Shown here piece by piece: positions 1 to 44,251 of a stretch of DNA of 44,251 nucleotides. Positions within the stretch are counted from its first letter, which is position 1, and every line of letters starts with the position of its first letter. The stretch is from an uncultured Selenomonadales bacterium (lineage in GTDB: Bacteria > Bacillota > Negativicutes > Acidaminococcales > Acidaminococcaceae). The notes beneath the pieces were generated by a model. It searched no databases, was not told the DNA's origin, and saw nothing but the letters and a program-made list of their open reading frames with translations. The translations under genes were made by a program, and so were the position numbers. The stretch lies in the NCBI GenBank assembly GCA_900315805.1, contig ONAN01000013.1:1-44251 (forward strand), given 5' to 3'.

Positions 1-2
1 AT

Positions 3-65
3 ACGCCGTCAGAGCTATTTGATGCATTCCTCGATGAAGTTTATGCTATTGAGTGTGTTTCTTGA
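3..65 (+). pseudogene. Possible C-terminal end of an IS30-like transposase (gene continues left of window)
   Basis: The third forward frame is open from the window edge and ends in TGA at 63-65. It reads TPSELFDAFLDEVYAIECVS. The pattern TP-x-E-L-F-D-x-F-L-D-x-V-Y resembles the final residues of IS30-family DDE transposases, and the following 60 bases are AT-rich, unlike the neighbouring genes. Only 20 residues are visible, so the family call is tentative. It could be intact or decayed beyond the edge. Confidence 0.35.
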
Positions 66-160
66 TTATAGTTGTTCAAATTCAACTTGCAATTTACCTC
101 TTTTTTCTTTTTATTTCTGTAACATATGTTTTATCACATTACAAAATTTGGCGCACGCCA

Positions 161-775
161 TCAGGCCCAGGGATTGTCCTGCGCCGCTTCGCGGATCCGG
201 TTCAGCAGGCTCTTGGCGTTCCACAGGAACCATTCGCCCGTGCTCGCCTTCTGCCGCAGGATGATGGGCCGGCTGCTGTCCGCGCCGCCGCTGCGGATAA
301 AGAACTTGGCATAACCCTGGGTGGCATACGTGTAGGCGTTGGTCTCCACCGTCACCCTGTAGGGCTGGGACGGCGTGTAATTGTTCTGCGGCGTGGCCCC
401 TTCGAAATAGGACCGGGCGACATAGGGGCAGTTCGCGAACCGGTCGCGGAGGAACTGCAGATCATAGGGCGTCAGCGGCTGCGGCCCTTTCAAGGCATTC
501 AGCATGGCAATACCCGTGGCCGGATCTTCGCCGTAACGCGTCAGGGCTGCCACCGCATACGCCGCCACTTGCCGGGCCTCCGTGGAAGGCCCTACTTCGG
601 CCGCTGAAGCGGGCAGGGTGTTGAAAGTGTAGGTCCTGTTTTCCATATTGTTCACCGCCCTCTGAGAACCCGATGTATTGATGTGCGGAACCAGGCCGCC
701 GAGACCGCCTGCCGCCGCGCTGAGAGGCACTGCCAAAAGCATGGCTGCCAGGACTGCGGAAACAGCTTTCTTCAT
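161..775 (-). CDS. Secreted protein of unknown function, DUF6935-like
   Basis: The 204-residue product starts with a clear signal peptide (KK, a hydrophobic stretch of about 15 residues, cleavage near AAAGG at 20-24), so it is exported. The mature part has a segment reading GPQPLTPYDLQFLRDR followed by YFEGATPQNNYTPSQPY and a C-terminal WFLW element. From memory these resemble the DUF6935 domain found in secreted proteins of anaerobic Bacillota; this could not be checked. The start follows a good ribosome site (AAGGAGGGAG, 4 bases before ATG 775). A possible promoter lies upstream at 819-847. The gene stands alone, divergent from the glycosyltransferase. Function unknown. Confidence 0.8.
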   Translation of the reverse strand: MKKAVSAVLAAMLLAVPLSAAAGGLGGLVPHINTSGSQRAVNNMENRTYTFNTLPASAAEVGPSTEARQVAAYAVAALTRYGEDPATGIAMLNALKGPQPLTPYDLQFLRDRFANCPYVARSYFEGATPQNNYTPSQPYRVTVETNAYTYATQGYAKFFIRSGGADSSRPIILRQKASTGEWFLWNAKSLLNRIREAAQDNPWA

Positions 776-818
776 GGGACTCCCTCCTTATCTCTGCCTA
801 AACCAACAGAAAGACAAC

Positions 819-847
819 ATTATAGAAAGTTGGTAACCTCCTGTCTT
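819..847 (-). promoter_or_regulatory. Candidate promoter for the secreted DUF6935-like gene
   Basis: On the minus strand a -10 TATAAT (819-824) is preceded by a weak -35 AAGACA (842-847) with a 17-base spacer. A second TATAAT lies at 849-854, so the exact start is uncertain. Confidence 0.4.
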
Positions 848-1007
848 CATTATACAGAAATCACGGCCGGAACCGTCCTGAGGAACACCTCAGTTTTGGG
901 AAAACAGCGGATGGAAATGGGACTACTTTTTTCTCCCCGTTTGGGGTACAATAAAAGAACATCCTATGGAAATTCCCATAACTTAATGAGTTTGAAGTAT
1001 TGATATC

Positions 1008-2300
1008 ATGTGGACAATACAGCTGATTTTTTCTTCCTTCATTGTATGGTGCATCCTCGTCTGCTGCGCCGGCCTGCTGCAGCGTCTGCGGCGGCGCTGG
1101 AAAGCCCGCAGTCCGGAGCGCATCACGCCGGGGCCCTTTTCCGACCAGAACCCGCAGGCTCCGGCCGAAATCGGCACGGACACGGCGGAAAAAAAGGCCG
1201 TGCAGACCGGTGCGGCCGCCCATCCGGTGAAGTTCGCCGTCGTCATCTGCGCCCATAACGAGGAGCAGGTCCTGGGGCATATCCTGCGGGACCTGCAGGA
1301 GCAGCACTACCCGCAGGACCGGTACCATACCTTCGTCTTCGCGGACCACTGCACCGACGGCACGGTGGCACTGGCCCGCCGGTTTCCGAACGTCACCGTG
1401 TGGGAACACACCGAAGGCGAACGGAGCAGCAAGGGCAAAGTGCTGAACGACTTTATGCCGCGTCTTCTGACCCTGCCGGAAGCCTTCGACTGCATCGCCA
1501 TCTTCGATGCGGACAACCAGATCGGGCCGGGCTTTTTGATGAAGTTCAACGAGGCCTTCACGGCCGGCGCCGCCATCGTGACGGGCCGCCGCCTGGCCCA
1601 GAATCCCTACGACTCCCTTGTCACGCAATGGTACACCATGTACTGGGCCATGGTCAACTCCATGTACAACCTGCCCCGTTACGAACTGGGCCTGTCGGCC
1701 ATGGTCTCGGGCACGGGCTTCGCCTTCCGCGCCGACCTGCTGCGGGACGGCTGGTACTCGTGCAGCGTCTCCGAGGACGTGGAATTCACCTTCCAGCAGA
1801 ACCTGGCCGGCCACCGCGTGGTCTACGTGGACAGCGCCTTCTTCTACGACGAGCAGCCGGCGCGTTTTTCCGTCATGTGGTCCCAGCTGCGGCGCTGGTG
1901 CACGGGCGGCATCCAGGTCTGCACCCACTATGCCTGGCACTGGTTCAGCGCTTTCACGGCCCGGCCTTCGTGGCGCCTCTTCGACATTTTCGCCGGCGTC
2001 TACCTGACAGGCCTCTTCGGCCTGACGGCCATCTGCTTCGTGCTGAACGCCTACGTCATGCTCCGCGACGGGCTGTACCTGCTCTTCTTCGTGCCGACCC
2101 TGGCGGGCTACCTGGCCACCATCCTCACGGGCTACCTGGCCGCGCGCCTGTCCGGCTGGCCGGCCCGCAAACTGGCAGCCGGCATCCTCACCATGCCCGT
2201 CTTCTATTCCCTGCTCTCGTACATTTCGCTCATTTCCATGTTCAAACACCAGAAGACATGGGTCAAAATCGAACACAAAAGCAGCCTCCGCAAATTCTGA
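1008..2300 (+). CDS. Membrane-bound family 2 glycosyltransferase, processive type
   Basis: The 430-residue protein has an N-terminal membrane segment (about 3-25), a cytosolic GT2 domain (about 75-310) and three to four C-terminal membrane segments (about 325-415). The GT2 signatures of processive synthases are present: CAHNEE near 82, the nucleotide-sugar and metal motif DAD at 167-169, the catalytic ED of SEDVEF at 256-257, and QLRRW from 293. This is the cellulose/hyaluronan/poly-GlcNAc synthase layout, so it probably extends a polysaccharide or lipid-linked glycan at the inner membrane. No PilZ domain, deacetylase, export or partner gene is adjacent, so the sugar and product cannot be named. 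The ATG at 1008 has only a weak ribosome site. The stop codon lies inside the terminator stem. Confidence 0.85.
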   Translation: MWTIQLIFSSFIVWCILVCCAGLLQRLRRRWKARSPERITPGPFSDQNPQAPAEIGTDTAEKKAVQTGAAAHPVKFAVVICAHNEEQVLGHILRDLQEQHYPQDRYHTFVFADHCTDGTVALARRFPNVTVWEHTEGERSSKGKVLNDFMPRLLTLPEAFDCIAIFDADNQIGPGFLMKFNEAFTAGAAIVTGRRLAQNPYDSLVTQWYTMYWAMVNSMYNLPRYELGLSAMVSGTGFAFRADLLRDGWYSCSVSEDVEFTFQQNLAGHRVVYVDSAFFYDEQPARFSVMWSQLRRWCTGGIQVCTHYAWHWFSAFTARPSWRLFDIFAGVYLTGLFGLTAICFVLNAYVMLRDGLYLLFFVPTLAGYLATILTGYLAARLSGWPARKLAAGILTMPVFYSLLSYISLISMFKHQKTWVKIEHKSSLRKF

Positions 2301-2326
2301 AACCTTGCGAAGGCTGCTTCTTTTTT
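2281..2326 (+). terminator. Rho-independent terminator of the glycosyltransferase gene
   Basis: GCAGCCT..GCAA (from 2281) pairs with TTGC..AGGCTGC (to 2317) and is followed by TTCTTTTTT. The stem starts within the last codons of the gene. The other strand also ends in TTTT, so it may work for the convergent EFR1-like gene. Confidence 0.75.
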
Positions 2327-2375
2327 CGGGTACGATGTCCCCGACCGTCCGGCCGGCAATGCTTCGGGAGACACG

Positions 2376-3164
2376 TCAGCGCCGGAACATGTCCTGCAGG
2401 CGGACGTCCGGATGGTGATAGAGATTCTCTTTCGGAATGACGCGGCCATGGACGGCGATGCCGCCGTGGGGGCACCAGTAGGCGCAGGCCAGGCACTGGG
2501 TGCAGTGGCTGCCCAGGACGATTTTCCCTTCCTGCTCCGTAATGTTATGGTTCGGGCATACGCGCACGCAGACGCCGCAATGGACGCAGGCCGACGGATT
2601 AACCGACGGCTGCAGGAACCCCTTCGTCAGGGCCCGGCTCAGGGAGGAGCTCATGACGGTGGCGGCGAGGGAACGGCGGAGGGCCGACCGGTCCGTCGTG
2701 CGGCTCCGCACGGCGGCCGCCATGTCGCGGGCTTCGCGCCGTGCCGTTTCCAGTCTGCTGTAGTCGTACGTGACCTGTTTTTTCCACGTCGCCGTGGAAT
2801 TGGCGATCATGAAGAAGGGCTTGCCATAGGCAAGGCGGCAGCCCCGGCGCTGCAGGATGCGGTCCAGGTTGGACAGGGTGTTGCCGGCCGAACCGCCGCA
2901 GGTGACGGCCGCGTAAATATAGGAAGACGGATCGAAGCGGACGTGGTCCAGGAATTCCCTGACGGCGTCCGGGACGTCATTGTAGTAGACGGGGAACACG
3001 AGACCGATGACTTTGGCGGGCACCATGACGGGGCCTTCCCCTGTGCCGCGGGTTCCCTCCGGAGGCAGTACATCGGCCATATGACAGAGGCTGTCCCCCG
3101 TTTCTTCAGCCAGGACGCGGGCCACGCTCAGGGAATTACCCGTGCCGGAAAAATACAGAATCAT
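2376..3164 (-). CDS. EFR1-type flavodoxin and 2[4Fe-4S] ferredoxin fusion protein
   Basis: The 262-residue protein joins an N-terminal flavodoxin-like domain (ILYFSGTGNS at 2-11 is the FMN phosphate loop) to a C-terminal bacterial ferredoxin domain. That domain has two CxxCxxCxxxC clusters, at Cys193/196/199/203 and Cys221/224/227/231, each expected to hold a [4Fe-4S] cluster. It is probably a cytosolic electron carrier combining FMN and iron-sulfur redox centres; partner unknown. The start is ATG 3164, which lies 8 bases after AAAGGAG. An upstream GTG at 3171-3173 falls inside that ribosome site and is not used. The chromate-type transporter genes lie just upstream on the same strand (gap 25), so co-transcription is likely. 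Confidence 0.85.
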   Translation of the reverse strand: MILYFSGTGNSLSVARVLAEETGDSLCHMADVLPPEGTRGTGEGPVMVPAKVIGLVFPVYYNDVPDAVREFLDHVRFDPSSYIYAAVTCGGSAGNTLSNLDRILQRRGCRLAYGKPFFMIANSTATWKKQVTYDYSRLETARREARDMAAAVRSRTTDRSALRRSLAATVMSSSLSRALTKGFLQPSVNPSACVHCGVCVRVCPNHNITEQEGKIVLGSHCTQCLACAYWCPHGGIAVHGRVIPKENLYHHPDVRLQDMFRR

Positions 3165-3189
3165 GAAAAACACTCCTTTGCAATGGAAA

Positions 3190-3768
3190 TCAGGGCGGCG
3201 TGATACCCAGGGCCAGGAACAGGACGAGGCCCAGGAGGCCCGATGCGGCCAGGGTCTTGATGGTACCGAACTTGCAGCGGATGGCGGCGAGGGACACGAC
3301 GAAAATGAAGACGCCGATCCAGTCGGTCTGGGCCAGGCTGACGGGCGGTTCTTCGCGGTTCCATAAGGCCAGGAGCAGGATGCCGATGCCGGCGTTGCCG
3401 ATGAGGGCGACCACGGCGGGCCGCAGGGCGTTCAGGACGCCGCGGATGGGGCCCACGTTGCCGTAGTGGTAATACAGGTAGCCCAGGAGCAGGACGATGA
3501 CCACCGACGGAAAAACGAACCCGGCCGTGGCAGCGACGGAGCCGGGAATACCGGCCACTTTGCTGCCGACGAAGGTCGCCGCGTTGATGCCGATGGGACC
3601 CGGCGTCATCTGGGAAATGGTGAAGATGTCGACGAACTCGTTCATGGACAGCCAGGCGAAGCGGTTCACCACTTCCTCCTGGATGAGGGGCAGGGACGCG
3701 TAGCCGCCGCCGATGCAGAACAGGCCGACTTTGGCGAAACTCAGGAATAATTGCAGGATCAGTTCCAT
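3190..3768 (-). CDS. Chromate transporter family protein, half-size subunit 2
   Basis: The 192-residue membrane protein carries one CHR domain. It has the GGGYASLPLIQEEVV motif after the first helix and the QMTPGPIGINAATFVG motif near 55-70, followed by about five more helices. Half-size CHR proteins come as adjacent pairs that work together, and this one follows its partner by 11 bases. Family members export chromate or related anions, but many paired versions in anaerobes have no proven chromate role. The start ATG 3768 has AGGAGG 6 bases upstream. Confidence 0.85.
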   Translation of the reverse strand: MELILQLFLSFAKVGLFCIGGGYASLPLIQEEVVNRFAWLSMNEFVDIFTISQMTPGPIGINAATFVGSKVAGIPGSVAATAGFVFPSVVIVLLLGYLYYHYGNVGPIRGVLNALRPAVVALIGNAGIGILLLALWNREEPPVSLAQTDWIGVFIFVVSLAAIRCKFGTIKTLAASGLLGLVLFLALGITPP

Positions 3769-3779
3769 GGCGCGCCTCC

Positions 3780-4361
3780 TTAATTATACACGGGGTCGCG
3801 CATCAGGAGCAGCCCGATGACGGCGTCGACCAGGATGATTTCCATGATGTTGACGTGGAAGAAGACCGAGGCGATGAACGACCCGGCCATGATGACGAGC
3901 GGCAGGACGAGGCGCTTCTTCACCTGCTTGGCGACAAGTCCCAGCAGCACGTTGACGAGGACCGCCGACACGCCGCACTGCATGCCTTTCAGGATCATGC
4001 GCACGTAGGGGTTGGTTTTGAAGGCTTCGTAAAAATAGGAAATGACGGTGAGCGTGATGAGAGGCGGCAGGACGGTGGCGAACAGGGCCACGGCGGTGCC
4101 GCGGAACCCACCCATGCGGTAGCCCAGGATGATGGCCGCGTTGGCTGCCACCACGCCCGGCGCGGACTGGGCGATGGCCACGAGGTCCAGGGCCTCGTCG
4201 TCGCCGATCCAGCCGTATTCGTCGACGAATTTCGATTTCAGGAGCGGCACGATGACGAAGCCGCCGCCAACCGTAAAAGCACTTATGATGAAGGTCGACA
4301 CGAAGAGCTTCCCATAACTGAAAGGCACCTTCGGGGCGGCCGGTTCTTGCACAGGATTCAC
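3780..4361 (-). CDS. Chromate transporter family protein, half-size subunit 1
   Basis: A single CHR domain with TVGGGFVIVPLLKSKFVDEYGW early on and AQSAPGVVAANAAIILG as the second motif, then hydrophobic helices to the C-terminus. It pairs with the next gene to form a presumed heteromeric anion transporter. The start chosen is GTG 4361 because AAGGAAGGGAG lies 7 bases upstream. The in-frame ATG at 4397 adds 12 residues but has no ribosome site and sits about 18 bases from a -10-like TACAAT (4415-4420). The ATG start remains possible. Confidence 0.8.
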   Translation of the reverse strand: MNPVQEPAAPKVPFSYGKLFVSTFIISAFTVGGGFVIVPLLKSKFVDEYGWIGDDEALDLVAIAQSAPGVVAANAAIILGYRMGGFRGTAVALFATVLPPLITLTVISYFYEAFKTNPYVRMILKGMQCGVSAVLVNVLLGLVAKQVKKRLVLPLVIMAGSFIASVFFHVNIMEIILVDAVIGLLLMRDPVYN

Positions 4362-4414
4362 AGGAATACTCCCTTCCTTTGATGACAGATGAGTCATTAC
4401 GATGATGCAAATCT

Positions 4415-4420
4415 ATTGTA
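4415..4420 (-). promoter_or_regulatory. Candidate -10 element for the chromate transporter operon
   Basis: TACAAT on the minus strand, with only a poor -35 (TTCCTT-like) 17 bases upstream. Placement just before the first gene supports a promoter, but the match is weak. Confidence 0.3.
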
Positions 4421-4477
4421 CCCCAGAACGGGGGAAAAAGGAAAGCCCGGACCGCGATGCCTTTCCGGCGTTCCGGC

Positions 4478-4505
4478 TTGACATCGCCCCTTAAAGTGTT
4501 ATAAT
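4478..4505 (+). promoter_or_regulatory. Sigma-A-type promoter of thrS
   Basis: A perfect -35 TTGACA (4478-4483), a 16-base spacer and a perfect -10 TATAAT (4500-4505). It lies directly upstream of the T-box leader and is the clearest promoter in this part of the window. Confidence 0.85.
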
Positions 4506-4511
4506 CTAGCC

Positions 4512-4767
4512 ATAGCGAAAAATGCGAACAGTGATGCGAAGGACACAGGAGCTGCACCAGTTTTACAGAAAAGGCCGTGTATGTTGAGAGCGGCCGGACC
4601 AGGACATCTTCCCAACCCCCTTCAAACTGCCTTCGGAAAAGCGGGAAGCCGCCCAGTATGAAGCGCCGCTTGAACAGCGTTATCATTCAGAAAGCGGACT
4701 GCACAGCAGTCAATTTGGGTGGAACCGCGAGCAACCTCGTCCCGATGTCGGGCACGGGGTTTTTTTA
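4512..4767 (+). promoter_or_regulatory. T-box leader of thrS with terminator
   Basis: The leader between the promoter and thrS carries the hallmark T-box bulge sequence TGGGTGGAACCGCG (4716-4729), preceded by a stem III hairpin GACTGC-ACA-GCAGTC (4697-4711). It is followed by a terminator hairpin CCTCGTCCCGA/TCGGGCACGGGG and seven T (4735-4767). The T-box GAACCGCG side can pair with the 5' arm of the terminator to form the antiterminator. By family knowledge uncharged tRNA-Thr binds and allows read-through. The 5' part (about 4525-4620) should be stem I. The threonine specifier codon was not located with certainty; an ACC at 4598-4600 is a candidate. Confidence 0.92.
4735..4767 (+). terminator. 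T-box regulated terminator before thrS
   Basis: Stem CCTCG-T-CCCGA with TCGGG-CA-CGGGG, two-base loop, followed by TTTTTTT. It is the conditional terminator of the T-box leader. Confidence 0.85.
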
Positions 4768-4827
4768 TTTCCCATGTTTTCTCAATCATTTTTCCATATA
4801 TCATTACAGTTTTAGGAGGAACAAACA

Positions 4828-6744
4828 ATGGCTGACTGCAAAGTAACGTTGAAAGATGGCAGCGTACGGGAATATCCCGCAGGCACCACCTATCTGGAAA
4901 TCGCCAAGAGCCTGAACCAGAAACTGGGCAAACAGGCCCTGCTGGCTGTTGTAAATGGTGAAAACAAGGACCTGAGCGACAAGCTGGAACAGGATGCGAA
5001 GGTCGAATTCGTAACGCCGGACACGAAGGAAGGCCTCCATGCCATCCGCCATACGGCGTCCCACGTCATGGCCCAGGCCATCCAGCACCTGTTCCCGGGT
5101 GTGAAGTTCGCCATCGGCCCGGCCATCGACAATGGCTTTTATTACGATCTGGACAGCGACCATGTCTTCACGCCCGATGACCTGCGCGCCATCGAGAAGG
5201 AAATGGCCAAGATCGTCAAACAGAACATTCCCCTGGTGCGCAGCGAAGTTTCCCGCGAAGAAGCGCTGGCCCGCTTTGCCGCGGAAAATGAAATCTACAA
5301 AGTGGAACTGATCAACGACCTGCCGAAGGACGCCGTCATCAGCCTCTACACCCAGGGCGACTTCACCGACCTGTGCGCCGGTCCGCACTGCCCCTCCACG
5401 GGCCGTGTCAAAGCCTTCAAGCTGATGAGCATCGCCGGCGCTTACTGGCGCGGCAATGAAAAGAACAAGATGCTGCAGCGCATCTACGGCACGGCTTTCG
5501 CCAGCAAGGAAGACCTGGACGCCTACCTGCACATGCTGGAAGAAGCGGAAAAGCGCGACCACCGCAAACTGGGCAAGGAACTGGATATCTTCAGCCTCCA
5601 CGACGAAGGCCCGGGCTTCCCGTTCTTCCATCCCAACGGCATGCTGCTGCGCAACGCCCTGCTGGAATACTGGCATCAGGTACACCGCAAATACCATTAC
5701 GATGAAGTCATGACCCCTATGATCATGAACCGCGAACTGTGGATCCGTTCCGGCCACTGGGATCATTACCGCGAAAACATGTACTTCACCAAGATTGACG
5801 GCGAAGATTACGCTATCAAGCCTATGAACTGCCCCGGCGGCATGCTGGTCTACAACACCCGTCCCCATTCCTACAAGGAACTGCCCCTGCGCTACGCAGA
5901 ACTGGGCCTGGTACACCGTCATGAACTGTCCGGCGCGCTGCACGGCCTGTTCCGTGTCCGCTGCTTCACCCAGGACGATGCCCATATCTTCATGACGCCG
6001 GAACAGATCCAGCCGGAAATCACGAACGTCATCAAGCTGTTCAACGAAGTATATGCCACCTTCGGCCTCAAGTACCACGCGGAACTGTCCACCCGTCCGG
6101 AAAACTCCCTGGGTACCGACGAATCCTGGGAAATCGCGACGGAAGGCCTGCGCAAGGCCCTGGAAAACAACCACCTGCCGTACGTGGTCAACGAAGGCGA
6201 CGGCGCCTTCTACGGCCCCAAGATCGACTTCCATCTGGAAGACTCCCTGGGACGCACCTGGCAGTGCGGCACCATTCAGCTGGATATGCTGCTGCCGGAA
6301 AAATTCAACTGCGAATACACCGGTGAAGACGGCCAGAAACACCGTCCGGTCATGATCCACCGCGTCGTATACGGTTCCATCGAACGCTTCATCGGCATCC
6401 TGATTGAACATTACGCCGGTGCCTTCCCGGTCTGGATGGCTCCGAACCAGGTCCGCGTGCTGCCCATTACGGATAAGCAGCAGGACTATGCGAAGAAAGT
6501 CTATGACAAGCTGTTCGAACTGGGCTACCGCGTCACCCTGGACGACCGCTCCGAAAAGATCGGCAAAAAGATCCGCGAAGCACAGGTCCAGAAGGTTCCC
6601 TACATGCTGGTCATCGGCGCCAAGGAAGCAGAAGACGGCACTGTAGCCGTCCGCAAGCGCCATGGCGGCGACCTGGGCGCAATGAAGCTCGATGCCTTCA
6701 TCGCCCGCCTGCAGCAGGAAATCGACGACAAGGTACAGGATTGA
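4828..6744 (+). CDS. thrS: Threonine--tRNA ligase
   Basis: Charges tRNA-Thr with threonine in the cytosol. The 638-residue product matches the full-length bacterial enzyme (about 640). Order: TGS domain (1-62), editing domain with HxxxH at His75/His79 and the downstream CAGPHCPSTG motif, class II catalytic core with PMNCPGG (zinc-ligand Cys), motif 2 FRVRCFTQDDAH, motif 3 GSIERFIGILIEHYAG, and a C-terminal anticodon-binding domain (about 540-638). The start ATG 4828 follows TAGGAGG with good spacing. It is expressed from the TTGACA/TATAAT promoter through the T-box leader, so it should respond to threonine starvation. Monocistronic, closed by the terminator at 6786. Confidence 0.98.
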   Translation: MADCKVTLKDGSVREYPAGTTYLEIAKSLNQKLGKQALLAVVNGENKDLSDKLEQDAKVEFVTPDTKEGLHAIRHTASHVMAQAIQHLFPGVKFAIGPAIDNGFYYDLDSDHVFTPDDLRAIEKEMAKIVKQNIPLVRSEVSREEALARFAAENEIYKVELINDLPKDAVISLYTQGDFTDLCAGPHCPSTGRVKAFKLMSIAGAYWRGNEKNKMLQRIYGTAFASKEDLDAYLHMLEEAEKRDHRKLGKELDIFSLHDEGPGFPFFHPNGMLLRNALLEYWHQVHRKYHYDEVMTPMIMNRELWIRSGHWDHYRENMYFTKIDGEDYAIKPMNCPGGMLVYNTRPHSYKELPLRYAELGLVHRHELSGALHGLFRVRCFTQDDAHIFMTPEQIQPEITNVIKLFNEVYATFGLKYHAELSTRPENSLGTDESWEIATEGLRKALENNHLPYVVNEGDGAFYGPKIDFHLEDSLGRTWQCGTIQLDMLLPEKFNCEYTGEDGQKHRPVMIHRVVYGSIERFIGILIEHYAGAFPVWMAPNQVRVLPITDKQQDYAKKVYDKLFELGYRVTLDDRSEKIGKKIREAQVQKVPYMLVIGAKEAEDGTVAVRKRHGGDLGAMKLDAFIARLQQEIDDKVQD

Positions 6745-6785
6745 CAGCCCTTTCCTGCCTGACAGATTCAAACCATGTTTTCCCT

Positions 6786-6814
6786 GGCCGGTCCCTTCGG
6801 GGGCCGGCTTTTTT
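6786..6814 (+). terminator. Rho-independent terminator of thrS
   Basis: GCCGGTCCC-TTCG-GGGGCCGGC, a stem with a TTCG tetraloop and one U-G pair, followed by TTTTTT. Confidence 0.9.
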
Positions 6815-6865
6815 CGTGCTGCCGGGCTGTCATTACGCCCCCTTTTCTTTCCTTAAATTATGCGT

Positions 6866-6871
6866 TATAAT
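6866..6871 (+). promoter_or_regulatory. Candidate -10 element for the DUF4127 gene
   Basis: TATAAT about 90 bases before the start codon, with only a T-rich, poor -35 upstream. The leader after it is GC-rich and contains a GCCTGCC..GGCAG inverted repeat. Confidence 0.4.
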
Positions 6872-6963
6872 TATCTGATAGCAGCCTTTTTTCCGACGCC
6901 TGCCCTACCCCGGCAGCGGCGGCAGAAGGTAAAGCTTCCCCAAGGAAAGAAGAGGACAGATTC

Positions 6964-8604
6964 ATGATAAGGCATTCCCTGTACCGTTTTCTGGCGTCCC
7001 TGCTGGCCCTGGCCACCTTCCTGGTCCCGGCCGCCGCGCAGGCCAAACAGAAAACGTCCTTCATTTTCATCCCCCTGGATAACCGTCCTGTCTGCTACGA
7101 TTACCCGGTCCGGGTCATGGAAGCGGCAGGTTACAAGATCTATACACCGCCGGCCAAGTTCCTGGCCACCCGCACGGCCCCGGCCGATACGGAAAAGTTG
7201 TGGGACTGGCTGGAACACCGGGCGGAGAAGGTGGATGGCGCCGTCATCTCGACGGATGCCCTGATTTACGGCGGGCTGGTCGCCTCCCGGACGCACAACA
7301 TCCCGCTGGACGCGCTGCAGGCGCGCGTGACGCGGCTCAAGAACCTGAAAATGGACACGAACATCCGCTTCTACGGGTTCTCGACGCTCATGCGGACGCC
7401 CCGCGAAAGTTACGGCAATGTGGAACCGGCCTATTACAGTGATGTCGGGCCGGCCATCTTCAAATATTCGCAGCTGGCGGACAAATCCGATGTCCACGCC
7501 GAATCCCTGCTCGAGGACTTCGAATCGGGCACGCTGGAACGCAACATGGCCAAGAGCCATCTGAAGGACTGGCTGGACCGGCGCGGCAAAAACATGGAGA
7601 TCAACCGTGAACTGGCCATGCTCGCCCGCATGGGCCGCTTCGATTATTTTGCCGTGGGCAAGGACGACAACGCTCCCTACTCGCACACCCATATGGAGGC
7701 GCGCCATCTGTCCCTGAGCAATGCCGATGTATCGGCATCGGAATTCCAGATCCTGCCGGGTGTGGACCAGCTGGGCCTGCTCCTGCTCACCCGCGCCGCC
7801 AATGAACAGATTGGCCGCGTGCCGAAAGTGTACCAGATGTACGTGGAAGGCGTCGGGCCCAAAACGATTCCGCAGTATTCGGACCTGCCCCTGGGCACGT
7901 CCATTCCTGAACAGATCCTCGCCGCCGGCGGTTCCCTCGTGAACGACCCGGCCCAGGCGGATGTCGTGCTGGCCATCAACACGCCGGCTGACGGCATCAC
8001 CCGCGACTCGACGGACCTGTCCAACCAGTATTTTGCTTCGCCGTCCAATAAACGGTATATCACGAACCTGGGCCACATGCTGGACCAGGGCCGCAACATT
8101 TCCCTGGCCGACGTCGCCTTCTCCAACGGCGGGGACAACGGCTTTATGAACGAAATGTCCCTGCGCGGCTTCACGGAACGCCTGAGCGCCTACAACGGCT
8201 GGAACACGGCGGACAACGCCATCGGTTTCGCCATCGCCCAGGGCATGCTCGCCGAAACCACGCCGAAGGAAAAACAGCTGGCGCTCATGCGGGAACGCAT
8301 CCTGGACGACTGGTACTACCAGTCCAACGCGCGCCGCATCATTTCCACGGATTTGGAAAAGAAGAAGGCAAACGCCCTCAAATACAACCTGGGCGCCCAT
8401 CGTCCGGAAATCCGGAAAACCGCCCAGCAGGATATGGAACGGCTTTCCAAGAACTATGCCATTACGGTCGGAACGACCTTCCAGGTCGATTTCCCGTGGG
8501 ACCGTCTGTTCGAGGTCAGCATCGAAAACCTCAAGACCAGCCGGAGTCTGCGCAATGCCGCTTCCCTGCGGCTGCTTCCGGATGTCCCTGTATTTAAGGA
8601 ATAA
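6964..8604 (+). CDS. Secreted DUF4127 family protein
   Basis: The 546-residue protein begins with a signal peptide (about 1-25, ending AAAQA) and enters the DUF4127 domain directly: FIPLDNRPVCYDYPVRV, then DGAVISTDALIYGGLVASR near 90-110, and a central RMGRFDYFAVGKDDNAPYSHTHMEARHL. These strings are typical of DUF4127, whose biochemical role is unknown. The conserved Asp, Asn, His and Arg suggest an enzyme, acting outside the cytoplasm given the signal. The small membrane protein gene follows after 11 bases and is probably co-translated. The start ATG 6964 lies a few bases after AAGAAGAGGAC. Confidence 0.88.
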   Translation: MIRHSLYRFLASLLALATFLVPAAAQAKQKTSFIFIPLDNRPVCYDYPVRVMEAAGYKIYTPPAKFLATRTAPADTEKLWDWLEHRAEKVDGAVISTDALIYGGLVASRTHNIPLDALQARVTRLKNLKMDTNIRFYGFSTLMRTPRESYGNVEPAYYSDVGPAIFKYSQLADKSDVHAESLLEDFESGTLERNMAKSHLKDWLDRRGKNMEINRELAMLARMGRFDYFAVGKDDNAPYSHTHMEARHLSLSNADVSASEFQILPGVDQLGLLLLTRAANEQIGRVPKVYQMYVEGVGPKTIPQYSDLPLGTSIPEQILAAGGSLVNDPAQADVVLAINTPADGITRDSTDLSNQYFASPSNKRYITNLGHMLDQGRNISLADVAFSNGGDNGFMNEMSLRGFTERLSAYNGWNTADNAIGFAIAQGMLAETTPKEKQLALMRERILDDWYYQSNARRIISTDLEKKKANALKYNLGAHRPEIRKTAQQDMERLSKNYAITVGTTFQVDFPWDRLFEVSIENLKTSRSLRNAASLRLLPDVPVFKE

Positions 8605-8615
8605 GGAGTGACATC

Positions 8616-8840
8616 ATGCAGGAATCCTATTTCAGCTCTTTGTTGGAAACCGGGCCTTTCGGCATCAGTTATTTCAACTGGATCTTATCCCTGTCGCTGG
8701 CTTACTTTGTGCATAACGACGCCCGCAACCACAATGTGCCGCACGCCGCCTGGTGGTCCCTGGGCACGTTCCTTGCGTGGATCATCTTCCTGCCGCTCTA
8801 CCTGTTCAGCCATGTGCGCGGCCGGAAAGAAAAGGAATAA
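8616..8840 (+). CDS. Small two-helix membrane protein
   Basis: A 74-residue protein with two hydrophobic segments (about 15-31 and 47-65) separated by a polar, His/Asn-rich loop (HNDARNHNVPHA), and a basic RGRKEKE tail. The positive tail suggests a cytosolic C-terminus. The start ATG 8616 follows AAGGAGTG with good spacing. It sits 11 bases after the DUF4127 gene and shares its terminator, so the two probably work together. Family not recognised; it resembles general small PLDc_N-like or short integral membrane proteins only in layout. Confidence 0.75.
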   Translation: MQESYFSSLLETGPFGISYFNWILSLSLAYFVHNDARNHNVPHAAWWSLGTFLAWIIFLPLYLFSHVRGRKEKE

Positions 8841-8860
8841 ACGGAAAACGACAAAAAAGG

Positions 8861-8900
8861 AAGGCTCCATTCCCGTCCAGGACGGGAGTGGAGCCTTTTT
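8861..8900 (+). terminator. Rho-independent terminator of the DUF4127 operon
   Basis: GGCTCCATTCCCGTCC pairs with GGACGGGAGTGGAGCC (one wobble or mismatch), followed by TTTTT. The A-run on the left side gives T on the other strand, so it could also stop operon A coming from the right. Confidence 0.9.
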
Positions 8901-8942
8901 GCGTCCGGAAAATTCCACGACATCGTATCTTGCAGGCAGGCG

Positions 8943-10427
8943 TCACAGGCTCACGCCGTCTTTGAAGATGGCGATGCCCCGGAATCCGTTCTGCTCATTT
9001 TTGGAACGTTTGCCGCCGGCCGTTTCCAGCACCAGCTGCAGCAGGCGCTGTCCGGCCTGGTCCAGCGTTTCGCCTTCCGCCACGGTACCGGCGTTGAAAT
9101 CAATCCAGTTGGCTTTACGTTCCGCCAGTTCCGAGTTGGAGGCGATCTTCAGCGTCGGGACGGGCGTGCCGAAGGGCGTGCCGCGGCCCGTGGTGAACAG
9201 GATCAGCTGGGCGCCGGCAGCGGTCAGGGCCGTACTGGAAATCAGGTCGTTGCCCGGCCCGTAGAGCAGGGAAAGTCCCGGCGTGCGGACGCGGTCACCG
9301 TAGCCGAGCACATCGGACACCGGCGCCGTACCGCCCTTTTGTACGCAGCCGCAGCTCTTGTCCTCGAGGGTCGAAATGCCGCCGGCCTTGTTGCCGGGAC
9401 TGGGATTTTCGTACACCACCGTATGGTGGGACAGGAAATAGTCCTTGAAGCCGTTCAGCATGGCCGCCGCCTTCTGAAAGACTTCCGGCGACACGCAGCG
9501 GTCGAGCAGCATCGATTCGGCGCCGAACATTTCCGGCACTTCCGTCAGGATCGTGCTGCCTCCTTCGGCCAGGAGCAGGTCGCTGAAACGGCCGACCGCC
9601 GGGTTCGCCGTAATGCCCGAGAGGCCGTCGGAGCCGCCGCACTTGAGGCCCACGACGAGTTTCGAAGCCGGCAGGGGCTGGCGCCGTAATTGGCCGGCAA
9701 AGGCCACGCATTCCTGCAGCAGCTTCCGCCCGGCGGCAAATTCGTCTTCCACCTGCTGGCACGTCAGGAAGCGGATCCGTTCCGGGTCGTAGTCTCCCAG
9801 CTCTGCCGCGAACTGTTCGTGCGTCAGGTTCTCACAGCCGAGATGCAGGACCAGCACGGCGCCCGCATTGGGATGACGGGCCAGGGCGGCCAGCAGTTTG
9901 CGTGTCTGCGCGTGGTCGGCGCCGCTCTGGCTGCAGCCGTAGGGATGGGGGAAGGCGTAAAGGCCGTCCACCGTGGTTCCCTGGAGCAGGTCCTGGTTGT
10001 CTGCCGCCAGTTTGCGCGCCACATCGTTCACGCAGCCGACGGTGGGCAGGATCCAGACTTCGTTGCGGATGCCCGCCTGCCCGTCCTTGCGCAGAAAGCC
10101 CTGGAACGTTTCCGCCGGACGCGGCGCCAGGCGGCAGTCCACGGGATGATAGGCATAGGCCACTTCGCCCGACAGGTTCGTCTGCATATTGTGCGTGTGC
10201 ACGTGGGCCCCGGCGGGAATATCCGCCACGGCATGGCCGATGGCGACGCCGTACTTGCGGACATCCTCCCCTTTCGCGATGGGCCGCAGGGCGACCTTAT
10301 GGCCCCGCGGGATATCTTCGAGGACCGTCACGGTGCCATTCCCCGCCTTGACGGTCTCCCCCTTGCGGAGCTGCCGCAGGGCCACGGCCACGGAATCGTT
10401 CGGATGAATCTGAATTACGTCGTTCAT
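8943..10427 (-). CDS. uxaA: Altronate dehydratase
   Basis: Dehydrates D-altronate to 2-keto-3-deoxygluconate (KDG) in the galacturonate branch; an iron- or manganese-dependent cytosolic enzyme. The 494-residue product carries the N-terminal SAF domain (about 1-75, with the HTHNM metal-site motif near 80) and the large UxaA domain with VGCVNDVARKL, CGGSDGLSGITANPAVG and the C-terminal TTGRGTPFG region. The length equals the usual 490-500. The start ATG 10427 has GAGGAGC upstream. It is the last gene of operon A, 13 bases after uxaB, which makes altronate for it. Confidence 0.95.
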   Translation of the reverse strand: MNDVIQIHPNDSVAVALRQLRKGETVKAGNGTVTVLEDIPRGHKVALRPIAKGEDVRKYGVAIGHAVADIPAGAHVHTHNMQTNLSGEVAYAYHPVDCRLAPRPAETFQGFLRKDGQAGIRNEVWILPTVGCVNDVARKLAADNQDLLQGTTVDGLYAFPHPYGCSQSGADHAQTRKLLAALARHPNAGAVLVLHLGCENLTHEQFAAELGDYDPERIRFLTCQQVEDEFAAGRKLLQECVAFAGQLRRQPLPASKLVVGLKCGGSDGLSGITANPAVGRFSDLLLAEGGSTILTEVPEMFGAESMLLDRCVSPEVFQKAAAMLNGFKDYFLSHHTVVYENPSPGNKAGGISTLEDKSCGCVQKGGTAPVSDVLGYGDRVRTPGLSLLYGPGNDLISSTALTAAGAQLILFTTGRGTPFGTPVPTLKIASNSELAERKANWIDFNAGTVAEGETLDQAGQRLLQLVLETAGGKRSKNEQNGFRGIAIFKDGVSL

Positions 10428-10440
10428 AGGTCGGCTCCTC

Positions 10441-11937
10441 TCAGAGGCAGGACGCGAACGCCTTTTCCGCCCCGTCCGCGCGGATGAGCTTCAAATCGCG
10501 GACCACGGCTTCTTCCAGCCCGGCCGTGCGCGTCAGGTCTTCGCCCCACATTTTTTCGTTCGTCAGGACGGCATGAACCAACGCTTCCGGCGTATCCGCC
10601 CGGTGCGCGAAATAGAAATCCAGTACCCAGGCGTCGTCCTGTACCTTGTACTCGTTGCCCTTCGGGCGCCGGCAGATGAGCCCGTCGGCCTCGCGGCGCT
10701 GCACGTCGCAGCTGTAGAACGCGATATAGGCCGCCAGGGACATGGTCAGGCAGACCGGCAGCCTGCCCTCAGCCGCCACGTAATCTTTGAAGGACGGCAT
10801 GTTGCGGGCCCGCCACTTCGACGTCGAATTCAGGGAAATGCTCATCAGCTGATGGTCGACGAAGGGGTTGTTGAAGCGGTCCGCCACGGCAGCGGCGAAA
10901 TCCTGCAGGTCCTGCTTGTCCAACGGCAGGGTCGGAATGACTTCCTCATAGAGCATCTTGTTCATGAAGCCCTTGATGGTCTCATTGTGCATACAGTCCC
11001 GTACGATGTCCTGTCCCGCCAGGTAGGAACCCAGGACGAAGCCCGTGTGGGCACCGTTCAGGATGCGTACTTTGCGTTTCTTGTAGGGAGCGACATCGGG
11101 CACGACCTGGACGAACTTGTCCAGCCCGGCCTTGTGGAAGGGCAGGCGGTCGTTCAGCGAAGCGTCGCCTTCGATGATCCAGATGCCGAAGCATTCACCC
11201 ACGTCCTTCAGGGCGTCCGTGTAGCCGTTGGCCTGATCCATGGCGGCGCTTTCGGCCTCGTCCTTGACACCGCCGGGGACGATGCGGTCCACCAGGGTGC
11301 TGCAGAACGTGTTTTCTTCGTTCACGTATTTCTTAAAGGCCTCGCCCAGCTTCCAGTCATCGATGTGGTGATTGACGCACTTCAGCAGTTCTTTGCCGTT
11401 GTTGTCGATGAGCTCGCAGCTCAGGATGATGAGGCCCGGCAGACTCTTTTTAAAACGGGCGTACAGGGCCTGGGTCAGTTTGCCGGGGAAACTCAGGCAG
11501 GGCCGGTCTTCCAGCTTCATGGCCGGGTCGTAGGCGATGCCCGCTTCCGTCGTGTTGGACGTGATGATCTCCAGGTCCTTCCCGCAGGCGGCCTCGATGA
11601 AGGCGTCGTAGTCCCGGTAGGGATTGATGCAGCGGCTCACGGACGAGATGACCCGCTTTTCGTCCACTTTGCGGCCGTTTTCGCTGCCCCGCAGATACAG
11701 GGTGTACAGCCCGTCCTGGGCGTTGATGACATCGGTCTTGCGGCCCCGCGGCGTCGGCTGTACGATGACCGCCTTGCCATTCCAGTCCGCTTTCTCATTG
11801 GCCTGGTCCAGAAAGTCCTCCACAAAGGCGCGCAGGAAATTGCCTTCGCCGAACTGGAGCACCTTTTCCGGGGCCTCCTTCTTCAAATATCCCTTATAGC
11901 CGAGCTTTGCCAGCGTCTTGAAGCTTAACTGATCCAT
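10441..11937 (-). CDS. uxaB: Tagaturonate reductase (mannitol dehydrogenase family)
   Basis: Reduces D-tagaturonate to D-altronate with NADH. The 498-residue protein has the N-terminal dinucleotide-binding signature VLQFGEGNFLRAFVEDFLD and the C-terminal long-chain polyol dehydrogenase domain with KKRKVRILNGAHT, whose Lys-Asn-His set is catalytic in this family. The length matches UxaB (about 480-500). The start is ATG 11937, preceded by AAAGGA. The longer open frame upstream to 12036 runs through a hairpin and has no ribosome site. It lies between the zinc dehydrogenase and uxaA, and a terminator-like hairpin separates it from the dehydrogenase. Confidence 0.93.
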   Translation of the reverse strand: MDQLSFKTLAKLGYKGYLKKEAPEKVLQFGEGNFLRAFVEDFLDQANEKADWNGKAVIVQPTPRGRKTDVINAQDGLYTLYLRGSENGRKVDEKRVISSVSRCINPYRDYDAFIEAACGKDLEIITSNTTEAGIAYDPAMKLEDRPCLSFPGKLTQALYARFKKSLPGLIILSCELIDNNGKELLKCVNHHIDDWKLGEAFKKYVNEENTFCSTLVDRIVPGGVKDEAESAAMDQANGYTDALKDVGECFGIWIIEGDASLNDRLPFHKAGLDKFVQVVPDVAPYKKRKVRILNGAHTGFVLGSYLAGQDIVRDCMHNETIKGFMNKMLYEEVIPTLPLDKQDLQDFAAAVADRFNNPFVDHQLMSISLNSTSKWRARNMPSFKDYVAAEGRLPVCLTMSLAAYIAFYSCDVQRREADGLICRRPKGNEYKVQDDAWVLDFYFAHRADTPEALVHAVLTNEKMWGEDLTRTAGLEEAVVRDLKLIRADGAEKAFASCL

Positions 11938-11984
11938 CTCATTATCCTTTCCGACAGGCCGGTGTCCTGTCCTTCTTTTCAGCC

Positions 11985-12022
11985 AAAAAGCCTGCCGGCC
12001 GGATGATACCCTGCCGGCAGGC
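11985..12022 (-). terminator. Intra-operon terminator-like hairpin between the zinc dehydrogenase and uxaB
   Basis: On the minus strand GCCTGCCGGC pairs with the GCCGGCAGGC arm across a 12-base loop and is followed by TTTTT. This has the form of an intrinsic terminator inside the operon and should lower expression of uxaB-uxaA relative to upstream genes, or protect the upstream mRNA end. Confidence 0.65.
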
Positions 12023-12051
12023 GGAATGACGCACATACCAGTGTTGTTGAA

Positions 12052-13077
12052 TTACCGGCTGAAGTCGATGCGGACCTTCAGCATTTCGCCCGCATGGGCG
12101 GAGAAATCGGCGAATGCTTTGGGGGCTTCGCTGAAGCCGTATTCGTTCGTGACGACCTTGTCCAGGGGCACCGTGCCCGTCTTGACCAGGTCGATCAGTT
12201 CCAGGAAGTCCTTCTTCAGGGCGTTGCGGGAACCGCATACGTTCAGTTCCTTCTTCTGCAGGAGCGTGAAGTTGAAGTCCAGGTTCTTCTTGCCCACGCC
12301 GATGAGCACCATATGGCCGCCGAAGGCTGCCGCGTCGATGCAGTTCTGGAACGTGGAAGGCAGGCCCACGGCCTCGATGGTCACATCGAACCCGTTGCCG
12401 TTGGTGATTTCGTTGCAGGCCTTGGTGAAGGCTTCTTCGGAAGAGTTCAGGATGGTGCCCGCCACGCCGAAATACTTTTTGGCGTAATCCAGTTTCGGCT
12501 GGGCCACGTCGGCGATGTAGACCTCGCCGCCCTTGGCTTTGGCGGAAATGGCGGCCAGCACGCCGATGGTGCCGGCGCCGACGATCAGCACCTTGTCGCC
12601 CTTCTTGATGTGGGCGCGGGACACGCCGTGCCAGCTGATGCAGAACGGTTCGATGGCGCACAGCAGGTTGGCCGGCAGGCCTTTGCCGTCGTAAATGCGC
12701 TCGATGGGCATGGTGATGTATTCGCAGAAGGCGCCGTCACGCTGGCAGCCCATGGTCTCGTTGCTCGTGCAGGCATTGACGATGCCGCGCTGGCAGGAGT
12801 AGCAGTGGCCACAGTTGAAATAGGGGTTGCACGTTACGACCATGCCCGGTTTCAGGCCCTGGTCGTTGTCATCGATTTCCACGATTTCCGCGGAAAATTC
12901 ATGGCCCGGAATACGGGGATAATCGAAATAGGCGAAGGTGCCCCGGTAGGAACTCAGGTCACTGCCGCAGATGCCGCCGTACAGCACCTTCAGCAGGGCT
13001 TCGCCGGGTTTGCGGACCGGTTTCGGGATATCACGGAACGTGACTTTGCCGGGTTCTTCGATATAGATTGCTTTCAT
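12052..13077 (-). CDS. Zinc-dependent MDR dehydrogenase, LgoD/RspB-like
   Basis: The 341-residue medium-chain dehydrogenase binds two zincs: the catalytic site with Cys37 and His59-Glu60 (GHE motif), and the structural site Cys89/Cys92/Cys95/Cys103. The NAD-binding motif VGAGTIG lies near 165. It resembles threonine/sorbitol dehydrogenase relatives, including LgoD (L-galactonate to D-tagaturonate) and RspB (L-gulonate to D-fructuronate). Sitting upstream of uxaB-uxaA, which consume tagaturonate, an aldonate oxidation role is attractive: it would let the operon use L-galactonate without a uronate isomerase. Substrate is inference. The ribosome site GAGGAGG is unusually far (13 bases) from ATG 13077. 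Confidence 0.85.
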   Translation of the reverse strand: MKAIYIEEPGKVTFRDIPKPVRKPGEALLKVLYGGICGSDLSSYRGTFAYFDYPRIPGHEFSAEIVEIDDNDQGLKPGMVVTCNPYFNCGHCYSCQRGIVNACTSNETMGCQRDGAFCEYITMPIERIYDGKGLPANLLCAIEPFCISWHGVSRAHIKKGDKVLIVGAGTIGVLAAISAKAKGGEVYIADVAQPKLDYAKKYFGVAGTILNSSEEAFTKACNEITNGNGFDVTIEAVGLPSTFQNCIDAAAFGGHMVLIGVGKKNLDFNFTLLQKKELNVCGSRNALKKDFLELIDLVKTGTVPLDKVVTNEYGFSEAPKAFADFSAHAGEMLKVRIDFSR

Positions 13078-13105
13078 AATAGGGAACTTGCCTCCTCACA
13101 TTCTA

Positions 13106-14392
13106 TCAGTAAATCAGGTTGACCAGGAACAGCGTCAGGGGTTCGAAGTAGGTGATCAGGATCAGGTCGACCACCAGCATGATGTAGAACGGAATACCTT
13201 CCTTGATGAAGTCCGCCGTCGGGCACTTCGAAATGGAGCACGTGACGAACATCAGCGTACCCATCGGAGGCGACAGGGCGCCGATGGCATTGTTGAAGAT
13301 GTAGATCATGGCGAACTGGATTTCGTTGATGCCGTACTGTGCCGCAATGGGGGCCAGCAAAGGCACCAGGATGATCATGGAGGCATTGCCTTCGATGAAC
13401 ATGCCGACAATCAGCAGGAAGATGTTGACGGCAATGAGGAACACGAACTTGTTATCGATGGTCTGGAGCATCCATTCCGTCAGGGTCTGGGGCACGCGTT
13501 CGCGCGTGAGGATCCAGGAATAGACGGAAGCCGCGGACACGATCAGCATGATGGACGACGTGGAAGCGACCGTCTCTTTGAGGCTCGCCACCAGGTCCTT
13601 TGCCTTCATGTCACGGTACAGGAAACCCAGGAAGATGGCGTAGATGATGGCGACGGCACCGGCTTCCGTTGCCGTAAAGGCACCGACGCGGATACCGCCG
13701 ATGATGATGATCGGCAGGAGCAGCGGCAGGATGGCCGGCTTCAAGGCCTTCTTGACGCGTTCGCCCGTCAGTTTTTCCGTCGTCAGCTTGCCGTAATGGC
13801 GCTTTTTGGAAATGACGCCGACGAGGATCATCATGGAGATGCACAGCAGGCCGCCGACGCCGATGCCGGACACGAACAGCTTGCCGATGGAGACATTGGC
13901 GATACAGCCGTACAGGATCATCGCGATGCCGGGCGGAATCAGGGGCGTAATCATGGACGAAGCAGCCGTCACGACGCTCGAGAACGACAGGGAGAACCCT
14001 TTGCGCGTCATTTCGGGAATCAACATCTTCGCTTCCATGGCCGCGTCGGCCAGGTTGGAACCGGACAGGCCGCCCATGACCGTGGACAGCAGGACGTTGA
14101 CCTGTGCCAGGCCGCCGGGCAGGTGTGCCGTCACGACTTCACAGAAGTCCATGATGCGTTTCGTCACGCCCGTATAGTTCATGACGATGCCGGCGCATAC
14201 GAAGAACGGGATGGCCAGCAGGGAAATCTTTTCCGTGCCCAGGATCATCTGCTGGGCGAAAATGACGGAGTTGATGTCGGGGTTCAGCAAAAAGTAGACC
14301 AGGGAACCGCCGAGTACGGAAATGAACACAGGTACTTTTAAAAACAAAAGAACCAGCATGATCACAGAGGATAAAAGCAATACGTCACTCAC
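13106..14392 (-). CDS. dctM: TRAP transporter large permease (DctM), operon A
   Basis: The 428-residue DctM subunit has about 12 hydrophobic helices and is the ion-coupled transport channel of a tripartite ATP-independent periplasmic transporter. Family strings include GGLSGSNLADAAMEAKMLIPEM and PLIPPGIAMILYG, and the C-terminal APIAAQYGINEIQFAMIYIFNNAIGALSPPMGTLMF. The start GTG 14392 overlaps the end of dctQ by 8 bases, as is typical for coupled Q-M translation. Gap to the downstream dehydrogenase is 28 bases. The substrate is probably a hexuronate or aldonate, judging from the operon. Confidence 0.95.
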   Translation of the reverse strand: MSDVLLLSSVIMLVLLFLKVPVFISVLGGSLVYFLLNPDINSVIFAQQMILGTEKISLLAIPFFVCAGIVMNYTGVTKRIMDFCEVVTAHLPGGLAQVNVLLSTVMGGLSGSNLADAAMEAKMLIPEMTRKGFSLSFSSVVTAASSMITPLIPPGIAMILYGCIANVSIGKLFVSGIGVGGLLCISMMILVGVISKKRHYGKLTTEKLTGERVKKALKPAILPLLLPIIIIGGIRVGAFTATEAGAVAIIYAIFLGFLYRDMKAKDLVASLKETVASTSSIMLIVSAASVYSWILTRERVPQTLTEWMLQTIDNKFVFLIAVNIFLLIVGMFIEGNASMIILVPLLAPIAAQYGINEIQFAMIYIFNNAIGALSPPMGTLMFVTCSISKCPTADFIKEGIPFYIMLVVDLILITYFEPLTLFLVNLIY

Positions 14393-14894
14393 CGCTCGAT
14401 GCCGCCTCCTTTGCTTCGCTCTTCACGCCTTTGATGACGCTGTAGAAATAGCTGACGACCATATCGACGTAGGCCGGGATGGCGATCCCGTAAATCAGCC
14501 AGTAGGGAATCTTCATGATGCTCGTGGAACGGCCCGTGCGGAAGAACACCTCGACGAATCCGATGGTGTTGTACAGCAGGTAGCCGAGAACGACGACCAC
14601 GACGACCGAAATGAGGACCTGCACGATTTTCTGCAGGAAGCGCGGCAGCAGGTCGACGATCATCTCGATGGCCACATGGTTGCCCAGACGGAATGCGGCA
14701 CCGGCGGCCGCGAACACGATCCAGACCATGCAGGCCAGCTGTACTTCTTCCAGCCAGACGAACGGCTTCGATAAGAAGTAGCGCCAGATTACGCCCGCAA
14801 ATGTCAGCACAATCAGGATGGCCAGCACCACACCGGCGATGACCAGGTCCAGATTGCTGAGACAGCTTTTCAGGCTGAACTGATTTTCTTTCAT
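14385..14894 (-). CDS. dctQ: TRAP transporter small permease (DctQ), operon A
   Basis: A 169-residue protein with four membrane helices, the small TRAP subunit that joins the binding protein and DctM. Typical segments are KPFVWLEEVQLACMVWIVFAAAG and NHVAIEMIVDLLP. The start is ATG 14894, with GAGGAGC 9 bases upstream. The open frame extends upstream to 14966 but passes through the intercistronic hairpin and lacks a ribosome site. It ends 8 bases into dctM. Confidence 0.93.
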   Translation of the reverse strand: MKENQFSLKSCLSNLDLVIAGVVLAILIVLTFAGVIWRYFLSKPFVWLEEVQLACMVWIVFAAAGAAFRLGNHVAIEMIVDLLPRFLQKIVQVLISVVVVVVLGYLLYNTIGFVEVFFRTGRSTSIMKIPYWLIYGIAIPAYVDMVVSYFYSVIKGVKSEAKEAASSGE

Positions 14895-14940
14895 TTCTAA
14901 AAGCTCCTCTTGTTGGTTGTAACGGGATGTAAAGCGCAGG

Positions 14941-14972
14941 ATTGCGATGCCCGCGTCGGCGGGCACCGCAAT
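14941..14972 (-). repeat. Intercistronic stem-loop between dctP and dctQ, operon A
   Basis: ATTGCG.TGCCCGC and GCGGGCA.CGCAAT form a 14-base stem with a four-base loop. On the transcribed minus strand the one non-Watson-Crick position becomes a G-U pair. There is no T-run, so it is more likely an mRNA-stabilising or processing hairpin protecting the dctP message than a terminator. Operon B has hairpins at the same place. Confidence 0.7.
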
Positions 14973-15026
14973 GAGGATTCTTGCATAGAACTGTCCCTTA
15001 CGCTTCAGCAGCCGCGGGAAACCGGA

Positions 15027-16064
15027 TTACTGCATGGCCTTGCGGACGGTTTCGTACAGACCGTCGGACCAGCCGAATTCCTTGCCCTTGGCATAGAATG
15101 CTTTGGATTTTTCCTTGAAGCCGGCCAGGACTTCTGCAGACGGAACGACGACCTTGACGCCTTCCTTCTTCATCTTTTCCAGGTAGTCCTTTTCGGTCTT
15201 CTGCTGGATGTCGTTGTTGATCTTGCCGGCCTCTTCGGCGGTTTCCAACAGCCACTGCTGCTGTTCCTTGGTCAGGCTGGAGAACCATTTCTCGGAAACG
15301 ACCCAGGTCGTGAAGTTCTTGACGTGGCCGTCCAGGATCAGGTACTTGGCAACTTCCTGCAGTTTTCTGCCGTACAGGGTGCCCAGCGGGTTTTCAGCAC
15401 CTTCGATGGTGCCGCTCTGCAGGGCCTGGTACACATCGCCCAGAGGCATGCCCGTGGCCGTGGCGCCCAGTGCGTTGAAGCCTTCCGTCTGGATCTTGTT
15501 GCCCGGAACGCGGATCTTCATGCCTTTCAGGTCTTCCACTTTGTTGACCGGTTTCGTGGTCAGGGTGTGGCGTTCGCCGTAAATCCAGTTGGAGGCCAGC
15601 AGTTTCAGGCCTTTCTTTTCCAGCTTGCCTTCCTGGTCCTTATACCACTGGGACTTGGTCAGCTTCCAGCACTGATCCCAGTTGTCGAACAGGAACGGTC
15701 CGAAGACGATGCCGAAATCCGGCACGCCGTAGTCGGCATAGAAGGCACCGTCGGCCAGGGTGCAGACGTTTTCGCCCATCAGCATGGAATCGATAAGGGC
15801 GGATTTCTTGCCCAGCTGGGAATCCGGATAGGTTACGATTTCCATGGTGCCGTTGGATTTCTTCTTCAGGATTTCCTTCGCCTTTTCCCAGGCAACGCCG
15901 ACCGGTTCGGTCTTGCTGTTTTCATACGCTACGCGCAGGACGATCTTTTTGCCGTCTTTGGCGGGAGCGGCCTTCTTGTCCGCCTTTTTATCACCGCCGC
16001 AGCCTGCCAGGGCCAATGCCAGCAAACTGCCTGCCACACCGATTGCCAATGCCTTCTTGTTCAT
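15027..16064 (-). CDS. dctP: TRAP transporter substrate-binding lipoprotein (DctP), operon A
   Basis: Captures the substrate outside the membrane and delivers it to DctQM. The 345-residue precursor has a lipoprotein signal ending LALAGC with lipid-anchored Cys22, then a Lys-rich linker and the DctP domain. The conserved block KGMKIRVPGN..GFNALGATATGMPLGDVYQAL (about 150-185) contains the Arg that binds the substrate carboxylate and the family signature. Start ATG 16064 lies 8 bases after AAGGAGG; the upstream extension to 16127 lacks a ribosome site. Probably binds a hexuronate or aldonate, by context. Confidence 0.95.
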   Translation of the reverse strand: MNKKALAIGVAGSLLALALAGCGGDKKADKKAAPAKDGKKIVLRVAYENSKTEPVGVAWEKAKEILKKKSNGTMEIVTYPDSQLGKKSALIDSMLMGENVCTLADGAFYADYGVPDFGIVFGPFLFDNWDQCWKLTKSQWYKDQEGKLEKKGLKLLASNWIYGERHTLTTKPVNKVEDLKGMKIRVPGNKIQTEGFNALGATATGMPLGDVYQALQSGTIEGAENPLGTLYGRKLQEVAKYLILDGHVKNFTTWVVSEKWFSSLTKEQQQWLLETAEEAGKINNDIQQKTEKDYLEKMKKEGVKVVVPSAEVLAGFKEKSKAFYAKGKEFGWSDGLYETVRKAMQ

Positions 16065-16159
16065 ACTGAAATTCCTCCTTTGATTTCCTTTTGCATCCTG
16101 TGTTATAAAGCGCGGGTGCTGCGCCAATCTGCCTTGTGTTATGGCCGGACTGCGGAGCG

Positions 16160-16831
16160 TCAGAAGCTGCCGCCCGCCCTGCCCCAGGACCGGACATCCG
16201 TCGTCATGAGTGTCACGGCCGCTTCCCGGGAGTGTTCCAGGTGGGTCCGCATGGCCTCTTCCGCCGCGGCGGAGTCCTTTTTCAGGAGCGCCTCGAGGAT
16301 GGCCTCGTGTTCCCGGACCGTCGCCTGCAGCCGGTATTCCAGCCGTTCGCCGGAAAGGATGCGCACGCGGTGGTTCTGCCCGAAGATGCGCTGCATCAGT
16401 TCCATCAGATACGGGTTGCCGCAGGTTTCGATGAACAGGTTATGCAGCTCGCTGTCCAGGTCGTACTCGTTCAAATCGTGTTCCAGCGCTGCGCTGGCGT
16501 TGTTCTTCACGAGCATCTCCTCCAGCTTGGCCGCCGGAATAAGGTGTCCGTATTTACGCACGACAGGCGGTTCCACGAGGAACCGTACTTCGTAAATGGC
16601 GTTGATGTCTGCCAGCGTGATGTCGTTCACCAGGATTCCCCGCTTCGGCAGGATCGTGATCAGCCGTTCCTGCTCCAGCTTGTTCAGGGCCTCCCGGATA
16701 GGCGTGCGGCTGGCGTCGATGACCTTGATCAGGTCTGCTTCCACCAGGAACTGTCCCGGCAGGAACTCGCAGCGGATGATCCGCTCCTTGATGTAGTTGT
16801 AGGCCTTATCCTTCAGGTTTCTTTCCACCAT
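16160..16831 (-). CDS. GntR-family transcriptional regulator, FCD type, operon A
   Basis: The 223-residue protein has an N-terminal winged helix (about 1-72, with SRTPIREALNKLEQERLITILPKRGILV, the typical recognition helix and wing) and a C-terminal FCD ligand-binding domain (about 85-205) with the Asp/His metal-site pattern (D..LHNLFIETCGNPYL). FCD regulators usually sense sugar acids and repress their catabolic genes. It is the first gene of operon A, so it is probably autoregulated and acts at the TGTATACA palindromes between it and eda. Start ATG 16831 has GGCGGAG upstream. The sensed ligand is unknown; an aldonate or hexuronate is likely. Confidence 0.92.
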   Translation of the reverse strand: MVERNLKDKAYNYIKERIIRCEFLPGQFLVEADLIKVIDASRTPIREALNKLEQERLITILPKRGILVNDITLADINAIYEVRFLVEPPVVRKYGHLIPAAKLEEMLVKNNASAALEHDLNEYDLDSELHNLFIETCGNPYLMELMQRIFGQNHRVRILSGERLEYRLQATVREHEAILEALLKKDSAAAEEAMRTHLEHSREAAVTLMTTDVRSWGRAGGSF

Positions 16832-16918
16832 ATCCGCGCTCCGCCTTTGTCAGGAATCCGTAAAGTTCCCGCTACTTGTTCGGGACAATTCCGTTCCCGA
16901 CTCTTGTTGCATACATCT

Positions 16919-16926
16919 TGTATACA
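16919..16926. promoter_or_regulatory. Operator-like palindrome TGTATACA (copy 1)
   Basis: Perfect 8-base palindrome in a TTGTATACATT context, located at the likely start point of operon A. FadR-type (FCD) GntR proteins bind TTGT-N-ACAA-like sites. Confidence 0.5.
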
Positions 16927-16929
16927 TTA

Positions 16930-16958
16930 AGCATAGCAGGTGAAAACCCTGTATGCAA
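16930..16958 (-). promoter_or_regulatory. Promoter of operon A (gntR-dctPQM-uxaBA)
   Basis: Minus-strand -35 TTGCAT (16953-16958), 17-base spacer, -10 TATGCT (16930-16935). The TGTATACA palindrome at 16919-16926 lies immediately downstream, over the expected transcription start, as suits repression. Confidence 0.65.
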
Positions 16959-17004
16959 GGGCAAACCGGGAATTGTCTGATATTTGTATCAATTGTTTTT
17001 GAAA

Positions 17005-17012
17005 TGTATACA
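17005..17012. promoter_or_regulatory. Operator-like palindrome TGTATACA (copy 2)
   Basis: Second perfect copy in an AATGTATACAACGG context, 86 bases from copy 1 and about 75 bases upstream of the eda promoter. Confidence 0.45.
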
Positions 17013-17084
17013 ACGGTCCCATCGGGACAATTTATGTCCCTTGATTTTTACATAAAATTTTACAATTCTGCGCCGCGCGGTTTT

Positions 17085-17112
17085 TTGACTTTTACAGGGT
17101 GCATGATATAAT
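17085..17112 (+). promoter_or_regulatory. Promoter of eda-kdgK
   Basis: -35 TTGACT (17085-17090), 16-base spacer, perfect -10 TATAAT (17107-17112). The leader to the eda start is about 90 bases. Confidence 0.8.
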
Positions 17113-17206
17113 TTATTTGAAAAACCGTCCTCCGGGCCGCGCGCGGTCCGCCGGACCCCGGTGAAAACCGATATCCTGTTCCCTGACAATTAAAGGAGGT
17201 AGCTTT

Positions 17207-17845
17207 ATGGTTGATGTATTGCAGAAATTTCATGAACTCGGCGTGGTGCCTGTCGTCGTACTGGACGACGCCAAAGACGCCGAAGCGTTGGGCAAGGCCC
17301 TGTGTGACGGCGGCCTGCCGGTGGCCGAAGTGACGTTCCGTACCGCCGCGGCGGAAGAATCCATCCGCATCATGGCTTCCAAATTCCCGGACATGCTCGT
17401 CGGTGCCGGCACGGTCCTGACTGTGGACCAGGCCAAACGCGCCGTCGCTGCCGGTGCCAAATTCATCGTCAGCCCCGGCTTCAACGCCAAGGTCGTCAAA
17501 TACTGCGTGGATAACAAGATTCCCGTAACGCCCGGCATCCAGACCCCGACGGAAATCGAAATGGCCCTGGAATTCGGTCTGAAGGTCGTCAAGTTCTTCC
17601 CGGCGGAAGCAGCAGGCGGCCTCAAGATGATCAAGGCCCTGGCCGGCCCCTATGTGAACACGTACTTTATGCCGACGGGCGGCATCAACCTGAAAAACGC
17701 GCCGGACTACCTGTCCTATGAAAAGATCTGGGCCGTCGGCGGCAGCTGGATTGCCAAGAAAGACGACATCAGCGCCGGCAACTTCGAAAAGATCAAACTG
17801 AACGCCGAAGAGGCTGTGGCACTCGTCAAGGCAATCCGCCCCTGA
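17207..17845 (+). CDS. eda: KDPG/KHG aldolase
   Basis: Cleaves 2-keto-3-deoxy-6-phosphogluconate to pyruvate and glyceraldehyde-3-phosphate, the last step of both uronate branches. The 212-residue product is the full family length, a class I TIM-barrel aldolase. Glu41 and Arg45 in AEVTFRT and the Schiff-base Lys129 in VKFFPAE are in place, with GAGTVLT and the PTGGI phosphate-binding motif. Start ATG 17207 follows AAAGGAGG. It is transcribed divergently from operon A and precedes kdgK by 43 bases. Confidence 0.96.
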   Translation: MVDVLQKFHELGVVPVVVLDDAKDAEALGKALCDGGLPVAEVTFRTAAAEESIRIMASKFPDMLVGAGTVLTVDQAKRAVAAGAKFIVSPGFNAKVVKYCVDNKIPVTPGIQTPTEIEMALEFGLKVVKFFPAEAAGGLKMIKALAGPYVNTYFMPTGGINLKNAPDYLSYEKIWAVGGSWIAKKDDISAGNFEKIKLNAEEAVALVKAIRP

Positions 17846-17888
17846 CGCAGGACCGTACATCATATCATCATAAAGGAGTCAATATAAT

Positions 17889-18986
17889 ATGGATTTGAAA
17901 CTGAGACCTGCTGAAGAATGCCGTTTTGACGCCGTAAGCCTGGGCGAAATCATGCTCCGCCTGGATCCCGGCGAAGGCCGTATCCGTACGGCCCGTTCCT
18001 TCCGTGCCTGGGAAGGCGGCGGTGAATACAACGTCGTGCGCGGCCTGCGCAAATGCTTCGGCATGCGGACTGCCGCCATCACGGCTTTTGCCGACAACGA
18101 AGTCGGCCGCCTCATGGAAGACTTCATCTGCCAGGGCGGTGTCGACACGTCCCTCATCAAATGGTGCAAGACCGATGGCATCGGCCGCATCTGCCGCAAC
18201 GGCCTGAACTTCACGGAACGGGGTTTCGGCATCCGCGGCGCCGTCGGCTGCTCCGACCGTGCCAACACGGCCATTTCCAAAATGACGCCGAAGGATTTCG
18301 ACTTTGATTACATCTTCGGCAAACTGGGCGTCCGCTGGTTCCATACGGGCGGCATTTACGCGGCCCTGTCCGAACAGTCCAGTGAAACCGTCGTAGCGGC
18401 CATCAAGACCGCCAAGAAATACGGCACCATCGTGTCCTATGACCTCAACTACCGTCCTTCCATGTGGAGCGCCATCGGCGGCCAGGCCAAGGCGCAGGAA
18501 GTCAACAAGGAAATCGCGAAGTACGTCGATGTCATGATCGGCAACGAAGAAGACTTCACGGCCTGCCTGGGCTTCAAAATCGAAGGCAACGACGCCAACC
18601 TGAAGAAACTGAACGTCGAAGGCTACAAGAAGATGATCAACGAAGCCGCCAAGACCTACCCGAACTTCAAGGTCGTCGCCACGACCCTGCGCACCGTCAA
18701 GACCGCCACGGTCAACGACTGGAGCGCCCTGTGCTGGGCGGACGGCGAAATCTACAAAGCCAAGGACTACAACGGACTGGAAATCATGGACCGCGTCGGC
18801 GGCGGCGATTCTTTCGCCTCGGGCCTCATCTACGGCCTCATGACCACGGGCGATGCCGAAAAGGCCGTCAACTACGGTGCCGCACACGGTGCCCTGGCCA
18901 TGACGACACCTGGTGACACCTCCATGGCAAGCGTCGACGAAGTCGAAGCCATCATGGGCGGTGCCGGTGCCCGCGTAAAACGGTAA
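17889..18986 (+). CDS. kdgK: 2-keto-3-deoxygluconate kinase (PfkB/ribokinase family)
   Basis: Phosphorylates KDG to KDPG, the substrate of Eda. The 365-residue protein is a PfkB kinase: the early GGGEYNVVRGLRKCFG is the sugar-binding motif, VSYDLNYRPSMW is mid-domain, and DRVGGGDSFASGL carries the anion hole and the catalytic base Asp307. It is somewhat longer than E. coli KdgK (about 310), in line with the longer Bacillota form. The sugar is inferred from its place next to eda between the uxa and uxu operons. Start ATG 17889 has AAGGAGT upstream. It ends before a strong palindromic terminator. Confidence 0.93.
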   Translation: MDLKLRPAEECRFDAVSLGEIMLRLDPGEGRIRTARSFRAWEGGGEYNVVRGLRKCFGMRTAAITAFADNEVGRLMEDFICQGGVDTSLIKWCKTDGIGRICRNGLNFTERGFGIRGAVGCSDRANTAISKMTPKDFDFDYIFGKLGVRWFHTGGIYAALSEQSSETVVAAIKTAKKYGTIVSYDLNYRPSMWSAIGGQAKAQEVNKEIAKYVDVMIGNEEDFTACLGFKIEGNDANLKKLNVEGYKKMINEAAKTYPNFKVVATTLRTVKTATVNDWSALCWADGEIYKAKDYNGLEIMDRVGGGDSFASGLIYGLMTTGDAEKAVNYGAAHGALAMTTPGDTSMASVDEVEAIMGGAGARVKR

Positions 18987-19039
18987 TTATGTCGGCCCCA
19001 TGGCGCGACAATTAGTGTCATCCCTGAAAACGAAAAGAA

Positions 19040-19067
19040 GGACCTGACAGCGCTGTCAGGTCCTTTT
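19040..19067. terminator. Bidirectional terminator between kdgK and uxuB
   Basis: GGACCTGACAG-CG-CTGTCAGGTCC is a perfect palindrome followed by TTTTT. It closes eda-kdgK, and lies just past the end of convergent uxuB, where the opposite strand carries a short T-rich tail. Confidence 0.9.
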
Positions 19068-19079
19068 TGTTTTTCTGAT

Positions 19080-20675
19080 TCAGTTTTCCTTTGTCACGTA
19101 CTTCTTCAAGGTAGCGCGCACCGCGCCGGGTCCGGCCATCAACTCCCGGAAATAGGCTTCCACCGTTTCCGCCAGGCCCGTGTTGTAGAGGTTGCTGCCG
19201 AAAATGGCCGTGTTGCTCAGGATTCCCTGCAGGGCGGCATGTACATCGGCCGGCTCACCCAATTGTACGCCGGACAGCTGGCTGCGCAGCTGGTCGAGCA
19301 GCGGGTCCGGGCTCAGCTCAAACCGCTTTCCCGTGTCATCCACACCAAGCAGGTAGCGGCACCAGCCGGCAATGGCGAGCGGAATGAAACGCAGCTGCCC
19401 GGCTTCTTTGCCGTAGGCCTTGATGGTTTCCCCGTAGCGGATGCCGACCTTCTGCGACGTATCGCAGGCGATGCGTTGCGGCGTATCGGGAATGGCGGGA
19501 TTCGGAAAACGGACTTCGAGGCACTGCTGCAGGAAAGCCTGCGGCGAAAGCACGCCCGGATCCGTAACCACCTTCATCCCTTCCTGGCCGATGTGCCGTA
19601 CCAGGCCTGCCAGTTCGGGATCCTTCATTTCGTCGGCAATCAGCGTATAACCCAGCAGGCAGCCGTACACCGCCAGGGCCGTGTGCAGCGGGTTCAGGCA
19701 GGTGCAGACTTTCATGCGCTCCACCTTTTCCACCGTGGCGCGGTCCGTGAAGATGACCCCCGCTTCTTCCAGCGGCGGGCGGCCGTTTGCGAAGGTATCT
19801 TCCACCACCAGGTATTCCGTCTTTTCCGCATTGACGAAGGGAGCGAAGAAACCACCGTGGTCATTGCGGATGATGCCCATGTCTTCCAGGCCCTGTTTTT
19901 CCAGCACGGCCTGGATGGCCGGCGAAGGACGGGGCGTGATCTTGTCGATCATGGACCAGGGACAGGTGACGTGCTTCTCCAGGTACGCCGGGAACGCAGC
20001 AGGTACGAACCCCTTCTTCTCCCAATAGCGGGTCATTTCCCGTACCGAGGCCTGAACGACGGCACCGTTGTGGGAGCAGTTGTCGAGGCTCAGCAGCGTG
20101 ACCGGCAGGCTGCCGGCCTGAAACCGTTCCAGCAGCAGGGCGCTCAGTTTCCCGATGAAGGTGGACGGGCTGGCCGGCCCGCCTTCCAGATCCTGCAGCG
20201 CCGCGTCCGCGTAGGACCCGTCCGGCTTGTGCAGCTGGTAGCCTTTTTCCGTGACCGTGAAGCTCACAATGGCCAGTCCCGGATCCCGGAAAATGGTCCG
20301 GAGCCGCTGCCAATCGGCCGTTTTCGGGTCGCTCGCCAGCGCTTCCCCGACACTGCCGATGACCGTCTCGTCCACGCTCTGGTCGGGATTCATGGTCATG
20401 AGCATGTTCAGGTTGTCATGTTTTTTATAGACTTTTTCAATCAGGTCGGCAAAATTCGTTTCCACCGCCGTGATGCCGTAGGACACGAGGCCCTTGTCCA
20501 GCAGGCGCTGCTGCAGGGCGGCAATGAAGGCGCGGAAAATGTTGCCGGGGCCGAAGTGGACCCAGCGGGGATGGCGGTACGTTTCCTCCATCATGGCCGC
20601 GTGGTCGAAAGAGGGAACGGCAATCCCATGTTCTTTCCAAAACGGATTCGGAAGATTCTTTTCCAATAACTTCAT
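19080..20675 (-). CDS. uxuB: Fructuronate reductase (mannitol dehydrogenase family)
   Basis: Reduces D-fructuronate to D-mannonate with NADH. The 531-residue protein shows WVHFGPGNIFRAF at the nucleotide-binding N-terminus, CPWSMIDKITPRPS in the middle and the C-terminal catalytic region CTCLNPLHTALAVYGCLLGY. It is longer than E. coli UxuB (486). Mannitol or other polyol dehydrogenase activity is possible on sequence alone, but its position 36 bases after uxuA makes the fructuronate role the best call. Start ATG 20675 lies after GAGGAAGGAAG; the longer open frame to 20696 would skip this site. Last gene of operon B. Confidence 0.9.
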   Translation of the reverse strand: MKLLEKNLPNPFWKEHGIAVPSFDHAAMMEETYRHPRWVHFGPGNIFRAFIAALQQRLLDKGLVSYGITAVETNFADLIEKVYKKHDNLNMLMTMNPDQSVDETVIGSVGEALASDPKTADWQRLRTIFRDPGLAIVSFTVTEKGYQLHKPDGSYADAALQDLEGGPASPSTFIGKLSALLLERFQAGSLPVTLLSLDNCSHNGAVVQASVREMTRYWEKKGFVPAAFPAYLEKHVTCPWSMIDKITPRPSPAIQAVLEKQGLEDMGIIRNDHGGFFAPFVNAEKTEYLVVEDTFANGRPPLEEAGVIFTDRATVEKVERMKVCTCLNPLHTALAVYGCLLGYTLIADEMKDPELAGLVRHIGQEGMKVVTDPGVLSPQAFLQQCLEVRFPNPAIPDTPQRIACDTSQKVGIRYGETIKAYGKEAGQLRFIPLAIAGWCRYLLGVDDTGKRFELSPDPLLDQLRSQLSGVQLGEPADVHAALQGILSNTAIFGSNLYNTGLAETVEAYFRELMAGPGAVRATLKKYVTKEN

Positions 20676-20711
20676 GAAGCACGCTTCCTTCCTCAATGAC
20701 GGAATCCCGCC

Positions 20712-21788
20712 TTACTTGCTGTTTTCCCGGCAGATGGCGTCCCACAGGCCGCACAGGTAGTTGGCCCCGAGGGCGCGGTCGAACAGCCCGTAGCCGGGGC
20801 GTCCCTTTTCATCCCAGATCATGCGGCCATGATCCGGACGGACCGGGCCTTCGTAACCGACTTCCCACAGGGCGCGCATGATGTCGTAAATATCCAGGGA
20901 ACCAAATTTCGATTTATGGGCCACTTCGTTGAACACCCACGGTTCGTGCACCTGGATGTTACGGACATGCATGAAGCCGATGCGGTCCATGCGCCCGAAC
21001 TTGCGGACAATGTGGGGAATGTCGTTGTCCCTGTTGGAACCCAGGGAACCCGTGCAGACGCAGAGGCTGTTGGACGGGCTGTCCACCAGCTTCACGATCT
21101 TGTCCAGGTCCCGTTCGTTTTTGACGATGCGGGGCAGGCCGAAGACGCTGCGCGGCGGATCGTCGGGATGGATGGTCATGCGGATGCCCAGTTCTTCGCA
21201 GGCCGGGATGATGGCTTTCAGGAAATAGCCCAAGTTGGCCCGCAGGTCGTCCTCCCCCATGCCTTCGTAGGCATCGAACAGACGGCCCAGTTCGCCCAGG
21301 CGTTCCGGCTCCCAGCCCGGCAGCACATAGCCGTTGCTGTGGCTCAGGATCTCGTCTGCCATCTGGCGCGGCGACTTGCCTTCGATGACATGATAGTCGA
21401 AAGCCAGGGCGGTTGAACCGTCGTAGAGCGGTTTCGCCAGATCCGTCCGGGTCCAGTCGAAAATGGGCATGAAGTTGTAGCAGACGACGTTGACGCCGCA
21501 TTTGGCCACGTTCTTCAGGGATTCGATATAGTTTTCAATGTAGCGGTCCCGCGTGGGCAGGCCCAGTTTGATGTCCTCGTGGACGTTGATGCTTTCCACC
21601 GTTTCGTAGGAAAGTCCCGCCGCCCGGGCCGCATCGGCCTGGGCCGCGATTTCCTCCACGGGCCAGACTTCCCCGACCGGAACATCGTAAAGGGCCCCTA
21701 CGACGCCGTCCATGCCGGGAATCTGCTTGATCTGCTTCAAAGTAATCGTATCGTCTTTTTCGCCATACCAGCGAAAGGTCATCTTCAT
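20712..21788 (-). CDS. uxuA: Mannonate dehydratase
   Basis: Dehydrates D-mannonate to KDG. The 358-residue protein starts MKMTFRWYGEKDDTITLKQI, the typical UxuA N-terminus, and carries the metal-site segments CVCTGSLGS, HVRNIQVH and RPDHGRMIW. It belongs to the xylose-isomerase-like TIM barrels and normally needs Fe(II) or Mn(II). It is slightly shorter than the E. coli enzyme (394) but matches the Gram-positive form. Start ATG 21788 has GAGAGGAG upstream. It lies between the operon B regulator and uxuB, with an 18-base gap to the regulator. Confidence 0.96.
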   Translation of the reverse strand: MKMTFRWYGEKDDTITLKQIKQIPGMDGVVGALYDVPVGEVWPVEEIAAQADAARAAGLSYETVESINVHEDIKLGLPTRDRYIENYIESLKNVAKCGVNVVCYNFMPIFDWTRTDLAKPLYDGSTALAFDYHVIEGKSPRQMADEILSHSNGYVLPGWEPERLGELGRLFDAYEGMGEDDLRANLGYFLKAIIPACEELGIRMTIHPDDPPRSVFGLPRIVKNERDLDKIVKLVDSPSNSLCVCTGSLGSNRDNDIPHIVRKFGRMDRIGFMHVRNIQVHEPWVFNEVAHKSKFGSLDIYDIMRALWEVGYEGPVRPDHGRMIWDEKGRPGYGLFDRALGANYLCGLWDAICRENSK

Positions 21789-21806
21789 AATCGCTAAGCT
21801 CCTCTC

Positions 21807-22571
21807 TCAGCCTTTCTGGCCGCCGTAGACAGCACGCAGGAAATCCACGCCCAGATGCTGCGCCGAGGCCCGGATCTGCGTCCCTTTGAACATGTAGGGA
21901 TATTTCTGCTGCAGTTCCTTCTCCTCGTAATCCAGCTTCTGGAGGTGATTGGACAAAGCCTTGGCCACTCCGTCCGCATCACCGGCCCGCACGGCATCCA
22001 GGATGAGGCCGTGCTGTTCCAGGTTCAGGGACATTTGCTGGACCTGGCTGCACAACAAACGCATACGGCGGTAGAACCCGCCGCTCTGCTGCATGGTCCG
22101 GAAACAGAAGTCCCGGCCCATGGCCACATAAAAGTATTCGTGGAACGCGTCGTCCAGATCCAGGAACGAACGATAGTCCCCGTCGCCGTGCTGCAGCCAG
22201 TCCACCTGCCGCTGCAGCAGCCGTTCGGCCTCCTGCAGCTGTTCCGGTGTATGGCGGACGGCAAAGTCCCGGGTCACGGCCGTTTCCACGGCCAGGCGCA
22301 TATACCGTTCCTGCGCCTCGATATCCAGGTCAATCAGGGAAATCATGATGCCGCGCTGCGGCAGAATCGTCACCAGGCCTTCCTGCTGCAGCCGCATGAC
22401 CGCATCCCGCACAGGAGACCTGCCTGCGTGATAGTATTCACACAGGTTGCGGATGCTGAGTTCCGTCCCCGGGCAGACATACAGGTCCAGAATGGCCTTG
22501 CGCAGCACCGGATAGATTTCCATGTTGTCCAGCTGCCGCTCCTGAACCCGTTCCGTCAGGTTTTCTTCCAT
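21807..22571 (-). CDS. GntR-family transcriptional regulator, FCD type, operon B
   Basis: The 254-residue protein has a winged-helix N-terminus (about 15-85, with GRSPVRDAVMRLQQEGLVTILPQRGIMIS) and an FCD effector domain (about 100-225) whose LDDAFHEYFYVAMGRDFC stretch supplies metal and ligand-site residues. ExuR/UxuR-type uronate repressors belong to this class. It sits inside the operon between the isomerase-like gene (gap 4) and uxuA (gap 18), so it is probably autoregulated. The 12-3-12 palindrome on the operon B promoter is its likely target. The ligand is unknown; fructuronate or mannonate fits the pathway. Confidence 0.92.
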   Translation of the reverse strand: MEENLTERVQERQLDNMEIYPVLRKAILDLYVCPGTELSIRNLCEYYHAGRSPVRDAVMRLQQEGLVTILPQRGIMISLIDLDIEAQERYMRLAVETAVTRDFAVRHTPEQLQEAERLLQRQVDWLQHGDGDYRSFLDLDDAFHEYFYVAMGRDFCFRTMQQSGGFYRRMRLLCSQVQQMSLNLEQHGLILDAVRAGDADGVAKALSNHLQKLDYEEKELQQKYPYMFKGTQIRASAQHLGVDFLRAVYGGQKG

Positions 22572-22575
22572 CTCT

Positions 22576-23664
22576 CTAGTCCTTCCTCATACTTTCTCCC
22601 GGCTGTACCGTCACAATGGTGACCGGCCCGCCGTCAGGGACGACGCGGCAGGACGGCGCCGCAGCGGCCAGGGCGAAACTGTCGCCCTGCCCCAGCCGGA
22701 TGTTTTCCGTCCCGGCCTGGACACGGCAGTCCCCCTGGCAGACGACGCCCAGTGTGAAGGCTTGGTCATGCCGGACGGTGACAGGCTCCGTCACCGTATG
22801 TTTATCTACGTTGAAACACGATGTCAATTTGCTGTCAATCAGGCGCACTACTTCGTACCCCGGCAGGCGGACCGGCTCCGGCGGCGTCACGCGGCATTTT
22901 GCCGTGATTTCCGCCACGGACCAGGCACGGTAATCGAAGATGTCGAGGCAGAAGTCGAGGCCGCGCTGCATGAAGCGCGCTTCCGGCGGTACCACGATGC
23001 CTTCGCGCTCGTATTCGCAGCGAACCACGAGGTCCGAAGGTTCCATGATTTCCAGCATGGTGACCCCTTCCCCGATGGCGTGCGGCATACCGCCGGGAAT
23101 GTACCAGACTTCGCCGGGCCGCACGGGAACCGGTTCAAAGCAGGCATCCATGGCCGCCAGGTCCTGGGTTTCAATGATCCGCTTCCACGCTTCCCGGGTC
23201 GGGGCATGCTGGAAACCCAGCCGGATATAGGGATGCGGAACGCGGGCCGCCAGGATATAGTAGCATTCCAGTTTCCCGTAAGGCTTGTGCAGCACCCGGC
23301 GGGCGAACTCCGTCGTCGGATGCACCTGCACGTGAAGGCGCATGGCCGAGTCGAGTATCTTGAACAGGAAACTCAGCTGCCACGTACCGTCCCGGTGCAG
23401 GAAATCGCCCAGGTAAAAAGGCGGGTCGTCCTGAATGACGTCCTTCAAAAAGCGGGGACCTGTTTCCGTTTCCACCGTGGCCAGTCCTTCGTGGGGAATG
23501 GGCGGCAGGCCCGGATTCACGGCCTCCGTCAGCGATCCGATCCATTCCTCCGGCCGGTCCGTGTCGGTGCAGCGGGACAGCCTGTGCAGCCGGTCGATAC
23601 CGGCGCCGCCGCGGTAATTCCGGCGGACCCGGTTCGGAGGCAGTCGGAAAAGCACTTTCTTCAT
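22576..23664 (-). CDS. Class I mannose-6-phosphate isomerase-like cupin protein
   Basis: A 362-residue type I phosphomannose isomerase homologue. The zinc ligands are visible: Gln113 and His115 in LHVQVHP, Glu133 in KLECYYIL, and His195 in PGGMPHAIGEG, followed by VTMLEIMEPSDLVVRCEY. The C-terminal cupin half is present. Known relatives interconvert mannose-6-P and fructose-6-P, but in this operon the chemistry is uronate/aldonate. It may therefore isomerise a non-phosphorylated sugar acid or a sugar entering the same pathway; this is inference. Start ATG 23664 (weak GGGG ribosome site) is preferred to the 9-codon extension. Gap to dctM is 30 bases. Confidence 0.85.
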   Translation of the reverse strand: MKKVLFRLPPNRVRRNYRGGAGIDRLHRLSRCTDTDRPEEWIGSLTEAVNPGLPPIPHEGLATVETETGPRFLKDVIQDDPPFYLGDFLHRDGTWQLSFLFKILDSAMRLHVQVHPTTEFARRVLHKPYGKLECYYILAARVPHPYIRLGFQHAPTREAWKRIIETQDLAAMDACFEPVPVRPGEVWYIPGGMPHAIGEGVTMLEIMEPSDLVVRCEYEREGIVVPPEARFMQRGLDFCLDIFDYRAWSVAEITAKCRVTPPEPVRLPGYEVVRLIDSKLTSCFNVDKHTVTEPVTVRHDQAFTLGVVCQGDCRVQAGTENIRLGQGDSFALAAAAPSCRVVPDGGPVTIVTVQPGESMRKD

Positions 23665-23694
23665 GTTAACACCCCGTACAGGCGATGACACCTG

Positions 23695-24984
23695 CTACAT
23701 GCTCGTGCCGTACACCAGGTTCGGAAGGAACAGGACGGCTTCCGGGAAGAACACCATGACGAGTACCGTACCCGCAATGGCGATGAACAGCGGAATGGCG
23801 TATTTCGTGGTCTCTTCCACCTTGCAGTGCATGATGTCGGAACACGTGTAAAGGGCGACGCCGACAGGTGGTGTCGAGCAGCCCATCGTGACGATGGTCA
23901 TCATGATGATGCCGAAATGGACCGGGTCAATGCCGTACCGGGTGATGACCGGAACCAGGATCGGCGTGACGATAAGGGTGATGACCGTCGTTTCCATAAA
24001 CATGCCGAACACGGTCAGCATGAGGATCAGCAGGAACAGCAGGGCGTACTTGCTGTCCGTCATGGCGATCAGGGCATTGGTCAGCGTGCGGGGCAGCTGG
24101 TCGAATACGACGCCGTAGCTGAAGATACCGGAAAAGGCCAGGATCATGGTGATGACCGACAGGTCTTTGACGCTGTCCACAACGCATTTACGGAACTTCT
24201 CCATGTTCATTTCCTTGTAGATGAAGACACCGACAAAGAGTGCGTAGAACACGGCGAAGGCGCCGGATTCGGAAGGCGTCATGACGCCGAAGCGGATCAG
24301 GACGATCAGCAGGATGGGGAACATGAGGGCCCAGATACTGTCAATGCAGGCCTTCACAATCGTCTTCAAAGGATACGGATGGGCATGGTCCGGAACATAG
24401 CCGTAATGATGGGCCGACCAGGAAGTGGCGACCATCATCAGGATGCACATGACGATACCGGGCATGATGCCGGCCACAAAGAGGCGGCCGATGGATACTT
24501 CGCCGATGGTCCCGTACAGGATCAGGCCCATGGACGGCGGAATCGTGGCCACAATCAGGCCGGTCAGGCAGTTGATGGCGGCAGCCCAGCCGGGGGCGTA
24601 GCCGCGCTTCGTCATTTCCGGTCCCAGAATACGGCATTCCATCGCCGCGTCGGCGACGGCAGAACCGGAAACGCCGCCCATCAGGGTGGACAGGACGACG
24701 GATACCTGGCCGATGGAGCCCCACATATGGCCCGTCAGGACGTTGGAAAGTTTGACCAGGCGTGTCGTCACGCCCGTATTGTTCATCAGGTTGCCTGCGA
24801 AAATGAAGAGCGGAATCGCAAGCATCGTAAAAGACTGGGTCGTGGATAACGACTTCTGGACCAGGATGGTCCAAGGAATTTCAGGCCGCATCAGGAAGAA
24901 CGAGAAGCCTGACGTGGCAATGGCGAAAGCTACCGGCATTCCCAGGAACAGGAGCACCAGGAAGAACGCAATGGAATATAACAT
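23695..24984 (-). CDS. dctM: TRAP transporter large permease (DctM), operon B
   Basis: A 429-residue DctM protein with about 12 membrane helices. GGVSGSAVADAAMECRILGPEM and IATIPPSMGLILYGTIGE are the family signatures, and the C-terminal HFGIIMMTIVTMGCSTPPVGVALY is also typical. It is clearly a paralogue of the operon A subunit, not a recent copy, since the two differ throughout. Start ATG 24984 has GAGAGGAG upstream. Gap to dctQ is 60 bases. Confidence 0.95.
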   Translation of the reverse strand: MLYSIAFFLVLLFLGMPVAFAIATSGFSFFLMRPEIPWTILVQKSLSTTQSFTMLAIPLFIFAGNLMNNTGVTTRLVKLSNVLTGHMWGSIGQVSVVLSTLMGGVSGSAVADAAMECRILGPEMTKRGYAPGWAAAINCLTGLIVATIPPSMGLILYGTIGEVSIGRLFVAGIMPGIVMCILMMVATSWSAHHYGYVPDHAHPYPLKTIVKACIDSIWALMFPILLIVLIRFGVMTPSESGAFAVFYALFVGVFIYKEMNMEKFRKCVVDSVKDLSVITMILAFSGIFSYGVVFDQLPRTLTNALIAMTDSKYALLFLLILMLTVFGMFMETTVITLIVTPILVPVITRYGIDPVHFGIIMMTIVTMGCSTPPVGVALYTCSDIMHCKVEETTKYAIPLFIAIAGTVLVMVFFPEAVLFLPNLVYGTSM

Positions 24985-25044
24985 GTTGATCTCCTCTCAC
25001 AAAACCGGCGGCCGGGCGTTCTGTGCGAACCCCGCGCCGCAGCC

Positions 25045-25518
25045 TCACTCAGCGTCTGCCTTGCCGCGGACGTCCCCGATGAATTTCTCAATCAGGCTCT
25101 GCAGCATCAGGACGGAACCCGTGGGAACCGCCAGCGTGCACCAGGCGTAACTGATGGACAGCGTGTTGAATGAACGGTGCCAGCTTTGCGAAACCAGCTT
25201 GAATCCATACACGACGAGGAGCAGGATGAATAAGACCATGAAGATATCGAAAATGATGGTCAGGGCCTTGCGCAGCCCTTTCGGAAGTTTCTGCTCGATA
25301 ATGTCGATCCGGATCAGATGTCTGTGGCGGATGATGACGTCGGAACCGAGAAAAGTCAGCCAGCCGAACGCCAAAAGGGACGCGTCCCCCGCCCAGTTGA
25401 TGGGATGACCCACCGTCCGCGCGATTGCGGAAATGAAGATTAATGTCGCAATCACGCACAACAGGGTGGCCGCTATATTCTCTTCCACCCGTAAGATGAC
25501 TGCTGATATTTTTTGCAT
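25045..25518 (-). CDS. dctQ: TRAP transporter small permease (DctQ), operon B
   Basis: A 157-residue four-helix membrane protein with NWAGDASLLAFGWLTFLGSDVIIRHRHLIRIDII, the DctQ signature. Start ATG 25518 has AAGGG upstream at acceptable spacing. The 8-codon upstream extension lacks a better ribosome site. It is separated from dctP by about 150 bases containing two strong hairpins. Confidence 0.92.
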   Translation of the reverse strand: MQKISAVILRVEENIAATLLCVIATLIFISAIARTVGHPINWAGDASLLAFGWLTFLGSDVIIRHRHLIRIDIIEQKLPKGLRKALTIIFDIFMVLFILLLVVYGFKLVSQSWHRSFNTLSISYAWCTLAVPTGSVLMLQSLIEKFIGDVRGKADAE

Positions 25519-25577
25519 CGTGATATCCCTTCTTGAAACCAATTCCCTGCGGATAAAAAGTCCCTATACGAAGAATG

Positions 25578-25605
25578 GGATATAGCCTGCTGACAGGCTA
25601 TATCC
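25578..25605 (-). repeat. Intercistronic stem-loop 1 between dctP and dctQ, operon B
   Basis: GGATATAGCCTG-CTGA-CAGGCTATATCC, a perfect 12-base stem with a four-base loop and no following T-run. Probably an mRNA-stability or processing element that keeps the binding-protein message more abundant than the permease message. Confidence 0.7.
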
Positions 25606-25621
25606 GCATCCTTGATTCCGG

Positions 25622-25644
25622 AATCCCGCGCAGGTATGCGGGAT
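25622..25644 (-). repeat. Intercistronic stem-loop 2 between dctP and dctQ, operon B
   Basis: ATCCCGC and GCGGGAT form a 7-base stem with a loop of 9 bases, 26 bases after the dctP stop codon in the direction of transcription. Together with stem-loop 1 it forms a tandem hairpin block. Confidence 0.55.
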
Positions 25645-25670
25645 GTAAGGCTGTTACGCTTCCGGTCCGG

Positions 25671-26696
25671 TTATTTCGTTTTGCCGATTTCCTTGTAGAG
25701 TTCTGCACGCAGTTTGGTGTATCCCAGTTCGTCGTAAACAGGATCTACGGCCTTCTTGAAGGCAGCCAGATCGGACGGTACGGAAACCTTCAGGCCGGCT
25801 TTGACCATCTTTTCTTCGTCGGCGTTTGCTTCCTTGATGACGTCCTTTGCGGTTTCACGGCCGACTTCGTCCGCCGTTTCAACCAACAGTTTCTGCAGGT
25901 CGGCCGGCAGGGTGTTGAACCACTTGCTGCCGCAAATCAGGCCCTGCATCAGCTGGAAATGTTCGGTCTTGGTCATGTATTTGGCCACTTCGAAGGTCTT
26001 GGACGGATAAGCGGAAGTGTTCTGTACTTCGCAGCCGTCGATGGCCTTGGACTGAATGCCGTTATAAACTTCGCCCCAGGACATGGAGACCGGGGTAGCG
26101 CCCATAGCCGCTACGGACTTGGTCGTTACGGCCTGTCCGATGGTGCGGATACGCTGGCCTTTCAGGTCGGCCGGGCTGTTGATCGGTTTGTTCGTGAAGA
26201 AGCTGCGCGGGCCGTCGTAGTAAGCGAAGGACAGGACCTTGACGCCGTGTTCCTTATCCAGCTTGTCGACCCAGTTCTTGAAGGTCTTCGTCTGCGTCAC
26301 TTTGTAGCATTCGTCGTAGTTGTCCGCAAAGTAACCCATCATAAGGATGGAGAAATCCTTTACGTACTGGCCCATACGGGAAGCATCGGTGTTGACGGCC
26401 ACGTTGGCACCCTGGATACCCTGTTCCAGCATGTCTTCGTCGCTGCCCAGCTGGCCGGCCGGATAAACCGTGACCTTCAGTCTGCCCTTGGAGCGCTTGT
26501 TCAGCTCATCAGCCAGTTTCTGGTAGTTGCGGGTGATCAGCGCCTGTTCCGTCTGGGACGTGCCGATCTTCAGTTCGTAGACCTTGCCGTCTCCGCCGGC
26601 AGCCTTGGTGTCCTTCTTGTCACCGCCGCCGCAGCCGCCTGCCAGGGCAGCCATCAGACCGAGACATGCAGCAGCCATCATCCATTTTTTTGCCAT
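25671..26696 (-). CDS. dctP: TRAP transporter substrate-binding lipoprotein (DctP), operon B
   Basis: A 341-residue periplasmic binding lipoprotein. The signal ends ALAGGC with the lipid-anchored Cys22, followed by a Gly/Asp/Lys linker. The DctP domain includes NSPADLKGQRIRTIGQAVTTKSVAAMGATPVSMSWGEVYNGIQ, the ligand-binding block with the conserved Arg. First gene of operon B, and the start of the message driven by the promoter with the palindromic operator. Start ATG 26696; the 18-codon upstream extension lacks a signal-peptide start. The expected substrate is a sugar acid, by context. Confidence 0.95.
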   Translation of the reverse strand: MAKKWMMAAACLGLMAALAGGCGGGDKKDTKAAGGDGKVYELKIGTSQTEQALITRNYQKLADELNKRSKGRLKVTVYPAGQLGSDEDMLEQGIQGANVAVNTDASRMGQYVKDFSILMMGYFADNYDECYKVTQTKTFKNWVDKLDKEHGVKVLSFAYYDGPRSFFTNKPINSPADLKGQRIRTIGQAVTTKSVAAMGATPVSMSWGEVYNGIQSKAIDGCEVQNTSAYPSKTFEVAKYMTKTEHFQLMQGLICGSKWFNTLPADLQKLLVETADEVGRETAKDVIKEANADEEKMVKAGLKVSVPSDLAAFKKAVDPVYDELGYTKLRAELYKEIGKTK

Positions 26697-26790
26697 TTCC
26701 TTCACACTCCTGTTTTCAATTTGCGGATAGGAAACATTATCCTGCCGCATTCGGCAGGCTTTCGTAAGAACTTCCGCAGCGTTCTTTGTT

Positions 26791-26817
26791 ACTGATATAT
26801 TACACTAATATATCAGT
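26791..26817. promoter_or_regulatory. Perfect 12-3-12 palindromic operator on the operon B promoter
   Basis: ACTGATATATTA and TAATATATCAGT are exact inverted copies separated by CAC. The site sits on the -10 and the spacer, so a bound protein would block RNA polymerase. The best candidate ligand-controlled repressor is the FCD regulator encoded in this operon (21807-22571). Confidence 0.7.
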
Positions 26818-26825
26818 TTAGACAA
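26797..26825 (-). promoter_or_regulatory. Promoter of operon B (dctPQM-manA-like-gntR-uxuAB)
   Basis: Minus-strand -35 TTGTCT (26820-26825), 17-base spacer, -10 TAATAT (26797-26802). The operator palindrome covers the -10 and almost all of the spacer. Confidence 0.7.
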
Positions 26826-27038
26826 GACTCAAACTTAATTTAATTCAGACTATTTTAAATTACTAAAGTTTCGCTTTTCTGTTCCGAATGAAACAGGTTA
26901 TACCCCTTTAAACGGTAAGATGTAAATAAATCCGCCCTTTCCGCAAAAAACACTTACCTTTGCCAAGAAAATGACACATAATAAAGGTATAGTAAACCTC
27001 ATAGATGGTATTTTGTATTTTTAAAGGAGGTAATACCC

Positions 27039-27245
27039 ATGAAAAAGTTATTGGCATTGATTGCAGCAACCGTTATGGCTGTCGGCTTCTCCGCCGCTGC
27101 CTTTGCAAGTGAAATTCCCGGCGATCATCCGGCTGTCGTAAAGAGCCAGGACCAGGTCGTTACTTCCACGGAAGAATCCGATGCTTCCGTACAGGCACAG
27201 GGCCAGGCTTACAACGACAAATACGAAGCCGAACACGCCAAATAA
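27039..27245 (+). CDS. Small secreted acidic protein of unknown function
   Basis: A 68-residue precursor with a textbook signal peptide (KK, hydrophobic core, cleavage after AFA at about residue 23). It leaves a mature peptide of about 45 residues that is acidic and polar, with no Cys, low hydrophobicity and a Gln/Ser/Glu-rich centre, so likely disordered. The very strong ribosome site AAAGGAGG at ideal distance and a dedicated terminator support a real, well-expressed monocistronic gene. No family is recognised. It could be a cell-envelope or secreted peptide; no function can be assigned. Confidence 0.8.
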   Translation: MKKLLALIAATVMAVGFSAAAFASEIPGDHPAVVKSQDQVVTSTEESDASVQAQGQAYNDKYEAEHAK

Positions 27246-27259
27246 GCAATCCTCACCAA

Positions 27260-27286
27260 AACCCGGAAGCCCGCTTCCGGGTTTTT
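27260..27286 (+). terminator. Terminator of the small secreted protein gene
   Basis: AACCCGGAAGC-CC-GCTTCCGGGTT followed by TTT, 15 bases after the stop codon. Confidence 0.9.
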
Positions 27287-27323
27287 CTTATGTCCTCCCC
27301 GCCTCTGCCGCGGGTCCGGAGAT

Positions 27324-27367
27324 GCAAAAAACCTCATGGCGACAGTATGTGTCGTCATGAGGTTTTG
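27324..27367 (-). terminator. Terminator of glmS
   Basis: CCTCATG-G-CGACA and TGTCG-T-CATGAGG form a long stem. The minus strand continues into TTTTTT, which suits glmS. The plus strand also has TTTTGTTTT, so it may act in both directions. Confidence 0.85.
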
Positions 27368-27390
27368 TTTTACTGCTTTCCCGTTCCGCC

Positions 27391-29220
27391 TTATTCGACC
27401 GTTACGGACTTGGCCAGGTTTCTGGGTTTGTCGACGTCGCAGCCGCGCGTCAGGGCTGCGTAGTAGGCCAGCAGCTGCAGCGGCAGCACAGCCAGAATCG
27501 GAGCCAGGAACTTGTCCGTCTTGGGGATGTAGATGACGTGGTCCGCCACCTTGTCGATTTCCCGGTCGCCTTCCTGGGCAATGGCGATGACCGTCGCCTC
27601 ACGGGCCTTGACTTCCTTCAGGTTGCTGATGGTCTTGGGATAGACATCGGCCTGCGTGGCGAGGACGATGACGGGGATGCCTTCGACAATCAGGGCCAGG
27701 GTGCCGTGTTTCAGTTCGCCGGCCGCATAGGCTTCGGCGTGAATATAGGAAATTTCCTTCAGTTTCAGGGCGCCTTCCAGGGCTACGCAGTAATCCAGGC
27801 TGCGTCCCAGGAAGAAGGCATCTTCGCTGGAACCGTAGCGTTTCGCGAAGACCTTGATCTGTTCCGTGTCTTCCAGCATGGCGTGGATCTGTTCCGGAAT
27901 CTCCCGCATGTCGTGCGTCAGGGTCCGTGCCAGTTCATCGGACAGCTGGCCGCGCAGACGGCCGACATAGATGCCCAGCATGAGCATGACGATGAGCTGC
28001 GTCGTATAGGCCTTGGTGGATGCCACGGCGATTTCCGGGCCGGCATAGGTGTAGATCACCTGGTCGGCTTCGCGGGCGATGGAGGAACCGACGACGTTGG
28101 TCACGGCCAGCGTGCGGGCGCCCAGGCGTTTTGCCTCGCGCAGGGCGGCCAGCGTGTCGCTCGTTTCGCCGGACTGGCTGATGACGATCATCAGGCAGCT
28201 GGAATCAACCAGCGGATCGCGATAGCGGAATTCGCTGGCAATGTCCGTCTCCACAGGGATGCGGGCGAATTTTTCCAGGTAATACTTGCCTACGAGGCCG
28301 GCATGGTAGGCCGTGCCGCAGGCGACGATGAAGATCTTCCGGATGCCGCGCAGGTCGGCTTTCGTCCAGTTCAGTTCCGGGAACGTGATTTCCCCGTCTT
28401 CCTTGCCCAGACGGCCGCGCATGGTTTCCCGGACGGCTTTCGGCTGTTCGTAAATCTCCTTCAGCATGAAATGTTCGAAACCGCCTTTTTCGGCTGCTTC
28501 CGCATTCCAGGTGACGTTGTAGACCTTCTTGTTGATGGGGTTGCCGTCCAGGTCCTCGACCTTGACGGAATCCTTCGTGACGATGGCGATTTCGCCGTCG
28601 CTCATGATGTACGTGCGGCGCGTATGCCGGATGATGGCCGGAATATCGGAGGCGATGAAGTTTTCCCCGTCGCCGAGGCCGATGACCAGCGGATTATCCT
28701 TCTTGGTGCAGATCAGTTTGTCCGGTTCGTCGGCGCACATGAAGACCAGCGAATAGGAACCGTCGATCTGGCGCAGGACTTTCTTGACGGTGCTCAGGAA
28801 GTCGCCGTCGTATTGGTCCGCCATCAGGTGTGCCACGATTTCCGTATCCGTGTCGGAGGCGAACTTGTGGCCCTTCTTGAGCAGATATTCCTTTAATTCC
28901 AGATAGTTTTCGATGATGCCGTTGTGGACGATGACGAACTTGCCCGACTCGTCCGCATGGGGATGGGCGTTGCGGTCAGACGGTCTGCCGTGGGTCGCCC
29001 AGCGGGTATGGCCGATGCCGACCGTGCCCTGGGGCTCGTGCCCCTGGATCTTGATGCGCAGGGACTGGAGCCGGCCCACGCATTTTTCAATGTTGATTTT
29101 TTTGCCGTCAAACACGGCGATGCCTGCGGAATCATATCCGCGATATTCCAATTTACTCATCCCGTCGAGCAGGATAGGACAAGCCTGTTTCGTGCCAATA
29201 TAACCTACAATACCACACAT
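27391..29220 (-). CDS. glmS: Glutamine--fructose-6-phosphate aminotransferase (isomerizing)
   Basis: Makes glucosamine-6-phosphate from fructose-6-phosphate and glutamine, the first committed step to UDP-GlcNAc for peptidoglycan. The 609-residue product is full length. The N-terminal Ntn amidotransferase domain begins MCGIVGYIG with nucleophile Cys2, then two SIS sugar-isomerase domains (VISQSGETSDTLAALR in the first) and the C-terminal DKPRNLAKSVTVE tail with the catalytic Lys. Start ATG 29220 has AGGAGG 6 bases upstream. It has its own promoter and a glmS ribozyme leader, so the message should be cleaved when the product is abundant. Confidence 0.98.
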   Translation of the reverse strand: MCGIVGYIGTKQACPILLDGMSKLEYRGYDSAGIAVFDGKKINIEKCVGRLQSLRIKIQGHEPQGTVGIGHTRWATHGRPSDRNAHPHADESGKFVIVHNGIIENYLELKEYLLKKGHKFASDTDTEIVAHLMADQYDGDFLSTVKKVLRQIDGSYSLVFMCADEPDKLICTKKDNPLVIGLGDGENFIASDIPAIIRHTRRTYIMSDGEIAIVTKDSVKVEDLDGNPINKKVYNVTWNAEAAEKGGFEHFMLKEIYEQPKAVRETMRGRLGKEDGEITFPELNWTKADLRGIRKIFIVACGTAYHAGLVGKYYLEKFARIPVETDIASEFRYRDPLVDSSCLMIVISQSGETSDTLAALREAKRLGARTLAVTNVVGSSIAREADQVIYTYAGPEIAVASTKAYTTQLIVMLMLGIYVGRLRGQLSDELARTLTHDMREIPEQIHAMLEDTEQIKVFAKRYGSSEDAFFLGRSLDYCVALEGALKLKEISYIHAEAYAAGELKHGTLALIVEGIPVIVLATQADVYPKTISNLKEVKAREATVIAIAQEGDREIDKVADHVIYIPKTDKFLAPILAVLPLQLLAYYAALTRGCDVDKPRNLAKSVTVE

Positions 29221-29287
29221 AGTGGACCTCCTGTAAAAACACTGATGCTGACAGGGTCCGGCAATCCGGATCCGTTCCGTACCAGGT

Positions 29288-29465
29288 TCCGCCTGCCCGA
29301 AGTTTTCCCTCCGGCATCGATGCCGGGCTTTGTGATCGGACTTATGGCCTGCGGCCGGCCAGGAGACACCCGCTGACTGATCGATAAGTCTCCGCCTCGT
29401 CTGCCCCCGCCTTTCCCGCGTTCCGCCCGTGGCGGCACCCGTCCCGCGGCAGTGGCACTTGCGCT
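29288..29465 (-). promoter_or_regulatory. glmS: glmS ribozyme (glucosamine-6-phosphate-activated, self-cleaving)
   Basis: The minus-strand leader of glmS shows the conserved ribozyme core. AGCGC (cleavage expected between A 29465 and G 29464) is followed by a GCC..GGC-type P1 extension, then GACGAGG, a P2-type stem GGAGA/TCTCC enclosing CTTATCGA and CAGCGGGTG, the P3-P4 hairpins (including CCGGCATCGATGCCGG) and the ending GGGCAGG. These match the known glmS consensus in order and spacing. By family knowledge GlcN6P acts as a cofactor for cleavage, and the cut mRNA is degraded. The 3' end is approximate. Confidence 0.93.
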
Positions 29466-29504
29466 CCTATGTTTTGTTTTGACGATCCTCCCTGAAATAA
29501 AGTA

Positions 29505-29538
29505 ATACCGTGCAGGCCCGGTACAACCCACACGGTAT
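29505..29538 (-). repeat. Inverted repeat at the 5' end of the glmS leader
   Basis: ATACCGTG and CACGGTAT are exact 8-base inverted copies around an 18-base loop, placed between the glmS promoter and the ribozyme. No T-run follows, so it is not a clear terminator; it may shield the 5' end of the transcript. Confidence 0.5.
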
Positions 29539-29550
29539 CCAGCTTACCTT

Positions 29551-29579
29551 ATTTTACTACATACATGCCGATTGGTCAA
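29551..29579 (-). promoter_or_regulatory. glmS: Promoter of glmS
   Basis: Minus-strand -35 TTGACC (29574-29579), 17-base spacer, -10 TAAAAT (29551-29556). It lies just after the end of glmM, so glmS is transcribed on its own, with the ribozyme in the leader. Confidence 0.8.
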
Positions 29580-29615
29580 ATAGCCGGCCCTCGCGGGACG
29601 CGGCGTGTCCAGCGT

Positions 29616-30956
29616 TCACGCAAGTTCCGCGCGGACGACCTTGGCGATGTCTTCGGCAATGCTTTCCAGTTCCAACTGGTTAGGCCCTTCGGCCATGATG
29701 CGGATCAGCGGTTCCGTGCCGGAAGCGCGGACCAGGATCTGGCCATTGTCGCCCATCTGTTCCGTATACTTCTGCACAATCGCCTTGATGGCCTCGTTCT
29801 CTTCCCAGCCGTTCTTGTCCTTGACACGGACATTGACGAGGGTCTGGGGATACCGCGTCATGAGTTTCGCCATCTCGGACAGGCGCTGGTTGTTGCGCAC
29901 CATGGTGCACAGCAGCTGTACTGCCGTCAGGATGCCGTCCCCGGTCTTGGCGAACTCGGAAAAGATGATGTGGCCCGACTGTTCGCCGCCCAGGCCGTAG
30001 CCGTGCTTCAGCATCTCTTCCAGCACGTAGCGGTCGCCGACCTTGGTCTTGCAGGTCTGGCCGCCGATATCATGGAAGGCCTTGTGCAGGCCGATATTGC
30101 TCATGACCGTGACGACGAGCATGTTGTCTTTCAGTTTCTTGCGGCGCATAAGTTCCTGGCCCAGGATCATCATGATCTGGTCGCCGTCCAGGTCCTGGCC
30201 TTTTTCGTCGACGGCCAGGCAGCGGTCGGCGTCGCCGTCGTTGGCGATACCTACATTGGCGCCGTATTCGACGACCTTCATGCGCAGGGCGTCCAGGTGC
30301 GTGGAACCGCAGCCGTTGTTGATGTTGATGCCGTTCGGTTCATTGAAAATGGGAATGACTTCGGCCCCCAGCATGCGCAGGATGGTCGGTGCCACCCGGC
30401 TGTTGGCGCCGTTGGCGCAGTCCATGACGACCTTCAGGCCGTTCAGTTTGCACGGTGCCGTGGCCAGGATATGGCGGATATACATTTCCTCCAGCCCCGT
30501 TTCCCGGACAATGCGGCCCAGGGAAGAGCCGCTCGGCGCCTGCGTGTAATCGATCGGTTTGCGGACGATGGCTTCAATTTCATCTTCCACCATATCGGGC
30601 AGCTTGTAGCCGTTGTGGGCGAAGAACTTGATGCCGTTGTCCTCGAAGGGGTTGTGCGACGCGGAGATGACGACACCGGCGTTCGCATGCACCTGTTCCG
30701 TCAGATAGGAGACGGCCGGCGTGCAGATGACGCCGAGCATATGGGCGTCGCCGCCGGCGCTGCAGACGCCTGCCGCCAGGGCATACGCCAGCATGTCGCC
30801 CGACAGGCGTGTGTCCTGTCCGATGATGATCTTCGGTCTTGCGACCTCACGGCCGAAATACTGGGCAGCCGCGCGCCCCAGTTTATAAGCCAGTTCCGGC
30901 GTCAGTTCCGTGTTTGCCGTGCCACGGACGCCGTCCGTTCCGAATAAACGAGCCAT
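29616..30956 (-). CDS. glmM: Phosphoglucosamine mutase
   Basis: Converts glucosamine-6-phosphate to glucosamine-1-phosphate, the step after GlmS. The 446-residue protein has the four domains of alpha-phosphohexomutases. The substrate-binding GTDGVRG is at 6-12, the phosphoserine loop ISASHNP has catalytic Ser100, the magnesium loop is NDGDADRC, and RASGTEPLIRIMAEG is the phosphate-binding C-terminal loop. The length matches GlmM (about 445-450). Start ATG 30956 follows AGGAGGAAG. It has its own promoter (30999-31027). Confidence 0.98.
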   Translation of the reverse strand: MARLFGTDGVRGTANTELTPELAYKLGRAAAQYFGREVARPKIIIGQDTRLSGDMLAYALAAGVCSAGGDAHMLGVICTPAVSYLTEQVHANAGVVISASHNPFEDNGIKFFAHNGYKLPDMVEDEIEAIVRKPIDYTQAPSGSSLGRIVRETGLEEMYIRHILATAPCKLNGLKVVMDCANGANSRVAPTILRMLGAEVIPIFNEPNGININNGCGSTHLDALRMKVVEYGANVGIANDGDADRCLAVDEKGQDLDGDQIMMILGQELMRRKKLKDNMLVVTVMSNIGLHKAFHDIGGQTCKTKVGDRYVLEEMLKHGYGLGGEQSGHIIFSEFAKTGDGILTAVQLLCTMVRNNQRLSEMAKLMTRYPQTLVNVRVKDKNGWEENEAIKAIVQKYTEQMGDNGQILVRASGTEPLIRIMAEGPNQLELESIAEDIAKVVRAELA

Positions 30957-30998
30957 TTGCTTCCTCCTGAATAATACATCTAATACTGAATCGCAATA

Positions 30999-31027
30999 AT
31001 TATACCCTCTGTGGTCATTGAATGCAA
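30999..31027 (-). promoter_or_regulatory. glmM: Promoter of glmM
   Basis: Minus-strand -35 TTGCAT (31022-31027), 17-base spacer, perfect -10 TATAAT (30999-31004). Confidence 0.75.
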
Positions 31028-31056
31028 GTGGACAGCATGTTCCGCGCGCCGCGATG

Positions 31057-31065
31057 TGGTATAAT
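31057..31065 (+). promoter_or_regulatory. Extended -10 promoter of the LytS-like kinase gene
   Basis: TGG followed by TATAAT (31060-31065) gives an extended -10. No good -35 is seen at the right distance. It is divergent from the glmM promoter, with 30 bases between the two -35/-10 regions. Confidence 0.55.
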
Positions 31066-31155
31066 TATTAAGTGAAAAAGACTCCGTAAGATGTATCCAC
31101 AAGGCGGCCCGCCAAGGACACGGCCTGTCCGGGCGGCCGGGAGGAGGGAAATCCT

Positions 31156-32835
31156 ATGCGTTTATTGTTCATGCTCCTCGGCAACGTGTGCATTTCCGCC
31201 ATGGTAGCCTACCTGCTGGGGCGTAACAAGCGCTTCCGTCAATATATCATGGCACCCCTGACGCTGCAGTCGGCCGTCGTGTTCACCGTCGTCTGTTCCC
31301 TGCTGGCCATCATTTCGTCCTATTACGGCACGCGCATCAACGGCGCCCTGGCCAGCACGCGCATCGTCGGCGTCCTCATGGGCGGCATCATCGGCGGACC
31401 CTGGGTCGGCATGGCCACGGGCATCATCGGCGGCCTGCACCGCTACTCCCTGGGCGGCTTCACGGCCTTCAGTTGCGGCCTCGCCACGTTCCTGGCCGGC
31501 ATCATGGCCGGTCTGGTCCGGAGCCGTTATCCCTTTGAAAAAATGAACTGGAAGATTGCCGCGGGCATCGCCCTCTTCGCCGAAGTCATCCAGAAGAGCC
31601 TGACGCTCATCCTGGCGAAACCTTTCGAACAGGCCCTGGCCTTTGAAGAGACGGCGGCCCTGCCGACGACGGCGGTCACCATCATCGGCACGGTGCTCTT
31701 CGTCCTGATTCTCCAGGACATGCAGAAACAGTATGAAATGGCCGGTGCCTCGGCGGCCCAGATCGCCATGCGCATCGCCAACGAGACCATGCCGTACCTG
31801 CGCAAGGGCCTCGACATGGAATCGGCCCAGAAAGCGGCGGACATCATCGTGTCCCTGGCCGACGTCGACGCCGTCGCCATCACGGACGAGCATCAGTCCC
31901 TCGCCTACGCCGGCATTCCCGTCAAGTACCATAAACCGGGCAACCCGCTGTATTTTCCCGACACGGAAGAAGTCTTCAAAACCGGCAAGACGGCCGTCGT
32001 CACGGGGTACCACGGCTGCGGCGACCCGGACTGCCCGCTCTACTACGGCATCGTCGTGCCCCTCATGGTGCACGGCAGACCGGCCGGCGTCTTCCGCTTC
32101 TACCAGACGCGCAAGAAAGGCCTCTCCAAGGTCGATATCGAACTGGCTGAAGGCGTGGCCCGGCTGCTTTCCACCCAGGTGGAGCTGGCGGACTACGAGG
32201 AACAGCAAATCCTGCGCGAGCAGGCCGAGTTCAAGGCCCTGCAGTCCCAGATCAACCCCCATTTCCTGTTCAACACCCTGTCCATCATCATCTCCCTGTG
32301 CCGCACCCATCCGGAAACGGCGCGGGAGCTGCTCATCAACCTGGCGGACATGCTGCACTTCACCTTCGCGCAGCACGAGCCGCTCATTCCCCTTGAAGAG
32401 GAACTGCACAACGCGGAAGCATACCTGAACATCGTCAAGGCCCGCTTCGGCAGCCGCCTGACCACGGAAATCACCCTGCCGGAGGACACGGACGTGCGCG
32501 ACGATTTCGTGCCGGCCTTCATGCTCCAGCCCCTGGCGGAAAACGCCATCACCCACGGCCTCTTCCAGAAGCCGGAAGACTGCCGCCTGGCCATCCGGGT
32601 CAACCTGGACAAGGACGGAAACCACCTGGTCATCCGCGTCATCGACAACGGCGTCGGCATGTCGCCGGAAACGCTGCAGAAGCTGAAGAACATGGAATCC
32701 AAGGGCATCGGCACGGCCAATGTCATCAAACGCATCGACCGCATCTACCAGGGCCAGGGCGGCATCACGTTCCAGAGCCGCGAAGGCGAAGGGACGACCG
32801 TCACCATCACCCTGCCCATTCGTCAGGAGGCGTAA
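31156..32835 (+). CDS. LytS-type sensor histidine kinase
   Basis: The 559-residue membrane kinase has an N-terminal 5TMR-LYT sensor (about 1-185: several helices with GVLMGGIIGGPWVGMATGIIGGLHRYSLGG), a GAF-like domain (about 215-340, with HGCGDPDCPLYYG), the LytS-type phosphoacceptor region LQSQINPHFLFNTL with His369, and a C-terminal HATPase (NAITHG, DNGVGM, GIGTANV). It senses an envelope or metabolite signal and passes phosphate to the next gene's product, the LytTR regulator 4 bases downstream. The 5TMR-LYT sensors often respond to pyruvate or membrane state, but the signal is not known here. Start ATG 31156 follows GGGAGGAGGG. Confidence 0.95.
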   Translation: MRLLFMLLGNVCISAMVAYLLGRNKRFRQYIMAPLTLQSAVVFTVVCSLLAIISSYYGTRINGALASTRIVGVLMGGIIGGPWVGMATGIIGGLHRYSLGGFTAFSCGLATFLAGIMAGLVRSRYPFEKMNWKIAAGIALFAEVIQKSLTLILAKPFEQALAFEETAALPTTAVTIIGTVLFVLILQDMQKQYEMAGASAAQIAMRIANETMPYLRKGLDMESAQKAADIIVSLADVDAVAITDEHQSLAYAGIPVKYHKPGNPLYFPDTEEVFKTGKTAVVTGYHGCGDPDCPLYYGIVVPLMVHGRPAGVFRFYQTRKKGLSKVDIELAEGVARLLSTQVELADYEEQQILREQAEFKALQSQINPHFLFNTLSIIISLCRTHPETARELLINLADMLHFTFAQHEPLIPLEEELHNAEAYLNIVKARFGSRLTTEITLPEDTDVRDDFVPAFMLQPLAENAITHGLFQKPEDCRLAIRVNLDKDGNHLVIRVIDNGVGMSPETLQKLKNMESKGIGTANVIKRIDRIYQGQGGITFQSREGEGTTVTITLPIRQEA

Positions 32836-32839
32836 CATC

Positions 32840-33616
32840 ATGTCTTATACCACCGTCATCGTCGACGATGAAATGCCCATTTGCGAAGAACTGGAATACT
32901 TGCTGGAGTCCCATCCGGACTTCCAGGTCACGGCCAAATTCAATTCCGCCCAGAAGGCCCTGGCCTATCTGTCCGCCAATCCCACCGACCTGGTCCTGCT
33001 GGACATCAACATGCCCGGCATGAACGGGCTCGAATTCGCCCGCTGCATCGGTGAAATGCAGTTGAAGACCTTCATCGTCTTCGTCACGGCCTACGAAAAG
33101 TACGCCGTGGACGCATTCAGCACGCCGGCCATCGGCTATATCACGAAACCGGTGTCGCAGCTCTCCCTGACCCGCACCCTGCGCAAGGTCCGGGGCCTGC
33201 TGGACGCCCTGAACAAACCGGCCGCGGCGGAACCGGCGGCCGCCGAAGGACAGCCGGGACAGGCCGAAGCGCCCGTCCGGGGCGACAAGATCACCGTGTC
33301 CCGGGACGGCAAACTTTATCCGGTCACGAAATCCGAAATCACCCTCGCCTACGTGCGGAACAAGGAAGTCTTCGTGCGCACGGCCCGGGGCGACTACTAC
33401 GCCCAGCTCAACATGCAGGAAATGGCGGCCTTCCTGTCCGGTCCCCCCTTCCTGCAGGTGCACCGGCAGTACATCGTGAACCTCGATTATGTGGAAGAGA
33501 TCGTGCCCTGGTTCAACGGGGCCTACATGCTCCATATGAAAGGAAACAGCACGACGGACATCCCCATCAGCCGGAACCACATCCAGGAAGTCAAGCAGCG
33601 CCTGGGGTTCCGCTAA
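32840..33616 (+). CDS. LytTR-family response regulator
   Basis: The 258-residue protein has a receiver domain (about 1-120, phosphoacceptor Asp55 in LLDINMPG, VTAYEKYA), an Ala/Pro-rich linker (about 130-155) and a C-terminal LytTR DNA-binding domain (about 158-258: TLAYVRNKEVFVRT, FLQVHRQYIVNLDYVEEI, ISRNHIQEVKQRL). It is the partner of the LytS-like kinase and starts 4 bases after it, with AGGAGG as ribosome site. The target is unknown. The nearest candidate is the convergent DASS transporter gene, since LytSR systems often control adjacent transport genes. Confidence 0.95.
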   Translation: MSYTTVIVDDEMPICEELEYLLESHPDFQVTAKFNSAQKALAYLSANPTDLVLLDINMPGMNGLEFARCIGEMQLKTFIVFVTAYEKYAVDAFSTPAIGYITKPVSQLSLTRTLRKVRGLLDALNKPAAAEPAAAEGQPGQAEAPVRGDKITVSRDGKLYPVTKSEITLAYVRNKEVFVRTARGDYYAQLNMQEMAAFLSGPPFLQVHRQYIVNLDYVEEIVPWFNGAYMLHMKGNSTTDIPISRNHIQEVKQRLGFR

Positions 33617-33630
33617 GGAAACGGCAGACG

Positions 33631-33662
33631 AAAAAAGCTCACGCCTGTGCGTGAGCTTTTTT
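33631..33662 (+). terminator. Terminator of the lytSR-like operon
   Basis: AAAAAAGCTCACGC-CTGT-GCGTGAGCTTTTTT, a perfect stem with T-runs on both strands, probably bidirectional. Confidence 0.92.
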
Positions 33663-33673
33663 ATTGCACTGCC

Positions 33674-33770
33674 TTATAAGGCTTTGTCGAGCCGGAAGAG
33701 GAAGATGCGGCTCTGCTGCTCTTCCGGGGCGTTCTCTTTCAGGCCCATGGTGACGCTGGCAGTACGGCCG
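33674..33770 (-). pseudogene. Possible C-terminal gene remnant
   Basis: The minus frame from about 33770 to the TAA at 33674-33676 reads RSGRTASVTMGLKENAPEEQQSRIFLFRLDKAL, with codon use like neighbouring genes and GC content above the surrounding AT-rich DNA. A stop codon lies just upstream (near 33782), so only a tail is left. The source family is not recognised. The longest ATG-started piece is 24 residues (33748-33674). Confidence 0.35.
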
Positions 33771-33840
33771 GACCGCCTTTTACATCATTCTATAAAAACG
33801 ATGTAAAGGAACGGTGAAAACAAAATGTAATTTCTGTAAT

Positions 33841-33876
33841 AAAAAAGCGGTTCCGCTGCTACGGAGCCGCAAAAAA
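33841..33876 (-). terminator. Terminator of the DASS transporter gene (distal)
   Basis: GCGGTTCCG and CGGAGCCGC pair (one U-G) around a six-base loop, flanked by A6 on both sides on the plus strand. On the minus strand the stem is followed by TTTTTT. Confidence 0.8.
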
Positions 33877-33888
33877 GCCTGAAAACAA

Positions 33889-33920
33889 CCTCTCCCCGAC
33901 GCCTGCCGACGCCGGGGAGG
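33889..33920 (-). repeat. GC-rich stem-loop after the DASS transporter gene
   Basis: CCTCTCCCCG..GC and GC..CGGGGAGG pair closely after the gene's stop codon. No T-run follows directly, so it probably assists the distal terminator or protects the mRNA end. Confidence 0.5.
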
Positions 33921-33938
33921 ATTGTATTTAGGAGGAGA

Positions 33939-35468
33939 TCAGAGAATGCCTAAAAATCTCCAATAGGTCTGCGCGAAGATCAACAGCAGGATATAGCCGA
34001 TGATGGTGATGGGAATGCCAACCTTCATGCAGTCTTTGGCTGTAAAGGTTTCCGTCGCAAATGCCAGGATGCCCTGCGGGGAGTTGACCGGCAGGATGAA
34101 GCCGAAGCTTACGACGAACTGCAGCAGCATGGTGATATCGATCATGTTCAGGCCCGGGATGTTCAGGCTCTTCAACACGGCGATCATGATGGGGATCATG
34201 GAAGATGCCACGGCGGTCGCGCTGGCGAAGCCCAGATGGACCACGATCAGGAAGGCCGCCAGGATGGCGAATACGGCGAACACGCCCATGGTTGCCAGGC
34301 CGAGGGTCGTCACGAGCTGGGTGGCCAGCCACATGGCGGCTTTCGTGCTAAGCAGGGCGGAACCTAAGCTGATGCCGATACCGAAGAGTACCAGGGTGCC
34401 CCAGGATACGCGGGACTGTGCTTCCTTCCAGGTCATGATGTCGATGCCCGGCAGGAACATGATGGTGATGGCGATGACCGTAGAGGCCGTCGTGGAAACG
34501 GGGTGCAGAACTTTTTCCGTGACCCATGCGGCGAGCAGGAGGACGGAGATGATCAACAGTTTCTTTTCTTTCGGACGCATCGGTCCCAGTTCTTCCATGG
34601 ACCGTCTGACCGTTTCGTCGCCGCCTTCGACTTCGTCCATTTCAGCCGGTAACAGCTTCATGCAGACGAAATAGAGGACGACGGACATGATGGCCGCGTA
34701 CGGGGCGGCCGCAATGAACCAGTGCAGCCACGTGATGGTGCCGCCCAGTTCCCTTTCAATGAAGCCCAGGGCAACCATGTTCTGGGCTGCCGCGGTTTTG
34801 ATGCCGATGTTCCAGATGGAGGCCGCGTGTACCGTGACGACCATCAGCAGGGCGGCGAAGCGGCTCTTGTTGGACAGGCCGAACGCCGAGATGATGCCGA
34901 GTACGATAGGAATGATGCAGCCGACGCGGGCGGTCGTGCTCGGTACGAAGAAGGCCAGCACGAAGCCTACGAAAATCATGCCTGCCACGATGCGGCTCGT
35001 CTTCGATCCGACTTTGGACAGGATGGTGAGGGCGATCCGTTTATCCAGACCGGTGTTGGTCATGGCCGCCGCCAGGAACATGGCGGCACCGACCAGTACC
35101 GTACCGCCGGCGCTGATGCCGTTGAACGTCATTTTGACGGCCTGGCCGAAGCCGATGACTTTGCCGGCCGCTGCCTGGGCCGGTACCATGGAAGGCGCCG
35201 TGCCTAACAGGATCAGCATCAGGGACGCGATCAGGGTGGCACTGACAGGATAGGTGACGGCTTCCGTGATCCAGGTCACGACGGCGAAGCACAGCACACC
35301 CAGCATGCGCTGGCCTGCGATGGACAAGCCTTTCGGTGTGGGCAGCGCCAATACGATGGCCAGGACGACCAGGGCGATGATAAGGCCATATTTTTTAGCG
35401 AAGCTGGTACGCATGGGCGGTGTACCCTCCAACGCCTTCTTTTCCAAACCTTGTTCTTTCGCAGCCAT
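33939..35468 (-). CDS. DASS-family anion:sodium symporter (SLC13/CitT-like)
   Basis: A 509-residue inner-membrane protein with about 12-14 helices. The DASS layout is clear: LCFAVVTWITEAVTYPVSATLIASL early, MTNTGLDKRIALTILSKVGSK, FVPSTTARVGCIIPIVLG in the middle (a S/T-N/T-T site), and the C-terminal LGFASATAVASSMIPIMIAVL and NSPQGILAFATETF. Members import dicarboxylates, tricarboxylates or sulfate with sodium. The exact substrate cannot be read. Start ATG 35468 lies after GAGGAGGG; the 6-codon extension is less likely. It converges on lytSR and may be regulated by it. Confidence 0.93.
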   Translation of the reverse strand: MAAKEQGLEKKALEGTPPMRTSFAKKYGLIIALVVLAIVLALPTPKGLSIAGQRMLGVLCFAVVTWITEAVTYPVSATLIASLMLILLGTAPSMVPAQAAAGKVIGFGQAVKMTFNGISAGGTVLVGAAMFLAAAMTNTGLDKRIALTILSKVGSKTSRIVAGMIFVGFVLAFFVPSTTARVGCIIPIVLGIISAFGLSNKSRFAALLMVVTVHAASIWNIGIKTAAAQNMVALGFIERELGGTITWLHWFIAAAPYAAIMSVVLYFVCMKLLPAEMDEVEGGDETVRRSMEELGPMRPKEKKLLIISVLLLAAWVTEKVLHPVSTTASTVIAITIMFLPGIDIMTWKEAQSRVSWGTLVLFGIGISLGSALLSTKAAMWLATQLVTTLGLATMGVFAVFAILAAFLIVVHLGFASATAVASSMIPIMIAVLKSLNIPGLNMIDITMLLQFVVSFGFILPVNSPQGILAFATETFTAKDCMKVGIPITIIGYILLLIFAQTYWRFLGIL

Positions 35469-35522
35469 TTTTGAATCCCTCCTCAATAACTCATTAACCG
35501 TTTCTCCGGTTTACCTGTACTC

Positions 35523-35528
35523 ATTATA
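35523..35528 (-). promoter_or_regulatory. Candidate -10 of the DASS transporter gene
   Basis: TATAAT on the minus strand. The expected -35 position overlaps the T-run of the upstream terminator, so the -35 is a poor TTTTTT. Confidence 0.4.
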
Positions 35529-35545
35529 AAGAGGAAGGGAGCATG

Positions 35546-35604
35546 AAAAAAAGCTGATTCGCCCGAACGGTTAAAAGTGCAAACCGAACGGTCGAAATCA
35601 GCTG
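35546..35604 (-). terminator. Terminator of the cdaA-ybbR-FAD oxidoreductase operon
   Basis: AGCTGATT and AATCAGCT form the outer stem. On the minus strand it is followed by TTTTTTT. The long loop holds two direct copies of CCGAACGGT (near 35563 and 35584), which is unusual for a simple terminator. Confidence 0.7.
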
Positions 35605-35642
35605 AATTTTTCAAACTCTTTCTGAAATTGTATGACTGTGTC

Positions 35643-37244
35643 TCAGAAAGGCCTGTAGACATTCATGATGGCCCGTGCCACGTGATAGCCGTCCAGGGCG
35701 GCACTCATGATGCCGCCGGCGTAGCCGCACCCTTCCCCGCAGGGATAGAGGCCGCCGTGTGTCACGGACTGGTAGTCTTTGCCGCGCAGAATGCGCAGCG
35801 GCGCCGAAGTACGGGTTTCCACGCCCGTCAACATGCCTTCCGGCCCGTCGAAACCCTGGATGCGCCGGCCGAACCAGGCAATGCCCTGTTTCAGCGTCGC
35901 GGCCACGAACGGGGGCAGGACCTCGTCCAGCCGTACGGCCGTCACGCCGGGACGGTAGCTGTACAGGCCGGCCAGGGCCGGCGCCGTCCCGTTCAGGAAG
36001 GTTTCCACGCTCTGCGCGGGGGCCCGGTAGTTCCGGCCGCCGGCGGCAAAGGCCAGCCGCTCATAGCGGCGCTGGAAGGCGATGCCCGCCAGGGGATCCG
36101 TCCCAAAGTCCGCCGGCGTCACATTGACGACCAGGGCGCTGTTGGCGATTCCGGAATCGCGCTTGTACAGGCTCATGCCGTTGACGACGACGCCGCCTTC
36201 CTCGGAGGCTGCCGCCACGACCTGCCCGCCCGGGCACATGCAGAAGGAATAGGCCGTGCGGCTCCGGTCCGGCGTATGATACACGAGGGCGTAGTCCGCG
36301 GGGCCCAGCCGCGGATGGCCGGCAAAATCGCCGTACTGCGCCCGGTCAATCAGGCTCTGGGGATGTTCGACGCGCAGGCCCACGGAAAAGGCCTTGGCCT
36401 CCATGCCGACGCCTCGCGCAGCGAGGACGGCGTACGTGTCGCGGGCGCTGTGCCCGCAGGCCAGGATGGCCGTCTCCGCCGGCAGCAGTTCGCCGCCGTT
36501 CAGTTCCAGGCCGGTCAGGCGGCCGTCGCGGAAGCGGAAATCCGTCACCTGGGTTTCACAGCGGATTTCCCCGCCCAGCCGTTCTATTTCCGCGGCCAGG
36601 CCCTGCACCATGGCACGCAGCCTGTCCGTGCCCACATGGGGCTTGTGTTCCGTCAGGATTTCCGGCGGCGCGCCTGCCGCCACGAAGGCCTGCAGAATAT
36701 CCGCCATGACCGGGTCGTTGACGCGGGTCGTCAGCTTCCCGTCGGAAAAGGTACCGGCGCCGCCCATGCCGAACTGGACATTGGACGCCGGGTTGAATTT
36801 TCCCGTACGCCAGAACGTCTCTACATCTTCCACGCGGCGCGACAGGGCCCGGCCCCGCTCCACCAGGATGGGACGGTAGCCGTAGCGGGCCAGTTCCAGG
36901 GCGGCCACGAGGCCCCCGGGGCCGGCGCCGATGACGACGGGCCGTTCCGTCAGGGGGACGGAACCCAGCTGCGGTGCTGCCGGTGCGGCTTTTTCGTACG
37001 GCTTCACGCCGTTCCGGCCCAGCAGTTTCCGGGTGAAACCGGACGGGACATCCACTTCGGCCGCCACATGGTACAGCAGGCAGACGTTGTCTTTATGCCG
37101 CGCGTCGACGGCGCGGTGCAGCACCGTGCACTGCGTGATGGCGCCCGGCCGGATGCCGAGCTTCTTCGCCACGCATTCCCGCAGGGTCTTTTCCTGCTTT
37201 AAGGAGAGCTTCACATCGTTTACGCGAAGCGTCAGTTTTGCCAT
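35643..37244 (-). CDS. FAD-dependent oxidoreductase (COG2509-like)
   Basis: A 533-residue protein. The first about 90 residues form a small domain before the FAD-binding Rossmann motif VIGAGPGGLVAALELARYGYRPILVERG. Later blocks GGAGTFSDGKLTTR, ILACGHSARDTY, and the C-terminal GLYPCGEGCGYAGGIMSAALDGYHVA are typical of the uncharacterised FAD-dependent dehydrogenases of COG2509. The activity is unknown. It lies 11 bases after ybbR and ends the cdaA operon, a position also seen in related Bacillota, hinting at a link to cell-wall or c-di-AMP physiology, which is inference. Confidence 0.9.
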   Translation of the reverse strand: MAKLTLRVNDVKLSLKQEKTLRECVAKKLGIRPGAITQCTVLHRAVDARHKDNVCLLYHVAAEVDVPSGFTRKLLGRNGVKPYEKAAPAAPQLGSVPLTERPVVIGAGPGGLVAALELARYGYRPILVERGRALSRRVEDVETFWRTGKFNPASNVQFGMGGAGTFSDGKLTTRVNDPVMADILQAFVAAGAPPEILTEHKPHVGTDRLRAMVQGLAAEIERLGGEIRCETQVTDFRFRDGRLTGLELNGGELLPAETAILACGHSARDTYAVLAARGVGMEAKAFSVGLRVEHPQSLIDRAQYGDFAGHPRLGPADYALVYHTPDRSRTAYSFCMCPGGQVVAAASEEGGVVVNGMSLYKRDSGIANSALVVNVTPADFGTDPLAGIAFQRRYERLAFAAGGRNYRAPAQSVETFLNGTAPALAGLYSYRPGVTAVRLDEVLPPFVAATLKQGIAWFGRRIQGFDGPEGMLTGVETRTSAPLRILRGKDYQSVTHGGLYPCGEGCGYAGGIMSAALDGYHVARAIMNVYRPF

Positions 37245-37255
37245 ATCTCTAATCC

Positions 37256-38194
37256 CTACTTTTCACTGGAAATGGTGAAATCCACCGTCACGATCCGGTT
37301 GTCGGCCCGCACGTTGTCCGGCAGGCTGAGGTTGGCCCGGACGGATTTTTCGTTGCCGTGCGCGGCCAGGTCGATGTCTTCCGTCCTGACTTCCGTCATG
37401 GCCTTCACGACGGACGGCGGTCCCGACACGGTGACCTTGTACGGGTTCACGGTGGAACTCGTCATCTTCATGCCTTCCGGCAGCGAGCCCGTAAAGCTGG
37501 CCTTGACGGGTACTTCCTTCGTCACCGTTTCATGCACCAGGGTGGTGCGGATATCCACTTTCTGCGGTTCGAAGGTGATGTCCTCCATGTCGACGCCGTC
37601 CCGTCCCACGGCGACAGGCGCTGCCGTCGTCTGGAAGGATTCGCTGCGGTCGCTCACGTCCACGGGGACTTCAATCTTGGAAATGGCTTCCAGGCGCGTC
37701 GCGGCGCCGGTCACCTTGACTTCGGAAGGAATCAGCATGGTCTTGCTGATGGCGATGTCCTGGGCCGGTTTGCCCAGCACCCGCGCCGTCAGCGGCATAA
37801 TCTTTTCCCGCTGGACGTCGATGAAGAGGGAGACCATACGGGGGCTGATGTCCACGACTTCGCCCTGGGGGAAGAAGGCGTTGACCAGCACCGTATGCGG
37901 TCCGGCCGTCAGTTTGGACAGGTTCACGTAGGCCGTGATCTGCGATTCCGACAGGTTGGCGAGCACGGTGCGGGGACCGCGGACGCGGACGCTGATTTTG
38001 TCCGGTTTATTGAAGACCACCATGTTGGGGGCCAGGTTGCGCTGTCCCAGGGCGACCACGAAATCGCGCTCCGTAATGGGGTTCTGCTCGCCCATGACAT
38101 AGATCCACAGCAGGACGGCCAGCAGCAGGCAGATGATGCGGGGAATCCAGTTGCTGCCGCCGGGTTCCCGTTTACGTTCCAAGAAATCGTTCAT
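37256..38194 (-). CDS. cdaR: YbbR-domain protein, regulator of CdaA
   Basis: A 312-residue protein with a short cytosolic N-terminus, one membrane helix (about 17-34: IPRIICLLLAVLLWIYVMG) and extracytoplasmic YbbR repeats (about 45-310). In Bacillus and Listeria the equivalent (CdaR/YbbR) modulates the diadenylate cyclase CdaA. The start codon overlaps the cdaA end by 4 bases (ATGA), indicating translational coupling, which supports the same partnership. Confidence 0.93.
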   Translation of the reverse strand: MNDFLERKREPGGSNWIPRIICLLLAVLLWIYVMGEQNPITERDFVVALGQRNLAPNMVVFNKPDKISVRVRGPRTVLANLSESQITAYVNLSKLTAGPHTVLVNAFFPQGEVVDISPRMVSLFIDVQREKIMPLTARVLGKPAQDIAISKTMLIPSEVKVTGAATRLEAISKIEVPVDVSDRSESFQTTAAPVAVGRDGVDMEDITFEPQKVDIRTTLVHETVTKEVPVKASFTGSLPEGMKMTSSTVNPYKVTVSGPPSVVKAMTEVRTEDIDLAAHGNEKSVRANLSLPDNVRADNRIVTVDFTISSEK

Positions 38195-39060
38195 TTGCTC
38201 TTTGCCTCCGCCTGTTCCGCATTTTCTTTGCCGCCGCGCAGGCTCAGGATTTTTTCCTTCACCAGGTCCATGAGCGTCGTCTGCGTCCGGACGACGATGG
38301 CGCCGCGGAGCATGTCCTTGACGTCATCCGCCTGCAGGTACCGGAAGATTTCCCCGTTCCGGGCGATGGAAATGGTGCCTGTCTCTTCGCTGACGACGAG
38401 CACCAGGGCGTCGGACTGTTCGGACAGGCCGATGGCGGCGCGGTGCCGCGTGCCCAGTTCCTGGCTCAGGTTGCGCTGTTCCGTCAGGGGCAGCAGGCAC
38501 GAAGCCGCCACGATGCGGTTGCCGCGGATGATGACGGCGCCGTCGTGCAGGGGCGTGTTCTTTTCAAAAATATTCAGGAGCAGGCTGTCCGTCACGAGGC
38601 CATCAATCTTGACGCCTGTCTCGATGCGCTCTTCCAGGCCGATGGCCCGTTCGAAGACGATGAGGGCGCCCACCTTGCGGCGCGCCATGATGGACGCGGC
38701 ACTCGCCACGGCGTCAATCATGTCGTTCAATTCGTCCTCGTCGATTTCCTGGGCCTTGCGGAACAGGCGCCCGCGGCCGATCTGTTCCAAGGCGCGGCGC
38801 AATTCCGGCTGGAACACGATAGGCAGGGCGACCAGGACCATGGTCATGGCCTTTTCCAGCAGCCAGTTGATGACATGCAGGTTCAGCCATTTGCTGACCA
38901 GCATGATGAAGGCCAGCACAATCAGGCCTTTTACCAGCGCTGCCGCCCTGGTATTCTTCAGCATCGTATAGATTTTATAAAGGAAATAAGCGACCACGCC
39001 GATGTCCACGAAATCGAGGAACCCGATGGTGCGGCTCAGTCCCTGTAACTGTTCGAGCAA
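38191..39060 (-). CDS. cdaA: Diadenylate cyclase CdaA
   Basis: Makes the second messenger c-di-AMP from two ATP at the membrane. About 289 residues: three N-terminal membrane helices, then the DAC domain with the catalytic Asp173-Gly174-Ala175 (LHDGAVIIRG) and Arg205-His206-Arg207 (GTRHRAAIG) motifs. The start is uncertain. TTG 39060 follows AAAGGTGG by 5 bases and gives a normal CdaA N-terminus; GTG 39069 is close behind. GTG 39117 adds 19 residues but lies only a few bases from two -10-like TATAAT elements. First gene of cdaA-ybbR-oxidoreductase. Confidence 0.92.
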   Translation of the reverse strand: MLEQLQGLSRTIGFLDFVDIGVVAYFLYKIYTMLKNTRAAALVKGLIVLAFIMLVSKWLNLHVINWLLEKAMTMVLVALPIVFQPELRRALEQIGRGRLFRKAQEIDEDELNDMIDAVASAASIMARRKVGALIVFERAIGLEERIETGVKIDGLVTDSLLLNIFEKNTPLHDGAVIIRGNRIVAASCLLPLTEQRNLSQELGTRHRAAIGLSEQSDALVLVVSEETGTISIARNGEIFRYLQADDVKDMLRGAIVVRTQTTLMDLVKEKILSLRGGKENAEQAEAKSK

Positions 39061-39126
39061 GGAAACCACCTTTACTTTCCGTTCTGTCTCAGGCCGTAAC
39101 AAGCTGTTTTTGCGCACACTTGCGCA

Positions 39127-39147
39127 TATTATACGATTATTATAGCA
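39127..39147 (-). promoter_or_regulatory. Candidate -10 elements of the cdaA operon
   Basis: Minus strand reads TATAATAATCGTATAAT: two TATAAT copies in a row upstream of cdaA. No convincing -35 was found for either. Confidence 0.4.
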
Positions 39148-39183
39148 CAGCCCTGCATCCTGATGCTATCAAATATTTGTGAC

Positions 39184-39217
39184 AAAAAAGGCACCCGCGG
39201 CCGAAGCTGCGGATGCC
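39184..39217 (-). terminator. Terminator of argG-argH
   Basis: On the minus strand GGCATCCGCAGC-TTCG-GCCGCGGGTGCC, a 12-base stem with two wobble or mismatch positions and a TTCG loop, followed by TTTTTT. Confidence 0.9.
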
Positions 39218-39248
39218 AAAAGCATAAGGGCTGGTTCAGGGCTCTGGA

Positions 39249-40661
39249 TCAGAGTTTCGTCTCCAAAGCTTTGCAGGCGGTTTCCTGGTCTGCCAGGACT
39301 TTGTCGCAGACGACGAACTGCTTGTCGTTCTCGACATAGCTCGGTCCGCCGTAGGAAACACGGGCGTTGACGCAGTGTTCCGGATCCAGGGCCTGCATCA
39401 GGTCCGGCTCGAACAGATCCGAGAACTGCTTGTATTCCGCCAGCGTCATATCGAGGAGGAACTTGTTCTCCTTGATGGCGTAGGCCACGCACTTGCCAAC
39501 CACGGCATGGGCCTTGCGGAACGGCAGGCCTTTGCGCACCAGGTAGTCGGCCAGGTCCGTCGCGTTCGAGAAATCGTGGGAAACGGCCCATTTCATGCGG
39601 TCCGTCTTGACCTGCATGGTGAGGATCATGTCACGGTAGACCTGCAGGGTGAACTTCACCGTGTCGATGGCGTCGAACAGGCCTTCCTTGTCTTCCTGCA
39701 GATCCTTGTTGTAGGTCAGCGGCAGGCCCTTCAGGGTCGTCATCATGGCGATCATTTCGCCGTAGACACGGCCTGTCTTGCCACGGACCAGTTCGGAAAT
39801 GTCGGGGTTCTTCTTCTGCGGCATCATGGACGAACCCGTCGCGAAGGCGTCGTCCAGCTCGATGAAGCCGAACTCCGTGCTGCTCCAGAGGCACAGTTCC
39901 TCCGACAGACGGCTCATGTGCATCATCAGGATGGAAGCGAAGGACAGGAACTCCAGAATGTAGTCCCGGTCACTGACAGCATCCATGCTGTTCGGATAGA
40001 CCTTGCTGAAATGCAGCTGCTCAGCCACGAAGAAGCGGTCGATGGGGAACGTGGTCCCTGCAATGGCACCGGCCCCCAGGGGCATGATGTCCGCCCGGTC
40101 GAACACGCCGAGCAGGCGGTCGAAGTCGCGGCGCAGCATGTTGAAGTAGGCCAGCAGATGATGGGCGAACGTGATCGGTTGCGCACGCTGCAGATGCGTG
40201 TAGCCGGGCATGAGAGTCTTGTCATGCTTTTTGGCCACCGTCAGCAGCGCCTCTTCGAAGCGGATCAGCAGTTCCGCAATTTCCGCCACTTCGCGTTTCA
40301 CATACATATGCATATCCAGGGCGACCTGGTCATTGCGGCTGCGCGCCGTGTGCAGGCGGGCGCCGGCGTCGCCGATGCGCTCGGTCAGACGCGCCTCGAT
40401 GTTCATGTGGATGTCTTCCAGTTCCACGCTGAAATCGAATTTGCCGGCCTCGATATCCGCCAGGATATCCTTCAGGCCCTGGACGATCTTATCCTTGTCT
40501 TCCACGGAAATGATGCCCTGCTTCGCCAGCATCGTGGCGTGGGCGATGCTGCCGCGGATATCTTCCCTGTACAACCGCTTGTCATAATTAATGGACGCAT
40601 TGAATGCGTCCACTAATTCGTTCGTATTTTTGCTGAAGCGGCCTCCCCAAAGTTTAGCCAT
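39249..40661 (-). CDS. argH: Argininosuccinate lyase
   Basis: Splits argininosuccinate into arginine and fumarate, the last step of arginine synthesis. The 470-residue protein has [13 protein letters not shown] at the start, [14 protein letters not shown] (substrate binding), the [13 protein letters not shown] region with the catalytic His, and the mobile loop [11 protein letters not shown] with catalytic Ser at 277-278. Start ATG 40661 overlaps the argG stop by one base (TAATG), so the two are translationally coupled. The open frame upstream of this ATG is argG DNA in another frame. Confidence 0.97.
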
Positions 40662-41890
40662 TATTTCAACGTTCCTTTCTTCATCATAGCCCTTACTGCC
40701 AGCGGCAGGCCGAACAGGTTGATGAAGCCCGTGGCGTCGCTCTGGTCGTATACTTCGTCTTCGCCGAAGGTCACATATTCCTGGCTGTACAGGGAGTACG
40801 GGGACTTGGCGCCGGCGGAGATGATGTTGCCTTTGTACAGTTTCAGGCGGACCGTACCGGTAACGGTCTTCTGGGTTTCGTTGACGAAGGCGTCCATGGC
40901 TTCGCGCAGGGCGCAGAACCATTTGCCGTCGTACACCAGCTCGGCATACTTGATGGCCAGGCCTTCTTTATAATGGTACGTGTCTTTGTCCAGGCACAGG
41001 TTTTCCAGTTCGTTGTGGGCATAGTAGATGATGGAGCCGGCCGGGGTTTCGTATACGCCGCGGCTCTTCATGCCGACGAGGCGGTTTTCCACGATGTCGC
41101 TGATGCCGACGCCGTTGCGGATGCCGATCTCATTCAGCTTTTCCACGATCTTGGCCGGGCTCAGCTTTTCGCCGTTGACGGCAACGGGAACGCCTTCCAC
41201 GAATTCGAGTTCCACGTATTCGTCCTTGTCCGGTGCGGCTTCGGGCGTGCAGGTCACTTTGAACATTTTGTCCTGCGGTGCGTTCCACGGATCTTCCAGG
41301 TCGGAACCTTCGTGGGACAGATGCCACATGTTGCGGTCCATGGAGTAGTCGTCGGAATGGGAAACAGGTACGGGGATGTTGTGGGCAGCGGCGTAATCGA
41401 TTTCCTGGTCACGGGATTTCAGTTCCCATTCACGCCAGGGAGCGATGATGGCGATGTCCGGATCCAGGGCCTTGACGCCCAGTTCGAAACGGACCTGGTC
41501 GTTGCCTTTGCCTGTCGCGCCGTGGGCGATGGCATCGGCGCCTTCCTTGTGGGCGATGTCGACCAGATGTTTTGCGATCAGCGGACGCGCGAAGGACGTG
41601 CCCAGCAGATATTTCTTTTCATAAACGGCACCGGCTTTGACGCAGGGCCATACGTAATTTTCGATGAAGTCTTCCTTCAGGTCCAGGATATAGCACTTGG
41701 AAGCGCCGGACTTCAGCGCCTTGTCGTGAACCGGATCCAGTTCGTCGCCCTGGCCCAGGTCGGCCGTGACGCAGATGACTTCACAGTTGTTGTAATGGTC
41801 TTTCAGCCACGGGATGATGACGGAAGTATCCAAGCCGCCGCTGTATGCTAATACAACCTTCTTGATGTTTTCCTTTTTCGCTTTTGCCAT
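40661..41890 (-). CDS. argG: Argininosuccinate synthase
   Basis: Joins citrulline and aspartate with ATP to give argininosuccinate. The 409-residue product has the ATP pyrophosphatase P-loop YSGGLDTS at 16-23, the [14 protein letters not shown] motif, and [24 protein letters not shown] for citrulline/aspartate binding. Full family length (about 400). Start ATG 41890 has GGGAGG upstream. It has its own promoter (41978-42005) preceded by ArgR-like boxes, and is coupled to argH. Confidence 0.97.
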
Positions 41891-41977
41891 TTGAAAGGCC
41901 TCCCTTATGCTTTATTGATGTCTTGGGTCTCACGGCCTGCTCTCTTTCTATGCAGGCCTTAAAATCTGAACAGCTTT

Positions 41978-42005
41978 ATTGTAGCACACTGAAAAGATAA
42001 TGCAA
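41978..42005 (-). promoter_or_regulatory. Promoter of argG-argH
   Basis: Minus-strand -35 TTGCAT (42000-42005), 16-base spacer, -10 TACAAT (41978-41983). Confidence 0.75.
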
Positions 42006-42038
42006 GGGAAATTTTAATATTTTTTCAAGTTTTTCTGT

Positions 42039-42068
42039 TTATTTATGCATTTAAAGGTTATTTATGCA
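42039..42068 (-). promoter_or_regulatory. Candidate ArgR boxes upstream of argG
   Basis: Two direct copies of TTATTTATGCA (42039-42049 and 42058-42068), 19 bases apart, which on the argG strand read TGCATAAATAA. This resembles the TG-A/C-ATAA half of ARG boxes, and the near two-turn spacing is usual for ArgR. The palindromic second halves are weak, so confidence is moderate. Confidence 0.4.
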
Positions 42069-42085
42069 GTTATGCGTCCCTCTAT

Positions 42086-42140
42086 ACATTTTCAGGGCAG
42101 CCATCCGCTCCGCAAGGAAGGATGACCACCCTGAAATGAC
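42086..42140 (-). terminator. Candidate terminator of argB-argF
   Basis: TTTCAGGG..CATCC and GGATG..CCCTGAAA pair with a central bulge and loop. The 3' side is only AAAATG, without a good T-run, so this may be a processing hairpin instead. Confidence 0.35.
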
Positions 42141-42196
42141 GTTTTCCCGACAGCCCGTCGGGACAAATCCTGTATTCTTATTTATGCCGCCGGACA

Positions 42197-43138
42197 TCAG
42201 ATGGCCGCGTCGCTCATGAGCAGCGCCATGATGGCCTTTTGCGTGTGCAGGCGGTTTTCCGCCTCGTCGAAGACCACGGACTGCGGCCCTTCCAGGACTT
42301 CTTCCGTGATTTCCTCGCCGCGGTGCGCCGGCAGGCAGTGCATGACGATGGCACCGTCGCGGGCCGCCTTCAGCAGTTCGCTGTTGATCTGGTAATCGTG
42401 CAGGGCCTGTTTGCGGACTTCGCGTTCCGCCTCTTCGCCCATGCTGGTCCACACGTCCGTATAAAGGACATCGGCGCCCCTGGCAGCCTTCTTGACGTCC
42501 TCTTCCACCGTGATGGTGCTGCCCGTCAGCCTGCCGTCTTCCTGGGCCTCTTTGACGATGACCGGATCCGGCTGGTAGCCCTTCGGGCTGGCGCAGACCA
42601 TGTTCATGCCCACCTTCGCGCAGGCGAACATGAGGGAGTGGGCCATGTTGTTGCCGTCGCCCACGTAGACCAGTTTGCGTCCCTTGAGGATCTTCTGGTG
42701 CTCCTCGATGGTCAGCAGGTCCGTCAGGGCCTGGCAGGGATGCAGCAGGTCCGTCAGGCCGTTGATGACCGGTACGGACGCGTACTTGGCCAGTTCAATG
42801 ACCGAATCATGGGAGAACGTGCGGATCATGATGCCGTCCACCATGCGGGACAGGACGCGGGCCGTGTCACGGACCGGTTCGCCGCGGCCGATCTGCGAGT
42901 CCTTGTCACTCAGGTAGATGGAATGGCCGCCCAGCTGGTGGAACCCGGTCTCGAAGGACACGCGGGTGCGCGTCGAAGCCTTCGAGAACAGCATGGCCAG
43001 GGTCTTTCCCTTGCAGTATTCATGGGGCACGCCGTTCTTCTGCATAGATTTCAGTTTCTTCGCCACATCGAGGATGGTGGCCACTTCGCCGACGGTAAGG
43101 TCGTGAATCGAAAGCAGGTCTTTATGCTTTAATCCCAT
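42197..43138 (-). CDS. argF: Ornithine carbamoyltransferase
   Basis: Makes citrulline from ornithine and carbamoyl phosphate. The 313-residue product has the carbamoyl-phosphate motif STRTR at 55-59, the HPCQALTDLLT motif, VYTDVWTSMGEE (SMG loop for ornithine) and HCLPAHRGEEIT. The anabolic role is inferred from the setting with argB, argG and argH; no arcA or arcC is nearby. Start ATG 43138 follows GAGAGGTG. Twenty bases separate it from argB. Confidence 0.97.
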   Translation of the reverse strand: MGLKHKDLLSIHDLTVGEVATILDVAKKLKSMQKNGVPHEYCKGKTLAMLFSKASTRTRVSFETGFHQLGGHSIYLSDKDSQIGRGEPVRDTARVLSRMVDGIMIRTFSHDSVIELAKYASVPVINGLTDLLHPCQALTDLLTIEEHQKILKGRKLVYVGDGNNMAHSLMFACAKVGMNMVCASPKGYQPDPVIVKEAQEDGRLTGSTITVEEDVKKAARGADVLYTDVWTSMGEEAEREVRKQALHDYQINSELLKAARDGAIVMHCLPAHRGEEITEEVLEGPQSVVFDEAENRLHTQKAIMALLMSDAAI

Positions 43139-43158
43139 TCGAACTCACACCTCTCCCC

Positions 43159-44043
43159 TTACGCCCGGACGACTTCCGTGCCGATGCCTTCGTCGCTGAA
43201 GATTTCAGCCAGGATGGCGTGATCCACACGGCCGTCGACGATATGGGCCTTTCTGGCACCACCGGACAGGGCCGTGATGCAGGCCTTCACCTTCGGAATC
43301 ATGCCGCCGTCGATGCTGCCGCGGATGATCAGTTCCTGCGCTTTTTCGAAGCTCAGGGTCGACAGGAAGCTGTTTTCGTCGTGATAATCTTCGTAGATGC
43401 CCTTGACATCGGTCAGGACAATCAGTTTTTCCGCCTTCAGGGCACCGGCGATCTTGCCGGCCGCGCTGTCGGCGTTGATGTTGTACGATTCCCCCTGCAG
43501 GCCGACGCCCGTCGGGGCGATGACCGGGATGTAGCCGGCATCGAGGAGGACATTCAGCAGTTCCGTGTTGACAGCTTCCACGCTGCCCACGAAGCCGATA
43601 TCGACCAGGTTGACTTCGCCGTTTTCATACACATCGGCCAGATGCTTCTTGGCCACGATGAGGTTGGCGTCCTTGCCGTTCAGGCCGACAGCCTTGCCGC
43701 CCAGACGGTTCACTTCGGCCACCAGGTCCGTGTTCGTACGGCCGACGAGGGCCATTTCCGTCAGGGCCACGGCCTCTTCGTCCGTCACGCGCAGGCCGTT
43801 GACGAAGGCAGGCTTCTTGCCGGCCTTCTGCAGCATCTGCGGCACTTCGGGGCCGGCTGCATGGACCATGATGGGGCGCAGGCCGGCGCACTGCAGGAAA
43901 ATGATGTCCTGGAGCAGCTGTTTGCGCAGGGTCGGGTCCGTCATGGACTTTCCGCCGAACTTGACGACGACGACTTTATCCTTGAAATCCCTCAAATAAG
44001 GCAGTGCCTCTACCAAAATGCCGATATCTTCGTTTCGTAACAT
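43159..44043 (-). CDS. argB: Acetylglutamate kinase
   Basis: Phosphorylates N-acetylglutamate, the second step of arginine synthesis. The 294-residue amino-acid kinase shows VVVKFGGKSM near the N-terminus, GLRPIMVHAAGPEV (substrate loop), NINADSAAGKIAGAL and LTDVKGIYED (ATP site). Start ATG 44043 has AGGAGG at good distance; the longer frame to 44106 passes through the promoter -10. argC, argJ and argD are not in the window, so the rest of the acetyl cycle must be elsewhere. Confidence 0.97.
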   Translation of the reverse strand: MLRNEDIGILVEALPYLRDFKDKVVVVKFGGKSMTDPTLRKQLLQDIIFLQCAGLRPIMVHAAGPEVPQMLQKAGKKPAFVNGLRVTDEEAVALTEMALVGRTNTDLVAEVNRLGGKAVGLNGKDANLIVAKKHLADVYENGEVNLVDIGFVGSVEAVNTELLNVLLDAGYIPVIAPTGVGLQGESYNINADSAAGKIAGALKAEKLIVLTDVKGIYEDYHDENSFLSTLSFEKAQELIIRGSIDGGMIPKVKACITALSGGARKAHIVDGRVDHAILAEIFSDEGIGTEVVRA

Positions 44044-44096
44044 TGTTGGTACCTCCTCTTTATATATGCCATAGGAAAACAAAGCATTGATATAAT

Positions 44097-44102
44097 ATTT
44101 TA
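44097..44102 (-). promoter_or_regulatory. Candidate -10 of argB-argF
   Basis: TAAAAT preceded by TGG gives an extended -10 on the minus strand. No good -35 is visible at 16-18 bases. Confidence 0.45.
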
Positions 44103-44251
44103 CCACATGGCGCCGTATTTTTATAGGGAAATTTGCCCTTTTCCTACAGCTCCGTCTTGGTTGTCAAGACATGTGTTACACTCTTGAATTTGAGAAATAC
44201 TCTGTTACAACCTGGTTTGGGCTTCTGAATGCTAGGGATGTCTTGGCTGTG

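What the first reader, a model, noticed from the sequence alone, without database searches (positions are those of the whole stretch)
8943..26825. Two TRAP-fed sugar-acid operons around eda-kdgK, with no uronate isomerase
uxaB/uxaA and uxuB/uxuA, each with its own TRAP importer and FCD-type regulator, flank a central eda-kdgK unit. UxaC, the first enzyme for glucuronate and galacturonate, is missing from the whole island. Together with the LgoD/RspB-like dehydrogenase in operon A, this suggests the island is built for imported aldonates (L-galactonate, L-gulonate, D-mannonate, D-altronate) or keto-uronates, not aldoses. That would be an unusual diet for an amino-acid-fermenting Negativicute.
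Basis: partly seen in the sequence, partly recalled or inferred. Interest (0 to 1): 0.75.

Follow-up and report, generated by a model that had tools for sequence, protein, structure and literature searches.

The report
Sugar-acid island with new uronate isomerase
A bacterium of the Selenomonadales group carries two neighbouring gene sets, each with its own importer, that would take up two kinds of sugar acid and break both down to one shared intermediate, and one of the genes, from a family labelled a mannose-phosphate enzyme elsewhere, is predicted to be a previously unassigned first enzyme for a uronic acid, likely mannuronic acid.

Summary
Operons uxaA-uxaB-dehydrogenase-TRAP-FCD and uxuB-uxuA-FCD-X-TRAP flank eda-kdgK. 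No uxaC was found in the held genome (98% complete) or in 13 others of the genus. Operon A matches the known L-galactonate type (LgoD-like dehydrogenase, UxaB, UxaA, TRAP), so aldonate import is likely there. It keeps all seven residues mutated in the Salmonella PMI structures but scores below the ManA cut-off. Its family sits beside a related TRAP importer in gut-type Clostridia, beside uxuA in three parts of its tree, and in alginate-lyase loci of Psychromonas, Vibrio, Defluviitalea and Clostridium. I propose X is a mannuronate- (less likely glucuronate-) to-fructuronate isomerase feeding UxuB and UxuA. Against: 42 of 48 X genomes also have uxaC; the uxuA-linked ones mostly lack ManA, so X could be a PMI; 58 of 79 X loci show neither uxuA nor TRAP; no substrate was tested. 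The genome also has KduI with a TctCBA importer, so missing uxaC does not mean no uronate use. The double island recurs in Clostridium vitabionis.

The parts
8943..10427 (-). UxaA, altronate dehydratase (operon A)
   Evidence: Pfam GD_AH_C/GD_AH_second/SAF; 53% identity over 495 aligned columns to E. coli UxaA
10441..11937 (-). UxaB, tagaturonate reductase (operon A)
   Evidence: NF002969 551 bits, cut-off 359
12052..13077 (-). Zn-dependent MDR dehydrogenase, LgoD/RspB-like by context (operon A)
   Evidence: 32% identity to E. coli LgoD over 339; best NCBIfam model NF007489 (Zn-dependent oxidoreductase, recalled as the RspB type) 176.6 bits, under its cut-off of 376
13106..16127 (-). TRAP importer A: DctM, DctQ, DctP
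   Evidence: Pfam DctM, DctQ, DctP; DctP nearest to 4ovt (235 bits) and 4o8m (183 bits)
16160..16831 (-). GntR/FCD regulator A
   Evidence: Pfam GntR + FCD
16918..17013 (.). two TGTATACA palindromes between regulator A and eda, candidate operator (inferred)
   Evidence: sites at 16919 and 17005; a sigma-70-like match for eda at 17085-17112, 11 of 12, in a scan whose 7 hits equal the 6.7 expected by chance
17207..17845 (+). Eda/KdgA, KDPG aldolase
   Evidence: PF01081; TIGR01182 252 bits, cut-off 156
17889..18986 (+). KdgK, PfkB-family KDG kinase
   Evidence: PF00294; NCBIfam models matched, all under their cut-offs
19080..20696 (-). UxuB, likely fructuronate reductase (operon B)
   Evidence: Mannitol_dh domains; under the fructuronate reductase cut-off; adjacent to uxuA
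20712..21788 (-). UxuA, mannonate dehydratase (operon B)
   Evidence: PF03786 491 bits; TIGR00695 389 bits, cut-off 200
21807..22571 (-). GntR/FCD regulator B
   Evidence: Pfam GntR + FCD
23695..26750 (-). TRAP importer B: DctM, DctQ, DctP
   Evidence: Pfam DctM, DctQ, DctP; DctP nearest to 2hpg and 4p1e
26791..26817 (.). palindrome upstream of dctP B (12-base arms, 3-base centre), candidate operator (inferred)
   Evidence: perfect arms; in the relative L003 the inner 11 base pairs stay complementary through a matched change on both sides

Best explanation
The island is a double sugar-acid catabolic module in which operon A likely imports L-galactonate-type aldonates (dehydrogenase to tagaturonate, UxaB to altronate, UxaA to KDG), operon B likely imports a hexuronate, most probably D-mannuronate, which the PMI-like gene X is predicted to isomerise to D-fructuronate for UxuB and UxuA, and both would end in KDG for the shared KdgK and Eda. 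Shown: the genes and their order, the missing uxaC, X's predicted PMI fold with conserved isomerase active-site residues, and the recurring linkage of X's family to TRAP, uxuA/uxuB and alginate lyases. Inferred: every substrate and reaction of X, the dehydrogenase, UxuB and both TRAP systems, and co-regulation through the two FCD proteins. The chemistry fits: PMI turns the mannose configuration at C2 into the ketose, and the same step on D-mannuronate gives D-fructuronate, UxuB's substrate (general biochemistry, not tested here).
For: Genes confirmed. uxaC not found. X is a coherent family: 696 homologues at E<=1e-3 among 7,997 scored candidates; in 34 aligned members K102, Q113, H115, K131, E133, H195, E205, R215 are invariant, and they align with K86, Q97, H99, K132, E134, H255, E264, R274 of E. 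coli ManA; all but Q97 are residues mutated in Salmonella PMI entries listed. In 79 loci (flanks as held) a relative of DctP B (E<=1e-10) occurs in 15, UxuA in 8 (about 0.28 expected, a rough figure from assumed 41 copies in 48 genomes of 4.2 Mb), UxuB family in 10. On a tree of 75 X proteins uxuA linkage needs at least 3 changes and TRAP-without-uxuA linkage at least 3. Alginate lyases lie in at least 6 of 79 loci: PL7 in Psychromonas L041, L042, L075; an AlyF-like PL6 in Vibrio L069; a CBM96 alginate-lyase part and a PL6 in Defluviitalea L078; a PL17-like protein in Clostridium L017. The double island (with X, without eda-kdgK) recurs in Clostridium vitabionis. Operon A's gene set equals published L-galactonate loci.
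Against: UxaC is present in 42 of 48 genomes that carry X, C. vitabionis included, so X is not generally a stand-in for UxaC; of the 9 genomes with X linked to uxuA (own one included) 4 lack UxaC. Class I ManA over its cut-off is found in 23 of 34 X genomes, but in only 1 of the 8 uxuA-linked ones among them, and not in the own genome; three Psychromonas genomes also lack PF01050, so there X might be the only PMI. 58 of 79 X loci show neither uxuA nor a DctP B relative in the flanks held (only 42 of 79 have 9 kb on both sides); some have GH92, GH2-like, GH42-like, sulfatase or Nramp-like neighbours, pointing to other sugars in other branches. The Verrucomicrobiota alginate grower of PMC13274419 lists UxaC with UxuA and UxuB in its uronate metabolism table, so UxaC may serve there (passage). 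Alginate in the diet of the window's bacterium is unproven; its genome was not searched for alginate lyases. UxuB and the dehydrogenase score below curated cut-offs.
Confidence: 0.5

Rival explanations
1. One reading: both operons serve imported aldonates (L-galactonate, L-gulonate, D-mannonate, D-altronate); X is incidental. D-mannonate or L-gulonate enters through TRAP B and is used by UxuA directly or after the operon-A dehydrogenase makes fructuronate.
For: H. influenzae runs such a TRAP-fed L-gulonate/D-mannonate pathway with GulD, UxuB, UxuA (PMC5788505, passages); no uxaC; an MDR dehydrogenase exists in operon A.
Against: Operon B has no dehydrogenase of that type but an isomerase-like protein, 4 and 30 bp from its neighbours on the same strand; X stands with TRAP B without such a dehydrogenase in Lachnospiraceae-type loci; the gulonate-binding 4pbq is not among the 60 of 96 matches shown for DctP B.
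Confidence: 0.22
2. X is simply the organism's phosphomannose isomerase (for GDP-mannose or mannose use) that was captured into a sugar-acid operon.
For: PMI fold and the tested PMI active-site residues; no other class I ManA in the own genome and none over the cut-off in C. vitabionis or in 7 of 8 uxuA-linked genomes.
Against: X scores 70.6 bits against the ManA cut-off of 116.2, and the best E-value among 34 relatives (3.2e-26) would by the same scale be about 92 bits (my estimate); 23 of 34 X genomes have a separate ManA; five genus relatives match neither X (a query that does find ManA in four others) nor PF01050 beyond one weak hit, so the genus does not seem to need a PMI; linkage to TRAP, uxuA and alginate lyases.
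Confidence: 0.15
3. The uronate is D-glucuronate rather than D-mannuronate: X is a plain non-orthologous replacement of UxaC.
For: Glucuronate is far commoner in plant-fed guts (general knowledge); its isomerisation gives the same D-fructuronate; uxaC is missing here and in 3 other uxuA-linked X genomes.
Against: PMI relatives act on the mannose configuration; X accompanies alginate lyases in at least 6 of 79 loci; 42 of 48 X genomes keep UxaC.
Confidence: 0.2
4. Uronates enter through KduI elsewhere in the genome, which doubles as the uronate isomerase, and the island only processes its products.
For: kduI - SDR - tctCBA - dgoK-like cluster on contig C23; E. coli KduI facilitates galacturonate and glucuronate conversion (PMC3578941, abstract).
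Against: That cluster has its own importer and could make KDG by itself; it does not explain X or the two TRAP systems.
Confidence: 0.12

Closest known systems
L-galactonate/L-fuconate loci of Halomonas and Chromohalobacter salexigens (LgoD, UxaA, UxaB or UxaF, TRAP), PMC5507952
   Same: Operon A has the same set: LgoD-like dehydrogenase, UxaB, UxaA, TRAP importer.
   Different: No fuconate genes seen; paired with a second, uxu-type operon and eda-kdgK; dehydrogenase only 32% identical to E. coli LgoD.
Haemophilus influenzae L-gulonate pathway (GulPQM, GulD, UxuB, UxuA, KdgK, KdgA), PMC5788505
   Same: TRAP + UxuB + UxuA + KdgK + Eda, with no UxaC step in the pathway.
   Different: Operon B has the PMI-like X and no GulD-type gene.
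E. coli hexuronate pathway (UxaC, UxaB, UxaA, UxuB, UxuA)
   Same: Same reductases and dehydratases converging on KDG.
   Different: No UxaC; TRAP importers instead of ExuT.
Class I phosphomannose isomerase ManA (Salmonella, B. subtilis)
   Different: Under the ManA family cut-off; distinct N-terminal NRVRRNYxGG motif and family-specific arginines; sugar-acid operon context.
Thermotoga UxaE route and KduI-KduD route
   Same: Other ways round UxaC; a homologue of UxaE and a KduI exist elsewhere in this genome.
   Different: The UxaE homologue lies among LPS genes, not near the island.

Membership tests
L-galactonate catabolic locus (operon A) | tagaturonate reductase UxaB | tested here: met
   NF002969 551 bits over cut-off 359
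L-galactonate catabolic locus (operon A) | altronate dehydratase UxaA | tested here: met
   Pfam, 53% to E. coli UxaA
L-galactonate catabolic locus (operon A) | L-galactonate 5-dehydrogenase LgoD | tested here: inconclusive
   MDR family, 32% to LgoD; no NCBIfam cut-off reached
L-galactonate catabolic locus (operon A) | importer that binds L-galactonate | not testable with these tools
   DctP A nearest 4ovt and 4o8m; ligands recalled, not read
TRAP-fed L-gulonate pathway (operon B) | L-gulonate 5-dehydrogenase in the operon | tested here: not met
   No Zn-dehydrogenase among the operon B genes; X is the extra gene. One lies in operon A
TRAP-fed L-gulonate pathway (operon B) | UxuA | tested here: met
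   TIGR00695 389 bits over cut-off 200
TRAP-fed L-gulonate pathway (operon B) | fructuronate reductase UxuB | tested here: inconclusive
   Right family and place, but 153 bits against a cut-off of 603
Canonical UxaC uronate pathway | uronate isomerase UxaC (PF02614) | tested here: not met
   0 matches in own genome; none in 14 held genomes of the genus
Class I mannose-6-phosphate isomerase (TIGR00218 equivalog) | curated family score | tested here: not met
   70.6 bits, cut-off 116.2
Class I mannose-6-phosphate isomerase superfamily | fold and metal/catalytic residues | tested here: met
Class I mannose-6-phosphate isomerase superfamily | substrate mannose 6-phosphate | not testable with these tools
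   no assay
KduI family | PF04962 match of X | tested here: not met
   X has no PF04962 match at E<=0.001; the genome's KduI is a different gene

The most novel reading that the evidence does not exclude
X founds a family of D-mannuronate ketol-isomerases, an enzyme for which I found no assigned gene, spread over Bacillota, Spirochaetota, Pseudomonadota, Bacteroidota, Verrucomicrobiota and others and labelled as mannose-6-phosphate isomerase; with UxuB and UxuA it gives saturated mannuronate (such as alginate chain ends) a route to KDG that needs neither UxaC nor the DEH pathway.
Probability: 0.33. Interest if true: 0.75.

Novelty: new variant of a known kind. Interest (0 to 1): 0.57.

Why it matters
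The parts are known pathway kinds, but gene X would fill a gap. The two reviews looked at give only the unsaturated-monomer (DEH) route for alginate in the passages read (PMC6353982; PMC8286568, where 'fructuronate' and 'isomerase' occur 0 times in the main text), and a search for 'mannuronate isomerase' in the held open-licence library finds 0 papers; older or subscription papers were not searched. If right, many proteins now named mannose-6-phosphate isomerase (several such names) are misnamed, and uronate use can no longer be ruled out by the absence of uxaC. It also shows a two-importer island shared by a Negativicute and a Clostridium.

Tried and rejected
X as a general UxaC replacement: rejected as stated, since 42 of 48 X genomes keep UxaC. 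X as ordinary ManA: lowered, not excluded. UxaE homologue in the own genome as a link between the two operons: set aside because it sits in an LPS locus with O-antigen ligase, GT25 and heptosyltransferase genes. KduI as the missing isomerase: kept as a rival. Ligands of 4o8m/4ovt: titles were cut before the ligand, 0 papers in the library name them, the Vetting 2015 paper is not held, so they stay recalled. A clean empty insertion site in genus relatives was looked for and not shown: the 546-aa flank gene lies beside ThrRS in the window's arrangement in 3 of 14 genomes and divergent from it in 8; the other 3 could not be judged. G057 has uxaA at a contig end without a UxuA or X match. Neighbour annotation was partial: 53 of 836 neighbouring ORFs were run against Pfam/NCBIfam, hand-picked, so the 6-of-79 alginate-lyase count is a lower bound and not blinded; lyase-type proteins of these loci used as queries found no further loci. 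5 of 79 loci were left out of the tree (stops or short). For UxaC 50 of 79 X loci were given and 48 genomes were held, for UxuA 48, for ManA 34, chosen by hand. PL6/PL17 calls rest on solved-structure matches; the second L017 protein matches dermatan-sulfate epimerase best and oligoalginate lyase next, so it is not counted as an alginate lyase.
Full report
Observation. The two operons and the central unit are as described. Gaps inside operon A are -8 to 114 bp and inside operon B 4 to 128 bp, consistent with co-transcription (inferred). No UxaC match was found in the held genome or in any of the 14 held genomes of the genus, some of them incomplete drafts. UxuA is in 22 of 120 relatives, and 8 of those 22 show no UxaC, so uxuA without uxaC is uncommon rather than unique. 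In the genus, UxuA and a full-length X occur only in the window's genome and one other; that other one appears to be the assembly behind locus L003, an uncultured Selenomonadales bacterium (same contig coordinates).

Context of the family. One scan of GTDB genomes returned 79 loci. Within the flanks held (9 kb on both sides in 42 of 79), a DctP B relative occurs in 15 of 79, DctM B in 14, UxuA in 8, UxuB in 10, Eda and KdgK in 1; 58 of 79 have neither UxuA nor a DctP B relative. In Lachnospiraceae-type genomes X stands with a TRAP system whose DctP is 65-75% identical to DctP B, behind a DctP-like protein, a histidine kinase and a response regulator, often with a LacI-type regulator. In Psychromonas it stands with UxuA, UxuB and an FCD regulator in 5 loci, 3 of them with a PL7 alginate lyase. 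In Vibrio renipiscarius it stands near a PL6 related to alginate lyase AlyF (595 bits); in Defluviitalea phaphyphila with TRAP genes, a CBM96 alginate-lyase part (411 bits to 7vbo) and a PL6; in Clostridium sp. CF012 with a PL17-like protein (E 3e-10 to AlgL17; Pfam Alginate_lyase 22.5 bits, cut-off 22.2) and a heparinase-II/III-type protein. The tree of 75 X proteins needs at least 3 changes for uxuA linkage and 3 for TRAP-without-uxuA linkage; gains and losses cannot be told apart. The estimate of 0.28 expected uxuA-bearing loci is rough and assumes average genome sizes. Other branches have GH92, GH2-like, GH42-like, sulfatase or Nramp-like neighbours, so the family need not be uniform in function.

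Why mannuronate. PMI acts on the mannose configuration; the same reaction on D-mannuronate yields D-fructuronate, and UxuB/UxuA take that to KDG (general biochemistry). Alginate consists of D-mannuronate and L-guluronate (PMC6353982 and PMC8286568, passages). Lyases leave the saturated residue of each chain's non-reducing end outside the DEH pathway (general chemistry). X near lyases and beside uxuA/uxuB could salvage it. In the window's bacterium alginate use is not shown; D-glucuronate is the alternative. No gene for saturated mannuronate is named in the passages read, and 'mannuronate isomerase' gives 0 papers; older biochemical reports may exist outside the library.

Results against. 42 of 48 X genomes have UxaC, C. 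vitabionis with two. Of the 8 uxuA-linked genomes only 1 has ManA over the cut-off; the own genome has none and only a marginal PF01050 match. X may therefore be, or double as, a PMI. Yet 23 of 34 X genomes have ManA as well, and five tested genus relatives match neither X nor PF01050 beyond one weak hit, though the same X query finds ManA-like genes in four other genus members. A Verrucomicrobiota alginate grower lists UxaC with UxuA and UxuB in its uronate table (PMC13274419, passage).

Operon A. The gene set equals published L-galactonate loci. The dehydrogenase is only 32% identical to E. coli LgoD and could act on L-gulonate too. DctP A is closest to 4ovt and 4o8m, recalled as L-fuconate and L-galactonate complexes.

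Island and genome. C. vitabionis has dctPQM B - X - uxuA - uxuB - regulator - dehydrogenase - dctPQM A - uxaB - uxaA (49-83% identity, regulators 27-32%), so the two operons travel together, there without eda-kdgK. A third sugar-acid unit on another contig is kduI, an SDR (over the cut-off of a gluconate 5-dehydrogenase model, 492 of 369, and under that of KduD, 229 of 339), tctCBA and a dgoK-like kinase, so the organism looks like a scavenger of free sugar acids (inference). A palindrome with perfect 12-base arms sits upstream of dctP B at 26791-26817; in L003 its inner 11 pairs persist through a matched change. Two TGTATACA sites sit between regulator A and eda.

Verdict. Ordinary pathway kinds, one new likely enzyme.

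Noticed in passing
window 29285-29476 (-): glmS ribozyme (RF00234, 59.5 bits) upstream of glmS at 27391-29220.
   Followed up: no
L117 (G000 contig C23) 10255-16312: kduI, an SDR dehydrogenase, tctC, tctB, tctA and a dgoK-like kinase in a row: a third importer-linked sugar-acid unit in the same genome.
   Followed up: partly
L116 (G000 contig C33) 9214-10605: A UxaE (tagaturonate epimerase) homologue, 211 bits, sits among O-antigen ligase, GT25 and heptosyltransferase genes.
   Followed up: no
L038, L040, L045, L049, L051, L052, L054, L055, L056, L061: In 10 of 79 X loci a clustered Nramp-like membrane protein lies in the neighbourhood; the one representative scanned scores far below MntH (79.5 of 430 bits), so it may carry a metal or something else. 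Unexplained.
   Followed up: no
L004, L005, L008, L010, L011, L014, L060: A histidine kinase, a response regulator and a DctP-like protein stand directly upstream of X: a likely sensor that uses a TRAP-type binding protein.
   Followed up: no
window 6964-8604 (+): 546-aa protein beside ThrRS; a close copy (about 70% identity or more) is in 13 of 14 genomes of the genus, and a second relative of 32-38% identity in all 14; function not examined.
   Followed up: no
window 26791-26817: Long palindrome upstream of dctP B whose arms changed together in the relative L003.
   Followed up: partly
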